Part shown: in pieces, positions 1 to 64,000 of the stretch
Numbering within the stretch: the first letter of the stretch is position 1
How the letters are laid out: every line of letters starts with the position of its first letter
NCBI GenBank assembly: GCA_039545275.1
Contig: BCHS01000019.1
Span: 1-64,000, forward strand
Direction of reading: 5' to 3'
DNA length: 64,000 nucleotides
From: Pseudomicrostroma phylloplanum
Lineage: Eukaryota; Basidiomycota; Exobasidiomycetes; Microstromatales
Notes under the pieces: generated by a model
Told to the model about the DNA's origin: nothing
The model's database searches: none
The model's input: only the letters and a program-made list of their open reading frames with translations
Position numbers and translations under genes: made by a program

Positions 1-861
1 TGAGCACTTTGCCACACAGAAGAGCCATAGGCTTTGGGCTGCCAGGAATCCAGGTGCGCATCCATGTGGATCACCGTAATGGGGCCGTAGACTTTGTGTA
101 GGGACCGTAAGATGGGAAGTACAATGGAGTGATCCCCACCCATCGAGGCGATACGCGGGTGTCTCTTGCCGTCTAGGGCGACAACGCCTCCTTCTTCCTT
201 GCTACGAGTCTCGCCCAAAGCTTCGATGCTCTTTGCCCCGGAAGGGGTGGGGTGTTGAAGCAGTGCAGAATAGGCGTCTTCGATCTGTGAAAAGGCCACC
301 GAGTTGTCAAAGGGCGTGATGGGCATGTCCCCACAGTCGACAATCGTGGCATTCGACTGAAAGGGATTGATGCCCAGAATGGGGTTGAAAGTCCGAAACG
401 ATGTCTGGCGCGCAGAGCCAAAGCGGATCGCACGCGGACCGAACCTTGCGCCTGGTCTGGAGAGGAGAGAGAGGAGAGCGTTAGGCATTGAGGAAGAGCC
501 CGGGTAGATAGCATCCCTCGGCTGTGTCTCTCCGACTCACTTGAAAGACACGGCCGTGTCTATCGGAACACCGATCAGAGCGATATCGAATTCTGCTGTA
601 GGTTGGGTCAGGCTGTGGAGCGGACCGCCAAGAGAGATTGGCGCGTGGCATCGTCAGAAGAAACACATCGAAGAGGGACAGACGAGACGAGACGTACCAC
701 TTGACGTGTTCCATATGAGCAAAGGTGGAGATGCCCGTGAAGTAAAAGTCTGGGATATCCCATCTCTTGGCAGTGGAGCTCCCCTCGGCTTGCGCCAGGC
801 ACAGCGATGCCCAAGCTGACGCGCTCACGAGTAGCAAGGTTGGCAGAGGAGAGAAGCGCAT
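1..861 (-). CDS. Secreted agmatinase-type ureohydrolase (partial, runs off left edge)
   Basis: Hydrolyses agmatine or a related guanidino substrate to urea and an amine, using a two-Mn2+ centre (family knowledge). Three exons give one continuous reading: 861-698, 612-541 and 456-1, with GT-AG introns 613-697 and 457-540. The N-terminus is a signal peptide (MRFSPLPTLLLVSASAWASL, cleavage near ...CLAQA), so the enzyme is probably exported, as in many fungal homologues. Visible family blocks are GISTFAHMEHVKCLTQ, FDIALIGVPIDTAVSFKPGA, RFGPRAIR, the metal-binding GGDHS (about 130-145) and HMDAHLDSW (about 47-73). The second half, with the later metal ligands (DxD...E), lies beyond position 1. The exon-2 start was chosen because it restores the family string VKCLTQ; the nearer AG at 597 breaks the frame. 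It is divergent from the amino-acid permease. Arginase or guanidinobutyrase are alternatives. Confidence 0.85.
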
Positions 862-965
862 CGTGAGTAGGGAGAGAGCAGGAAGAAGGGTGTACGATGA
901 TTGGAGTTCGCTGGATTCGCTAACCTGAAGGCGAGATTAGCGTGCGAATCTGAAGGAGCCAGAAG

Positions 966-1013
966 CCGGGAGGAAGAGGAGGAGGAGGAGGAAGAAGAAG
1001 AGGAGCAGAGGAA
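966..1013. repeat. GAG/GAA purine microsatellite
   Basis: Imperfect trinucleotide run of GAG and GAA units, about 100 bp upstream of the agmatinase start codon. It produces the Glu-rich and Ser-rich shadow translations seen here. Confidence 0.8.
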
Positions 1014-1915
1014 CTGCAGCGACACCCGATCTTCCTGTGCGATCTCACAGGCGGGAAAGGCGGGGACTCGCCGTGTCTTCTCGCTTCATCGCTGCAGGGT
1101 GGGTGGCGACCATATCTAGGAAAGACAGGTCGGCTAGCTATCTCAAACAGGCGAGTCCTGTGCTCGCAGTCACGATTTCGGTTCGTTGCCACCTTTACGC
1201 TTTGGGTACGGACGGCTATATTTCGTGTGTGGCACGGGCGGGTGAGATAAAGTATCTTGAGCGCAAGGGTTGGGTATCACGGGGAGGACAGGCCGCGATC
1301 GCATGATCTGAGATCGCTGGATCAAGGCCGCGGCCAGCCTCTTTGTTTCTATTGTTGGTCTTGGCTCACCTGCCATTGGGCTGCTGCGAATCGCACCGCT
1401 GTTCCTGGGGGGTCATCTTCCCTTTGAATCTTGGGCTGTGGCCGTACTCCTGCCACGGGTTGCTCGCCAAGGCTAAAGGACTCGATGAGCAATAGGCTAG
1501 ACTTGTCCTGTTGTTGCAGAAGCCGCATCTTCAGCCGGGGAAAGCGCAGGGTGGGGGAAAGGGGTGGGGGAAGCTGTGCCTGCTGCCCTTCTCTCCACAC
1601 ACTGCAGCACTGCACGCCCCCCGCACGCGATAAGGGAAAGTGGCGCGCGCCAGGCGGGCAGGCGCGCAGACAGTCAAGCCGGGCGAGACAAGCAATCAAG
1701 CCCCGACCGCTCCTCTTGGCGCCAACCGCTGCAACTTGCTCCTCTTGGCAAAGTCAACGACGAGATAACTCCCGACGGCAGGTACAGGTGCAGAGGGATG
1801 AAGGGGAGGAGATAGCCCTACCGACGACCGCCCAGTGGCTTGCCTTGAATACCCCGCCATGGGCTAGCCACACACTAATCGGACTCAAGGCGAGGTTGAG
1901 GAGAGGCCGTTCTGC

Positions 1916-1921
1916 TATAAG
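1916..1921 (+). promoter_or_regulatory. TATA-like element for the permease
   Basis: TATAAG lies about 170 bp upstream of the permease ATG at 2090. Position and sequence fit a core promoter; there is no transcript evidence. Confidence 0.35.
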
Positions 1922-2089
1922 ATGGCGAGCCTGAAAGTGAGGGTTTACCAAAGGACGCTATCCGGAGCGAGATCCATAGCAGACACGGCAGCCTCCTTGC
2001 TTGAGCCGTGATCTTCGAGCATTCTACCCTCACTTTATCGACTCCACATTCCTTCTTCATCTCTTGCTTCGGTCGACGGCACTGTAAGC

Positions 2090-3820
2090 ATGACCACCTC
2101 ACAAGATGAGATCAAGCAGGTCCCCTCTGGCGGCACTTCTCCCAAAGAAGCGGTGCCGGAATTGAGCGAGTGGCAGCCAAATGCCAGCTCAGAGGACACA
2201 CCTAGTACCGTTGAGATTCGACCGAGGACGCTGTCGTATCGTCAAGTGGCCGTCTACGCAATGGCCGGTTCCATGGGGACCAACGTCTTCATGCAGGGCA
2301 GCTCTGGTCTCATCCGTGGCGGACCGATCTCGTTGCTCATCGGCTACATCTACATGGCCACCATCCTCGCCGCCGTCAACATCGGGCAAGCAGAGATGGT
2401 CTCCTGGCGTCCGATCACCAGCAACTTCAATCGACTCGCCTCTGTCTACGTGGACCGCTCTACGGGAGTCGCAAGCAGTGTCAACTATCTGGTCCTCATG
2501 GCCAGTCTGGTCTGCTTCGAGATCACCGCTGGAACGGCCGTACTGAGTTACTGGACCGCCGCCGACCTGGACATTGCCATCCCTTTTGCCTTCCTGGGTG
2601 CCTATTGCGCCCTCAATATCTGGTCGACCAAGTTCTTTGGAGAGGGTGAATTCTGGATTGGAATCATCAAGATCATCACCATCACTGGCCTCCTCATCTC
2701 CACCATCTTCTTCATGAGCGGAGCGAACCCTCGGCGAGACTCCTTTGGGTTCAGGTACTGGCTTAACCCAGGACCCATGAATGAATGGCAAGCAACGGGT
2801 TCCACCGGTCGCTTCCTCGGCGTAATTGCTGGGTTGGTGAATGCTGCGTGGGCTTTCCAGGGACCAGACATGGTGGGTATGATCTCATGCGACGCCAAGA
2901 ACCCTCGAGTCACCGTTCCCAAGATCTACAAGACAGTTTGGATCCGTCTGTCTGTCTTCTTTGTGGGATCCGCCCTCGGAATCGGGATAATGACCCCACA
3001 CGACGACCCTATTCTGATCGCCGCCGTGGCGAATTCGGCACCGGGTGCGGCCAGGTCCGCTTGGGTTCGAGGAATGGACCGACTGGAGGTCCCCGTGCTG
3101 CCTCACATCATCAATGCCGTCATCTTTACCAGTGTTTTCTCTGCGGGCAACGCCTACGTCTACGCTGGCGCCCGAACGATCTACGGTCTGGCCGCCGAGG
3201 GGACCTTCCCCAAGGTTTTCGCGCGCACCAACCGCAACGGTGTGCCCTACGTGGGGGTGATCAGCATGCTCCTTATCGGTCTCCTGTCCTTCCTGCAGGT
3301 CTCTACCAATTCCTCCGTCGCACTGGGATACTTTGTCGACGTGTCCACCGCAGCCCTCCTGGTCACCTGGGTAATCATGTCCCTCACGCACATCCGTTTC
3401 CGCCAAGCCATCCGCGCACAAGGCTTCGATCACTCTCAACTCCCCTACTGGTCTCGCAGATTCGGTGGATGGGCAGGATGGTATGGTCTCTTCAATGCCA
3501 CGCTAGTACTCATCGTCAGCGGCTACATGAATTGGATTCCGGGAAACTTCGATTCCACCAACTTCATCCTGGCCTACTTCGCCCTCTTCTTCACTCTCGC
3601 CGTCTATCTAGGCCATAAGGTCTTCACCCGCAAGCCTTGGAAGAAGGCGACAGAGGTGGACCTCTACTACGGTGCGGATGAGCTGGCAGCGGCGGATCTG
3701 GCCGAAATGAACGCTGAGGCTGACCCGGAGAAGACGGAGGAGGGATCGCCAGGAAGAGTGGCTAGACGAATGCCCGCCTCGCTCAGGAAGGCAGCCAAGA
3801 AGCTTGAGGGAGTCTTGTGA
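2090..3820 (+). CDS. Amino-acid permease, YAT/APC family
   Basis: Intronless, 576 aa, a usual length for fungal amino-acid/H+ symporters of the plasma membrane. An acidic soluble N-terminus (about 45 aa) precedes roughly twelve hydrophobic segments between residues 50 and 530. The TM1 block AMAGSMGTNVFMQGSSGL followed by RGGP is a variant of the family's GGxIGTGLFxGSG...AGP signature. FQGPDMVGMISCDAKNPR and VTVPKIYKTVWIR match the conserved loop (G-E/D-x-x-G...NPRxxxPxAxxxxxxR). The C-terminal tail is hydrophilic and Lys/Glu-rich. ATG 2090 is the first in-frame start after the TATA-like element. Substrate cannot be read from sequence; the Asn/Gln-rich TM1 differs from canonical YATs. Adjacent agmatinase suggests nitrogen scavenging (inference). 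Confidence 0.9.
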   Translation: MTTSQDEIKQVPSGGTSPKEAVPELSEWQPNASSEDTPSTVEIRPRTLSYRQVAVYAMAGSMGTNVFMQGSSGLIRGGPISLLIGYIYMATILAAVNIGQAEMVSWRPITSNFNRLASVYVDRSTGVASSVNYLVLMASLVCFEITAGTAVLSYWTAADLDIAIPFAFLGAYCALNIWSTKFFGEGEFWIGIIKIITITGLLISTIFFMSGANPRRDSFGFRYWLNPGPMNEWQATGSTGRFLGVIAGLVNAAWAFQGPDMVGMISCDAKNPRVTVPKIYKTVWIRLSVFFVGSALGIGIMTPHDDPILIAAVANSAPGAARSAWVRGMDRLEVPVLPHIINAVIFTSVFSAGNAYVYAGARTIYGLAAEGTFPKVFARTNRNGVPYVGVISMLLIGLLSFLQVSTNSSVALGYFVDVSTAALLVTWVIMSLTHIRFRQAIRAQGFDHSQLPYWSRRFGGWAGWYGLFNATLVLIVSGYMNWIPGNFDSTNFILAYFALFFTLAVYLGHKVFTRKPWKKATEVDLYYGADELAAADLAEMNAEADPEKTEEGSPGRVARRMPASLRKAAKKLEGVL

Positions 3821-4582
3821 GGGACAAAGACAGAGAGAGAAGCAGTGTACGAGGACTTCTTCACTGTTGTCCCTGTCCGGTGTGTGTGTGTGTGTTTGTT
3901 CGTCTCAGTCTGCCCGCCTGCCATACCAGCAGAGCTGTACAAATTTCCAATTCACTTGTCATCAATTTCGAAGCGTCGACACACCTGGATGCCCGGCGTC
4001 TTCATCATTATCCCTTTACATCTTGCCACCTCCAAGTCTGGTGGTCAACTGCTCGAAAATCCACCTCGCCGTCGTCGTCGTCCGGCCAGCTTGTCGAGGC
4101 GCGGAGCTCAGCTCCACCTGAAGCGGAACCGGAACGGAAGTCAGGGTCAGGGCGGAGACTCTTCAAGCTGGGCTGGGCGCCAGGTATCTGGCCAGACATT
4201 GTCCGTAGCCCAGCGGCGAGCGTTACAGCAAGTGACCGCGCGATACTCTGTCGCTCTCGACGGCTGTCTGCAATCTCATGCGGGCGAGCAGCGCCTCACC
4301 GGCGAGGATTATGCACTCACACTCAGATTCACCACACTTTCACTCACGGTACACACCAGCTGAATCGATTGTTGAATGAAATGACATATACTATTTCCGA
4401 TGGCAAGAAGAGAGACGCGAGTCTGCCGTAATTATGCTGTCGTCCAGACAGGGTACTACGTTGCTGTACCGTCTGCATACGTTGCTGTCGAGGCTTATGC
4501 TGGGATCGACAGTAGAAGAGAAGTCATTGTGCGGTTGCGTTTGATTTACTTTGGCGAGAAGAGTTTATTGATGGATCGTGAG
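3821..4582. other. Convergent intergenic region
   Basis: The 3' flanks of the permease (plus) and the unrecognised gene (minus) meet here. A (TG)n run lies at 3880-3895. I see no further gene; the overlapping plus ORFs of 105-204 aa have no recognisable content. Confidence 0.6.
3880..3896. repeat. (TG)n microsatellite
   Basis: Uninterrupted TG dinucleotide run about 60 bp past the permease stop codon. Confidence 0.8.
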
Positions 4583-6928
4583 TCATCTTGAGGCAGTGTT
4601 GAAGGCATTGTTGATCGACGCAGGCTGTGGCGGCCTGCGCAGTATAGCGGACATGCCAAGGCGGTCCGCTCTGTATCGCAGAATCAGTGCCTCGGCGTCT
4701 GCGGAGACGATATCCGACAGTGAAATCGAAAAGATTGAAACCGTTCCAGCGTAAATCAACTGGACTGCCTTTACAAGGGCGCGGGCAACGGTGTCGTGGC
4801 GAACATTTGTCCAGTCTCTCTTGACGAGCGGGCGATACGCGTGGACGAAGAGAAAACAGATTACTGCCACGAGTTAGGACTGCTCGTAATGCATCTGTAC
4901 GGAAGCTGCCGCGTGAGGGGGCTCGATGCCCTCGTCGAACTACCGCACTATCCCCAGCAGAATGGATTGGATCCCTTGGACCAGATCATGCGCTGGAATT
5001 CCGGCCCCGAGGGCGTAGCGCTGAAACGGAAACACCGGGAGAAAGATGTCCGAATTGGTCGTATTGTCAGCTTGAGGGGGGCAGCGGCGGCTCGCTTGAT
5101 GTGAACCAGCCAGGACACAATCGACTCGTGAGGCCGAAGAGCGAGGATCTGAGTCATCGACAATGAGGAGATACAATCAAACAGTCAGTCGTCTGGGCAC
5201 GTGGCTACTGGAAACTAATCTCGACGCCCTCACTATTGCCTCTACCTCGCCCAAATCCAGTCGATGAGCGAATTGTACTAGCACCGTAGGGAAGCCAGCG
5301 CCGCCCACAGGCTTGATACCGCGGATTATCCTCAGCCAGATGTAGAGTTTTGTGGCATAGCATGAGAGGCGAGTCAACAACTCGACCCAGCGACCGATCG
5401 TTGCGGGGTCGCGTTGGGTGCTATGCCCGATCTGGAAGACCAAGCAGTGGGCCACGGCATACAGCCAGTGTCTGCATCGATCGCGCGAGAGTGCTCCCTC
5501 TGGGATGCCCGTCGGATTGGCGCATCTGAAAAGACGTGGTCACTTTGTCAACGATGAGTTCAGTGGAGCTACTTCCCCGTCCCACGAAAGACTCACAGCG
5601 CTACAACATTGGTTCCAGGGACGAACGCCAGGGGAATCGCAATGATGTCCATAGTGGAGGCCTCGAGGTCTAAGCCACTCTGGCGAAGATGTCGGCCGAC
5701 GTACTCAGCGATCGCGGCATTTTGTTGTCGGGTCCCGTGGGCAAATGCGGTCCGAGAAAGATCCGGAGGGACGAGCGCCTCAAGGGCCAACGGCCCACTT
5801 CCGACGTCGACGCTAGCAAGAACCGGGAGAGGCCAAGCAATCCGGCCAAAGTGGCCATCCTGTAAGCATGCTACAATGCTCGGATGACGAGGCCCCTGTC
5901 GCAGAAACTGCAAACGGAAATCGAGAGATCAGTACAAAGGTCAGAAAGCTCCCTGATCGTTCCCTGCGCGCCGTGCTCTATAATTGAGCACGATCGACTC
6001 ACAGACTCCACCTCAGCTCCAAACTCGCGCTGGGGCATCCCGCGCCGGAGACGCTCAATGTTGCGCTGCACTTGACGTTGTGAAGCCACTCGATCCAGAG
6101 GGTCCCCGCTCACGCTGTGGCGGAAGGTGTCGTTGTACATCTCTAAGAAGATTACTTCCTCGAAAGCCCTCCTCCATTGCCTGACCGCCGCTTGCCAGTC
6201 TCCCCAGTTGCGCGACGAGATACACTTGAGGAACTGCAGCCGCGCCATCGTCCGACCGAACTCGAGCTGCACAGTGGCCGACAAGCCGTGCTTAAACTCA
6301 AAGTTTGCTGCGCGGCGTTCCGTCACTTGCCTAGACAAGAGCAATGGAGAAGGCGTCAGAAGGGTAGGGATGTGGCCCGCGAGAGGAGTGTCTGCGCTTT
6401 AGGAGACATACCATAAGAAAAGATTCGGCCTGTCCATCATCATCGCGACCGGAAGTTGGTGAGCCAAGATGGCCCTCGCCGGAGTGTCTTCACCCAAATC
6501 GGCCTGGGCTCGACGGATACACTCCAGCATACTTGCCTCGTATGCCCTTGACCAAAGAATATGTTGCTTGACATAGTCAGGCTCACGGAGAGTAAGGGTT
6601 TCGGCACCGTTGTCTGACATGATGGGCATACAGAATGGGATGACCTGAGAAAAGGTGAAGGCGGCAATCGGTAGTGAGTATCAAGAGGTCCGTGCTAGGT
6701 TACGAGGAGGTGCAAAGGACCGAGTTGAAGGCTCCGGCTCTGACAACGTCAAGGTCAGGTCGATGACTCGCTGTCGAGCCGAGTCGTGTCGCCCAAGAGC
6801 CGCTGCTGACTCACCTGCATCCGTCGCTGCCCTTGGCAGGCTGGTGTGAAGGTCGCAGAGGCTTGAATATTGACTGGACCCTTGATGACTAGCTTCTCGA
6901 TGTTGAAGGTGGGTGCAGGACCAGCCAT
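4583..6928 (-). CDS. Unrecognised multi-exon gene
   Basis: I do not recognise the family. A phase-consistent model begins at ATG 6928 (MAGPAPTFNIEKLVIKGPVN): exons 6928-6815, 6644-6412, 6330-6003, 5907-5597 and 5525-5201, with GT-AG introns of 170, 81, 95, 71 and about 52 nt, giving 437 residues. The product looks mainly helical, with blocks such as YVKQHILWSRAYEASMLECI, WRRAFEEVIFLEMYNDTF and LLTRLSCYATKLYIWLRIIR. No signal peptide, zinc cluster or known catalytic motif is visible. The 3' end is unresolved. One reading enters an exon at 5148 and stops at 4948. Another, more protein-like, uses 4869-4583 (HAYRPLVKRDWTNVRHD). I could not join these with good splice sites, so the stretch 4583-5200 is low confidence. 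Confidence 0.5.
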
Positions 6929-8454
6929 TGTGTCTCTGAGATAGCGAAAGCGGGGCGTGGAAGAGCTGCAGGTGTCAGTTCTCCGATCGTGCATGGCTAG
7001 CCGAGGCGGCGTCTTCTCGCAAGCGAGCGCTGCAGGTGACTTACCGACAGGTGAGATCGGTATTGTGAGAGGATGCTGGGATATCGTCGATATCGCGGTA
7101 GTGGTAGCCGTGCTTTGCCCATGTCCCCATAAGTGAGAGTCCTCGAGTGGAAGTCTGACATACACGGCTCCACGATGATGGCTGAGAAGGTGTAGTCGTT
7201 ATGCTTTCCAGGCTTGAGAGGGCTATGCAGTGAATGACGACGACTGCAGCTGGAGAAGCGAGGTGTTGGTGGTGGGTCACAAGACTCGAGTGGCTTGAGG
7301 AGCTGAGCTTCTTGAGACTTGTCTCGATGGCGAGATGATGGGGTAGTGAGCAGCTATGTGCTAGCTAGTATGTGTCGAGATGCTGTGGCCGTGAGTAGAT
7401 AGCCTTGGCAGGTGTGATGAGTCGGAAGAGCGTCGATGTGAGGTGCAGCAGCGCTGACTTGCCTCTGGCGAGAGAGGTGAGGCAGTCTCGCTGATGTGGA
7501 TGTCTGTCGTGGACGAGGAAGGTGGTGTGGTGAGGAGGAAGAGCAGCTGGACGAAGGTGCTACCTGAGCGACTTACGAGTGCTGAGTGTGTCTATATGTA
7601 TGCAGCGTGGCCAAGGCTACGAGTGTGGGTGGGGGCGATGGTGAGGATGGGATGGTGGAGTGGCGAGAGAGAAGGGAAGAGAACAAAGGAGCGAGGACAA
7701 GAGGGCGGCACAAAAGGATTCCTCGCTGGCGATCACCACCTCATCGTTGCTACCGCGCCGCCGCGCCGCCGCGCCGACCCTCCTTCCGTCCCGTTGGCGT
7801 ACACAGATCACCCGTCGCCCCTGCTGCGCCTCTGGTGTGCAGGCACAACGGATCATCGTTCGTTCCTCGCGGGCGTTACCAATCCGGGAGCAACTTGTGC
7901 TCAGCCCTCGGCGTCAAGGCTCAGCCGCCCCACCAACTTGTTCTTCCCCGGTTTGTGCCGATCACCGTTGCCCTGAGAAGTACTACAGCCACGCTCACAC
8001 AGCACATGGCTGAGCTGCAGGCACTGTGTTACTCGGAGCTCACTGGAGGACCGCACAAAGGTTTCAGCCCTTGCTCGCTACTCGAAGATCGCCGAACAAA
8101 GCGTAGTGCAAACGAACGGCTTGGTTGAAGCAACCGCATACCAGCGTAAGGTGGCTGCAGAGTGACGGCATGGCAAGGGCGAATGAACCTCGTCGCAAAC
8201 TGAAAGCAGTATCAGAGATGAGCGAAGAAGAGGGTGACCAGTAGGAGACAGGCTGCAGTGGCATCAGCGACGCCCTCAGAACAGACAGAGACGGGACATG
8301 CTGAGACGGAAAGCAGAGTCCAAAGTACACTCAGGACATTACATTATCACCGCTTCACTTCAGCCCTGTATGCTTTCAAAGATACAATTACATTACGACC
8401 TCGATACATGGCGTCTGAGTTGCCTTATGGTCTTCTATCAAGCGCTTTGAATCG
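6929..8454. other. Intergenic region between two minus-strand genes
   Basis: About 1.5 kb holding the 5' flank of the unrecognised gene and the 3' flank of the regulator. Plus-strand ORFs of 117-180 aa between 7494 and 8128 overlap each other in different frames, are Arg/Pro-rich and show no family signature. An upstream non-coding exon or leader for the minus gene is possible around 7041-7280. Confidence 0.45.
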
Positions 8455-9844
8455 TCAGAAGAACGTCTCGCTGATTGAGTTGAGGAATGCCTGAGCATCG
8501 AAGTCCATGGAAGACATGGCATCGTCAATCAACGACTGTTCAAGAGATGGTAGCGAGCAAAGATGTCAGTACTGGTAGCTAGCGAAAGGACTTCAACCAA
8601 CGTCTTTGTCGACTCACAGTATTGTTCAGCTCGGCAGAGGGCAGCAGAGTGGTATCGAAAGGCCCAAAGGGATGGAAGGGATCCGCATTGGCAGACTTGG
8701 CAGTATGGACGTCGTAGCCGTACACGTCCGATGGAAGGCCTGATGGCGCCACGCCAGACGCTCCCTCCATGCTCGTGTCAGCGCGTCGCCCTGGGTTTCC
8801 AGCGACTGGTACTGGCTCTCTCGCAGCAGTGATGAGGCGGTCGAGAAAGCGGGCATGAAGCGCAATGGTGTCCCTATCGGTGTAAGCGCCACCCTCGAAG
8901 CGATCCCGCACCCGTCGACAGAGGTCCATGACGCTGGCGAGGTACTTGTCTTGAAGTGTGGTAACCTCACAAACGCAGACCATGCTCGTCAAGAACTTGG
9001 CTGCGTGAGCAGCCTCAAGAGACAAGCTGTCTGGTATGGCGCGGATCAACTCTACTGGTATTTCCAAGACGCCTGCTAGGACCCCTCTTGCGGCTTCGAT
9101 ACAGAACCTTACACTAGGAGCCTGAGCAGACAGGAGGTGTGGGCCACCTGAAGGGGTTGTGGACCTGCTTCGCGCCTGGTTCGCCGACGAATGGTGGTCC
9201 CAGGTCGACTTGTTGCCAAGGGGCATGGGCCCGTCTTCGGGAGACTGTCGCCTAAGGATCGAGCAGCCCAAATGCAGCGAAAGGCTGCTGGTCCAGATGA
9301 GCATCGAGCCCGATCGACAAGCTCTCTCTGTGGCCGTCAAAGTGCTTTGTACGCCCGTGGTCGACGGACGTGGTAGGTTCCAGGCTGACCGCTTGGCCTG
9401 CCACTCCTCCATGTCTCTCCTGATTGACGTCACGAGGGCCTCGGTCGGCCGATAAACTCGCGAGAAGGCCTCGTCGTCTAGGATGCCCTGCCAGCGGCTC
9501 TGAATCTTGCGGACCTCCACAGCTGCACAGCACCAACTATCGTTGGCACCATGTAGTGGGTCATCCTTCCACAGCTCAGCTGTACGGATGAGGGGGTGAA
9601 TAATGGGTATCGTGTGGTGCGATACGTAGTAGATGGACTGGAGTCTATCCTGCACGAAGAGCTGGAGGAATGTGCGCTGTCTCTTGCGAAAGTGTACTTG
9701 TATGGCTCGCTCTCGAGCCTTCTCGTGACTCGATGATGCATTGCCTGGCAGTGATCGATGAGCTGGACGCTTCAGTAGGCTGCGAGGGCACGAGTCCCCT
9801 AAGCGCATGTCGAGTGCCAGTCGAAAGGCGAATCCAGACTGCAC
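8455..9844 (-). CDS. C-terminal half of a fungal-specific (fungal_trans) regulator; N-terminus not found
   Basis: The 409-codon exon 9844-8618 and the last exon 8535-8455 join in phase across an 82-nt GTGAGT...CAG intron. The coding sense contains GFAFRLALDMRLGD, then RKRQRTFLQLFVQDRLQSIY. This is the recognisable core of the fungal-specific transcription-factor domain (GxAxRxAxDxxL...RRRxFWxxFxxDRxxS) that follows a Zn2Cys6 DNA-binding domain. The tail DDAMSSMDFDAQAFLNSISE is typical of such factors. Upstream, no Zn2Cys6 motif (CxxCxxxKxxC) is visible in any frame before the next gene at 10.5 kb. The junction at 9845-9870 would need either a 23-nt intron or an unseen splice. It may be a truncated pseudogene, a regulator lacking its DNA-binding domain, or a gene with unrecognised 5' exons (for example around MDPEALGCHAG at 10064). 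Confidence 0.6.
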
Positions 9845-10528
9845 GTGAGTGAGTGAGTTACCTGGGGGAGATTAACATGGGCGGCAAGAACTCTGCTGCC
9901 ATGAAGACCAAGGATCGGATTCTGATCATGACACCTGGAGGTGGGGGTTGGGGTAGTGAGGATGCCAAGGAGGAGGGAGAGACTGGTGTGGGGGACGCAG
10001 CGCAGGTGGATGCAGTGGCGAGAGCACTGGTGCCGGCGTGGCAGCCTAGGGCTTCAGGATCCATTGGCGAACGCAGCGCGACTCAGGCGACGTGTGCTTG
10101 AGCGCAGACATGAGCAAGTCTATAGAACATCATACTGTCCATCGTACAATGCAGATCAGCGTTTCTCTACTGAAGGGTGTGTGTGCTTCAGAGTGAGGCT
10201 CCTGGACGGTAGGTAGGAAGTCCATTAATGCTGCATGCTGCACTGCACGCCTCTCTTCCGAGCCGATCAGGGCCAGGGGTGGTGGTGAAGGGCAATTGCG
10301 GTCCACTGCGCTGCCTATTGAGCATCATTCGCCGAGGTCTGTACTACTCCTGTCATCCTTTCCTCGTACGCACGACTTTGCTCCTCCTCTCCCTCCCTGG
10401 ACGATACGAGGTGGGGACCTCTGCGCCTGCTCGCCTGCCTCGACGCGTCTGGGTCTCTGCCACGCGGCTGCCCCAGTGGTGCAGTGCAAGCCACGCGTGT
10501 GTGCTTGTGCTTGTGTGCGTTGCCCGCG
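9845..10528. other. Upstream region of the regulator and the serine-rich gene
   Basis: Divergent promoter region. A GTGA/GAGT repeat lies at 9844-9858. A minus ORF (MDPEALGCHAG..., start 10064) is Pro/Ser-rich and could be a 5' exon of the regulator, but its frame does not join cleanly to the domain exon. Confidence 0.4.
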
Positions 10529-13500
10529 ATGTCCGATCCCCGCCAGCTTCCGGCGACGCCCATCGCCCGCACCCGTACCACGACTGCTCACCATCACCGC
10601 CGTGGTACCGCTGCCTCGGACCATCATCATCTTCCCCTCCACTACTCTGCTCCCTCAGTCAGCAACAGGACCGCTGCGGCCAGCAGGTCTGGCTTGCGGA
10701 GCGCATACTGGCCGCAACACACCGGTAGTGGCAGTCACACCTCCCCGAGGACCATTGTTCCACCGCACTCCTCATCGACGACCACTACTCCTTCTCGACC
10801 CCACGGCCTGCCTCCTCGTCCACCCACTGCCTACCCCGCTGCTGCTGACAGCGACCCCGATCGTACTCCACGCAAGACAGACAACTTCCCCACACCACCA
10901 CCATCGGCGCCGCCCTTTAGTCCGGCCCTCACCAGGAGCTGCCAGAATCTCCGTGCGCAGGCAAAGTGGAGAAGGAAGAGCGAGCAGCTAGACCACTCGC
11001 CCTCGGTCGCCCATCGCCACTCCCTGTCGGAAGCCTTCTTTACTGGATACGAGAGCAACAGCAGTAGCGGTAGCGGTAGCAGCATGTCGGAAGAGCTCGC
11101 AAGGAGGAGGAGTGGGAGAGCCAGCACAAGTAACGTCCCCAGCTCAGTGAGTATGAAGCAGCAAGGAGCTACCGCTTGAGCATTGCATCTGAACACTCTG
11201 GTGGGTGCCTCTGTCCTCATCTCATTCCCCTCTTACAGTCTGGCAGAGTATCCTCTCGTGCTTCCCGACTAGCCCCCTCGACATCGTCCGACCTATCAGC
11301 ACGTCCATCCTCCTCGCTGGCCCGCTCGTCCAGACCCCGCCGTAGCGACCTTCACGAGCAAGAGGTCCGCCAGATCAGGTCACAGTCTCGGGCGGGCTTT
11401 GCAAGAGGGACAAACGAGGACGACGACGAGGACGAGCTTGGCCTGGCGCAAAAGTCAGCCCCGCAGACGTCCTCACCTCTCTCCCGCTCGGCTCGGGAAA
11501 GGACTCGCACAAGATCTCCCTCCAGCTTGGCAACAGAGACGGCCAAAGCCTCATTGGCAGCAAAGTCACCAGTCACTTCCCCTCCATCATCAGTGGCAGA
11601 TGATGAGATACCCACGCGGAGGTCCCACGTTGCTTCCAGACGGACATATACCTCTGAGCTGGACAGCTCATCCGATACCCCTCATGCTCAGCGGTACCTT
11701 CCCAACATCCTCGCCGCCTCGTCCTCCTCAAACTCTCTGCATCTACGCACTTCCAGTGGTGCTAGGATGAACTTCAATCCCCTTCCAAGACCCATCACCA
11801 GCGTAGGGGTGAGGGCATACTCTAGGGCGGGCAGCGTGACTGGAGGTGATACAGACTTCAATCGGGGCAATGCGCCCTCACAGCGCTCAGATGCTCCCCT
11901 CTCCCCAAGTGAGCTGGCTCGGATCAGAAAGATCTCGTCCCTCTCTGCAGAGTCAGCTCCACCCACCTCTTACAAGCTCGGCACTGCTCGCAGCGACATC
12001 TTCTCTGGCAACAGTGCTCTCTCGCCTTCGACCTCGGAGCGGCTGAGAATGCTCCAGGGGAGAAAGGAGGCATTGCAGCGCCTTTCGAAAGAATCGTCGG
12101 GGACGAATGGCTCCCCAGCATCTGGGTCTAGCCTGAGCGTCAGGGACGCTGGAGGAGTTGCTACCCAGGCAGACCGTCGCCCTCCCTCTCGCAGCGCATC
12201 TGTGGCAGGAGCCTCCTCCTTCTATCGTTCGCCTCGTGAGCGAGCTGGGTCAATGATAGCATCAGCGCAACACAGTGAGCCGAGACGGCAGACCGCTCAC
12301 TACTCGGCCTCGGAAGTGGGCGGCGATCGTCAACGCTCAACCCTCAACACCTCAGCTGACGGCTCTCGGCAAGGTCGCATTCCAGCCACCCCCACTGCCC
12401 GCACAGCAATGTCGGGAACGGCAAGCGTCATGAGTGGGCCGCGATCTCACAGCAGATTCGGCGCTTCCACTCGCCATCCTCTTCCGTCTTCTGCTTCAGC
12501 GCCTGTCCTGGCTCAACAGGACTTCGACAAGGTCTCTGCCCCCGAGCGCAACATGCTCGTGTCCTTTGACCTCTTCGAGCGACACTTTGCCAAGGCTCGC
12601 GGGCTACCGATCTCGCCCTCTGCCGTCCAAGCGCAACAGCTACCTTCCTCCTCGCACGACCTAGTCGAAAAGTCGAGGCAGTTCGTCGAGACCGTCTCCA
12701 CTCTGAATGGAGGTATCCGTGAACTGGCTCAGAATGCCATTCAGAGAGAGATCGAGGCGGAGATGCGCGGTGATCTCGAGGGGGTGGCAATGCTGAGGGA
12801 GATGGATGGTATGCTGGCGCAGCTACTCAAGCACAGCGACAAACAGATGAGAGGCATGGGAGACCTCTTGTCCGCCATGATCCGCGTAGACAAGGATGCC
12901 GTAAAGGGAGGGACCGAGAGCTTTGATACCGTCTCCTCTAGGGCAGAGAGCAGATTGGGTACCAACTCCAACGCATCTGGACGAGACGAGGTGGGCAGGA
13001 TTCAGGCGACTCCCGTCTCGAGTGCAACCCACACGGACCAGATGCGCAAGAGTGCTACGCTGGGCCACTCTTCCGGCACTCGTGCTGATCGATGGCAAGG
13101 CCAAGGACACTCGGTCCCTGCAAAGCTTCGGCGCGAGCAACGCGACGTTCGCCTGGTTGCAGACTTGCAGAGGGGTACACCTGGCAGGCCCTACAGCCAG
13201 ACTCGCCGAAATGGAGACTCTGCGAGCCCGGCTTTGCTTGCGGATCAGTCGACCAGCTTGGAAGGAGATGACAGCATCGAGCGGAGCCCATCCCTCTCGT
13301 ACACCCAAAGGAGACGTCAGTCGGGCAGCCAGTACCGGGACGTCAATCCGTCTCGATCGCAGACTGCCCTCGCTCGATACTTTCCTGGCGAAGCTACATC
13401 TTCCTCTTCTCCCACGCAACACCGCAGAGAGCTGCCAATGATGCGACGTGACTCCGTCTCGACCCTTGGCAGGCCCAATGGCATCACAGGCCTCTCGCCC

Positions 13501-14064
13501 CGTCTGCCTCGCCTGTCGCACCCAAGCGTGGACACTGCCACTGCCGTTGCGCGACTGGACGCTGCCCACTCGGAAAAGCCAGGCCACAATCGAAGATCCA
13601 CAGTCGACATGGTAGGCAACGATCAAGTGCGCAATTCTTCGCCGATGTCGCTGTCGAGTGAAGCCGAGACGCTGAGGCATCGCATGAAGAGTGGGGGAAC
13701 AGACAGCGAAGGCGGCAACACGACTTCTCGCTCTGCCTACGAAGCAGACTACTCTTCTACGAATATGAGTCCGAGCAAGTCGACGTCCAGCGCTGGTCCT
13801 CCTCCCCCTCGCCCGCCCAAGGCTTCACGTCGCTCGCAGAGTGATCTCAGGAGCTCGAGCAGGGCGAGTCATGCTCCTGCCATGTCCGTCAGAGGTGCAG
13901 AGAATGACGCTGATCCTGCCTCGCCGGATGCGCAGACGGATGCTCTCAATGGCGCGCTCTCCACTAGCGGGACCGCAATCATCCAGCCAGTCACTGGTGA
14001 GGCGAGGATTGCACTCAAGATGGTAGAGAAGACGTGGAGCGAGCGCCAGCCCGAAGCCGTTTAG
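10529..14064 (+). CDS. Serine-rich, largely disordered protein with a short helical block
   Basis: I do not recognise a named family. Exon 10529-11146 (206 codons) joins exon 11239-14064 in phase 0 across a GTGAGT...TTACAG intron of 92 nt, giving 1147 aa. ATG 10529 ([14 protein letters not shown]) was chosen because the upstream in-frame ATG at 10484 lies in Cys/Leu codons without a protein-like pattern. Most of the chain is Ser/Arg/Thr-rich and probably disordered. The exception is residues about 643-755, with [54 protein letters not shown] and [20 protein letters not shown], a helical, coiled-coil-like segment. A Pro-rich [12 protein letters not shown] stretch near the C-terminus could bind SH3 domains. 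Cytoskeletal or cell-polarity scaffolds have this layout (inference only). Confidence 0.7.
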
Positions 14065-14309
14065 CGTTGGAGCAGCAGTTGATCGTGGGAAGGAAGAAGG
14101 CAGGGTGGACAGGCAGGCAGGCGGGCAGCCAGGGACCCCACTGTGTGCGGTCTGCTTACGTAAGGTCGCGTGCGGGCGGACTTGAGATTGGTCTCTCCCT
14201 CTCTGCTGCCAATCTTCCGTGTATGATATCCTCGTCGCAGCGACGCTACTCACTTGACTCCACTCTTTCCACACTTGCTGTGAACATCTCGCCCTTCGTC
14301 CTCGCCATC

Positions 14310-14990
14310 ATGCTGTCACCATCATCGTCGTCGTCGCTGCTGTTGCAGTCGCTCACGAGGTCCATGGCTGCGCTGTCCCTGCCAGTCAGCGCAAGGCCCA
14401 TTGCCTCTTCCTCGCGCACCACCACCACCACCACCTCATTCCTCGCTTCACACCGCCCTTGCCTGGCGTCCTCGTCCATCTTCACACCATCATCTTCGGC
14501 CTTTCCTGCCCCACAGCAGCAAGTGAGACATCGCGGCGACCTAGCCCCTCGTCGCACAAAGTATCGCAAAGCGCACAAGGGTCGCGTCCCCATCCCCACC
14601 GGCGGCTCCCTCAAAGGCACCACAGTGCGCAACGGCCAATACGGCATCCGTCTCCTGGCCCCCGCCCGTCTGACCGCCAAGCAGCTACAGAGCGCAGAGA
14701 CTGCTCTCAAGCGCAAGCTCAAGGTGGTCAAAGGAGCACAGATCTTCCTGAGGCTTTTCCCTGATATTCCTGTTTGTGTAAAGGGAAATGAGACGAGGAT
14801 GGGAAAGGGTAAAGGAGCATTTGAGTATTGGGCTGTTAGAGGAGGAGTAGGGAAGGTCGTCTTTGAGGTCGGAGGAGATGTGGATATTAGAGAAGAGGTG
14901 GCCAAGGAGGGTGAGTACCAGATGAGAGGAGGAGCACAGTGGTGGGCTTCGCCAGGGGGAGGAGGTGTGAGCGCCAACCTGAAGCTGTGA
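14310..14990 (+). CDS. Mitochondrial ribosomal protein uL16m
   Basis: Large-subunit mitoribosomal protein near the peptidyl-transferase and tRNA-binding region (family role). Intronless, 226 aa. The N-terminal 75 residues are Ser/Arg-rich with few acidic residues, as in a mitochondrial presequence ending around [11 protein letters not shown]. The L16 core follows: [72 protein letters not shown], which are the classic L16 signatures. ATG 14310 was preferred to the more distant in-frame ATG at 14034, which lies inside the upstream gene's coding end. An internal Met at 14364 (MAALSLPV) is another possible start. Confidence 0.93.
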
Positions 14991-15955
14991 GCTGACTCAT
15001 GAATGCTCGATCTTCGCCTTCCGCCCCTTCGCACCATCATCAGCGCTCCGCCTCGCATCGGCCAAGCTACCGGTACCCACAGAATTCGTCACACTGTCCT
15101 CGCCGCCGCGTCTGGGCACCTCGGTCCTACACGATATTCCATCTGGCTCGGGAGTGGGCAATGCTGGAAGGGAGGTGGTATCGCAGGTGGTGTAAGGGGA
15201 GGAGAGTGCGACCTGTACCCTTGCAGGTAATGACATCTTCGACCGATTCTACCAATTGGCATCAGTCTGTATTGCACTCACTCTACTGCTTGTTTGCCGT
15301 GGCCAGTGTCAGCCGCGTGAGGCAAGGGCAAAGGGAAAGCAGCAGGAATAGCGTACGCCTCAGCGGCTGTAGTGTGACGAAGAAGTGACCACTGAACGGC
15401 TTCCTTGTTGTGCAGTGCAGCCTCCCTCGGCCTGGACGTCGTACGGCTGTGCTGCTGCTTCTGCTGCGATGCTCACACAGTCTCGGCTCCGGGCCTTGAG
15501 GCCACGGCAATGGTACACGCCTCGGCAGACGTTGTGCCTCCGCTCCGCTCTGTGCTCCGCTGCTGTTGCTTGCTTGGCTTGGCTACCCCGCGTGATTGAC
15601 ACTTATCGTCCTCCTCCCTGACTGGCAGTATCGTATCATTATCACTTCGCTCTCGCTCTCGATGTATCCAGCTAGGCGTTCACTCACACCCTCCGACTCG
15701 TGAGCTGTTACCGGGATGTGATGAGTTTCAGCGCGCCTCTGTAGCAAGACTCGGTTTCCATTGTGCCTCGTTGCGCCGCGAGCCGCCGATCCGTATCGCA
15801 GCAACTCGAAGGCTGGACTATCATACGACCTAGCTTTCTCTCTCTGAGTCCGGCCATCGCATCTGTATATACACACAAGCACCTACTTCACTCTGCTTCA
15901 TCTACTACTGGTCATCGCTCGCAGCGCATTTCCCCCTCTGCATACCCTTCCAGCC
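14991..15955. other. Intergenic region upstream of the lipase gene
   Basis: About 960 bp between two plus-strand genes. I see no protein-like ORF and no tRNA. It ends with a TATA-like element near 15866. Confidence 0.6.
15866..15871 (+). promoter_or_regulatory. TATA box candidate for the lipase gene
   Basis: TATATA lies 90 bp upstream of ATG 15956, within an otherwise GC-rich flank. Confidence 0.45.
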
Positions 15956-18900
15956 ATGTCCCGCCCAGAGCTGGTCCCACTGGACCTCGACGACCTGGAT
16001 CCCCTCCCACCTGCCCAGACGCCCGACGACGACGACGGCCTCACTCCTTCCTCTTCCTCGCCCAAGTCTGCCTCGACCAGCTCGCCAGCAACCCGTGCCA
16101 GGTCTCACTCTGCAGCTCGATACGTCACTGTATCCGCTGTCCTCTCCCGCTCTGGCGCCCTCTATCCACTGCACGGCCCAAGCAAGGACTCCTCGAGCAG
16201 TAACATCTTTGCACCCGTACCTGACACTGGTCGCCATGAGCAGGAGCAAGGCAGCTCTATCTCGTCCTCTTCTATGCGACGAAGGAGAAAGGGCAGCGTC
16301 TCGAGCAGCGGCAATGCCCTGGAGGCGCTGGGCACCCTGCTCCTCCATCGCGATCGTACTGGCCGCGCCTCTGCGATGAGCTTTCAACGCTACAGTGGCA
16401 ATAGCAAGGAAGACGCCTCTCAGACTACTCCAGCGAATCTTGCCTCCACCTACAGAGCATTCCTCGATGGCTTGAAGCAAGTATCGGCCTCCACGCTGGG
16501 TATACACCTCCCCTCTGCGCCCGGCCAAGGTGGTACGACGATAGCCGAGCGGCGAGCCAGGACACGGGCCAGAGGCGAAGAGGTGCGCAATGAGGACGGC
16601 TCCGTCTTCTTCCGGGTCAAGTCAGGGAGGAAGAAGCCCACCTTTGAAGTCTCCCGTCCGCCCAGCCCAGAGGCTCAAGCTCGTCGTACCAGGCCTCCAC
16701 CCCGCCGGGATGACCCACTGGCTGATCCACGCCAGGCATTCAGGAGATCTCACTCGTCTGCAGCACCCACCTCTTCGGCATCGGCAGTCTACGGCTTTGG
16801 GTCGTCCTTTGGCATTGTAGAGCCACCGGAAGCCCCACCTTCGCCCCTGGGCATGCCGGGCGACTGGCCGGGCGGCAAAGGTTGGAGATCAGCGTCAAAG
16901 GGCTTCGAAGATGATGATGATCTGCCTCTGCTCCTCCCACCGCCGCTGCTCGATGACCGTGGTAGTGACCCTCAGTCCTTTGAGGGCTTGCTGGGCATCA
17001 GAAGACGGCGAGAGCAAGAGGAGGCAAGGAGGCGATTGGAGAGGCTGGCCGCAAGGAATCGACCAGCACACAAGGTGGGAATGATGACCGCCCTGGGCAA
17101 CTTTGTCAAGGCGGCTCATGCTGCCGATGTAGCTTCGCGTTCGAACAAACACACGGTAGCCAAAGGTAGCTCGTGGCCTCAGCGACCTGGAGCGCAATTG
17201 GGAAGACGGCATACCGATTCTTACGAGACAATGAGGGCAAAGGAGTTGTCACGAGCGAGGAGGCAGGAAGAAAGCCAAGTTGCAGAGGGATCTCCGGAGA
17301 TAGCAGACAGGTCTACTCTTCTCGCTACGCAGGACCTCCGCCGACCGTCCATATTGGGCTCACCGGTCTTGGAAACAGTCTACGAGGGCAGCGTGGCTGG
17401 CGAAGCCTCTGAAGATTCTCAGCCTCTCTTCCAAGACCTTCGCTCCTCCAGGAGATCATCGGTAGCCTCACGCTATTCGATGCCCCCGCCTCCTCGTCTT
17501 TTACCCGTACACCTATCGGTCCCCCCTTCGCCAATGACGTCGCACGACGGCGGTGGCCTGGACTATCTCTCTGCTCACTCCCCCAGGGCCCCTCCCAAAC
17601 CTCACATTGGACCCACCATGCTCAGTCTCCCGCCTTCCCCTTGGTCTACCCATCCTCTAGCACAAGACCAACATTCATCCTTCTCCTTTGCCCTGATGGC
17701 AATGTCTCTGCCTCAGTCCAGTCCCGGCACTCCTCGACTTGCCCCCACGCACTTGAGTGTCATGCCATCTCCTCTGCCCACCAGCTCAATAGCTACGGAA
17801 GGTCCTCGCAATGGCTTTTGGTCGCCCCCGACTCTACCCGCACTATCTGGAACAGCTGTTTCAGGCAAATCTTCTCTCTGCGCTTCACCTCTGACCTTGC
17901 AGCCCCTGGAGGACGAAAAGTCGTCGCCTCGAGTGCGTCGGAGAAAGACTAGTGCCACCAAGCGACAGACGCCTGGGACACTCCTTGACGCATCGCCGCC
18001 GCGGCCACGAGCTGAAAAGGCAGAGAGCCCATCTGCGGCTCCCACTTCTCCAGCAAAGCTTGCTCTAGGACCGGACACTTCAAGCACAAGCGAGGACCTT
18101 TCGAACAGTTTCACTATCGCTGCTACCTTTGTATTGGAGTTCATCCTCTTCTGTCTGACCCACCTCATCGACCTCGTCTGGGAGGTAGCAGAACATGTCG
18201 CGATGGCCTATTGGTTCACAAAGTGGATGGTACTCAACCTCACCGGCAGGACCGTTCTCAGTCGATGCATGTACGAAGCTTTTGCGCTGATTCAGGCAGA
18301 GTGGGCTCTGGTGGCTGAGGAGGATCATGAAGAGAAGAGGTACAGACGGGGCAAGAGCGCGAGCGAAGCGGAGGACGAGGAAGGCCACGAAGAGGAGACG
18401 ATCAGCAGTGAACCACCCGGACTGACGAAATGGCAGGTCTGCAGAGGTCTTTTGGAGCTCATTGCGCTGCAGACTGTCACCAAGGAGCGATGGATCCGCG
18501 AGGGGTCAGGTCTGACGTTGCTACAAGGATGGCAGAAGACAACCAAAGGCCAGCCAAACGGTCGCGCACATTTCGAGGAGCATGATGCTACCAGCGACTC
18601 GGACGATGAAGACACAGACCTCATCGTCACGCGTCGAGACGTTGATGTACTTGAATTTACTCGCACGCCACGCATCAGGCCAAGCGAGCACCACGGTCAT
18701 TTTTCCTCGACGTCTTCCTCCGGTGGCGGCGCCAGCGGTGGTGACTACTTTGCGCAAGCTCGATCGAACACCTCCTCTCACCCTTCGCACGCTCCGCGCT
18801 CACTCGTCAAGACGATCAAGTGGGCTTCTCGCCTAGCCGTAGGAGCCTATGGTCTACACGTCCACATCGTCGACCTGCCCCCCACTTTTACCCCCTCAGG

Positions 18901-20371
18901 CAACCGCTTTACCCGTCAGACTTTTGCGCACCTCTCCCGGCTGAGCAACCCAGACGACGTCCTGCACGCCGACATCCAGCAGATGAGCGCTGTGGGCGAG
19001 AACGGGCTCGAGGAGCTGTACCAGCCTACCTTCTACGTCGCGCGCGACCACGTACGCAAGATGATCGTCGTGGCCATCAGGGGCACGCAAAGCTTCTCGG
19101 ACATCATTGCCGATCTGGACATGAGGACTGCCAAGTTCCCACTGAGTGAAGAGGAAGGAGAGGCGCTGCAGGGCGAGGACTCTTCGTGTCATGCTGGAGT
19201 GTTACGGGCCGCGCAGGGTCTACTGAGAAAGGAGTCGACGCTGTTCAAGACGGTGGACGAGGCGCTGCGGGAGCACTCCGATTTTGGTCTGACCTTTGTG
19301 GGCCACTCCCTCGGTGCAGCCATCGGCAGCGCCGTCGTCATGCTCTTGGCTGAGTACAATGCATCCGGCGACTCTTCAAATGGCCAAGAAACATACTCTC
19401 CATGGACTATCAGCTCGGCCTCTGGTCTCCCCACAGGTCGTCCAATCCAGGCCATCGCATTTGCCCCACCCGCCACCTTCTCCTACGCCCTCTCTGCCCG
19501 TGCAGCCCTGGGCGGCTCCAAGCCCCTCGTCTACTCCGTCGTGCTTGGGGCCGACTTTATCCCGCGAGCGGGACACGGGCAGGCGAGGGAGCTGCGCAGG
19601 GTTCTCGGAGCGCTCAGTCGTGTCAGGAGGAGAGACGCCTGCAAGAGGAAGAGCAGGAGCAAAGGAGCAGATGGTGATAGCAAGCACGAAGAAGGCAAGG
19701 AGGACGCCCGTATCCACATCCTGCACGGCTGGTGGAAATGGCGCAGTCTCGCTCGACGTGAAGCGAGCGGTGGTGCTAATGGCGGTGGACTGAGCGCAGA
19801 GGAGAGGCAGAGAAAGCGGGAGATCGAAGATGAGCTGTGGAGGCTGAGAAACGATGTAGAGGCAGACCTCTACTCTGCCATCAAGCGTCGCGCCCTGCAA
19901 GAGGAGACGGCAGCAGCAGGCGCCACGACAGGGGCAGGAGCAGAAGCACCCTCCAATCGAACTGGTCAGCATGGCACTCCTACTACTGCTGCTGCAAAGC
20001 CTCTCCCGCCTACGCCCTGGATCGGACCGCATTCGGATCAGCCGCTCCACCGACTGACCCAGCGCAGACAGACGCTCTTGGATCGCGCTACGCTCAAGAG
20101 CGAGGCGGTGCTGGGCGGCGTGATGCTTCCTGCTGGTCGGACCCTCTACCTTGAAGAAGGAAGGGAAGGAGAGGCCAAGGCAGGGACAGGCCACTCTACG
20201 AGGAGTGGCGGCGGCGCCGGCGACGAGGACGAGGACTCTAGACGGCCCTTGCCGCCCAGGCTCTTTGCAGTCGAATCGCCCCTGTCCTTCTTTGCGCTGC
20301 CGGAGTTTGCGACGGACATGTTCGCCAGTCATCTGCCCAGTAGCTACGAGGCCGTCATCGAGGAGCTGTAA
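15956..20371 (+). CDS. Class-3 lipase, sn1-specific diacylglycerol-lipase-like
   Basis: Intronless, 1471 aa. Predicted serine hydrolase acting on acylglycerols at a membrane. The first 715 residues are Ser/Pro/Arg-rich and disordered. Residues about 718-765 (FTIAATFVLEFILFCLTHLI...) are strongly hydrophobic and may be membrane-embedded. The alpha/beta-hydrolase core begins near residue 990. VVAIRGTQSFSDIIADLDM (about 1039) is the Lipase_3 'RGT' block. GHSLG places the nucleophile at Ser1118. LGADFIPR gives the likely acid Asp1200. The terminal FASHLPSSYEAVIEEL supplies a likely catalytic His1459 in the context seen in diacylglycerol lipases (DHxPxxY). Insertions between these motifs are charged and disordered, making it longer than animal DAGLs. 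Catalytic assignments are by pattern, not structure. Confidence 0.88.
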   Translation: MSRPELVPLDLDDLDPLPPAQTPDDDDGLTPSSSSPKSASTSSPATRARSHSAARYVTVSAVLSRSGALYPLHGPSKDSSSSNIFAPVPDTGRHEQEQGSSISSSSMRRRRKGSVSSSGNALEALGTLLLHRDRTGRASAMSFQRYSGNSKEDASQTTPANLASTYRAFLDGLKQVSASTLGIHLPSAPGQGGTTIAERRARTRARGEEVRNEDGSVFFRVKSGRKKPTFEVSRPPSPEAQARRTRPPPRRDDPLADPRQAFRRSHSSAAPTSSASAVYGFGSSFGIVEPPEAPPSPLGMPGDWPGGKGWRSASKGFEDDDDLPLLLPPPLLDDRGSDPQSFEGLLGIRRRREQEEARRRLERLAARNRPAHKVGMMTALGNFVKAAHAADVASRSNKHTVAKGSSWPQRPGAQLGRRHTDSYETMRAKELSRARRQEESQVAEGSPEIADRSTLLATQDLRRPSILGSPVLETVYEGSVAGEASEDSQPLFQDLRSSRRSSVASRYSMPPPPRLLPVHLSVPPSPMTSHDGGGLDYLSAHSPRAPPKPHIGPTMLSLPPSPWSTHPLAQDQHSSFSFALMAMSLPQSSPGTPRLAPTHLSVMPSPLPTSSIATEGPRNGFWSPPTLPALSGTAVSGKSSLCASPLTLQPLEDEKSSPRVRRRKTSATKRQTPGTLLDASPPRPRAEKAESPSAAPTSPAKLALGPDTSSTSEDLSNSFTIAATFVLEFILFCLTHLIDLVWEVAEHVAMAYWFTKWMVLNLTGRTVLSRCMYEAFALIQAEWALVAEEDHEEKRYRRGKSASEAEDEEGHEEETISSEPPGLTKWQVCRGLLELIALQTVTKERWIREGSGLTLLQGWQKTTKGQPNGRAHFEEHDATSDSDDEDTDLIVTRRDVDVLEFTRTPRIRPSEHHGHFSSTSSSGGGASGGDYFAQARSNTSSHPSHAPRSLVKTIKWASRLAVGAYGLHVHIVDLPPTFTPSGNRFTRQTFAHLSRLSNPDDVLHADIQQMSAVGENGLEELYQPTFYVARDHVRKMIVVAIRGTQSFSDIIADLDMRTAKFPLSEEEGEALQGEDSSCHAGVLRAAQGLLRKESTLFKTVDEALREHSDFGLTFVGHSLGAAIGSAVVMLLAEYNASGDSSNGQETYSPWTISSASGLPTGRPIQAIAFAPPATFSYALSARAALGGSKPLVYSVVLGADFIPRAGHGQARELRRVLGALSRVRRRDACKRKSRSKGADGDSKHEEGKEDARIHILHGWWKWRSLARREASGGANGGGLSAEERQRKREIEDELWRLRNDVEADLYSAIKRRALQEETAAAGATTGAGAEAPSNRTGQHGTPTTAAAKPLPPTPWIGPHSDQPLHRLTQRRQTLLDRATLKSEAVLGGVMLPAGRTLYLEEGREGEAKAGTGHSTRSGGGAGDEDEDSRRPLPPRLFAVESPLSFFALPEFATDMFASHLPSSYEAVIEEL

Positions 20372-20504
20372 ATTAGAACTTGTCGAGAGAGGGCACAAAG
20401 GTACAATCGTCGTGGCATTGTACTATTGACACATTAGAACAAGAGAGTGAGCGCGTAGTAGAGTGAAAATTACATCGGACCTCCGTTTTGTCTTTCTGCG
20501 GAGC

Positions 20505-22584
20505 CTAATGCTCCTGCACCGCCTGATCATCCAAAGCCAAAAGAGGCGGACTGGGCAGCGAGCCCATTCTGCCCGTCGCCGCGCCGCCAGCGGCAGTGGC
20601 AGTGGTAGCCCTCGACCCACCAGGCGCGCTTCCTGGCACCCACCTCCTATAGTGAGAGTGAGTCTGAGTGTGAGTGTGGGCTGCCGTGGGCGCAACATTA
20701 GTACTGGATGGAGCTTGCTGCGCAAAGAAGATACCGCTGGACCCTCTGCTCATCTCGGGTCGGTCGACGTGAAACGAGGTGGTGGTGCTCCTCCTCATCC
20801 TCGGCGTCGACAGTGGCGCTGGCGCTGCTGTTGTCCCATTGGTTCGACAATCAGAGTGCGAGCCCCCGACGGGACGTAGAGCGTCTTCTGGCGATGCAGA
20901 CATGGCCAGGAGGAGACGCGCTGCTGATGAGGCTTCGGGCTCGAGCTCGGGCTTGGGGCTTCTGCTCATGACGTTGCTGCCATTGCTGCTGTTGCTCTGC
21001 TCCCCGATTGCCATCTCGTGGTCCTCTCTCTCCTTCCCCTCCTCCTCCTCTTCTTGACTTCCGCCGTCCCGCACCGAAGAGGTAGACCCGTGCTGACCTC
21101 GCAGCTCGCCGTGGTGCGGGTGCTGATGGTGAGGATGAGCGACCTCATACAACGAAAGGGCAGCAGGTGGTAGAGCAAAAGAAGGCGCTGCCGTCCTCAT
21201 ATCGAGCGAGCCTTTCTTGCCGCCGCTGCCGCCGCCGCCCGTGGTGCCAGCGAGAAAGATAGGCGAGGAGGCAGAGAGGCTCATAAATGGGCTTGTCAGG
21301 CTGGAGAGGGCACCGCTCGAAGCCGGGGTGTTGGCACCCTTCGACGAGGAGGACGAGGCGCCAGTGGTAAAGGATGGCGAGGAATCGTACCCGTACCCGT
21401 ACCCGTAGCCTGCATTGTAACCGTACCCGTGGCTGTAGCTGGACGTGGGTAGCTGGTGTGGCAGTGGCAGGTCTGCCTCGCTTGTCGTCTCGCTCGAGGC
21501 CGACATGCTTCGCATATGGTCCAGACCCCGTCGGTAGTTCCCTCCGAGCTTGATCGGGGTGAAGCCGCGCGGGTGCTTCTCATCGTTGGGAGGAAGAGCA
21601 GGAGGAGGAGCGGTGGGAAGGTCAGGCGGTGGGAGAGGAGGAGATGTGCTGCACTGCGTAGCCTCATCGACAGTATCATCCCTCTCCGCCCTCTTCGCCT
21701 TCACCGGGCGCCCACCCGTCTCCAACTCCTGTATACGCGCCTGAAGCTGGTAGATGAAGTCAATAGTGTGCGTGAGTACGTCGAGCTTGTGCATACCCAG
21801 CTCAGGCTCCGCATCCTTGTCCTTGTCCTTGTCCTTGAGTTCTTCGACGACTTTTCTTCTGGTGCGCTTCCTCTTGCGTTTCGCCCCTGGACCGCTCATG
21901 GCTTCGTCTGCGCCTCCTTCAGGTGGAGAGGCAGCATTGGCTGATTGATCTGCGCCTACGCCTGCTCCTCCTCCTTCGAGACGTTGACGGGCGGCAATCT
22001 CCTCGTTGCAAGCAGGGACGAGGTTGCGAAGTGTGATCAAGCGATCGTTCTGTAAAGACCAAGGAAAAGGGCAGGGGAAACAGCAGTGAGCAGAGCTCAG
22101 TCAGCTGTCAGCCCAGCAGCCCGCGAAGTCTCTTTCCCTGTGCTTCAGCGCTCTTCATGATACTCACAATCTTCTCCCTCCTCCTTCTCTCAATCTGACT
22201 ATGGGTAGCCCTCCTCTTGGTATCCTTTGCAGCCGCCGAGGTGCGTCGCGACGAGCCCGCTGTGGGGGCAAGGCTAGCCGTTGCACCCGAGCTTGTGCCT
22301 GTACCTGATGCTGATGCTGCTGCTGCTCCCGAGCCGCCAGCGTCCTTCTTGATGGCCTGACTGGCAAGAATAGCTGCTGCCCTCGAGGGCGGGGGAGCTG
22401 CAGTAGCTGCTGCCGTTGCCGCTGCAGAGCGAGCTGAGCCGGGAGGTTGGTGGTGCGTAATTGGGGGAGAAGGCTGGAAGAGACCCATTGCTGGGCGACT
22501 GGAGGGGAAAGAGGAAGAAGAGGAGGAAGAGGGCAGTGGAGGTGGTGGAGGCAGAGGTGGGAAGGCCAACGGCTGCGGCCTCAT
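20505..22584 (-). CDS. bHLH-leucine-zipper transcription factor
   Basis: Two exons, 22584-22168 and 22049-20505, join in phase 0 across a GTGAGT...TTTACAG intron of 118 nt, giving 653 aa. The intron splits the bHLH domain after the basic region. Basic region plus helix 1 reads RRATHSQIERRRREKI | NDRLITLRNLVPACNEEI. Helix 2 plus zipper reads HKLDVLTHTIDFIYQLQARI and QELE. The H-E-R arrangement in the basic region (HSQIERRRR) predicts E-box (CANNTG) binding. The loop is long and Lys-rich (includes KDKDKDKD, from a CCTTGT repeat at about 21810-21835). The remainder is Ser/Pro/Gly-rich with a Gly-Tyr repeat (GYGYGYGY). Nuclear regulator; target pathway cannot be read from sequence. Confidence 0.88.
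21387..21435. repeat. Coding CCGTAC hexamer repeat (Gly-Tyr)
   Basis: Imperfect tandem CCGTAC on the plus strand encodes the Gly-Tyr run of the bHLH protein on the minus strand. It is a likely site of in-frame length variation. Confidence 0.7.
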
Positions 22585-23694
22585 TGCGAGGCGGTTGCTG
22601 GATGCTGGCTGGTGCTAGTGTAGTTGCTCCTTATGCTCCTGCCTAGCTACTGGAGAGTCGTGTGCGTGTGGACGTCTCGCAGGGAAAGATGGTGAAGGAG
22701 AGGTCGATGGAGTGACAAGACCGCAGACGACGTAGCAGTCCACCTCTCGGCCGATCTCTTGCCAATCAAGGCGTGCGTGGGTGCGGGGGGTCGTGTGCGT
22801 GTGCGTGTGCGTGAGAGTCCGGCAATGGCCAGTGCTGGGTGGTAACGTGCTCCCCTTGCCCTCTCGGCACCTTTCGGGCGGAGACGGGTCAAGGAAAGCC
22901 TCGAGTGAAGGCAACGAAGGGACAATGTGACCGACTAGACTATCAGCAGCTTGCAGTCGATCGAGGGCTGCCCCATCTGATGCCCATTGACTGGCGCTGT
23001 GCCCTACGTCGTCTCTAGCGTCATCGTCGTGTGCATCTCCTCGACGTCCTCCTCCACGCGCCCCTGCCTGCCTGCCTGCCTCGGATCTCAGGCTGCAGCA
23101 GGCACCTCTGAGGGGCCACGTCGTGCGACCACGCCCTCACGCCCCCCACCCACTCACTCAAGCACCTCTGCTCTGCCCAGGAGCGGACTATCTAGAAGCG
23201 CGTGAGTCAGTGTGCGAGTAAGTAAGTGGTCCATGTCGTCTGACACGTTCCCTTGAAATCCGGGGACGTGGGCCCCTCGGGGGAAAATAAAGCACCGAGG
23301 CACAGAGGCACAACATGCACACCAGGCACCACAGGGCAACAGTTCATCCTTCGATCGCCTGCGTGCGCCCCCGATTAGGCATTGCCCACGTTCCTCGGCT
23401 CGGCACGCCGGCGGCAAGTCATTTAAGGCGCGACGCGGCGCGGTGCGGGGGCATAGCGAGAAGGAGAAGGGAGGAAGGTGCGGTGGGGAGGGGGGAACAG
23501 CGGCCCTATCGTGGGTTGGCGTCGTCATCGCCGTCGTCGTCACCTCTATCACACATTCACCGATCAATGAATACAAGAAATCAGGACCACTCTCTTTGTG
23601 TATTCAGAGGATGACATTGGCATTGTACTTGGTTGCATGTATCTCACGCTCACGCTTCTCTACAGCACGCGGACCATCGTCCTTTTTCCCCTCT
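22585..23694. other. Intergenic region between the bHLH and SurE-like genes
   Basis: About 1.1 kb, holding the 5' flank of the bHLH gene (with a GTGTGC run near 22790-22812) and the 3' flank of the phosphatase. I see no supported gene; the ORFs of 72-161 aa are low-complexity Arg/Ser/Cys shadows. Confidence 0.55.
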
Positions 23695-24994
23695 TCAGTT
23701 CTTGTTCAGCTTCTTCGCGACGGCGTCAATGGCCTTGGCAGGAGCCTTGACCTTGGCGCTAGGCGCATCATAGTCGACGGCAAAGACGCTCACCGACGCC
23801 TTGCACGCTCCCGACGCGACCCAGTCCGTCTCGCCCTCGAGGGAGCAGTCGCCCACGTTGCACGTGTTCAGCCCACCCTTGGGAACAATGGACGCATAGG
23901 TGGGAAGACCGGCAGAGTTGAGCACTAGCTTGTCGCTCTCTGCTCCACCGGTCAGGCGGGTACGCTTGAAGTCGGGCTTGAGAGAAGGGCAGGCAGTCGA
24001 GTTGAGAGAGGCGTAGTTGATGTTCAGACCGATGCCGTTGGGCAGAAGAGGGGTAGAGCCAAGGGCGTCGGCGTAGGTGCTGACAAAGTTGGCAGTCGCG
24101 GTACCGATGATCACTGCGAGAGGGGTCAAGGGAAACCCGGAAGTGACTGGTGAGCCCCTTTTTTGCATGGCCTCTTCCCTTCCTGCAACACTCACCAGAT
24201 TCGTCCTTGGTAGAGTCCAGGTCCAGGCTATGGTAATCACGCATGGTAGAGCTTGCCGAAAAGGCCATTGCTGGGTACCCTCGACCAACAGCGGCGTAGG
24301 CAGCGCCAATGGTACCCGAGAGGGTGTACAGCAAGGGTCCCAGGTTGGTTCCTTCATTGGGGCCCGAGACGAAGAGGTCGATCTTCCCGCCAAAGGGCTT
24401 GACCTGGTCCAGCGCCCAGAAGGAAGTCGCGGCGGGCGTACTGTTGAAGTAGGCCAGGCCAGAGTCGGAGGAGTTGCGGCCAAAGTAGGGGGCGCCAGCG
24501 GGGGCGGTGTTGTAGGCTGCAGGGCCCGTCAGGTTGGAAGAGGGGAGGACAATTGTGCCACCCTTGCCGCTCTGCTGCGTCGCGGGGGCGACCATCTGCA
24601 CACTGTGGCCCGCTCGACGCAGCGCATAGTAGGTAGCACGAATGTTTGCAGAGGCCCACGAGTCATCGTTGCTGGGAGGGAGGAAGAGGAGGGGGAGCGG
24701 GTGTGAGTACCCCACCTTCACGGAAGCGAATGATCATTTCCCACCATCGACTTCAAACCCCGCCCTCGCCCACCCCCCTTTTCTCACTCACGTCAAGACG
24801 ATGTTCAGCTTCTTGTTGGCCGTTCGAACATTCTTGAATCCAGCAGCACTGACTCCATAGGTAGAGCTGGAGCCACTGTTGGAGCTGGCTCGCTCGCTGA
24901 TGGGAGAGGCGAGGACAGAGGGAGCTGTCGAGAAGAGGGTGAGAGCCAGGACGAGGCTGAAGAGGGTCAGGAAAGAGAGGGTGGAGCGTTGCAT
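23695..24994 (-). CDS. Secreted SurE-type acid phosphatase / nucleotidase
   Basis: Survival-protein SurE family hydrolase removing phosphate from nucleotides or other phosphomonoesters (family role). Three exons, 24994-24792, 24671-24196 and 24113-23695, with GT-AG introns of 120 and 82 nt, make a 365-aa protein in continuous phase. It starts with a signal peptide (MQRSTLSFLTLFSLVLALTL..., cleavage near VLAS). NIVLTNDDSWASANIRA is the SurE N-terminal metal-binding block (Asp70, Asp71; bacterial NDDG). Then come TQQSGKGGTIVLPSS and SGPNEGTNLGPLLYTLSGTI, the SurE SGPNxGxNxG metal-site loop. Two C-terminal cysteines (TCNVGDC) may form a disulfide. Phosphate-regulated secretion is plausible but not shown. 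Confidence 0.87.
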
Positions 24995-25150
24995 GATGGG
25001 CAGATGGAAGGCTGGGCGAGAGTGAAGAGGAAGAAGGGGGCAGAGGGATGGACGGAAGAGGAGGGGAGTCGAGGGGAGGTTGGCTAATGTAGTATATGAA
25101 GCTTTCTTTCTCGGGAGCAAAGTCGTCAATCGGGATCAACTACGGCGGGA

Positions 25151-25157
25151 TTATATA
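25151..25157 (-). promoter_or_regulatory. TATA box candidate for the SurE-like gene
   Basis: TATATAA reads on the minus strand about 155 bp upstream of the SurE-like start codon at 24994. Confidence 0.4.
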
Positions 25158-25248
25158 CCTTGCTCCTATCCCCTCGCCTCGAAGTCCCATCCCATCCTCG
25201 GAGACAATCAGCATCCGGCGTCAGAGCAAAGGAAGCAGACTTTGCACA

Positions 25249-25249
<1 letters not shown>

Positions 25250-25293
<44 letters not shown>
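25250..25293. repeat. Poly-C homopolymer, 44 nt
   Basis: Uninterrupted C run immediately left of an assembly gap. Likely a sequencing/assembly limit, though a real homopolymer cannot be excluded. Confidence 0.85.
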
Positions 25294-25309
25294 AGGGAGC
25301 CTTCTCCGT

Positions 25310-25310
<1 letters not shown>

Positions 25311-25354
<44 letters not shown>
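25311..25354. repeat. Second poly-C homopolymer, 44 nt, abutting the gap
   Basis: Separated from the first run by 17 bp of ordinary sequence, and of equal length. It ends exactly where the N block starts. Confidence 0.85.
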
Positions 25355-25454
25355 NNNNNNNNNNNNNNNNNNNNNNNNNNNNNNNNNNNNNNNNNNNNNN
25401 NNNNNNNNNNNNNNNNNNNNNNNNNNNNNNNNNNNNNNNNNNNNNNNNNNNNNN
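25355..25454. other. Assembly gap (100 N)
   Basis: Exactly 100 N, the conventional size for a gap of unknown length; the true distance is unknown. The gap is followed by C/T-rich sequence. Confidence 0.98.
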
Positions 25455-26461
25455 CCCCCCTCCCTCCCCTCTCGCTTACAGACTGCGTGCCTCCCCACAC
25501 CCAGCCACGGTCCCTCCCCTCTTTCAATCCGTCGTCGGACTAAAGCACTCGGACGCCGAACACTGAGCGGCAAGATCTCCGTTTGTCCGTCCCTCCGGTT
25601 CTCCGGCGATAGGCTGAGGCTGAGAGAATTCCAGGGTGGGGTACTGCTGTACTGTAGGAGAGGAGAAGCTCGCAACTTGGGTGCACGCGCGTGCGTACAC
25701 GTTGCCTCGCCCGCGTCAGTCTCACGTCGGGGGGCACAGGCTGAACTCGCTTGCATGGCTCAAAGCGCCGCCGTTGCCGAGCCGACTGACGCGTGCAGCA
25801 GCTCAAAGGGGAACATGCTCAGGGGGGGGAATAGATTGGCGAGTCAGCACTAGAATACCCATTTTCTCCTTCGCAACACGTGTACTCCTTGTATTAATGG
25901 GAATCGCCGAAGGCTGATATTTGGATCACCGAGCAAAGGTGACAAGGCACACGCCCATACACACACACACACAGACGTTGTTGTTGTTGAAGGGGAAAAC
26001 ATGATGAATTACTTCTCGGAAAACGCATCCAGTAAATTAAGGGAAAAGGCCACGACAGGGAGGAGGGGGAAAGGACACGACGAATCACCGAGACAGTGGG
26101 GGAAACAAAACAGGGTGCTAGGTAGACAAGGGGGCAGAGGCCAGTAGAACAGCTCGAGGTCCGAAACACTGGGCGCGATACCACCAATTCCGCTTCCAGC
26201 AAGAACCTGTAGCAAACAGGAGGGGGAAATACACGTCTGATCGAGAGGAGTGACTCGTGAGATGGGGAACCTGGAGTTGAATCCCGACCCTGAGTATCCA
26301 GTCTCTTCTATTCTTCTTCTCTTTCTTTCTTTTTTTTCTTTTTTTTTCTCTTCTTCTCTCCTACTACTTCTCTGAGATCGACCGAGGTCGCAATCTCTTC
26401 ACTTCTTCAGGGACCTGCACTTGTCCTCTCTAACTCTCTGTTTCACTTCCGAGTCAAGACT
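25455..26461. other. 3' flank of the giant gene
   Basis: No supported gene. It contains a (CA)n run at about 25960-25976 and a long pyrimidine (C/T) tract at about 26307-26370, the latter about 100-150 bp beyond the stop codon of the giant minus-strand gene. On the minus strand this is a purine tract and could lie in the 3' UTR. Confidence 0.5.
26307..26370. repeat. Long polypyrimidine tract
   Basis: About 60 nt of almost pure T and C on the plus strand, downstream of the giant gene's stop. Confidence 0.7.
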
Positions 26462-29400
26462 CTAACGATGCCTTCGTCCGAGGATAGGAGGCATGGCAGT
26501 GTTGACTGCAGCGAGCGATGCGCGGCTCAAAGCGGCGCCCTTGACTGCAATTGCCGACATGGGCTTGCCAATGACACCAGGGTGACCTCGCCTCCACTGC
26601 ATCGGTACTGCACCACCTAGACCGTTCATGAGCACGCCCGAGGCATGCAGGCTGGTAGCGGTGGTGGTAGCAGCAGCCGAGTCCACAGCGGTAGTGGTGG
26701 CCTCAGCAGCAGCAGCATCGCTGGTGCTGGCGGCATCGACGATGCCGTCATCCAGACCGACACCGGTGCCAACATCGGCAACGATTGACGTCGAGGTCGG
26801 TGTGGCAGTCGACGAGGTGCTGCTGTCGGGACCAAGGGTAAGCGTCAAGGTGGCTCCGTTGGCAGCGACCTTGGTGGTAGTGACAGTGCCCGAGGAAGCC
26901 TGCACACTGGAAGTGCCAGAAGCCTTGACAGCGGCAGAAGTGCTGGAAGCCTTGGTCGACTTGGCAGTGCTCAACTTGGTGGCCGTCGAGCTAGTGCCGT
27001 TGCCGGCGTAGACTGTCTCAGTCTTTCCATTGGCCAAGGTGCGGGTGCTGGTCACGGTGAAGACTCCACCGGTGGCGCCGGATGCAGCGCCACTGGTAGT
27101 GCCAGTGCCAGTCAGGGCATCACCGGCAGAGACGGTAGTGGTTGCTCCGTTGGCCACGGCCGTCGCCATCGTCGTCGCAGCCTGAGACTGTTGTGTAGTA
27201 GGCGCAGACGACGAAGAGGAAGAGCCGTGGAACGTGACAGTGGCACCATTCTCCAGGGTCACCGTAGTGGCAGAAGTAGTCGTGGTAGCGTCAACGGTGA
27301 CGGTGCGAGCTTCGGTCACTGTGACGGTTGAAGCGCCAGCGGCGGTACCCTGGGCGGCATTGGCTGCGTTCTTTGTAGAAGCCTCAGTGGTGGTGTCGTC
27401 ATCGTCGCTCGAGTTCTCGTCTCCAGACGCGGCGCTGTCAGAGTCGTCGGTGGTTGACTCAGAGCTGCCAGTGTTGGAAGTTACAGTAGAACCCGAGGTG
27501 CTGTCAGAATCGGAGCTGCTGTCATCCGAAGAGGAGAGGCGCTCAGTCGAGACCGAACAATCAGTGATGGGAGAGTCGGTGAGCGGAGCGCAGCCAGAAG
27601 GAACGTGAGGGTAGTAGAGCTGACGGCCATTCTTGCGTGTGACCTCGGGAGTACCGTCCTCGTTGTAGTAGGCGATCCAGGTGACTTGGCAATCGCCAGC
27701 GGAAGACGTCGAAGAAGCGCTTGCAGAGGTAGTAGCAGATCCAGTCGAAGCTGCGCCTGCGGCGTGGCCGGCAGAAGTCTTGGAGCCAGACCCAGCGCTG
27801 GTGGAGCCTGATCCGCTCTTCTTGCTTGCGTTGGACTCGGCGCTTTCATCACTCTCTCCACCGGAAGTGGCCGAAGCCTTCTTGGTGGAAGACTTCGTGG
27901 ACTTCTTGGTGGACTCGTTGCCCGATGCTCCGGCGGCGGTCTTGGTCTTGGTCTTGTTGCTCTCTGTCGAGGCCGCAGCGCCCGCGCCCTCGCCAGCAGC
28001 CAACGTCTTGCTCTTGGAAGAGGCCTTGCCAGACGCGGTTGCTGCAGTGCTCTTGTGAGTGGATGCCTTGGTTGTGGCGTCGTCACCAGCGGCGACAGAA
28101 GCACCGTTGTTGGCTGCAACCTTCTTGGTCGAAGTCGAAGCCTTGGTCGAGGCAGTCTTGGTCGACGAAGCCTTCTCGGTGGTGGCGTCGTCACCAGCGG
28201 CAACGGAACCGCCGTTGTTGGCCGCAACTGCCTTGGTCGAAGTCGAAGCCTTGGTCGAAGCCTTAGCGGAAGTCTTGGTCGAGGCAGCCTTGGAGGAGGC
28301 AGCCTTGGTCGATGTAGCCTTGGTCGAGGCAGCCTTGGTCGATGTAGCCTTGGTGGCGCTCGTCTTCTTTGTGGTAGCCTGGCCAGCATCACCAGCAGAG
28401 ATAGAGCCACCGTTGTTGCCTGCGACCTTCTTGGTCGTGGAGGAGCTGTGCGTCGATGCCTTGGTGGAAGAGGCCTCGGACGTGGCCGCAGTGGACGCGG
28501 TAGCAGAAGCATCATCGGTAGAGGATGAGGAGCCCTTGGCCGTGCTGCTCTGACCTGTGCTGATGCCAATGTTGCCTCCAGTGTTACCGGCGACGGCGGT
28601 GGTGCCAGTCTTGGATGCGGTCGTGGCCGTGATCTTGGAGCTGGTGGATGAACTCTGCACTCCGGAAGTGGTCTCGGCAGACGAAGAAGTGGCTGCAATC
28701 GATGATGAAGTTGCTGCAGTGGACGACGAGTTTGCATCTGTTGCATCATCTCCACCATCGCTGACAGTGTTGGTGGCTGCCACGCTAGAGCTCGAAGCCT
28801 TTGAAGTCGATGAGCCGATGCCGATGGACGCTCCAGAAGATGCTGCGTTGGCAGCGGCGGAGCCGCTAGCAGTGTTGGTTGCAGCTCCAGATGTGGATCC
28901 GGTGGAAGCAGCCGACGACGCAGGAGAACCGGACGAGGACGTCGTGGAAGCATCACCACCAAGACCAACGCCCGCGTGGCCGTTGCCGGCGATCGATGCG
29001 GTGGCAGTGCTCGATGAAGCAGCCGAAGATGACGATGACGAGGCCGACGAGCTGGATGCGGACGTCGACGAAGCATCGAAGTCAATACCAACGCTCGATG
29101 TCTGACCGTTGCCGGCGACCGTTGCGGTGGTAGTGCCCGACGAAGCAGCCGACGTTGACGATGACGAAGCTGACGAGCTGGACGCGGAGGTCGAGGTAGG
29201 ATCAGAGTCAATACCAACGCTCGACGTCTGGGCGTTGGCCACGACCGATGCGGTGCTCGTTGAAGCAGACTTGGACGCATCGGCTGTGCTCGACGCCGAA
29301 TCAGTGCTGGTTGCAGTGCTAGAGCCAGAGCTAGAGCTAGAGCTAGAGCTAGAGTCAGAAGCGCTTGCAGAGGCCGCAGTTCCAGACGATGATGCAGAGT

Positions 29401-32400
29401 CAGACGCGGCAGCGCTGGAGGACTGAGCCTTGCTGCTCGTGGTGGCAGAAGCAGTGGTCGTGGCATCAACGGACCCGTAGACTGTGACAGTCTCACCGCC
29501 GTCCACCGTCGCCGTGGTGACCGCAATCTTGCCTGCGTTGCTGTCATCGTCGTCACTAGAGCTGGATCCCGTTGCCGCAGTGGTGGCTGCGGCCTGAGTG
29601 GCAGCCACAGAGGAGCTCGTGGATGAGGCCTTAGTGGAGCTCGAAGATGAAGCCTTGACGGAGCTCGAAGATGAATCTTGCGTCTCCGTTGCAATGGCGG
29701 CTCCGGTGTTCTGGCCGTTGCCAACGACATTGGCGGACTTGGAACTCGTCGAAGAGGCATCGGAGTGCGAGGAAGAAGCCGTGGCATCCGATTGGGCAGA
29801 GTCGGACGATGCGGACGATGCTGAGCCAGCAGTTCTTGTAGAAGACGACGCACTTGACGAAGTGGAGTCGGCAGGAACAGCAACGGTGGAAGAAGCATCG
29901 TTGGCGGCAACAGAAGCGCTGGTGGAAGACGACTTCGAGGAAGCCGCCGAGGCAGAGGATCCCGAGGAAGCAGTAGAGGCAGCCGATCCAGAACCGGTAG
30001 TACTTGTAGAGGACGATGCGCTTGACGAGGTGGAGTCGGCGGGGACGGCGACGGCGGAAGAAGCGCCATTGGCAACAACAGAAGCGCCGGTAGTAGAAGA
30101 CGACTTCGAAGAAGTGGCCGCTGCAGACGAATCTGAAGACGTATCCGTAGCGACCGATCCAGAAGAAGCCACCGAGGCGGACGATCCTGAGGGGACTGTC
30201 GAGGCAGACGATCCCGAAGAACCGCCCGAAGCAGAAGAGCCCGAGGAGACCACCGAGGCAGAAGAGCCTGAGGAGGAGGCAGCTGAGGACGAACCTGAAG
30301 CAGTCGAGTTGGCAGAAGTGGATACGATGGACGAGGAGGAATCCACACTGATGGCAGGTGCTTGCGACGCCGTATTGGCAACGACGGATGCACTGGTGGT
30401 GGCAGATGCAGTGTTGGTGGCAGACATGGCGCTCGCGCTGTTTGAGGCAGAGGGAGCGACCGATGTACTGTCTATCGTCGTAGCCGTGCTCGAAGTTGCG
30501 GCGGCGGCTCGAGATGCTGCCGCCGACTGGACCGATGCGGCCGAAGCCATGGCAGCAGAGGCAGCAGAGTTGGCTGATGCCACCAATGAAGACAGCGAGG
30601 AAGCGATGTAATCAGCGTAGGAAGAGGCAGCAGCTGCGCGTGCGTCAGCAGAAGCGACCTGTGCAGCGGCGGACGCAGAAGCCGAGGCAGCGGCAACCGA
30701 GGCGGCCGATGCAGCTGACACCGAGGCGACCGAAGCACTGGAGGCCGCCAAGAGGGCTACATTCGCAGCCGAGTAGGATACAGCATCTGCGTAAGCAGAA
30801 GCGACCGAGGCGGCGGAAGCAGCGGAGATGGAGGCCTTGTTCGCAGACGATGACAAGGCAGCCATGACAGCAGCCTCGGATGAAACTGCTCCAGCAGCAG
30901 CAGAAGCGGCAACAGCGGCAACCGAGGAAGCAGAAACAGCGGCAGCAACGGCGTAGCTGGAGGCTGCAGCAATGGCGCCGTCAGCAGACGTCGAAGCCGC
31001 AAGAGCATTGGAAGCCATGGAGGCTGCTGCTGCTGCTGCAACGGACGATTGAGACTGGACAGCAGCAGATGCCACGGAAGCGGCGGATACAGCTACCGAC
31101 GAGGCGGAGGCGGCTGCCTGATCGGCGACCGCAGAGGCGACGGCAGCGCGTGACGCGGCCGAAGCAGCGACAGCATCAGCAGAAGACGAGGCGGCGAGGG
31201 CCTTGGAGGCAGCGGAGGCGGTTACCACGCTTGCAGAGGATTCGTACGCAGATGCGACCGAAGCATCGGAAGCGGAAGCCGAAGCCGCAAGGCCGGAGGC
31301 AACCGAGGCGACCGAGGCGGCTGAGGCAGATGCAGCGTCAGCTGAGCTGGCCGCAGACGCGGCTGCGGCAGAAGCCGAAGAAACGGCTGCAGCAGCTGAA
31401 GAGCTTGCGTCATTTGCAACCGAAGCAGCGTAGGCAGTGGCGGAAGCGACAGCGGCTGAAGCGGAAGAGAGCACTGCCGCTGCGGAAGTGGAAGCGGCAG
31501 AAGCGACGTTACTGTTGGAGTTGACAGCCGCAGCAGCCGCTGACTGGGCCGCGGAGGCGACGGATGCAGCCGAGAGTGACACGGACTGCGCGTAGTCAGA
31601 AGCAGAAGATGCAGCAGCGGCAGCAGAGACCGAAGCGGCTTGTGCGATTGACGACTGCTGTGCAACGGCATCTGAAGCAGATGAAGCAGCGGCATCGGCA
31701 ACGGCTGAGGCAGACTCGGCAGCGACAGAGGCGGAGGCGACGACGGCCGAAGCAGAAGCAGCGACAGCAGCTGTGAGAGACGATGCAGAAGCAATGGCAG
31801 CGGCGGCGTCAGCCGAAGCGGAGGCAACCAGGCTGGCTACCGAAGCAGAGGCGTCGGAAGCAGCCGAAGAGGCAGCTGCCAAGACGGAACCGGCAGAAGC
31901 GGTAGCGGCAGAAGCTTCGGCAGAGGCGCCTGCGATGACCGAGTTTGCGTAGACCGAAGCAGAAGCAGCTGCGGAAGAGGCAGAGGCAGCCACTTGCGCT
32001 GCAGAAGAGGAAGCAGCTGCAGCAGCTGCAGAGCCAAGAGAGACAGCGCCGGCAGCAGAAGCAGAAGCAGAAGCAGCTGCGGCAGATGCTGAAGCGGCGA
32101 CTGAGGCAGCATACTGAGCAGCAGACGAGCTAGCGCTGTCCTGAGAAGCAAGCGCTGAAGCAACAGCGGCTGAAGCAGACGAAGCGGCGGCAGCAGCAGA
32201 GGAAGCGACCGAGGCAGCGAAGACCGAAGCTGATGATACAGCGGCGGCAGTCTGAGCGTCAAGAGACGTCGAGACGGCATTGGCAACGGAGGCGGCAGAG
32301 GCGGCAGCAGCAGAAGCCTGAGAAGCTGCGGATATAGACACGGCCGAAGCCTCGGCGGATGCTGAGGAGACAGCGGCGTCGGCCGCGGCGGAAGCAGCAG

Positions 32401-35400
32401 CAGCGACCGAAGAGGCAGAAACCGAGGCTGACTGGGCGTACAGAGATGCAGAAGCTGCAGCTGCAGAAGCCTGCGACTGTACCGAAGCAGCCGAGACGGA
32501 GGCAGCAGATGCAGCGGCGGTGCCCAATGCCTGGGCCGCAGATGCCTCCGAGGCAGCGATAGATGCGGCTGAAGAGGCAGAAGCAGCCACTGACTGAGCA
32601 TACTCAGATGCAGAGGAAGCGACTCCCGCGGCCGAGGTGAGCGCGGCAGCTGCGACGGAAGACTGGGAGTCCAGAAGATCAGACACCGATGCAGCGGCAG
32701 AGCTGGCGGCGGCGGCAGCCGAAGCAGACGCCTGGGCAGCGTAGGCAGAGGCAGAGGACGCGGCGGCGGCAGTGTAAGCAGCTGCAGAGGTCGAAGCAGC
32801 GAGAGCAGCCGAAGCTCCCGAGGCAGCAGCGGCAGCAGCGTAGGACGAAGCAGATGCAGCGACCGAGGCAGCGGAGGTAGCAGCTTGATCCGCTGCGGCA
32901 GACGCAGAAGCCAGGGCAGCATCGGCAGATGCCGAAGCGACCGAAGCGGCGGAAGAGGCTGAAGAGCCAATCGAAGCAGCGTAGCCCGAGGCGGAGGCTG
33001 CAGCGACGGAAGCCGAAGAAGCAACGGCAGCAGCAGACGAAGAGGCCGAAGCAGCGTAGTCTGAGTCTGAGCTGACAGCAGCGGCAGCGGCAGCGCTAGC
33101 AGATGAAGCAGCTGCTGAAGCCGATGCAGCNACAGAGGCGGCGTAGTCGGCGGCCGAAGAAGCGACACCAGCAGCCGAGACCGAAGCAGAGGAAGCAATG
33201 GCAGCATTCGAAACCACGGCAGCGGCAGCAGCAGCGCTAGCAGAGGCGGCAGCATCCGAAGCCGAAGCAGCAGCGGAGGCAGCGTAGGCGGAAGCGGACG
33301 AAGCAGCAGCAGCAGTGTAGCCGGCGGCGGAAGTGGAGGCAACCGATGCCAACGATGCGCCAGAGGCGGCGGCAGCAGCAGCAGAAGCGGAGGCAGCATC
33401 AGCAGCGGCAGCAGCCACGGAAGAAGCGGATGCCACTGCCTGAGATGCGGCCGATGCGGCACCTGCAGAAGCAGAGGCAACGAGGGCCGACGCAGAGGAG
33501 GCAGCAGCGGCAGCAGAGCTGGAAGCATCAGAGCCAACCGAAGAAGCCGAGGCGAGAGCATCAGAAGCTGATGCTGAGGCAGCATTAGCGACCGAAGCTG
33601 CGTACTGAGAGGCAGATACGGCGACCGAGGAAGCAGAAGCGGCAGCGGCAGCAGCGGCAGTAGAGGCAGAGGCCGCCACGGCCGAGTCTGAGGATACAGC
33701 GGCAGAGGCAGCCTGAGCGGCCTTTGAGGCGTCGGAGGAAGCTGCAGCAACGACAGACGAGGCATAGTCTGCGGCTGACGAAGCAACTGCAGCCTGAGAG
33801 ACGACGGCGGCCTGGGCGGCCTGAGAAGCTGATGCTGCGACGTCCGAGGCCGATGCTGCGGCCTGAGACGCGACAGCGGCGGCAGACGACACAGCGGCCT
33901 GGGCAGAAGTAGACGCAGCGAGCACGATGGAAGCAGCAGCAGCTGTAGCAGCCGATGCAGCGCTAGCAGCTGAAGCCTGAACCGCAGCATCAGATTCGAT
34001 GGCAATGCTGAGGGCGGCGGCGGCAGAGGAAGCTGCTGCCACAGCCGAAGAGGAAGCTGCTGCAGCCTCTGAGGAAGCTGAGGCTTGAGCAGCAGCGGCC
34101 TCGGCAGAGGCTGAGGCTTGAGCAACGCCGGCTGCGCTAGTCGCTGAAGCAGCGGACGCAGAGGCAGAGGAAACAGCGGCTGCGGCCGAAGAGGAAGCAG
34201 CATCAGCAACCGAAGCAGCGTATGCAGAGGCAGAGCTGGCAGCGGCAGAGGCGGATGAGGCCACGGAAGCTGCAGAGATGGAAGCTGCGGATGCAACGGC
34301 AGCGTCAGACACAACGGCGGCAGAGGCTGCAGCAGCGGCCGAAGCAGCTGCGGAGGTTGCAGAGGCGGCAGCCGAGGAGGCGTAGTCGGCCGCAGAAGCA
34401 ACCACGGCGGCTGCTGAGGTCGAGGCAGCGCTGACGACAGCGGCTTGAGAGGCCAGAGCTGCGGAAGCCACACTGGCGGCAGAGAGCGAGACGGCATCAG
34501 CAGAGTTGGAGGCCTCGAGAGCCTGTTCGGAAGCTGAGGAGGCCACAGCAGCGGCTGACGAGGCTGCAGCGGCGGCATAGGCAGAAGCCGAGGCAGCGAC
34601 AGCAGCCGTATAGGCATCTGCGGAAGTCGAGGCAGCGGCGGCGACCGATGCGCCCGAGGCAGCAGCAGCGGCAGCATAAGAAGAAGCCGAAGCAGCGACC
34701 AGGGCAGCGGAAGTCGCAGCCTCGCCGGCGGCCGCAGAGGCCGAAGCCAGAGCGGCGTTGGCCGACACGGAGGCTGCAGATGCAGCAGCAGAGGCTGAGG
34801 AGCCGACGGAGGCGGCATAGTCCGAGGCGGAGGCTGCAGCGACGGAAGCCGAAGAAGCAACGGCAGCAGCAGACGAAGAGGCCGAAGCAGCGTAGTCTGA
34901 GTCTGAGCTGACAGCAGCGGCAGCGGCAGCGCTAGCAGATGAAGCAGCTGCTGAAGCCGATGCAGCGACAGAGGCGGCGTAGTCGGCGGCCGAAGAAGCG
35001 ACACCAGCAGCCGAGACCGAAGCAGAGGAAGCAATGGCAGCATTCGAGAGAACGGCGGCGTCAGCGGCAGCGCTGGCCGAAGCAGCAGCTACGGATGCCG
35101 AAGCAGCCACCGAGGCGGCATATTGAGAGGCAGAGGCGGCGACAGCAGCAGTGTAGCCAGCAGCTGAGGTAGAAGCAGCCAATGCAGCTGCAGCTCCAGA
35201 GGAAGCGGCGGCAGCAGCGTACGACGATGCAGAAGCAGCAACAGAAGCAGCAGATGCATTAGCACTGTCCACGACTTGCGAAGCCGACTGCAGGGCAGCC
35301 ACAGCGGACTCGGATGCAACGGAAGCAGCCGACTGGGCTGAGACGGCGGCAGCGGCGGCTTGGGCCGAGGCAGAGGCAGCAGCCTCAGAGGCAGAGCTAG

Positions 35401-38400
35401 CCACGCTGGCAGCAGAGACTGAGGCGACTGAGGCAGCAGAGGCACCCGACACTGTGGCGGCACTGGCAGCGGCAGCGGCAGACGACGCTACTGAAGCTGC
35501 CGAGGCAGAGGCCGATGCAGCGAAGTCCGAAGCGGACGCGACGACACCGGCAGCCGAGGTGGCGGCAGCTGAGGCTACTGCAGCTTCAGAGGCAGCTGCT
35601 GACTGGGCAGAGGCGGCAACAGATGCGGCGTACGATGCAGCAGAAGCAACGGCTGCGCTAGCAGATGTAGAGGCGTCGTAGACAAGTGCAGCGGCGTTGG
35701 CCACAGCAGCGTCTGCCGAAGCGGAGGCGATCGAGGCCACAGAGGCAGCGGAGGCGGACATAACAGAAGCCTGAGCGACAGCCGAGGAAGAAGCAGCTGC
35801 TGCAGAGGCAGAAGCCGATGCGATAGCCGCGGCAGCCGAAGTGGAAGCGGCGGCGGCAGAGGATGAAGCAGAAGCAGCAACGGCGGAAGCCTGGTCGAGC
35901 GCAGCAGAGGCGACAGCTGCGGCCGAAGAGGCGACCGAAGCAGCCGATACCGACGCGGCAGAGGCCGCAGAAGATCCAAGGGAGACAGCAGCCGAAGCTT
36001 CGGATGCAGCGGATGCAGCGACCAATGAAGCGGAAGATGAAACTGCCGCCGCAGAAAGGGAGGCACTGTTAGCTTCAGCCTGCGCAGATGCAGAAGCGAC
36101 CGAGGCAAGCGAGGCCTGCTCAGCGATAGCCGAGGATGCCGAGGCGGCCGCAGCGGAAACGACGCCAGCAGCGGACGTAGAAGCGGCCAAGGCAACCGAG
36201 GCAGCAGCAGCAGTGGCTGCAGAGGCAACAGCAGAAGCAGATGACACGACTGAGGCTTGCGAGGCGACGGCAGCGGCTGCAGAGGCAGAAGCTGCAGAGC
36301 CCACAGCTGCTCCAGACGCAACGGCTGCGTCTGCTGAGGACTGCGCCGCGGCAGCGACGGAATCTCCAGAAGCAATTGCAGATGCTGCATACTGGGAAGC
36401 AGAGGCAGCGGCAGAAGACGCGGATTCAGAGACCGATGAGGCGACTGCTGCCGCTGAGGAGGCGGCAACAGCAGCAGATGAGGAAGCTGCGGCGGCCGCA
36501 GAAGAGGCGTACGAGGATGCTGAAGCTGCAGCAGCAGAAGCAGCAGCCTGAACGGCAGCAGCAGATGTCGAAGCAGCAGCAGCGGCAGATGAGCCAAGAG
36601 AGACAGCAGCCTCAGCAGCAGAAGAGGCTGCAGCTGCGGCCGAAACAGCCGAAGCGCTAACCGAGGCGGCATAATCAGCCAGAGACGAGGCTACGGAGGC
36701 AGCAGAAACCTGAGCTGAAGCGGCGACCGAAGACTGAGAAGCAATAGCGGCTTCAGCAGCGGCAGAGGCAGCAGCAGAGACTGACGAGGCGTATGCCGAA
36801 GCAGAGGATGCAGCGCCCTGCGCGGAGGTTGCTGCGACAGAGGCGTAGGAAGCAGCCGAGGCAGCAGCAGCCGATGCGTATGCCGAAGCGGAAGATCCAG
36901 CCGATTGAGCTGCCAGCGAGGCCACCGAAGCTGCACTTGAAGCAGAAGCCTGGGCAGCTGAAGCAACGGAGGCACCAGAGGCGACGTTAGCTGCAGCTTC
37001 GGACGATACCGATGCTGCGACTGCAGCGGCCGAGACACCAGCAGCAGAAGCAGCAGAGGCAGCCGAGACTGATGCGCTGGAAGCCGAGGCGGCAGCAGCG
37101 GCGGCGGCTGCAGTAGCGGAGCTGATGACACCAGCAGCGGAAGTCGACGCGGCCAGAGCCTCCGAAGAGGCAGCCGAAGCGGCAGAGGCAGCGGCAGACG
37201 AGGCAGAGGCGACAGCTGAAGCGGCCGAACTCGAGGCGCTAGCAGCTGCCTCGGTGCCGAGAGAGATGGCAGCAGAGGCGGCAGCAGCAGCCGAGGAAGC
37301 TACTGACGCAGCAGAGGATGATACAGCTGCAGCGTAGAGAGAGGCAGCGTTTGCGACAGCGGCGGCCGAAGTCGAGGCAGCGTATGCAATGGCAGATTGC
37401 GATGCCACAGCGGAAGCGGCTGCGACTGAAGCGGATGAAGCGACGTCTCCGGCGGATGCTGTAGCGGCGGCTGCGGACAGCGATGCCGATGCAGCTGCAG
37501 CCTGAGCCGAGGTGATGGCCGCGGCTGCAGAGACCGAAGCCAGCGAGGCAACACCATCAGCAGAAGAGGCAGCGGCAGCAGCGTACGAGGCAACGGAGGC
37601 AGACACTACTGAAGCCACGGAAGCACCTGACTGGCTGGCAGCGCTGGCAACCGAGGCACCAGAAGCGATGGCGGCAGCAGCCTCAGACGAAGCCTCAGAG
37701 GCCACAGAGGCTGCTGAAGAAGCAGCAGCACCGGCAGCGGAGGTAGCGTTGGCTACAGCACTTGCGACAGAGTTAGAAACTGAAGCTGCGTAGGCATCAG
37801 CTGATGCAGCGGCGGAAGAAGCCGAAGCCAGGACACTGGCAGCAGAGACCGAGGCCGAGAAAGCGGCAGCAGAACCCAGAGAGACTGCAGCAGATGCCTC
37901 CGAGGCTGCTGATGAAGCTGCCGCAGCGGCTGAAGCAGAAACTTGGGCGGCGTAAGACGAAGCTGAAGCAGCAGCAGAGGTAGCAGAGGCAACAACGCCG
38001 GCAGCAGAAGTGGAAGCCTGGGAGGCAGCAGCTGAAGCAGATGAGGCGACAGCTGAAGCAGATGAGGCAGCGGCAGCGGCAAAGGATGAGGCCGAGACAG
38101 AGATCGAAGAGGCGTACGATGCTTCGGAAACCAGTGCACTGTTGGCAGCTGCAGCAGCGGACTGTGCCACTTGCGAGGCTGACGACAAGGCGTTGACTGC
38201 GGACAGCGAGGCGGCCGAGGCAACCGAGTCGGCCGATGCAGAGGCTGCTGAGGCCGAGGCTGCAGCAGCACCCACGGCAGATGTGGCGTTGGCAACCGCA
38301 TCGCTGGCTGAGAGCGCGACGGACGCAGCATAGGCAGAAGCAGATGCAGCGGCGCTGGAAGCAGATGCGGATGCACTAGCGGCTGAGGAGGAAGCAGCTG

Positions 38401-41400
38401 CGGCGGCTGCTGTACCGAGCGACACAGCAGCGGACGCAGCGGATGCAGCGGATGCAGCGACAGAGGCAGCGGAGGCAGAGGCTTCAGCTGCGTACTGGGA
38501 AGCGGATGCGGCCACAGCAGTGGCAGATGCAACGACTCCGTCAGCAGAAGTCGAAGCGGCCAGAGCGGCAGCGGAGGCGAGGGAGGCAGCTGCCGAGGCA
38601 GACGAAGCAGCAGAGGCAGCGTACGAAACCGCAGATGCTGAAGCGACTGAGATGGCCGAAGCTCCGGAAGCCGAGGCGGCATCGGCGGCCACAGAGGCGG
38701 CAGACAATGCTCCAGCAGCCGAGGTGGAAGCAGCAAGCGCCACAGAAGCGGCGGACTCAGAGGCAGCGGAAGCGACTGAAGCGGCCGAAATCGCAGCAGC
38801 AGAAGCAACCGACGCTGCAGAAGCTGTGGCGGCAGAGGCCGAAGAAACAGCAGCGGCAGCAGCAGCAGTAGCCGAGTCAACAGCCTGGGTAGCTGACAGG
38901 GCCACGGAGGCAGCGTAGGCAGCGGCCACAGAGGCGGCGCTGGACGCAGAGGCTGCGACGGAAGCAGCAGAGGACGAGGCCGCAGCAGCAGCCGACGATC
39001 CAAGCGAAACAGCGTCGGATGCAACTGAGGCGGCTGAAGCAGCAACCGAAGCAGCAGAAGCCGAGGCGGAAGCTGCGTAGAGCGAGGCCGAGCCGGCAGC
39101 TGAAGTGGCAGAGGCCACAACGGCTGCAGCAGATGTCGAAGCATCCGAGGCAAGACTTGAGGCATTGGCAGCAGCCTGGGCGGCTGAGGCTGAGACCATG
39201 GCGGCGTATGAGGTGGCAGAAGCGGAAGCGGCAGAGGCGGCAGCTGACGCGGAGGCCAGAGCGCCAGCAGCAGAGGTTGAGGCACCTGCAGCAACCGATG
39301 AGGCGTACGACAGAGCAGAGGCCGAAGCGGCAGCCGCAGCCTCGGAAGCCAGCGACTGGACACCAGCTGCCGATGTTGACGCAGCAGAGGCGACCGATGC
39401 AGCGCTTGATGCGGCAGCTGCAGCGACGACGGAAGCCGAAGATACAGCTGCAGCAGCCGAGGTAGAGGCGGCTGCGGCCACGGAGGAAGCAGACGTCTCG
39501 GCAGCAGCGGCGGAGGAAGCGGCAGCTCCGACGGCGGAGGTAGCAGCGGCGACGGCCGTTGCAGCCGACTGGGCAACGGAAGCGGCAGAGGCGGATGCTT
39601 CGGAGGCAACGCTGGCTGCAGAAGCTGCAACGCTCGCTGCCGAGGAAGAGGCAGCGGCCGAGGAGGCAGATCCCAGGGAGACGGCAGCGAGGGCGGCAGA
39701 GGCAGCAGAAGCAGATACCGAAGCAGCTGAGGAGAGTGCAGAGTCTGCGGCAGCAGAGGCGGAGGCAACTGCGGAGGTAGCAGAAGCGACGACGCCGGCA
39801 GCAGAGGTAGAGGCCAGTGCCGCGGCGTCCGAGGCAGCAGCAGCTGCTGCTGAAGCAGAGGAGACTGCAGCTGCTGCAGAGACCGAGGCAACGGAAGCTT
39901 GAGAGGCGGCAGAGGCAGAGGCGACTGCAGCAGCATCCAAGGCAGATTGAGAAGCGGCAGCGGCAGCGGCGGAGGCAGAGGCAAGTGCACCGGCAGCAGA
40001 CGTAGCAGCGGCAGCGGCGACCGATGATGCGTACAAGGCAGCAGAAGCTGAAGCGGCCGACATTGCACCGGCAGCTGAGGTCGAGGCAACCAGGGCGACT
40101 GAAGCAGCGTTGGCAGCAGCGGAGGCGGCGACTGCAGAAGCGGAAGACAGAGCTCCAGCAGCCGAAGTCGAGGCGGCGTTGGCCACAGAAGCAGCAGAAG
40201 CTTGTGCGTCTGCAGCTGACGAAGCAGCAGCACCCACTGCGGACGTGGCGGCAGCGACGGCCGTGGCGGCAGACTCGGCGACCGAAGCGGCAGAAGCCGA
40301 AGCAACAGAGGCGGCGCTAGAGGCAGAGGCTGCGACGCTGGCAGCAGAAGCAGAGGCTGCTGCAGACGAAGCAGAGCCGAGCGAGACAGCCTGGGAGGCA
40401 GCAGAGGCAGCAGAGGCAGCTACCGATGCGGCCGAGATGGAAGCAGCGGCCGCAGCAGCCGAAGCGACTCCAGCCGCAGAGGTAGCGGAGGCAACGACAC
40501 CAGCGGCCGAATTGGAAGCAGCATCAGCAGCGGCGGAAGCCGAAGCAGCAACAGCAGCGGCCGATGCTGCGACTCCTGCAGCTGACGACGAAACAACCGA
40601 AGCATATGACAGAGCGGAAGCAGACGCAGCAGACGCGGCGGCGGATGCAGAAGCAAGCGCACCAGCTGCCGAGGTCGCAGCGTTCTCAGCAGCAGCGGAA
40701 GCCGATGCCAATACGCCAGCTACAGAGGTGGAAGCTGCGCTTGCAACCGAAGCGGCTGAGGACTGGGCAGCGTCTGCAAGCGATGAAGCGGCTCCGACGG
40801 CAGATGTAGCAGCAGCAACAGCAGTGGCGGCTGACTGAGCGACGGAGGCGGCAGAGGCCGAGGCGGCGGAGGCAGCGTTGGAGGCCGAGGCTGCGACGCT
40901 GGAAGCCGATGAGGCAGCTGCTGCTGAGGAGGCGGAGCCGAGAGAGACTGCGGCTGCGGCGGCAGAGGAAGCGGAGGCAGCGACCGAGGCGGCAGAGACG
41001 GACGCCGCAGAAGCAGCAGCAGAAGCAGCGCCGGCAGCGGAAGTAGCAGAAGCCACGACAGCGTCAGCTGAGGTTGCAGCTGCAACGGCAGCAGCAGATG
41101 CCGACGATGCTGCGTCAGCCGCGGAGGACGAAGCAGCAGCAGCGTAAGATACAGCTGAGGCGGATGCAGCAGCGGCTGCAGCAGACGCAGAGGCCAGTGC
41201 ACCAACAGCCGAGGTCGAGGCAGCAGCCGCAGCGACGGAGGCGGAGGACAAGGCACCGGCGGCAGAGGTGGAGGCTGCTGATGCGACCGATGCTGCGTAT
41301 GAGGCAGCAGCGGCAGATGCGGACGACTGTACACTGATGGCGGACAACGACGCTACGCTGGCAACGGAAGATGCCGAGCTTTGTGCGGCGGCAGCCGATG

Positions 41401-44400
41401 ATGCAGCGGCTCCAACAGCTGATGTAGCAGCGGCAACAGCGGTAGCAGCCGAGGCGGCAACGGATGCGGCAGAGACAGAGGCCTCTGAGGCGACGCTGGC
41501 TGCGGACGCTGCTGCACTTGCGGCGGAAGACGAGGCAGCAGCCGAGGAAGCTGAGCCCAGTGAGACGGCAGCGGCAGCGGCCGAGGAGGCCGACGAAGCT
41601 ACCGAGAGAGCTGAAGCCGAGGCAGCAGCAGCGGCGGCAGAAGCTACGCCAACAGCAGAGGTGGCAGAAGCAACGGCCTCAGCTGCGGATGCGGAGGCCT
41701 GGGCGGCAGCTACAGAGGCAGACGAAGCTGCGACCGAGGCAGAAGATGCGACACCTGCAGCTGAAGTGGATGCGACCGATGCATAGGAGAGGGCAGAAGC
41801 CGAGGCTGCGGACGCCGCGTTCGAAGCCGAGGCGAGAGCGACGGATACGGCGGCGGAAGCCGAGGCCAGAGCTCCGGCTGCAGACGTAGAAGCGCCCAGG
41901 GCTACTGAATTTGCGTAGGCGACAGCAGAGGCCGAAGCAGAGGCGGCAGAGGCAGACGCAGAAGAAAGAGCTGCTGCTGCTGAAGACGAGGCATCGGCAG
42001 CGACCGACGAAGCGTACGAAGCAGCAGATGAGGCGGCGACTGCGGCAGCGGACGAAGCCGAGGACAACGCACCCGCAGCCGAAGCCGAGGCGGCGTTGAC
42101 GATTGAAGCGGCAGAAGACTGAGCGGCAGCAGCGGAAGCAGAAGCAACTCCGGCGGCTGAAGTCGCTGAGGCAACGGCTTCCGTGGCAGACTGAGCTGCT
42201 GCTGCAGCAGACGCAGACGCGACCGAAGCTGCGCTTGAGGCAGAGGCTGCCACGCTGGCGGCAGACGAAGATGCAGCAGCTGAAGAGGCGGAGCCCAGGG
42301 ACACTGCAGCAGCAGCAGCGGAAGATGCAGAAGCAGCAACCGATACGGCTGAAGCAGAAGCTGCGGCTGCAGCCGCAGAAGCTACACCGGCTGCTGATGT
42401 GGCAGAGGCTACAACGCTAGCCGCCGAGGCAGAAGCCTCTACAGCAGCTGAAGAGGCAGACGATGCAGCTGCAGAAGCAGATGCGGCGATACCAGCGGCG
42501 GAAGAGGACACCACGGAGGCGTAGGCAAGGGCAGATTGGGAGACAGCGGCAGCAGCGGCAGCAGCAGAGGCTGAAGCAGCGGAGGCGGCAGCCGAAGCCG
42601 AAGCCAGAGCGCCAGCAGCTGAAGTTGAGGCATCCAAGGCTACAGCGTTGGCGTAGGCTGCTGCGGAAGCAGAAGCAGAAGCGGCAGATACCGAAGCAGC
42701 CGACTGAGCAGCAGCGGCCGAGGCAGAGGCCGAGGCAGCAGAGATCGAAGCGGCAGACTGAGCAGCAGCTGCAGAGGCCGAAGCAGCAGCAGCAGAGACG
42801 GAAGCAGCGGAAACAGCGCCAGAAGCGGACGAAGAAGCGGCGGCGGCAATCGAGGAAGCATATGAGGCGGCAGAGGCGGCGGCAGATGCTGCTGATGCCT
42901 GGGCGCCGGCAGCTGAAGTCGAAGCAGCCTCAGCAATTGACGAGGCAGAGGCCTGGGCTGCAGCGGCGGAGGAAGCGGCAGCGCCCACAGCAGATGTAGC
43001 AGCGGCTACGGCAGTCTCTGCTGACTGTGCGACAGAAGCAGCCGAGGCCGATGCGACAGAAGCTGCGCTTGAGGCTGAGGCTGCTACGCTGGAAGCTGAG
43101 GAAGCAGCGGCCGCTGACGAGGCCGAACCCAGTGAAACAGCCGCAGCAGCAGCAACGGAGGCGGAGGAGGCAACTGAAGCGGCAGAGGACTGGGCGGCGG
43201 CGGCGGAAGACGAAGCGGCGGCGGCAGCAGCGGTGGCGGAAGCTACGACGCCAGCAGCAGAGGCCGATGCCTCGGAGGCAGCTGCGGAAGCGAGGGAAGC
43301 GGCTTGAGAAGCAGCCGATGCAACGCTGGCTGCGGATTGCGAAACAACGGCGGCGTAGGAGATGGCGGATGCAGATGCCACGGAAGCAGCGGCTGAGGCG
43401 GATGCCTGAGCACCGGCAGCAGATGTGGCGGCGGCAGCAGCGACGGACGAGGCGTAGGCTTGAGCAGAGACCGAGGCAGCGGCAGCAGCGACGGAGGCTG
43501 CCGATACAGCTCCTGCTGCGGAAGTCGAGGCAGCTGATGCCACTGACGCGGCGTACGAGGCAGCAGAAGAGGCAGCGGAGGCAGCAGCCTCTGACGCCGA
43601 GGACTGTGCACCGACAGCAAATGTGGAGGCGGAGCTGGCCACTGAGGCGGCAGAGGACTGAGCAGCGACTGCAGAAGCAGAAGCAGCTCCAACGGCAGAT
43701 GTAGCAGAAGCGATGGCAGCGGTAGCCGACTGACCAACGGCTGCAGCGGAAGCCGATGCAGCAGATGCCACACTCGAAGCGGAGGCAATGACACTAGCTG
43801 CGGAAGCAGAGGCTGCTGCGGAGGAGGCTGATCCTAAAGATACGGCGGCCTGAGCAGCGGACGAAGCCGAGGAAGCTACCGAGGCAGCGGAAGCAATGGC
43901 AGCGGCAGCGGACACAGAAGCGGCGCCAACTGCTGAAGTAGCGGATGCTACAACGCCAGCTGCTGAGGTAGAAGCCTCTACGGCAGCGGCAGAAGCAGAG
44001 GAAGCAGCGACCGAGGCAGCAGATGCAACACCGGCTGCCGAGGCGGAAGCGACCGAGGCGTAAGAGGCAGCGGAGGCGGAGGCGGAGGCAGCAGCCTGAG
44101 ACGCAGACTCGGATGCAGCAGAAGCAGCGGCCACAGCAGAGGCGGAGGCGGCGGCGGCCACGGAGGCAGCCGATGACAGAGCTCCAGAGGCTGATGTGGC
44201 AGCGTTTGCGACCACCGATGCAGCGTAGGAGCTGGCAGATGCCGAAGCAGCAACGGCGGAAGCCGATGCAGCCGACAGAGCGCCCGCAGCAGATGTCGAA
44301 GCAACAGAAGCGGCCGAGGCAGCAGAGGAGGCTGCAGCAGCGGCAGCAACAGATGCGGAGGACAATGCTCCAGCGGCCGACGTCGAAGCAGCGCTAGCGA

Positions 44401-47400
44401 CGGAAGCTGCTGAGGCCTGCGCTGAAGCAGCAGAAGAAGCGGCCACGGCAGCAGCAGAGGTAGCAGATGCGACAGCCGCAGTGGCAGACTGGGCGGCAGC
44501 GGCAGCTGAAGCAGATGCTACTGAAGCCGCGCTAGAGGCAGATGCGGCGACGCTGGCGGCCGAAGAAGAAGCAGCTGCTGACGATGCAGACCCAAGAGAG
44601 ACTGCAGCCTGAGCGGCGGACGAAGCCGAGGCGGCCACTGAAGAAGCGGATGCCTGAGCGGCGACAGCAGCCGCAGAAGCGACGCCAGCGGCGGATGTTG
44701 CGGAGGCGACGACATCGGCAGCCGAGTTCGATGCCGAGACAGCTGCAGCCGAGGCAGAAGATGCGGCAACAGCAGCCGCGGAGGCAACGCCAGCGGCGGA
44801 TGCGGACACCGAAGCAGCAAGGGAAGAGGCTGAGACCGAGGCAACAGAAGCAGCAGAAGCGGCGGAAGCAGCAGCAACAGAGGCGGCGGCAGATGCTGAA
44901 GCCAGAGCACCGGCAGCAGAGCTAGAGGCATCGGCAGCGACGGAAGCAGCATACGAGCTTGCAGATGCAGATGCCGCAGCAGCCGAGTGCTGGGCGCCCA
45001 GAGCAGACACTGAGGCGGCGCTGATGACGGCAGCGGCAGACGACTGGGCATCGGCAGCTGACGATGCAGCAGCTCCAGCAGCCGAGGTAGCGGAGTTGAC
45101 AGCAGCGGTGGCAGATTGAGCAGCAGCAAGGGCGGCGGCAGAAGCGACAGAGGCTGCACTGGAAGCCGAGGATGCAACGCTAGCGGCCGAGGAAGACGCA
45201 GCTGCAGAAGATGCTGATCCAAGGGACACTGCGGCTTGAGCTGCGGCAGAAGCGGACGAGGCTACCGAGGCTGCAGAAGCGGCGGCGGATACAGCTGAAG
45301 CGGATGCGACACCTGCAGCAGAAGTGGCAGATGCTACGACGCCAGCGGCCGAAGTCGAGGCAGCGGAGGCGGCAGAAGCAGCCGAGGAGGCGGCAGCAGA
45401 GGCTGAAGCCAGTGCACCGGCAGCAGAAGTCGAAGCGGCGCTAGCGACCGATGCTGCCGAGGACTGAGCGGCGACGGCCGAGGCCGAAGCGGCGCCGACG
45501 GCGGATGTCGCAGCATCGATAGCTGCGGTGGCAGAAACTGCAACAGCAGCAGCAGAGGCAGATGCGACAGATGCTGCGCTGGAAGCAGATGCTGCAACGC
45601 TGGAAGCGGATGAGGCGGCGGCAGCTGACGAGGCAGAACCAAGGGAAACTGCAGCCTGAGCGGCAGACGATGCGGACGAAGCCACGGAGGCGGCAGAGAT
45701 TGATGCGGCATTCGCGGCGGCAGCGGCAACACCAACGGCCGAGGTAGCCGATGCTACAACACCAGCGGCTGAAGCCGAGGCAGCAGAAGCAGCCGAGGAA
45801 GCAGACGAGGCAGCTACAGAAGCTGCAGCAGAGGCTGACGCGAGCGCACCAACAGCAGAGGTAGAAGCAGCGGATGCGACTGAGGCAGCGTACGAGCTGG
45901 CTGAGACTGAAGCAGCGCTGGCGACCGATGAGGCTGAGGCTCGAGCAGAGTCGGCGGATACCGACGCAGCGCCGACTGCCGACGTTGCGGAGTTGATGGC
46001 AGCGGTGGCGGACTGTGCGACTGCAGCAGCGGATGCAGAAGCCACTGAAGCTGCGCTGGAAGCCGAAGAGGCAACACTGGATGCAGAAGAGGCGGCTGCG
46101 GCCGATGAGGCAGAGCCCAGGGACACAGCAGCAGCAGCAGCTGACGACGCGGATGAGGCCACGGAGGCGGCCGAGATCGAAGCCGCGTTGGCAGCAGCGG
46201 AGGCGACAGCAACAGCAGAGGTAGCCGAGGCCACAACACCGGCTGCTGAGGTCGAGGCGGCAGAGACAGCGGCGGCAGCCGACGCAGCAGCAACAGAAGC
46301 AGCGGCGGAAGCGGAGGCAAGAGCACCAGCTGCCGAAGTCGAGGCTTCAGCAGCGACGGAGCTGGCAGAGGCGGAAGCAGCCGATGCAGAGGACTGAGCG
46401 CCCGCCATGGAGACCGAAGCTGCACTTGCGACGGAGCTGGCCGACGATTGAGCGGCAGCAGCCGATGATGCAGCGGCGCCCGCAGCCGAAGTTGCAGAGT
46501 TGACGACGGCGATCGCAGACGCAGCTGCAGCCTGAGCAGCAGCCGAGGCAACAGATGCTGCACTGGAAGCCGAGGATGCGACGCTGGCCGCAGACGATGA
46601 AGCAGCGGCTGACGAGGCGGATCCGAGGGACACTGCTGCCAGGGCAGCTGCAGAGGCGGAGGATGCGACCGATGAAGCAGATGCCTGAGCATTGGCAGCA
46701 GAGAGGGAAGCTTGGCCTGCAGCAGATGTGGCAGAAGCAACGACACCGGCAGCCGAGGTTGAGGCAGCCAGGGCGGCAGAGGAGGCCGAAGCAGCAGCAA
46801 CAGAGGCGGCGGAGGAAGCCGAGGCAAGAGCGCCAACTGCCGAAGTCGAGGCAGCGATAGCGACAGAGCTGGCCGACGATAGAGCAGCAGCAGCCGAGGC
46901 GGCGGCGGCACCAGCAGCTGATGTTGCTGAGTTGACGGCAGCAGTGGCAGACTGGGCGGCGGCAACGGCAGCAGCAGACGCAACTGAGGCAGCGCTAGAA
47001 GCAGAGGCTGCGACACTGGCGGCCGACGAAGAGGCCGCTGCCGACGAGGCCGATCCGAGGGAGACAGCGGCCAGGGCAGCAGACGACGCCGAAGCGGCGA
47101 CTGAGGAGGCGGACGCCTGAGCAGCAACTGCGGAAACAGAGGCAGCACCAGCAGCAGCAGTAGCAGAAGCGACAACGCCTGCGGCCGAGGTCGAGGCGGC
47201 CGAAGCGGCGGATGCAGCCGAAGCAGCGGCAACGGAAGCGGCGGCAGAGGCGGAGGCCAGCGCTCCGCTTGCAGAGGTTGAGGCTGCAGATGCCACAGAG
47301 GCAGCGGACAGGTTAGCGGAGGCGGCGAAGGAGCTAGCCGATGCAGAAGCGACGCTGGCGACAGAGCTAGCTGAGGAAAGCGCAGCAGCAGCGGAGGATG

Positions 47401-50400
47401 CGGCAGCACCAGCAGCTGATGTTGCTGAGTTGACGGCAGCAGTAGCAGACTGGGCGGCGGCAAGGGCAGCGTCAGATGCGACTGAGGCAGCGCTAGAAGC
47501 GGACGAGGCGACACTAGCTGCCGACGACGATGCCGCTGCCGAGGAGGCGGAGCCCAAGGAGACGGCGGCCAAAGCGGCAGCAGAAGCCGAGCTAGCAACG
47601 GATGAGGCAGAAGCCTGAGCAGCAAGGGCCGAGGCAGAAGCAGCTCCAGCAGCGGCGGTGGCAGAGGCGACGACACCCGCTGCGGAGGTCGAAGCAGCCG
47701 AAGCGGCGGACGCGGCGGAGGCAGCAGCAGCAGAAGCAGAAACAAGAGCTCCACTGGCAGAGGTCGAGGCAGCGGCGACGACGGAAGCGACGTAGGAGCT
47801 AGCAGAGGCAGAGGCGACGCTAGCAACCGATGCAGCCGATGACTGGGCAGCGGCAGCCGAAGACGCAGCAGCTCCAGCCGCTGAGGTGGCCGAGTTGACA
47901 GCAGCAGTGGCGGAGGCAGCGGCTGCAACAGCGGCAGCAGAGGCATCGGAGGCAGCGCTAGAAGCGGACGAGGCGACACTAGCAGCCGACGATGATGCAG
48001 CAGCGGAGGACGCTGATCCAAGAGATACGGCGGCTTGAGCTGCGACTGAAGCAGACGAAGCGACCGAAGAGGCCGAGGCCTGAGCGGCGACGGCGGAGGC
48101 CGATGCTGCACCAGCCGCAGAAGTAGCAGAGGCCACAACGCCAGCGGCAGAAGTTGAAGCTTGTGCAGCAGCAGATGCTGCTGAAGCAGCTGCAACAGAG
48201 GCGGCGGAAGAAGCTGAGACGGCTGCAGCGGAAGCGGCAGCCGAGGCCGAGGCGAGCGCTCCACTAGCGGAGGTCGAGGCGGCAGATACGACAGACGCAG
48301 CGTACGAGCTAGCAGACACCGAAGCAACACTGGCAGCCGATGCAGCCGATGACTGGGCGGCAGCAGCCGAAGAAGCGGCAGCACCAGCAGCGGATGTGGC
48401 AGAGTTGACAGCATCAGAAGCGGAGGCAGCGGCCGCGACGGCAGCAGCAGATGCAACAGACGCAGCGCTAGAAGCGGACGAGGCGACGCTAGCGGCCGAG
48501 GAGGATGCAGCAGCCGAGGAAGCGGATCCGAGGGAGACAGCGGCCTGAGCTGCGACCGAAGCAGATGAGGCGACTGACGACGCCGATGCCTGAGCAGCGA
48601 GAGCGGAGGCAGAAGCAGCACCAGCAGCAGAGGTAGCCGAGGCGACAACTCCAGCGGCCGAAGTCGACGCGGCCAAGGCAGCGGAGGAGGCCGAGGCGGC
48701 AGCGACTGAAGCAGCGGATGAGGCCGAGGCGAGCGCTCCACTGGCAGAAGTCGAGGCGGCTGCTACGACAGAGGCAGCGTACGAGCTAGCAGACACCGAG
48801 GCGGCACTTGCGGCGGATGCAGCAGATGACTGAGCGGCAGCAGCCGAAGAAGCGGCAGCACCAGCAGCTGAAGTGGCCGAGTTGACAGCAGCAGTAGCGG
48901 AGGCGGCAGCCGCGACAGCAGCAGCTGAGGCAACCGAGGCGGCACTAGAAGCCGAAGCAGCAACGCTAGCAGCCGACGACGAAGCTGCAGCAGAGGAAGC
49001 GGATCCAAGAGATACGGCGGCTTGAGCTGCGGCCGAAGCGGATGAGGCGACTGAAGAGGCTGAGGCCTGAGCGGCGACAGCGGAGGCAGAAGCAGCACCA
49101 GCAGCAGAGGTAGCGGAAGCGACGACGCCAGCAGCCGAGGTGGAAGCGGCAGCTGCAGCGGAAGCAGCGGAAGCAGCGGCGATAGAAGCGACAGCAGAGG
49201 CAGAAGCGAGCGCTCCACTTGCAGAGGTTGAGGCAGCGGCAACGACTGAGGCAGCGTACGAGCTGGCGGATGCAGAAGCGACGCTAGCGGCCGATGCAGC
49301 GGATGACTGAGCAGCGGCAGCAGATGAAGCAGCAGCTCCAGCGGCGGAAGTAGCCGAGTTGACGGCAGCGGTAGCAGAGGCAGCGGCGGCAACGGCAGCA
49401 GCCGAGGCGACCGAGGCAACACTCGAGGCTGACGAAGCAACGCTAGCAGCCGACGAGGAGGCTGCGGCTGAGGATGCAGAGCCGAGTGACACTGCAGCCT
49501 GGGCAGCAACGGAGGCCGAGCTAGCGATTGACGATGCCGAGGCTTGCGCAGCGGCGGCCGATGCAGAAGCAGCGCCAGCAGCGGAAGTGGCCGAAGCAAC
49601 CACTCCAGCCGCCGAAGTAGATGCAGCCACGGCAGCAGATGAGGCCGAGGCAGCGGCAATGGCCGCAGCGGCGGAAGCCGAGGCGAGGGCACCGCTTGCA
49701 GAGGTCGAGGCAGCGGCGACGACTGAGGCAGCGGACGAGCTAGCGGCAGCAGCGTACGAACTTGCAGAAGCCGATGCGGCGCTAGCGACCGATGCAGCCG
49801 ACGACTGGGCAGCGGCAGCAGAGGAAGCGGCAGCAGCGGCAGCCGACGTCGCCGAGTTGACGGCGGCAGTGGCGGACTGGGCAGCGGCAACGGCAGAGGC
49901 AGAGGCAACGGAAGCAGCGCTAGAGGCTGAGGCAGCGACGCTCGCAGCCGACGACGAGGCTGCAGCAGACGAAGCGGATCCCAGGGAGACGGCGGCCTGA
50001 GCAGCGACGGAGGCCGAGCTAGCAACTGACGAAGCCGAGGCCTGGGCAGCGACGGCCGATGCAGAGGCAGCGCCAGCGGCAGAAGTAGCGGACGCAACCA
50101 CGCCAGCAGCCGAGGTTGAGGCAGCAGCAGCTGCAGACGAGGCCGAGGCAGCGGCAACCGAAGCAGCGGCAGAGGCAGAGGCGAGTGCACCGCTTGCAGA
50201 GGTAGAAGCGGCAGCGACAACAGAAGCAGCGTACGAGCTGGCGGATGCAGAAGCAACGCTAGCGATCGAGGCGGCCGACGACTGAGCGGCAGCAGCAGAT
50301 GACGCAGCAGCTCCAGCAGCGGAGGTAGCCGAATTGACGGCAGCGGTAGCAGAGGCAGCGGCGGCGACGGCAGCGGCAGAGGCTACCGAAGCGGCGCTGG

Positions 50401-53400
50401 AAGCCGACGAAGCGACACTTGAGGCTGAGGAGGCAGCGGCCGCAGACGAGGCCGATCCGAGCGACACTGCAGCCTGTGCAGCGACCGAGGCCGAGCTAGC
50501 GACCGAGGCAGCGGAAGCTTGAGCAGCAACAGCCGATGCAGAGGCAGCGCCAGCGGCAGAAGTAGCAGACGCGACCACACCAGCAGCCGAGGTCGAGGCA
50601 TCAGCAGCGGCAGATGCAGCTGAAGCAGCAGCGACCGAGGCGACAGCTGAAGCGGAGGCGAGAGCACCGACGGCCGATGTTGAGGCTGCAGAAACCACCG
50701 AGATAGCGTAAGCACTAGCCGAGGCAGAGGCAGCAGAAGCCACGGAGGCGGCGTAGGAGCTAGCAGACACCGAAGCAGCGCTGACGGCCGCAGCTGCAGA
50801 CGATTGAGCAGAGGCGGCGGAAGAAGCAGCTGCTGCAGCAGCGGACGTGGCCGAGTTGACAGCAGCAGTGGCCGAAGCGGCAGCAGCGACGGCTGCAGCG
50901 GATGCAACAGACGCAGCACTGGAAGCGGACGAGGCGACACTGGCAGCCGATGAGGAAGCGGCAGCAGAAGAAGCGGAGCCAAGGGACACCGCAGCCTGGG
51001 CGGCAGAGGAGGCCGAAGCAGCGACTGAGGCAGCGGAGGCTTGAGCAGCAACGGCCGAAGCGGATGCGACACCAGCGGCAGAAGTAGCGGAAGCGACGAC
51101 CCCAGCAGCTGACGTCGAAGCGGCAGCTGCAGCAGAGGCAGCCGAGGCCGAGGCGACGGAGGCAGCAGAAGATGCCGAGGCGAGGGCTCCACTTGCAGAG
51201 GTCGAGGCAGCCAATGCAGCCGCCGCAGCCGAAGCGGCAGCAACTGAGACAGCAGCAGAGGCAGAGGCGAGCGCTCCACTGGCAGAGGTCGAGGCAGCGG
51301 CGGCGACCGAGGCAGCGTAAGAGCTAGCCGAGACTGCGGCAGCGCTGGCTACAGAGCTGGCCGACGACAGAGCAGCTGCTGCCGAGGATGCAGCAACACC
51401 GGCAGCGGAGGTAGCCGAGTTGACAGCAGCAGTAGCAGATTGGGCAGCGGCAACGGCGGCGGCAGACGCGACCGAAGCAGCGCTCGAGGCTGAAGCTGCG
51501 ACGCTAGCAGCCGACGACGAGGCTGCAGCAGACGAAGCGGATCCCAGGGAGACGGCGGCCTGAGCAGCAGACGAAGCCGAAGCAGCGACTGACGAGGCAG
51601 ATGCCTGAGCTGCCACGGCAGCAGCAGAAGCAACACCAGCAGCAGAGGTAGCAGAAGCGACGACGCCAGCAGCCGAGGTCGATGCAGCAGAGGCAGCAGA
51701 GGCGGCAGAGGCGGCGGCAACGGAAGCGACAGCCGAGGCCGAGGCAAGGGCTCCGCTGGCAGAAGTAGAGGCAGCGGCAACGACTGAGGCAGCGTACGAG
51801 CTAGCAGAGGCAGAGGCCGCGCTAGCGACCGATGCAGCAGAAGACAGGGCAGCACCGGCAGCTGAGGTAGCCGAGTTGACAGCAGCAGTTGCGGACTGAG
51901 CGGCAGCGACAGCGGCAACAGAGGCCACGGAAGCAGCGCTAGCGGCCGAAGACGCCACGCTGGCAGCGGACGATGATGCAGCAGCAGACGAGGCGGAGCC
52001 CAAGGACACGGCAGCCAAGGCAGCAACGGAAGCCGAGCTGGCGACCGACGAGGCAGAAGCCTGAGCGTTGGCAGCAGCGAGGGAAGCTGCACCGGCGGCC
52101 GAGGTGGCAGAGGCGACAATGCCCGCAGCCGAAGTGGAAGCAGCGGCAGCGGCAGATGAAGCCGAGGCGGCGGCAACAGATGCGGCAGCAGAGGCTGAAG
52201 CCAAGGCGCCGCTGGCAGAGGTCGAAGCAGCGGCTACCACGGAAGCAGCGTACAAGCTGGCAGAGGCTGCTGCGACGCTAACGGCTGAGGCAGCAGACGA
52301 CTGGGCAGCGACGACCGAAGCAGCAGCCGAGGATGCAGCAGCGGCAGCAGCAGAGGTAGCTGAGTCGACGGCGGCAGTGGCAGACTGGGCTGCGGCGACG
52401 GCAGCGGCAGAAGCGACCGAAGCAGCGCTAGAAGCCGAGGCTGCGACACTGGCGGCCGACGAAGAAGCAGCTGCTGACGAGGCCGAGCCAAGAGACACGG
52501 CGGCCTGAGCAGCAGACGAGGCAGAAGCTGCTACCGAAGAGGCCGAGGCCTGAGCAGCGACGGCCGAAGCCGAGGCAGCTCCAGCAGCGGCGGTAGCAGA
52601 AGCGACGACGCCAGCGGCCGAGGTCGAAGCAGCCGAGGCAGCCGAGGAAGCCGACGAAGCTGCAGCAGACACGGCGGCAGAAGCTGAGGCAGCAGCCGAC
52701 GAGGCAGCAGCAGAGGCGGCAGCCATAGCACCGCTTGCAGAAGATGCAGCAACAGCAGCGACCGAAGCAGCATACGAGCTAGCAGAGGCAGAGGCGACGC
52801 TGGCAACGGAAGCGGCAGACGACTGAGCAGCAGCGGCCGATGCAGCGGCCGAAGAAGCGGCAGCAGCTGCGGCTGCTGTGGCAGAGTTGACGGCGGCAGT
52901 AGCAGACTGAGCGGCAGCAAGAGCAGCAGCAGAAGCGACTGATGCAGCGCTGGAGGCCGAGGCTGCGACGCTAGCAGCCGACGAAGATGCAGCAGCGGAG
53001 GAAGCCGAGCCGAGCGACACAGCGGCCAAAGCAGCAGACGCGGCCGAATTTGCTACCGCAGAGGCCGAAGCCTGAGCAGCGACGGCCGAAGCCGAGGCAG
53101 CTCCAGCTGCAGAGGTAGCAGACGCGACGACGCCAGCAGCCGAGGTCGAAGCAGCGGAGGCAGCCGATGAAGCTGACAAAGCAGCGGCCGAGGCCGCTGC
53201 AGAGGCGGAAGCGGCAGCGACCGAAGCAGCAGACGAGGCTGAAGCGAGAGCCGCACTGGCAGAGGTCGAGGCTGCGGCTGCCACAGCAGCGGCGGACGAG
53301 CTGGCAGAGGCGGCGTAAGAGTTCGCAGAGGCTGCGGCAACGCTAGCGACTGAGCTAGCGGACGACAGAGCAGCAGCAGCAGACGAGGCGGCTGCGCCGG

Positions 53401-56400
53401 CGGCCGAGGTAGCCGAGTTGACCGCGGCAGTGGCAGACTGTGCAGCTGCCAGGGCAGAAGCGGACGCGACCGAAGCAGCGCTGGAAGCCGAGGCTGCGAC
53501 GCTGGCGGCCGACGACGAGGCTGCAGCAGACGAAGCGGATCCCAGGGAGACGGCGGCCTGAGCAGCAGACGAAGCCGAAGCAGCGACTGATGAAGCCGAA
53601 GCCTGAGCGCTGGCAGCGGCAGCCGAAGCAACGCCGGCAGCAGAGGTAGCGGATGCCACTACTCCAGCAGCCGAGGTCGATGCGGCAGAGGCAGCCGAAG
53701 CGGCCGAGGCAGCAGCGACCGAGGCGACAGCTGAAGCGGAGGCGAGAGCACCCAGCGCGGACGACGAGGCGACGGCAGCGATCGAGGCGGCGTACGAGCT
53801 GGCAGAGACCGACGCGACGCTTGCCACGGAGACGGCCGAGGCTCGGGCAGCGTCAGCCGATACCGAAGCAGAGTTGATAGCAGCAGAGGCAGCAGAGGCA
53901 ACAGCAGCAGCAGATGCAGAGGCTACAGAGGCTGCGCTGGAAGCCGAGGCTGCGACGCTGGAAGCAGACGATGCGGCGGCAGCGGAAGATGCAGAACCCA
54001 GAGACACGGCGGCCACAGCAGCAGCCGAAGCCGAAGAGGCGACCGAGGCAGCAGACAGGGAAGCGGCATTGGCAGCAGCAGAAGCGACGCCTGCAGCCGA
54101 AGTGGCAGAAGCAAGGACAGCGGCAGCCGAAGCCGAAGCCTGGGAAGCGGCGGCCGAAGCAGATGCTCCAGCGCTGGACGCAGCAGCAGAAGCAGATGCC
54201 AATGCTCCAGCAGCAGATGCCGAGGCAACCGAGGCAACCGAAGCGGCGTAAGAGTTGGCAGAGACAGCGGCGACTGAAGCAGACGAGGCAGCGGCAGCCG
54301 AAGCAGACGAGGCAACTGCAACAGCCGAAACAGAAGCTACGCTAGCAACTGATGCGGCCGACGCGAGGGCAGCAGAAGCAGCCGAGGCAGCAGCACCCAC
54401 AGCCGAAGTAGCCGAGTTGACTGCAGCGGTGGCAGAGGCGGCAGCTGCAGCAGCAGCAGCGGATGCGACTGAAGCGGCGCTGGAAGCCAAGGCTGCGACA
54501 TTGGAAGCGGACGAGGCGGCAGCAGCAGACGAGGCAGAGCCCAGTGACACGGCAGCCAGAGCGGCAGAAGCAGCTGAGCTGGCGACCGAGGCAGCAGAGC
54601 TCTGGGCAGCGGCAGCAGATGCGGCAGCTACGCCAGCAGCAGAGGTAGCAGAGGCAACGAGACCAGCAGCCGAGCTGGAGGCCTGTGCGACAGCTGCAGA
54701 GGCAGAGGCAGAGGCCGAAGAAGCCGAGGCCGCGGCGGCAACAGCTGAAGCAGAGGCAGCTGAGACAGCTGCAGCGGCCGAGCTAGCAGCGCCGGAAATC
54801 ACCGAGGACGCGTACACGTTGGCAGAGATAGCCACGGCTGCGGCGGAGGACAGAGCGTCAGCGGCCACGCTGGAGGCCATGCTGGCAACCGAAGCGGCTG
54901 AAGACAGCAGAGCAGCAGCAGACGAGGCAGCGGCTCCAGCAGCCGAGGTAGCCGAGCCGACGGCAGCACTGGCAGAGGCAGCAGCAGAGGCGGCGGCAGC
55001 AGAAGCAACCGACGCGATGCTGGAAGCCTGAGCTGCCACACTGGCAGCAGAGCTAGAGGCAGCAGCCGACGAAGCGGATCCCAAAGACACGGCAGCCAGA
55101 GCGGCGGCAGCAGCCGAGCTAGCAACCGAGGCAGCGGAGCTCTGGGCAGCAGCAGCGGAAGCAGCAGCGACACCGGCAGCAGACGTGGCAGAGGCGACAA
55201 TGCCGGCAGCCGAGCTCGAAGCAGCACCTGCAGCGGAGGCAGCGGAAGCAGCAGCAGCAGAAGCCAAGGATGCAACAGAGCCTGCCGAGGCAGAGACGCT
55301 CGCAGCGTAGGCGGCAGCAGACGCAGACGCAGACGCTGCGGCGACAGAGGCCGAAGACAGAGCTCCAGAAGCAGACGTGGCAGCGTTGTTGGCGACCGAA
55401 GATGCATATGCGTTGGCCGACGACAAGGCAGCAGCAGCAGCCGACGACGCTGAAGAGACAGCTCCGGCAACGGCGACGGATGCGACCGAGGCGACCGAGG
55501 CAGCGTAGACGCTGGCTGAGGACTGTGCTGCGACAGCAGAGTTGGAGGCTGCGCTTGCTACCGAGGCGGCTGACGACAGCAGAGCAGCAGCGGACGAAGC
55601 AGCAACAGCAGCAGCGGAGGTGGCCGAGCCGATAGCAAGAGTGGCAGAGGCAGCGGCATTAGCGGCAGCTACTGAAGCAGAAGACGCCATGCTGGAAGCC
55701 TGAGCTGCCACACTGGCAGCAGAGCTAGAGGCAGCAGCCGACGAAGCAGATCCCAAGGACACGGCGGCCAGAGCGGCGGCAGCAGCCGAGCTAGCAACCG
55801 AGGCAGCAGAGCTCTGGGCAGCGGAAGCGGAAGCGGCAGCAACACCGGCAGCGGACGTGGCAGAAGCTACCACGCCAGCGGCAGAAGTCGAAGCGAGCGA
55901 AGCCGAAGCAGCGGCAGCAGAAGCTACGGCGGCAGCCGAAGCAGAGAGGCCAGCTGCGGACGACGAAGCTGCTGAAGCGTATGAAGCGGCGGAAGCCGAG
56001 GCAGACGAGGCAGCAGCAGCGGCGGACAGGGAGGCGACGCTGGCAGCGGACGAGGCCGAAGACAAGGCAGCAGCTGCCGAAGCTGAAGCAACGGAGTTGA
56101 CCGAGGCAATGTACGAGTTCGCAGAGGATGCGGCTCCATTGACAGCGGCTGAAGCCGATGCGAGAGCTGCGTTTGCGGCAACGGAGGCGACGGATGCAAC
56201 GGAAACGGCGTATGCGTTGGCCGAAGAAGCAACGGCTGCGGCAGAAGACGAGGCGGATGCGAGGGCAACAACGGCAGAGGCCGCGGCAGCACTGACGGCC
56301 GAAGAAGCCAGGGCCTGAGCAGCAGCGGCCGACGAAGAGGCAGCATTGGCGGACGAAGAAGCCTGATCACAGGAGCCCTTGGCCGACGACGAAGCTGCTG

Positions 56401-59400
56401 CTGCAGAAGAAGATGCGGCCGCCATAAGGCTGTTCGCCCAGGCTTGCAGGACATTGACCGAGGAAGCAGCAACGGCTGATGACGACGAGCCCAGTGAGGC
56501 TGCAGCAGCTGCAGCGGACGAAGCCGAGGCAAGGACCGACGAAGCAGAGGCGGCGGCGGCGGCAGCAGAAGAAGAGGCAGCGGCGGCAGCGGATGAAGCA
56601 GAAGCAACGACAGCAGCAGCCGAGGCGGAAGCCGCAGAGGCAGACGCAGAGGCAGAAGACGCAGAGGCCGATGCCTTGGATGAGACAGCTGCCAATGAGG
56701 CCGACACGCTCGCTGCGTACGCGGCAGCGGATGCCGATGCGGACGAGGCTACAGCTGCGGCCGACGAGACGGCGCCTGCTGCAGAGGTAGAGGCTGCCGA
56801 GGCGGCAGCAGCAGCGTAAGAGCTAGCGGAGGCCGAAGCGATCGAAGCCGAAGCCGAAGCGCCAGCCATGGAGACCGAAGCGGCGCTGAGGACAGACGAC
56901 TGGGATGCCACAGCTGCAGAAGCCGAAGCGGCAGCAGCGCCGACAGCAGACGTGGCGGATGCGATGGCAGCAGTGGCAGACGCGGCAACAGCAGCAGCAG
57001 ATGCAGAGGCTACAGAGGCTGCGCTGGAAGCCGAGGCTGCGACGCTGGAAGCAGACGACGCCGCGGCTGCTGAAGACGCTGAGCCAAGAGACACGGCGGC
57101 TTGAGCAGCGGAGGAGGCAGAAGCAGCGACCGAGGCAGCTGAAGACAATGCAGCAGCAGCAGAGGCCGAGGCGCTGGCAGCGGCAGAAGTAGCAGAAGCG
57201 ACGACGCCAGCGGCCGAGGTGGAAGCAGCTGCGGCAACACTCGAGGCAGCGACAACAGCAGCAGAAGCCGAAGCAACTACACCTGAAGCTGAAGTAGCAA
57301 TGTTGGCGGCGGAAGCCGAGACAAGCGAAGCGTACGACGAAGCAGATGCAGAAGCAACGGAAGCGGCTGCTGCAGCCGAAGACAAGGCAGAGGCGGCAGA
57401 TACCGAGGCGGCAGCGGCGACGCTAGCGGCTGACGAGGCAGCGACGGAGACCTGAGAGGCGGCCGAGTTGGAAGCCACTGAGATGACCGAGGCAGCGGAC
57501 ACCAAGGCACCGTTGGCAGCAGTCTGAGCGCTGAAGATCACCGAAGCAGCCGAGCTGGCAGCCGCAGAGGCAGCAGACGTGGCGACGGATACGACCGAAG
57601 ATGCCGACGACACTGCTGCGCTGGCTGAGAGCGTGGCAGCGGCGGCAGCAGCGGTGGCTGCAGAGACAGCCGACGAGGCAGACGATGCTACGGCAGCAGC
57701 AGAAGTCGCGGCGGCAGCGGCAGCAGACGATGCCGAGGCGATGGCTGCAGCAGCGGAGCTCGAGGCCACGGCCGAGGCAGATGATCCGAGAGTCGCAGCG
57801 GAAGCAGCAGCTGAGGATGCGGACGCGATCGCGGCTGCTGCAGAGCTTGACGCAGCTGCGGCAGAGAGCGAGGCGCTGGCAGCAGCAGAGCTGGCAGAAG
57901 CCTGAGCAGCGCTGGCCGATGCAACCACCAGGGCGGCGGCGGAAGTGGCAGAGTTAGCAGCAGCGCTGGCGGATGCTACGACACCAGCAGCAGAGGTCGA
58001 GGCGGCGTTTGCGACGGCAGAGGCAGTGGCGGCAGCAGAGGCTGCAGACACCGACACCTGGTTGGCGTACGCGATGGCAGAGGCAGAAGCGGCGGCTGCA
58101 ACAGATGCGGCAGAAGCAGAGGCAACGCTGGCTGCAGACGAAGCTGATGCGACGGCGGCGTTGGCGACCGAGGAAGCGGAAGAGAGGGCACCAGAGGCTG
58201 ACGTGGCAGCACCGGAAACAACTCCAGCTGCAGAGGCAGAAGCGGCGGATGCTACCGACGAGGCCGATGCCATGGAAACACTAGCCTTGGAAGCAGCAGC
58301 GGCAGCGACGGATGAGGCCGAGGAGATGACTGCGGCTGCCGAAGTGGAAGCAGCCAAAGCGGCGGACGAGGCCGAGTTGACTGCGGCCGTAGCAGCTGCT
58401 GTGGCGGAAGAGATGGCCGAGCTTGCACTGAGGTTGACAGCGCTCGCAGATGCAACGACGGAGGCAGCGGCCGATGCAGCAGAAGCTGACACCGATGCAG
58501 CAGACGACGAGGCAGATGCAGCAGCAGATGAACCCAGAGACACGGCAGCAGACGCAGCAGCAGCAGCCGACGAAGCGACGGAAGAGGCAGAAGCGGTAGC
58601 AGCGGCAGCGGCAGCCGAGGCCGACGCGACGGCAGCAGTAGCCGATGCTACCACCGCAGCTGCTGAGGTCGAAGCACTGTTGGCCACCGCCGAAGCGGAC
58701 GAGGCAGCAGCAGCAGCAGCCGTCGAAGCAGAAGCGGAAGCAAGGACCACGGCGGCAGAGGCGAAAGAAGCCTGCACCGAAGCGACCGAAGCTGCCGATG
58801 CGGAAGCGGCGACGGCCGCAGCCGAGGCCGAGCTGACTGCGACAGCAGCAGACGAAGTGGCGGCGGCGGCTGACGCAGCGGCGTTCTGTGCTACGAGCGA
58901 GGCCGAGGATGCTGCAGCCGAAGCGGAGGCGGCGGCGCTGCTCGCGACCGAAGCAGCCGAGGAGACAGCGCCGTTGGCTGCAGTCGAGGCCGACGAGATG
59001 ACACCGGCAGCAGAGGTGGAAGCCGCAAGAGCCACGGCGGCGGCCGAAGAGGTGGCCGCTGCGGCTGATGAGACTACCACTGCTGCAGCGCTGGATGCGG
59101 AAGCGGCGGCAGCCGAAGCCGAGGCGGCAACGAGAGCAGCCGACGACGAGGCAGATGCAGCTGCTGATGATCCCAGCGACACGGCAGCAGAAGCACTGGC
59201 CGCAGCTGCCGCGGCAACAGAGGACGCAGACGATGCGACCGAGCTGGCAGAGGCAGTGGCGGCAGCTGCAGCCGACGTGGCAGAGGATACCACCTTGGCT
59301 GCCGATGCGGCGGCGGCGGCGGCGGCTGACGAGGCAGAGTTGATGACCGAGGTAGCCGACGAGGTTGCGTAGCTGGCAGCTGAAGCTGCGCTCACGGTGG

Positions 59401-60178
59401 ACACGCTGGCTTGAGACGCAGCAGAGGCTGCCGCTGCCGAAGCCGCCGAGATAGATACGGCAGCAGAGCTGACGGCACCCGCGGCCGCACTGGACGCGGA
59501 CGCAATCACAGAGGTGGCTGAGGCGGTGGCGAGGGAAGCGTCGGCGCTGGCAGTGACTTCTGCCATGACGACGTCGGCATTGTAGATGGCGATGGCGTTG
59601 GTTCCACCACAGATCTCGGTTGCGTCTCCGTAACACGTCGTCGTACAAGCGGCTGAGTTGGGGGAGTAGGTGGGCGCGGCGGTGGAACACCAACACTGGT
59701 AACCGGCCTCGACACCGAAGTAATCGTAGCTGGTGCTGGTATATTGACAAAGATAAGCACAGGTCTCGATGGTCATCACAGACCAATAGATGTTGTACGC
59801 GGCGAAGTTGACCAAGCCCTTGTAGACGGATCCTCCTGGACTGTCTTTGTAACAACCGATGTAACCGTCGATGGACGAGGCGGTCACCGTCGTCCCCCTC
59901 GCCTCCAACGAGGAAGCATTGGAGACATTAGTGAAATCGTCGCGCTTGGCTGTGATGCGCCTCGCCTTGGATTCCTTCTTCAATTCGATGAGCTCCTTCA
60001 ACGACTCGAGGGACATGTCCGTGATATTGTGCGGCCCAGCGGCCACATTCCGGGTGATCTGGACCTGGGCGGGGGCCACACCGCGACCGAAGATGCGGTT
60101 CAAGAAGCCAGCCTGGGCAGGCTCGGCCAGAGCGGTCCCCAAGCTCAAGAGCAGGAGAGCCCGCGAGAGTCGCACCAT
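26462..60178 (-). CDS. Giant secreted WSC-domain Ala/Ser-repeat protein, 11,238 aa
   Basis: A single open frame of 33,717 bp without an intron or stop. ATG 60178 precedes a clear signal peptide (MVRLSRALLLLSLGTALAEP, cleavage near AQA|G). A hydrophilic propeptide with a dibasic AKR|DD (R79) site follows, then a WSC domain (residues about 105-200) with eight cysteines at 109, 140, 144, 162, 164, 178, 182 and 190. Residues about 205-9893 are almost only Ala and Ser with scattered Val, Thr, Gly, Tyr, Leu and Gln, in a higher-order repeat of about 159 aa marked by AVSLGS and STSAAGVVASATSAAG. The last 1,345 residues are Ser/Thr-rich, partly Lys-rich, with a three-cysteine island near 10,830-10,870. 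The C-terminus (PPILGRRHR) has no TM or GPI signal. WSC domains bind wall glycans or act in wall sensors; here export to the wall or medium is inferred. One codon contains N (33131). Confidence 0.9.
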   Translation of the reverse strand: MVRLSRALLLLSLGTALAEPAQAGFLNRIFGRGVAPAQVQITRNVAAGPHNITDMSLESLKELIELKKESKARRITAKRDDFTNVSNASSLEARGTTVTASSIDGYIGCYKDSPGGSVYKGLVNFAAYNIYWSVMTIETCAYLCQYTSTSYDYFGVEAGYQCWCSTAAPTYSPNSAACTTTCYGDATEICGGTNAIAIYNADVVMAEVTASADASLATASATSVIASASSAAAGAVSSAAVSISAASAAAASAASQASVSTVSAASAASYATSSATSVINSASSAAAAAAASAAKVVSSATSAAAAATASASSVASSASSVAAAAAASASAAVSLGSSAAASASSSAALVAASASAAAASASSAAAVVVSSAAAATSSAAAVALAASTSAAGVISSASTAANGAVSSAASVASSAAASASAAASSASLVAQNAAASAAAATSSAAVAVSSASAAAVAASASAASVASVQASFASAAVVLASASASTAAAAAASSASAVANSASTSAAAVVASATAAVASASAAAAAATASASSVASSAAAAASAAVSLGSSAAASASSSAASVSASAASAAASVVASASAVNLSASSAISSATAAATAAVNSASSAALAASTSAAAVISSASSVAAAAASKASVSMASASSVASAASASAAGVVSGAATSASGALSSASSVANAAVASASSAASVASASAASVAAAASASAIAYANQVSVSAASAAATASAVANAASTSAAGVVASASAAANSATSAAALVVASASAAQASASSAAASASLSAAAASSSAAAAIASASSAAASAATLGSSASAVASSSAAAAIASASSAAAAAATSAAAVASSASSAVSAATAAAAAATLSASAAVSSASSVVSVATSAASAAASSAASVIFSAQTAANGALVSAASVISVASNSAASQVSVAASSAASVAAAASVSAASALSSAAAAASVASASASSYASLVSASAANIATSASGVVASASAAVVAASSVAAAASTSAAGVVASATSAAASASASAAAALSSAASVAASASSAAQAAVSLGSASSAAAASSASSVAASASSAASVASASAAAVAASATAAIASATSAVGAAAASASAAVASQSSVLSAASVSMAGASASASIASASASSYAAAAASAASTSAAGAVSSAAAVASSASASAAAYAASVSASLAAVSSKASASASSASASASAASASAAAVVASASSAAAAASSSAAAAAASASSVLASASSAAAAAASLGSSSSAVAASSVNVLQAWANSLMAAASSSAAAASSSAKGSCDQASSSANAASSSAAAAQALASSAVSAAAASAVVALASASSSAAAVASSANAYAVSVASVASVAANAALASASAAVNGAASSANSYIASVNSVASASAAAALSSASSAASVASLSAAAAASSASASAASYASAASSSAAGLSASAAAVASAAAASASLASTSAAGVVASATSAAGVAAASASAAQSSAASVASSAAAAALAAVSLGSASSAAASSSAASVAAQASSMASSASVAAANAAASATLAIGSATSAAAVAASSAAALLSSAASVASAASNSAVAAQSSASVYAASVASVASVAVAGAVSSASSAAAAALSSANAYASSVANNAATSASGALSSASVAAASASASAAAYAASVSASAGSVASLASAAAASAASAAGAASSSAAGIVASATSAAGVAAASAAAAQSSAASVASSAAAAALAAVSLGSASSAAASSSAASVAAQASSIASVASAAAASAAASASAAVGSATSAAGAAASSAAALLSSAASVASMASSVAADALSSAAAVAISANVYASSVISGAASSAAAAVSAASASAVAAAASASSASASASAAVAQASSSAAGLVASATSAAGVAAASAAAAQSSAASVASSAASAALAAVSLGSASSAAAASSASNVAALASSAASVASAAAAAAAASATAAVNSATSAVGAAASAASAALASAASVASVASVSAVAVASSASAAAASSASVAAVSANSYAASVASVASASAAGALASASAAASSAGASASAAASQASASAAAVLASATSAAGVASAAANAASLSAASVASSASAAAVAAVSLGSASSAAAASSASSVAASASSAASVASASAAAVASAASAAINSASVSADAARASAVSVASVASVSASSYAASIAAVASSSALGALASASAVASVAAASAASAASAASTSAAGVVASATSAAGVASAAAASAQASASSVAASASSAAQAAVSLGSASSAAASSSAASVAASASSAASVASASALAAAQSATAAVNSATSAAGAAASSAAAALSSASSVASVAAASANSYAASASSSAAAVAAAASTSASAALASASSAASVAAASASAAASAAALSASSAASAASTSAAGVVASATSAAGAASASAVAAQASASAVANSAASAALAAVSLGSASSAAASSSAASVAASASSAASVASAAALAAAQSATAAVNSATAAAAAAASSAAASAAAAQSSAASVASVASASASSYAASVAAVAASSASGAMAAASAAASSAAASASAAVSAAASSASSAASAASTSAAGVVASATAAAGAASASAVAAQASASSVAASASSAAQAAVSLGSASSAAASSSAASVAASASSAASVASAAAVAAAQSATAAVDSATSAAAAAASSAAASVVAAQSSAASAVSVAAASASLYAASVVAAASTSASGALASASAAASVAAASASSAAAAASTSAAGIVASATSAAGAASLAAANAQASASSVASSASVAALAAVSLGSASSAAASSSAASVASSAASAASVASVAAVAAAQSATAAVNSATSAAGAALSSAASVASAASASASSYAASVVAAASTSASGALASASAVASVAAASAASAASAASTSAAGVVASATSAAGVASAAAVAAQASASSVAASASSAAQAAVSLGSASSAAASSSAASVAASASSAASVASAAAVAAAQSATAAVNSATSAAGVAASSAAAALSSASSVASAAAVSASSYAASVAAAASTSASGALASASAAVSVAAASAAAAALAASTSASGALASASSAASVASASAASAAAAASTSAAGVVASATSAAGVASASAVAAQASAASVAASASSAAQAAVSLGSASSAAASSSAASVASSASSAASVASAAAVAAAASATAAVNSATSAAAAAASSAASAQSSAAAAVSAASVSASSYAASVASAASASASAYAISVVSAASTSAVGALASASAVASVAAASAASAAADASTSAAGVVASATSAAGAASASAVAAQASAASVASSASVAAQAAVSLGSASSAAAASSASSVASSASSAASVASAAAVAAAASATAAVNSATSAAGAAASSAAAAQSSAASIASVASASASSYAASVVAAASTSASGALASASAAASVAAASASSAAAAASTSAAGVVASATSAAGAASASAVAAQASASSVASSASVAAQAAVSLGSASSAAASSSAASVAASASSAASVASASAVAAAQSATAAVNSATSAAAAAASSAAAAQSSAASVASAASASASSYAAAASSSAASVVAAASTSASGALASASAAAAIAAASASSAAVAASTSAAGVVASATSAAGAASASAAAAQASASSIASSASVAAQAAVSLGSASSAAASSSAASVASSASSVASVASAAAVAAAASATAAVNSATSAAGAAASSAAAAQSSAASAASVASASASSYAASVVAAASTSASGALASASAVASIAAASAASAAAAASTSAAGVVASATSAAGAASASAVAAQASASSVASSASAAAQAAVSLGSASSAAASSSAASVAASASSAASVASAAAVAAAASATAAVNSATSAAGAAASSAAAAQSSAASAASAASVSASSYAASVVAAASTSASGALASASSAASVAAASASSAALAASTSAAGVVASATSAAGAASASALAAQASASSVASSASVAAQAAVSLGSASSAAASSSAASVASSASSAASVASAAAVAAAASASDAVNSATSAAGAAASSAAAAQSSAASAASVASVSASSYAASVVSAASTSASGALASASAAASAAAVSASSAASVAAASAASAAAQASTSAAGVVASATSAAGAASASAVAAQASASSVASSASVAAQAAVSLGSASSAAASSSAASVASSASSAASDASAAAVAAAASATAAVNSATSAAGAAASSAAAAQSSAASVASVASASASSYVASVVAAASTSASGALVSASAAAASAASAASAASTSAAGVVASATAAAGAASASALAAQASASSVASSASAAALAAVSLGSASSAAASSSAASVASSASSAASVASDAALAAAQSATAAVNSATSAAGAAASSAAAALSSASSVASVASASASSFAASANLSAASVASAASTSASGALASASAAASVAAASAASAASAASTSAAGVVASATAAAGAASVSAVAAQASASSVAASASSAALAAVSLGSASSAAASSSAASVAASASSAASVASAAAVAAAQSATAAVNSATSAAGAAAASAAAALSSASSVAIAASTSAVGALASASSAASVAAASASSAALAASTSAAGVVASATSAAGQASLSAANAQASASSVASSASAAALAAVSLGSASSAAASSSAASVASSASSAASVASAAAQAAAASAIAVVNSATSAAGAAASSAAAAQSSASSVASAASVSMAGAQSSASAASASASSVAAEASTSAAGALASASAAASVAAASAAAAVSAASTSAAGVVASATSAVAVASAAANAASISAASVASSASSAAAAAVSLGSASSAAAASSASSVASSASSAASVASASAAAVAQSATAAINSATSAVGAASVSADSARASASSVASAASVSASSYAASVASAASTSAVGALASASAAASVAASSASSAASAASASAAGVVASATSAVGVAAAAANAASISAASVASSASSAAQAAVSLGSASSAAAASSASSVAASASSAASVASASAAAVAVSATAAIDAATSAVGAASASAVAAQSSAASVASAASTSAAGALASASAAASSAASAASAASTSAAGVVASATSAAGVASASAVSAAASAASVASSASAAAQAAVSLGSASSAAASSSAASVASSASSAASVASAAALAAAQSATAAVNSATSAAGAAASSAADAQSSAAAVISAASVSALGAQHSAAAASASASSYAASVAADASSSAAGALASASAAASVAAASAASAASVASVSASSLAASVSASAAGVASAAAVAASSASAAAVSASNSAADVVASATSAAGVASAAAVAAQASASSVAASASSAAQAAVSLGSASSAAASSSAASVAASASSAASVASASAAAAAQSATAAVASATSAAAVAASSAASAQASAASVASAASTSAAGALSSASVAAAAAASSAASAASVASTSAAGALSAASASAVAASASASSYAASVVANAATSASGALSSAASVAAAASASAVAAASAASESASQAAASASASAASYASVASASAAGVASAASVAASSASAAAVEASTSAAGVVASATSAVGAASVSAAAAIASAASVASSASSAAQAAVSLGSASSAAASASAASVIASASSVASAASASAAAVGQSATAAIASATSAVGAASASAVAAQSSAASVASSASTFAVGAQSSASEAAASAASSAASYAASVASAASTSAAGAVSAASVAAAAASVSAQAYASSVAAAAATSAAGAQASASAAASVASASAISYAAVVSQSAASVASAASQAASLASAAASEASASAAGVVASATAAAAAASSSAAAAQSSAASVASSASVAAAAAVSLGSASSAAAASSASSVAASASSAASVASASAASVAQSAETAVAAATSAVGAAASSAAAAQASASSIAEAASTSAAGAQASAASAAASAASYASSIAAAASSSASGAVSAASVSAAAASASAAAAQSAASISAASASASAAAAQSAASVSAASASASAAAYANAVALDASTSAAGALASASAAASAASASAAAAAAAVSQSALAYASVVSSSAAGIAASASAAASSASSAAVEASASAASVVASATSAAGVASAAAAAASASAVSVAASASSAAAAAVSLGSASSAAASSSAASVAASASSAASVASASAAAAAQSATEAVASATSAAGVASASAAAAQSSAASIVNAASASAAGALSSASSAAAVAASSAASYASSVAADASSSAAAALSSASASAASASASAVAYANSVALGASTSAAGALASASAAVSVALASASNAASAASASALSYASVASTSAAGVASSASVAASSASVAAAQASASAAEAVASATSAVGVASAAAAAASASALSVASSASSAAAAAVSLGSASSAAASSSAASAAASAASVASEASVSAASVAASAATAVAAATSAVGAAASSAAAAQSSASSVASVASLSAISVQSSASAAAASYAASVASAASTSAAGALSSASVAAAAASTSAVGALASASAAAAAASASAVSYAAAASSSAADAASSASAAAVAAATSADAVVASATSAAGAASAAASAASVSAASVAASASSAAAAAVSLGSASSAAAASSASSVAASASNAASAASASAASVAQSAATAVAAATSAVGAASSLADAAQSSAASVASAASTSVAGVLASASAAAENAATSAAGALASASAAASAASASALSYASVVSSSAAGVAASAAAVAASASAAADAASNSAAGVVASATSAAGVASAAAAAASISAASVAASAASAASQAVSLGSASSAAASASAASVAASASSAASVASASAASVAESAATAVAAATSAVGAAASSAADAQASAASVANAASTSAAGALSSASAVAASAAANAASVALVASTSAAGAMSAASASAALYASSVAAAAATSAAGALASASAAAAAASQSALDAAAVASASAASQASVASVSAAAAVSSASAAAAAASDAAALASTSAAGVVASATSAVASASAAADSALSSAASVSASAASAALAAVSLGSASSAAASSSAASVAASAASVASEASASAASVAQSAATAVAAATSAVGAAASSAAAAETSASSVAAAASTSAAAAVSSASVVAAAAASSAASVASAASTSAAGVQSLASEAAAAASASALSYASSVAAGASTSAAGALASASAAASAASASATSYAAMVSASAAQAAANASSLASDASTSAAAVVASATSAAGSASLYAASASASAASVAASAASVASDAVSLGSSAAAAASSSAASVAASASSAASVAAAYAASVALSATQAVDSATAAAAAAVSSASAATASAASVASAAAISAASVASAASESAASVALAASTSAAGALSAASVAADAASASGASAISVASASAVSYAASAASSASAAASLASAAALAASTSADGVVASATAVAASASQYAAEASASAASVAASAASAASAAVSLGTAAAAAASSSAASASASASSAAASASAYAASVALSASDAVANATSAVGAAAASASAASASADSVASAASLSAVNALSSASQVAQSAAAAANSALVSEASYASSISVSASSFAAAAASSASAVASSASAAASQASTSAAGVVASATSAAASASSYAAQVSASAAAAASSAASEASAAVSLGSAAAFSASVSAASVLASASSAAASADAYAASVSNSVASAVANATSAAGAAASSAASVASEASSEAAAAIASGASVASAASQSGASVASVVSASVASYAAAAASSADGVASLASVSAAAAITSAQAAAASASLSAAAATASAGDVASSASVAAASAVASQSAIAYAASTSAAAVANAASLYAAAVSSSAASVASSAAAAASAAISLGTEAAASASSSAASAVASASSAAASAASAASSEALAASTSAAGVISSATAAAAAAAASASSASVSAASAASAAGVSAAAVAASVSSEAAANVASGASVASAAQASASSAASVASLAAQSAGSSASAYASAAAASAASYASVAATSAQGAASSASAYASSVSAAASAAAEAAIASQSSVAASAQVSAASVASSLADYAASVSASAVSAAAAASSAAEAAVSLGSSAAAAASTSAAAVQAAASAAAASASSYASSAAAAASSSAAVAASSAAAVASSVSESASSAAASASQYAASAIASGDSVAAAAQSSADAAVASGAAVGSAASASAAAAVASQASVVSSASAVASAATAAAASVALAASTSAAGVVSAAAASASSAIAEQASLASVASASAQAEANSASLSAAAVSSSASLVAASAASEASAAVSLGSSAASAASVSAASVASSAAAVASAALDQASAVAASASSSAAAASTSAAAAIASASASAAAASSSAVAQASVMSASAASVASIASASADAAVANAAALVYDASTSASAAVASAASYAASVAASAQSAAASEAAVASAAATSAAGVVASASDFAASASASAASVASSAAAAASAATVSGASAASVASVSAASVASSASEAAASASAQAAAAAVSAQSAASVASESAVAALQSASQVVDSANASAASVAASASSYAAAAASSGAAAALAASTSAAGYTAAVAASASQYAASVAASASVAAASASAAADAAVLSNAAIASSASVSAAGVASSAADYAASVAASASAAASSASAAAAAAVSSDSDYAASASSSAAAVASSASVAAASASDYAASVGSSASAAASAASVSANAALASASAAAGEAATSAALVAASASSYAAAAAASGASVAAAASTSADAYTAAVAASASAYAAAAASSAAAVASSASEQALEASNSADAVSLSAASVASAALASQAAVVSAASTSAAAVVASAADYASSAAASATSAAASAAAAASAAVVSDAAVASAASISAASVASSASAAASSASAYAASVADAASSSAAAAVSSASASAASATSAAGVAQASASAEAAAAQASASSEAAAASSSAVAAASSAAAALSIAIESDAAVQASAASAASAATAAAASIVLAASTSAQAAVSSAAAVASQAAASASDVAASASQAAQAAVVSQAAVASSAADYASSVVAAASSDASKAAQAASAAVSSDSAVAASASTAAAAAAASASSVAVSASQYAASVANAASASASDALASASSVGSDASSSAAAAASSASALVASASAGAASAASQAVASASSVAAAAADAASASAAAAAASGASLASVASTSAAGYTAAAASSASAYAASAAASASDAAASASAAAAAAVVSNAAIASSASVSAAGVASSAADYAASXAASASAAASSASAAAAAAVSSDSDYAASASSSAAAVASSASVAAASASGYAASIGSSASSAASVASASADAALASASAAADQAATSAASVAASASSYAAAAAASGASAALAASTSAAAYTAAAASSASAYAAQASASAAAAASSAAASVSDLLDSQSSVAAAALTSAAGVASSASEYAQSVAASASSAASIAASEASAAQALGTAAASAASVSAASVQSQASAAAASASLYAQSASVSASSVAAAASAAADAAVSSASAEASAVSISAASQASAAAASAASVANAVSTSLDAQTAAAVSSASVFAASVASSAAAAASSASAAVASALASQDSASSSAAQYAASVAASASAAAASASASAAGAVSLGSAAAAAASSSAAQVAASASSAAASASVYANSVIAGASAEASAATASAGSVLAAASSAASDASASVASLVASASADAAAAIASASSLTAAVAASASAVVASASVAAESASAVADAAASSASDAVAQQSSIAQAASVSAAAAASSASDYAQSVSLSAASVASAAQSAAAAAVNSNSNVASAASTSAAAVLSSASAAVASATAYAASVANDASSSAAAAVSSASAAAASAASSADAASASAASVASVASGLAASASASDASVASAYESSASVVTASAASKALAASSSADAVAASAASRAAVASAVADQAAASASSVAVSAASVASAAVQSQSSVAAAAAASMASNALAASTSADGAIAAASSYAVAAAVSASSVAAVAASAAAGAVSSEAAVMAALSSSANKASISAASAASVASAYADAVSYSAANVALLAASSASVASVSAASAASVAAASASASAAAQVASADARAAAASSYADYIASSLSSLVASANSAASAAMASAASVQSAAASRAAAATSSTATTIDSTSVAPSASNSASAMSATNTASATTSASVVANTASQAPAISVDSSSSIVSTSANSTASGSSSAASSSGSSASVVSSGSSASGGSSGSSASTVPSGSSASVASSGSVATDTSSDSSAAATSSKSSSTTGASVVANGASSAVAVPADSTSSSASSSTSTTGSGSAASTASSGSSASAASSKSSSTSASVAANDASSTVAVPADSTSSSASSSTRTAGSASSASSDSAQSDATASSSHSDASSTSSKSANVVGNGQNTGAAIATETQDSSSSSVKASSSSSTKASSTSSSVAATQAAATTAATGSSSSDDDDSNAGKIAVTTATVDGGETVTVYGSVDATTTASATTSSKAQSSSAAASDSASSSGTAASASASDSSSSSSSSSGSSTATSTDSASSTADASKSASTSTASVVANAQTSSVGIDSDPTSTSASSSSASSSSTSAASSGTTTATVAGNGQTSSVGIDFDASSTSASSSSASSSSSSAASSSTATASIAGNGHAGVGLGGDASTTSSSGSPASSAASTGSTSGAATNTASGSAAANAASSGASIGIGSSTSKASSSSVAATNTVSDGGDDATDANSSSTAATSSSIAATSSSAETTSGVQSSSTSSKITATTASKTGTTAVAGNTGGNIGISTGQSSTAKGSSSSTDDASATASTAATSEASSTKASTHSSSTTKKVAGNNGGSISAGDAGQATTKKTSATKATSTKAASTKATSTKAASSKAASTKTSAKASTKASTSTKAVAANNGGSVAAGDDATTEKASSTKTASTKASTSTKKVAANNGASVAAGDDATTKASTHKSTAATASGKASSKSKTLAAGEGAGAAASTESNKTKTKTAAGASGNESTKKSTKSSTKKASATSGGESDESAESNASKKSGSGSTSAGSGSKTSAGHAAGAASTGSATTSASASSTSSAGDCQVTWIAYYNEDGTPEVTRKNGRQLYYPHVPSGCAPLTDSPITDCSVSTERLSSSDDSSSDSDSTSGSTVTSNTGSSESTTDDSDSAASGDENSSDDDDTTTEASTKNAANAAQGTAAGASTVTVTEARTVTVDATTTTSATTVTLENGATVTFHGSSSSSSAPTTQQSQAATTMATAVANGATTTVSAGDALTGTGTTSGAASGATGGVFTVTSTRTLANGKTETVYAGNGTSSTATKLSTAKSTKASSTSAAVKASGTSSVQASSGTVTTTKVAANGATLTLTLGPDSSTSSTATPTSTSIVADVGTGVGLDDGIVDAASTSDAAAAEATTTAVDSAAATTTATSLHASGVLMNGLGGAVPMQWRRGHPGVIGKPMSAIAVKGAALSRASLAAVNTAMPPILGRRHR
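27541..27700 (-). other. Three-cysteine island in the tail
   Basis: The only complex segment in the tail: GDCQVTWIAYYNEDGTPEVT, then KNGRQLYYPHVPSGCAPLTD and SPITDCSV. It has three Cys (first at residue 10,830), Trp and several Tyr. It may be a small folded module or, with one unpaired Cys, a crosslinking site. I do not recognise the family. Confidence 0.6.
28290..28355 (-). repeat. Tandem 18-bp/36-bp coding minisatellite
   Basis: Plus-strand units of GCCTTGGTCGA(G/T)G(C/T)AGC repeat nearly perfectly and encode alternating KA(A/T)ST units on the minus strand. Confidence 0.7.
29325..29354 (-). repeat. AGAGCT hexamer repeat encoding Ser
   Basis: Perfect tandem AGAGCT/AGCTCT units code a pure Ser run in the tail. 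Confidence 0.75.
32986..33211 (-). repeat. 226-bp near-perfect duplicate, copy 1
   Basis: Identical base for base to 34822-35047 except for one N at 33131; the offset is 1,836 bp (612 codons, in frame). It lies within the Ala/Ser region. Confidence 0.9.
34822..35047 (-). repeat. 226-bp near-perfect duplicate, copy 2
   Basis: Partner of 32986-33211. Sequence outside both copies diverges at once, so the identity block is sharply bounded. Confidence 0.9.
59579..59866 (-). other. WSC domain
   Basis: Residues 105-200. It starts GYIGCYKDSPGG, passes MTIETCAYLC and YQCWC, and ends TCYGDATEICGGTNAIAIY. The eight-cysteine spacing and the terminal C-GG-x-N-x-(I/L)-x-(I/V)-Y match the WSC family (putative carbohydrate binding). 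Confidence 0.93.
60107..60178 (-). other. Signal peptide of the giant protein
   Basis: Residues 1-24: an n-region with two Arg, a Leu-rich core and an A-x-A cleavage pattern before Gly24-Phe25. The following 80 residues are a charged segment with RR (73-74) and KR (78-79), possible Kex2 processing sites. Confidence 0.85.
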
Positions 60179-60266
60179 GACTAGGTGTCTCTCCGGTTGA
60201 AACTGGGAATGGGTGGTGTTGACCTATTCGTTGAATAGTGGAGGATTAAGTTAATACGGAGTAGTG

Positions 60267-60289
60267 TAGGAGATCGTAGGAGATCGTAG
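60267..60289. repeat. Tandem 10-mer TAGGAGATCG x2
   Basis: Two exact adjacent copies plus a partial third, about 90-110 bp upstream of the giant gene's ATG; a possible regulator site. Confidence 0.6.
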
Positions 60290-60499
60290 ACTCCAGGAGT
60301 GGTTGGCGTTTGCGTGTAAAGGTGGAACGAGGTCGGTTCTTCTACGTTAAGTGAACTGCTGCAAGTTCTGTACGAGTGGCGGGTACGAGAGTGGTACGAG
60401 ATGGACGGACGTTTTTTTGGTGTGTGGTTGGGAACAGTAGGGTTGTAACGAGTGCGATGCAAAGGATGGGCGGATACCACAAGGGTCAAGGGAAGGTGA

Positions 60500-60555
60500 G
60501 GGGAAGGGAGTGTGGGGGAGAGGGAGGGGAGGGGGAGGGGAGAGGGGGGAGGATT
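60500..60555 (+). repeat. G-rich purine tract
   Basis: Runs of G separated by A on the plus strand, with at least four G-tracts; quadruplex-forming potential. It lies about 330-380 bp upstream of the giant ORF. Confidence 0.6.
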
Positions 60556-60647
60556 AACGAAACGTGGGTGGTGAGAGTGGTAGGGTTGGGAAGGAGGAAC
60601 AGACTTCGATGGTAGTAGTCACAAGCAGCGGCGGGCTCAGCGGGCAG

Positions 60648-60671
60648 GCAAGCAAGCAAGCAAGCAAGCAG
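60648..60671. repeat. (CAAG)n microsatellite
   Basis: Five to six tandem tetranucleotide units. Confidence 0.8.
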
Positions 60672-60693
60672 GCTAGGCTAGGCGGGGGGGATT

Positions 60694-60714
60694 GGCGGCG
60701 GCGGCGGCGGCGGC
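60694..60714. repeat. (GGC)n microsatellite
   Basis: About seven tandem units. Confidence 0.8.
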
Positions 60715-60764
60715 CACGGCATGCCAAGCGGCGGCGGGCAGACGAAGGCGGCAGGCATCATCGG

Positions 60765-60790
60765 GCCTGCCTGCCTGCCTGCCTGCCTGC
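60765..60790. repeat. (GCCT)n microsatellite
   Basis: Six tandem units. With the nearby CAAG, AGGC-like and GGC runs it forms a cluster within 150 bp. Confidence 0.8.
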
Positions 60791-61082
60791 TTGGCTTGTC
60801 CTGTCGGGTGCCTGTCGAGCTGGAGGTGTCCTGTCAGAGGTGCAGCAGTGGCCCAGGCGAGACAAGGCAGGCGATGTCCATGCCTTCCTGCGTGCGATGT
60901 CCCCGTTGGCCTTTGTTGCAATCGGGGTGGCGTGAGATCTGGGGCCGGTGGAGGGCGAGGAGAGCATAGCATGGCATGGCAGGGCAGGACGAGGACGAGG
61001 ATGCCAGGAGGTGTTGCGTGTGTGGCTGCGATGCTTCGCCCAATGCGTCGCAGCGCGTCTGCCTAGGTTTGCGCGTCTCAGA

Positions 61083-61150
61083 GCGTGCGTGCGTGCGTGC
61101 GTGTGTGTGTGTGTGTTGCTCTGCGCTGCGTTGAGCTGAGCTGAGCTGAG
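61083..61150. repeat. (GCGT)n-(GT)n-(GAGCT)n compound microsatellite
   Basis: Five GCGT units pass into about eight GT units, and, 20 bp further, four GAGCT units. Confidence 0.8.
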
Positions 61151-63198
61151 TCTGCGTCTGCGCGGGGCGGCCTCCTTGCACGCCGTGCCTCTGGTGCCGC
61201 GCCAAACAAGGCCTAAGGGCGTGGCGTAGAACATGTGCGGGTTTCATTCCCAAGTGGCAAAGGGAATCCAAATCAGTCAAGCTCCGCAACTCCCCTTCTC
61301 TCCACGCAGCGCCGGCCTTTGATCTTGCCTTCCGCTAAAACCCCCAGTGCGAGGCCGGGCCCTTTGTCCGTACGCCCCCGGGGGATGGGATGCGGGATGC
61401 AGCGGGGAATTTAGCTTTTGCATCGCATCGTCTTCCCACAGCTCTCTGGCAAGCTCTCTTTTCTCTGACGTACGCCGATGGACAGACGAACGCCCTGCTA
61501 AAGCGTCCAGGGCGGCAAAGGTGGCAACGGCAGAACCTCGTCCCAGCGCAAAGTGGTTGGCCGGCAGCTCGCATCGCAAAATGGTACAATGCAAGAAGCA
61601 AGGGCTGCTTGCATACATACAGAAAATACGCATACCAAAGGGGTCAATCGCTGCCAATGCGACACCAGCAATCCCGCCCGCTATTCCAGATGTCCGGCAC
61701 GCGCGGCTCGGCCCGCAGATAGACAAAGGGGGCCAGTCTTCTTCTTCTTCTTGGGCCATGCCCTTTACATAATGAGCAGAGAACTCCACCCTCCTTGCTT
61801 GGTCTTTATTGACATTGTCGTCTGCTCGCCTGCCTGCCTTTGTTCATCTTAATCAGGGAGGGTAGGAAGGAGCTCGACGGAGACACAATTATCATTCGCC
61901 GACCAGTTGCGAGCATGGTGCAATCGGTAATTCCCAGTCCGGGAAAGCCAGACGCGGAATGCATCGGAGATGTGATTTTTACCACCCCGTCCTTGGTTTC
62001 CCCAGCGCGATCTGTCCCCCCTTCCCTCTTTCCTCGCGATTGTTGCCATCTCGGCCGACTTACTCCAGCGGGCGCTGCGACGGGGCTGAATGCGTCGATG
62101 CCAATCTCGCTCATCCGCCGCCAACCAAGTCACCGCCGGCACTTTGTCCCTACCAATGCCTGTTTCACTCCGGCCAAAGCTGTCGGAATACTTGTCGCAG
62201 TGTTGGTAGCAACATCCAGGCCCTGTCTCACAAACCTTGACAACCGTCTCACTGCTGTCCTTCTTGAACTTGCTCTAGCTCTGGCTCTGGCCCTCGAGAG
62301 GCCGAAAAAAAAGTATCGAATGGTTCGTCGTGACTCAATGGGCTCACCCTCCCCACATCATCGCCGATCGAGCGGGCACGCCTCGGACCGAGCATCTTGT
62401 GTCAGTCTATTGTGCAAAGCATACTTGTTGAGACTCGGCGACCAATGCTCACGGAGAACCGGACGGGTGCGACGGCTTTTGGTATCATTCGCGAGAGAGC
62501 ATCCACCGCTTTTACGCTTTTGTGAGACTCTGGCCTTTAGAGAGTCAAGCTCAAAGGGAAATGATCCGGCCCTCTAAACTCCCATTCCCCACATGCGATT
62601 CGATTCGATTCGTTCCGCATGGCCGGAGGTTGTGCTGTGCGGTTTCGGTGTCCGGGCAGAGCTCCCCTTCGTTCTTCGTGCGGCTCCTTACCTTCCCAGC
62701 ACAGTACCGTTTGAATGAGTGACACTTTATTCTCCTCGGCCCGCGGCCTGGAAGCGAGCGCCCATCAGGAGGCTTGACGTGTCCTCGCTTCTGGCACCAG
62801 CCACCTCGCTTGCGCTCCAAGGCCGCCAATCTTTGAACTGACAGCGCGTTAGAAAATCGCTCCGCCGGGGCGTGGCCGAGTGCTAGGGAGAGGTGTGCAA
62901 TGTGGCCCGGGTCCGAAGGTGTGGTACGATCGTGATTGGGAGGGCGAGCCAGACCTGTGACATGTTCTCGCCGCCGTACGCTACGCTGCTGATAGGCTGA
63001 GACCCATCTGGATCTGTCCTTGCGGAAAGAGGAGCTCGCGTGGGTGAGCGCCGTGCATTTCGGCTCCGAAATACCGCTCCAAGCACACCGTCCATCTCAC
63101 CTATGCACAAAATGCCCATTGAGGTCAGTGGTTCTGCTGTACGTTGATGATGAGGCCCTTACATGCGCGAGACCTTTACTTGTGTATCAAAGCCAAGC

Positions 63199-63735
63199 CT
63201 AGAGACACGAATGGAGATGGGAGCAACGAATGTGTGAGAAGTGTACACGTAGGAGCTGTGCTTGTCTAGTTCGTGACATGTCGTGTGTTGTTTCATATTT
63301 ATGCACAGAGATAGCTTGACAGTTTAACAAGTCATGACTGTATTGCTGTTCAGCCTTGATGGGCTCTTGGAGCTCCTGCTTACTGCATGACAATCTTCTG
63401 AAACACCACTCGGTGTTAGGACGACACTCGTCGCACTCCCAGAGTGCGATGGACTGACTGTGTCCCAATGTATCGACTCCAGCACTGTGAATCCATCTGC
63501 ACGTCTGTCGATGCGGAGACGAGGTCATCGCCCGTCACTCTCATTCATCGTCACAACAGCAATGCATCTTCATCGTCATCCTTACCGATCACAGGCGTTG
63601 CGCTATTCACGCTGAACGAATTCTGGTCGGCTGGGACGGTAGCCGGACACACATCAGGATCAGCATCGACGCAGCTGTCTGCCCGGATGCGTGAGAACCG
63701 GAACGATGCTGCGAGAGTTTTCGCTCCTCTGTACT
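63199..63735 (-). CDS. Tentative partial gene at the right edge
   Basis: Weak model. Exon 63735-63555 follows a CCTTGTAG acceptor and reads RIRADSCVDADPDVCPATVP, then PVIGKDDDEDALLL. A 58-nt GTGACG...GTGCAG intron (63554-63497) joins in phase to SAGVDTLGHSQSIALWECDE and CRPNTEWCF. The reading stays open to a stop at 63199. Six or more Cys suggest a secreted product, but I recognise no family, and upstream exons would lie towards or past position 64000. It may be a chance open frame. Confidence 0.3.
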
Positions 63736-64000
63736 CTACAAGGGGGAGGCAGTGAGCACGTGAGCGTCGTACAGCATCGCAGAGCCACACACGGGCTGCG
63801 ACAAGCACGACACTGCATGGCTATACCGAGTAGGTACTCTTTTCAATTCAACAGGGGGATTCATGCAGTGCCGGAACCGACGAGTTCGACTTAGAGATTC
63901 GGAGACTCCGGTGAGCCGCTCAAGACCAGCTGACAAGGGTAGACTGGGGCGAGGCGAACAGTGGAGAGAAGATGTTGCTATCAATGTTCTTCACAACACG
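63736..64000. other. Right-edge sequence, no supported gene
   Basis: Possible upstream intron or exon of the tentative right-edge gene; short ORFs only. Confidence 0.35.

Follow-up and report, generated by a model that had tools for sequence, protein, structure and literature searches.

The start of contig 19 of Pseudomicrostroma phylloplanum (BCHS01000019.1, 400,848 bases; assembly GCA_039545275.1) holds an open reading frame of 33.7 kb that would encode a protein with a WSC domain and a very long stretch of Ala and Ser. We asked what such a protein could be, and whether it is one protein at all, from the first 64,000 nucleotides of the contig (the window) and from the genome to which they belong (17,078,789 bases in 20 contigs).

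Integrity of the open reading frame

Six-frame translation bore out an uninterrupted frame of 11,238 residues on the minus strand (26462..60178; 11,238 codons plus stop), with an ATG at 60178, a stop codon ending at 26462, no internal stops and no X residues. Upstream of the ATG the open frame extends for just 15 codons. The predicted product has a mass of 952 kDa and a pI of 4.1. A single N falls inside the frame (window position 33131) and leaves the residue unchanged, and a 100-N assembly gap at 25355-25454 lies outside it, about 1 kb past the stop codon. Neighbouring plus-strand frames encode an amino acid permease (2090-3820) and a class 3 lipase-domain protein (15848-20371).

The original prediction had held that the frame was no compositional accident, and the counts sustained this. 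Codon-position base frequencies predict 56.6 stop codons in the 9,575 codons of the Ala/Ser array, where none was seen, and the other two forward frames of the array contained 60 and 122. Omega was 0.04-0.14 and dS 0.62-1.57 in 36 pairs of array repeats, taken from the top by DNA identity. Since the expected stops are missing and omega is low, the array frame is not open by chance, and on these measures the array is coding and under selection. An artefact of assembly or annotation, with several pieces in the place of one protein, might be suspected in a repetitive locus known from DNA alone, with an N within the frame and a gap of Ns nearby, but 11,238 codons without a stop, a low omega and a helical phase maintained over the array make this hardly credible. 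The gene is called intronless on a reading of its open frame only. The array has 7 splice-like combinations, where synonymous permutation gave 13.3 (sd 3.6) and codon shuffling 8.7 (sd 2.8); this depletion was considered as a further sign of intronlessness and set aside as weak.

Composition and helical periodicity of the array

The array of Ala and Ser was recovered as predicted, its length being 9,575 residues by the bounds used here (residues 206-9780; 30839..59563, minus strand) in place of about 9,700. It consists of 49% Ala and 29% Ser with no Pro, which is absent from residues 174-9908 even though a single transition would turn any of 2,593 TCN Ser codons into Pro. Lys and Arg together number nine in the 9,575 residues.

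Sixteen of 19 successive 500-residue windows (residues 201-9700) gave an Ala/Ser period peak at 3.60-3.63 residues, the top peak in the remaining three being an alias at 2.24-2.25; the 3.61 peak was absent from the tail. Determined from residue phase, the period of the array was 3.6121. The local helical phase was set by Ala and Ser alone and other residue classes were then scored on it, which gave a power of 71.5 for Tyr, 85.2 for Thr and 65.1 for VILMFYW. Power was 45-383 in the real array and at most 3.8 in any class in five shuffled arrays. Serines encoded by AGY followed a phase set from Ala and TCN codons only (power 80.6), and because they keep a phase that was set without them the pattern appears to be made at the protein level. 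A DNA-level origin of the period was not favoured, as Ala third-base power did not exceed 7.8 against 357.7 for Ala and the period was present in both Ser codon families. A beta-sheet or silk-II array was likewise rejected, there being no 2-residue period and the 2.24 peak being the aliased second harmonic of 3.61.

One seam of the helix was made up of 83-92% Ala/Gly with no more than 1.3% Ser, flanked by Val/Leu/Ile/Tyr, with Thr/Asn/Gln/Asp on the opposite side. At the seam centre Ala accounted for 87%, Gly for 5% and Ser for 0.3% of residues; Val, Ile and Leu together made up 6% there and up to 23% at the seam edges. This profile would fit tight helix-helix contact better than insertion into lipid. 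The phase steps between adjacent 72-residue windows were below 60 degrees in 119 of 131 cases, at 60-120 degrees in 11 and larger in one, and power in windows of this size was 4.95 at 3.6121, 3.87 at 3.6667 and 1.59 at 3.5. In an ordinary alpha-helix a stripe at 3.61 follows the axis, and bundles of the array should therefore be straight, unlike heptad coiled coils. We consider it strongly supported that the Ala/Ser part is alpha-helical, because of the 3.612 period, the nearly Ser-free seam, the lack of Pro and the whole-turn motif spacings described below. Read from its sequence, the array is maintained as a straight, unsupercoiled alpha-helix with a continuous Ala/Gly seam and 3.612 residues per turn.

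Composition drifts along the array, acidic residues rising from 2 to 37 and Tyr from 5 to 22 per 1,000 between its first and ninth thousand residues (residues 206-9205). An atypical stretch at residues ~1240-1280 (window 56339-56461) contains the only Trp and the only Cys of the array, and this Cys (residue 1270) could link parallel chains.

A helix of this kind, very long, repetitive and weakly hydrophobic, with a 3.61 stripe that is straight along its axis, might also adsorb lengthwise to a surface, be it lipid, hydrophobic or air-water, and act as a giant, weakly amphipathic coat. Perilipin 4, which is similarly long, repetitive and weakly hydrophobic, offers a precedent on lipid droplets, its helix being given as 968 residues in Table 1 of PMC5889406. 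Perilipin 4, however, is a lipid-droplet protein with 33-residue repeats free of indels, a 3-11 helix and a charged polar face, whereas the array has lower power at the perilipin-type 11-mer period of 3.6667 than at its own (3.87 against 4.95) and contains nine Lys and Arg. Larger apolar residues are also rarer at the seam centre (6%) than at the edges (up to 23%), and we regard such a coat as quite improbable.

The LGS motif, its spacings and array indels

A conserved [ST]LG[ST] motif divides the array and recurs after whole turns, as can be established from the spacings themselves. It is present in 42 copies from residue 333 to residue 9379 (32030..59182, minus strand), 38 of them exact VSLGS with varied synonymous codons, mostly at intervals of 140-278 residues, or 21-42 nm along a helix, and no copy falls within one stretch 1,314 residues long. 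Spacings number 42 with the inclusion of one chance match that falls in the signal peptide, and the two above 300 residues (322, which involves the chance match, and 1,314) were left out. All 40 spacings below 300 residues fell within 0.25 turn of whole turns and 30 of the 40 within 0.15, and for this motif, which was picked after the sequence had been seen, the mean deviation was 0.090 turn compared with a minimum of 0.161 in 20,000 nulls. The period that best fitted the spacings, searched from 2.05 to 12, was 3.6120. The 23 distinct spacings of exact VSLGS gave a mean cosine of 0.754 at 3.6121 (null maximum, 0.479) and of 0.755 at the best period (0.577 for nulls choosing their own period). 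Because the repeats share descent, neither the motif spacings nor the indels are independent events.

The deduplicated indels between array copies numbered 67, with a preference for 4, 7 and 11 residues: 28 had lengths of 4, 7, 11, 15 or 18, another 18 were single-residue events and the remaining 21 had other lengths, none of them 9. In a control the aligner recovered the correct length for all of 170 planted deletions (170 of 170). An earlier count from 36 closer pairs had looked cleaner than this 67-event count. We take the indel lengths to support selection on phase only in part, and these lengths could also be favoured by slippage, given that the sequence is periodic to begin with. Residues 8310-8537 and 8922-9149, which lie 612 apart and share 85% amino-acid identity, have the lowest dS of the 36 repeat pairs (0.62) and for this reason are probably the youngest duplication among them.

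The motif Gly sits in the centre of the seam, with Ser at +4, +6 and +7 after Leu-Gly. By the capping rule, Leu-Gly followed by Ser resembles the end of one helix and the start of another. Just past the motif, at +5 to +9, polar residues take 73% of the seam positions. The phase jump across the motif was 0-2 degrees with 25-residue flanks and 25-33 degrees with flanks of 54-72.

Predicted structure of the array

AlphaFold2 modelled the array as a helix with breaks at all four of the four motifs included, in single-chain models that are unable to show oligomers and are of low to moderate confidence (mean pLDDT 48.7 and 67.7); the weaker model breaks twice more at motif-free sites. A structure search with a 480-residue model returned 11 matches, the lowest E being 0.023 and none reaching E <= 0.001. 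Maxi, the hyperactive type I antifreeze protein of flounder (PDB 4ke2), was the best structural match of a 200-residue model in a VIA-align comparison on Foldseek's two chains only.

We propose that at each LGS motif Gly would end one helix and Ser would cap the start of the next. The straight helices would lie side by side, Ala seam on Ala seam, with a polar Ser-rich exterior, forming untwisted bundles, probably with each chain pleated antiparallel on itself and perhaps linked to its neighbours. Several observations count against these pleated bundles: the low confidence of the models, with two breaks off the motif; a phase jump of 0-2 degrees with the shorter flanks, as in an unbroken helix; the position of the motif Gly in the seam centre; the 1,314 residues without a motif; and the 18 one-residue and 21 other-length indels among the 67.

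The small phase jump and the seam-centre Gly would sit more easily with an unbroken rod, in which the whole array forms one straight alpha-helix of ~1.44 micrometres as a wall-tethered stalk or fibre, in parallel in-register bundles where the LGS motifs are contact notches or mild kinks. So would the 119 of 131 phase steps below 60 degrees, and the uneven motif spacings would align only in parallel register. We nevertheless judge the rod unlikely, given the AlphaFold2 breaks at four of four motifs, the 73% of polar seam positions just past the motif and the resemblance of Leu-Gly then Ser to a helix end and start. The original prediction reckoned about 1.45 micrometres if the Ala/Ser part were one alpha-helix; this survives as to the helix, its single length becoming an upper bound in view of the modelled breaks; the seam is interrupted just past the motif, which tells against a single helix, and the helical phase runs unbroken through it, which tells for one. 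Should the rod be real, one polypeptide would hold ~2,650 turns in register and build an untwisted Ala-seam rod a micrometre long, a class of fungal cell-surface fibre so far unrecognised, with selection for register legible in the whole-turn motif spacing and in the partly phase-keeping indels; this too we think doubtful.

Terminal regions and possible wall attachment

By eye, the translation opens with a signal-peptide-like start (residues 1-23; 60110..60178, minus strand). Lys-Arg at residues 78-79 (59942..59947, minus strand), also noted by eye, is a possible Kex2-type cleavage site. A WSC domain follows at residues 106-192 (59603..59863, minus strand), matching PF01822 over profile positions 1-82 of 82 with 49.8 bits against a cut-off of 27.8. 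With its eight Cys (109, 140, 144, 162, 164, 178, 182 and 190) it agrees with the eight-Cys WSC domain that the original prediction placed at the start of the protein. Solved relatives of this region in the PDB are Kremen 1 (E 4.3e-9) and 7pz2 (E 2.2e-4). PMC13094651 gives eight conserved cysteines as the rule for the WSC domain and reports that WSC-containing AA5 enzymes bind chitin and laminarin. From its WSC domain, tethering of the giant to the wall is plausible.

Beyond the array, the tail and C-terminus take up about 1,450 residues rich in Ser, Thr, Ala, Gly and Lys, divided by translation (minus strand) into a tail that is rich in Ser, Thr, Gly and Lys and contains degenerate VVANG-type motifs (residues 9841-10829; 27692..30658), a small three-Cys module (residues 10830-10874; 27557..27691) and a Thr/Ser/Ala-rich C-terminal region (residues 10875-11238; 26465..27556). 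A profile search found no Pfam match in the tail. Neither a transmembrane segment nor a GPI-like C-terminus was seen by hydropathy and by eye, the top 19-residue hydropathy window past residue 9800 being 1.57, at the end of the array. The frames downstream of the stop codon were inspected for transmembrane segments by eye, and the gene may have a distant 3' exon. When paralogues of the tail were sought with its last 400 residues and one 500-residue stretch, both lying outside residues 9850-10329, only the giant frame was matched.

Ser/Thr/Lys-rich tails, judged by eye, end both of the other WSC proteins of this genome that were inspected (contigs 9 and 1), and the VVANG-type motifs of the contig 9 protein resemble those of the giant. 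This contig 9 frame (701000-705500) encodes DUF1996 and two WSC stretches ahead of its Ser/Thr/Lys tail with VVANG-type motifs. On contig 11 (128000-137999) WSC-domain frames lie clustered, and one of them has six WSC stretches. From the similar tails of other WSC proteins we infer that the giant looks like an ordinary wall protein of the WSC plus Ser/Thr/Lys type that has acquired a helical array.

Fungal Wsc-type stress sensors also combine a WSC domain with a Ser-rich region, and their Ser/Thr-rich region is described as a nanospring in PMC9148135. The giant might accordingly be imagined as an extended, O-mannosylated, Ser-rich spacer or spring without a fixed fold. Unlike these sensors it has no transmembrane segment that could be seen, and the helical phase, the near exclusion of Ser from one face, the lack of Pro and the whole-turn motif spacing make such a spacer highly improbable.

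Relatives and known systems compared

Within the genome, all 33 matches of a 400-residue array piece fell in the giant frame (104 of 1,167 first-look candidates scored), as did all 35 occurrences of the AAVSLGS pattern with TCN serines. Against a protein set apparently poor in fungi, the N-terminus found no giant-length relative at E <= 0.001 among 1,360 candidates and no relative of 220-700 residues among 2,523, and a 200-residue array piece found none among the 459 giant-length candidates sharing most words with it. Ordinary fungal WSC proteins were not found in this set either, which suggests that fungi are scarcely represented, and these negatives say little on the existence of fungal relatives. 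The array had no match among PDB sequences, Maxi (4ke2) included, and no description of a giant Ala/Ser WSC protein was found in open papers.

In its design, with no descent claimed, the giant resembles the aculeate coiled-coil silks in having Ala in contact positions. Honeybee silk has Ala in helix contact positions (PMC12284834), and in hornet silks Ser-rich ends flank a central helical region rich in Ala (PMC6403662). The aculeate central region, however, is ~210 residues in heptads, whereas the giant combines a 9,575-residue array of period 3.612 and its LGS motifs with a WSC domain, and array power at the heptad period of 3.5 was 1.59 against 4.95 at 3.6121.

Maxi is likewise Ala-rich and forms a long helical hairpin, and an ice-binding protein of this type was considered. 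PMC5304152 describes an 11-residue Thr repeat, ~3.7 residues per turn and interior waters in Maxi. Thr autocorrelation in the array exceeded 0.05 only at 7, 10, 29, 72 and 79, and its period is 3.612, so neither the Thr spacing nor the turn of Maxi is found, and we see only the slightest chance of an ice-binding role. Since the periodicities of silks, Maxi and perilipins were tested and not found in the array, we do not claim the giant as a member of any of them.

Among smut fungi, Rsp3 of Ustilago maydis is a secreted repetitive protein without a GPI anchor that decorates hyphae, its length varying through its repeats among alleles of 1.8-2.6 kbp (PMC5923269). The giant, as predicted from its sequence, is also secreted, repetitive and without a GPI anchor, but Rsp3 has Gln/Pro- and Cys-rich regions and no predicted domains.

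A candidate fungal fibre

Taken as a whole, our preferred reading, on which belief and doubt stand about level, is that the giant would be a secreted, wall-bound, alpha-fibrous structural protein, a functional fungal counterpart of the coiled-coil silks. The WSC domain and the Ser/Thr/Lys tail would anchor the molecule in the polysaccharide wall, and the anchored array would form a fibrous coat or stalk. We propose that it is silk-like because the plan is shared with hornet and honeybee silks and because the protein is like WSC and Ser/Thr/Lys wall proteins; the silk-like function is drawn by analogy.

Alpha-fibrous silk-like proteins are known from insects, and one in a fungus, built on a WSC wall-protein scaffold and approaching 1 MDa in a single chain, would, if true, be a new design for the fungal surface. 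The locus is also a natural case in which gene anatomy by itself discloses the pitch of the alpha-helix: the distances between copies of one motif agree with the residue pattern on 3.612 residues per turn. For protein materials it may be of interest as a design, found in nature, for bundles of straight, untwisted Ala-seam helices.
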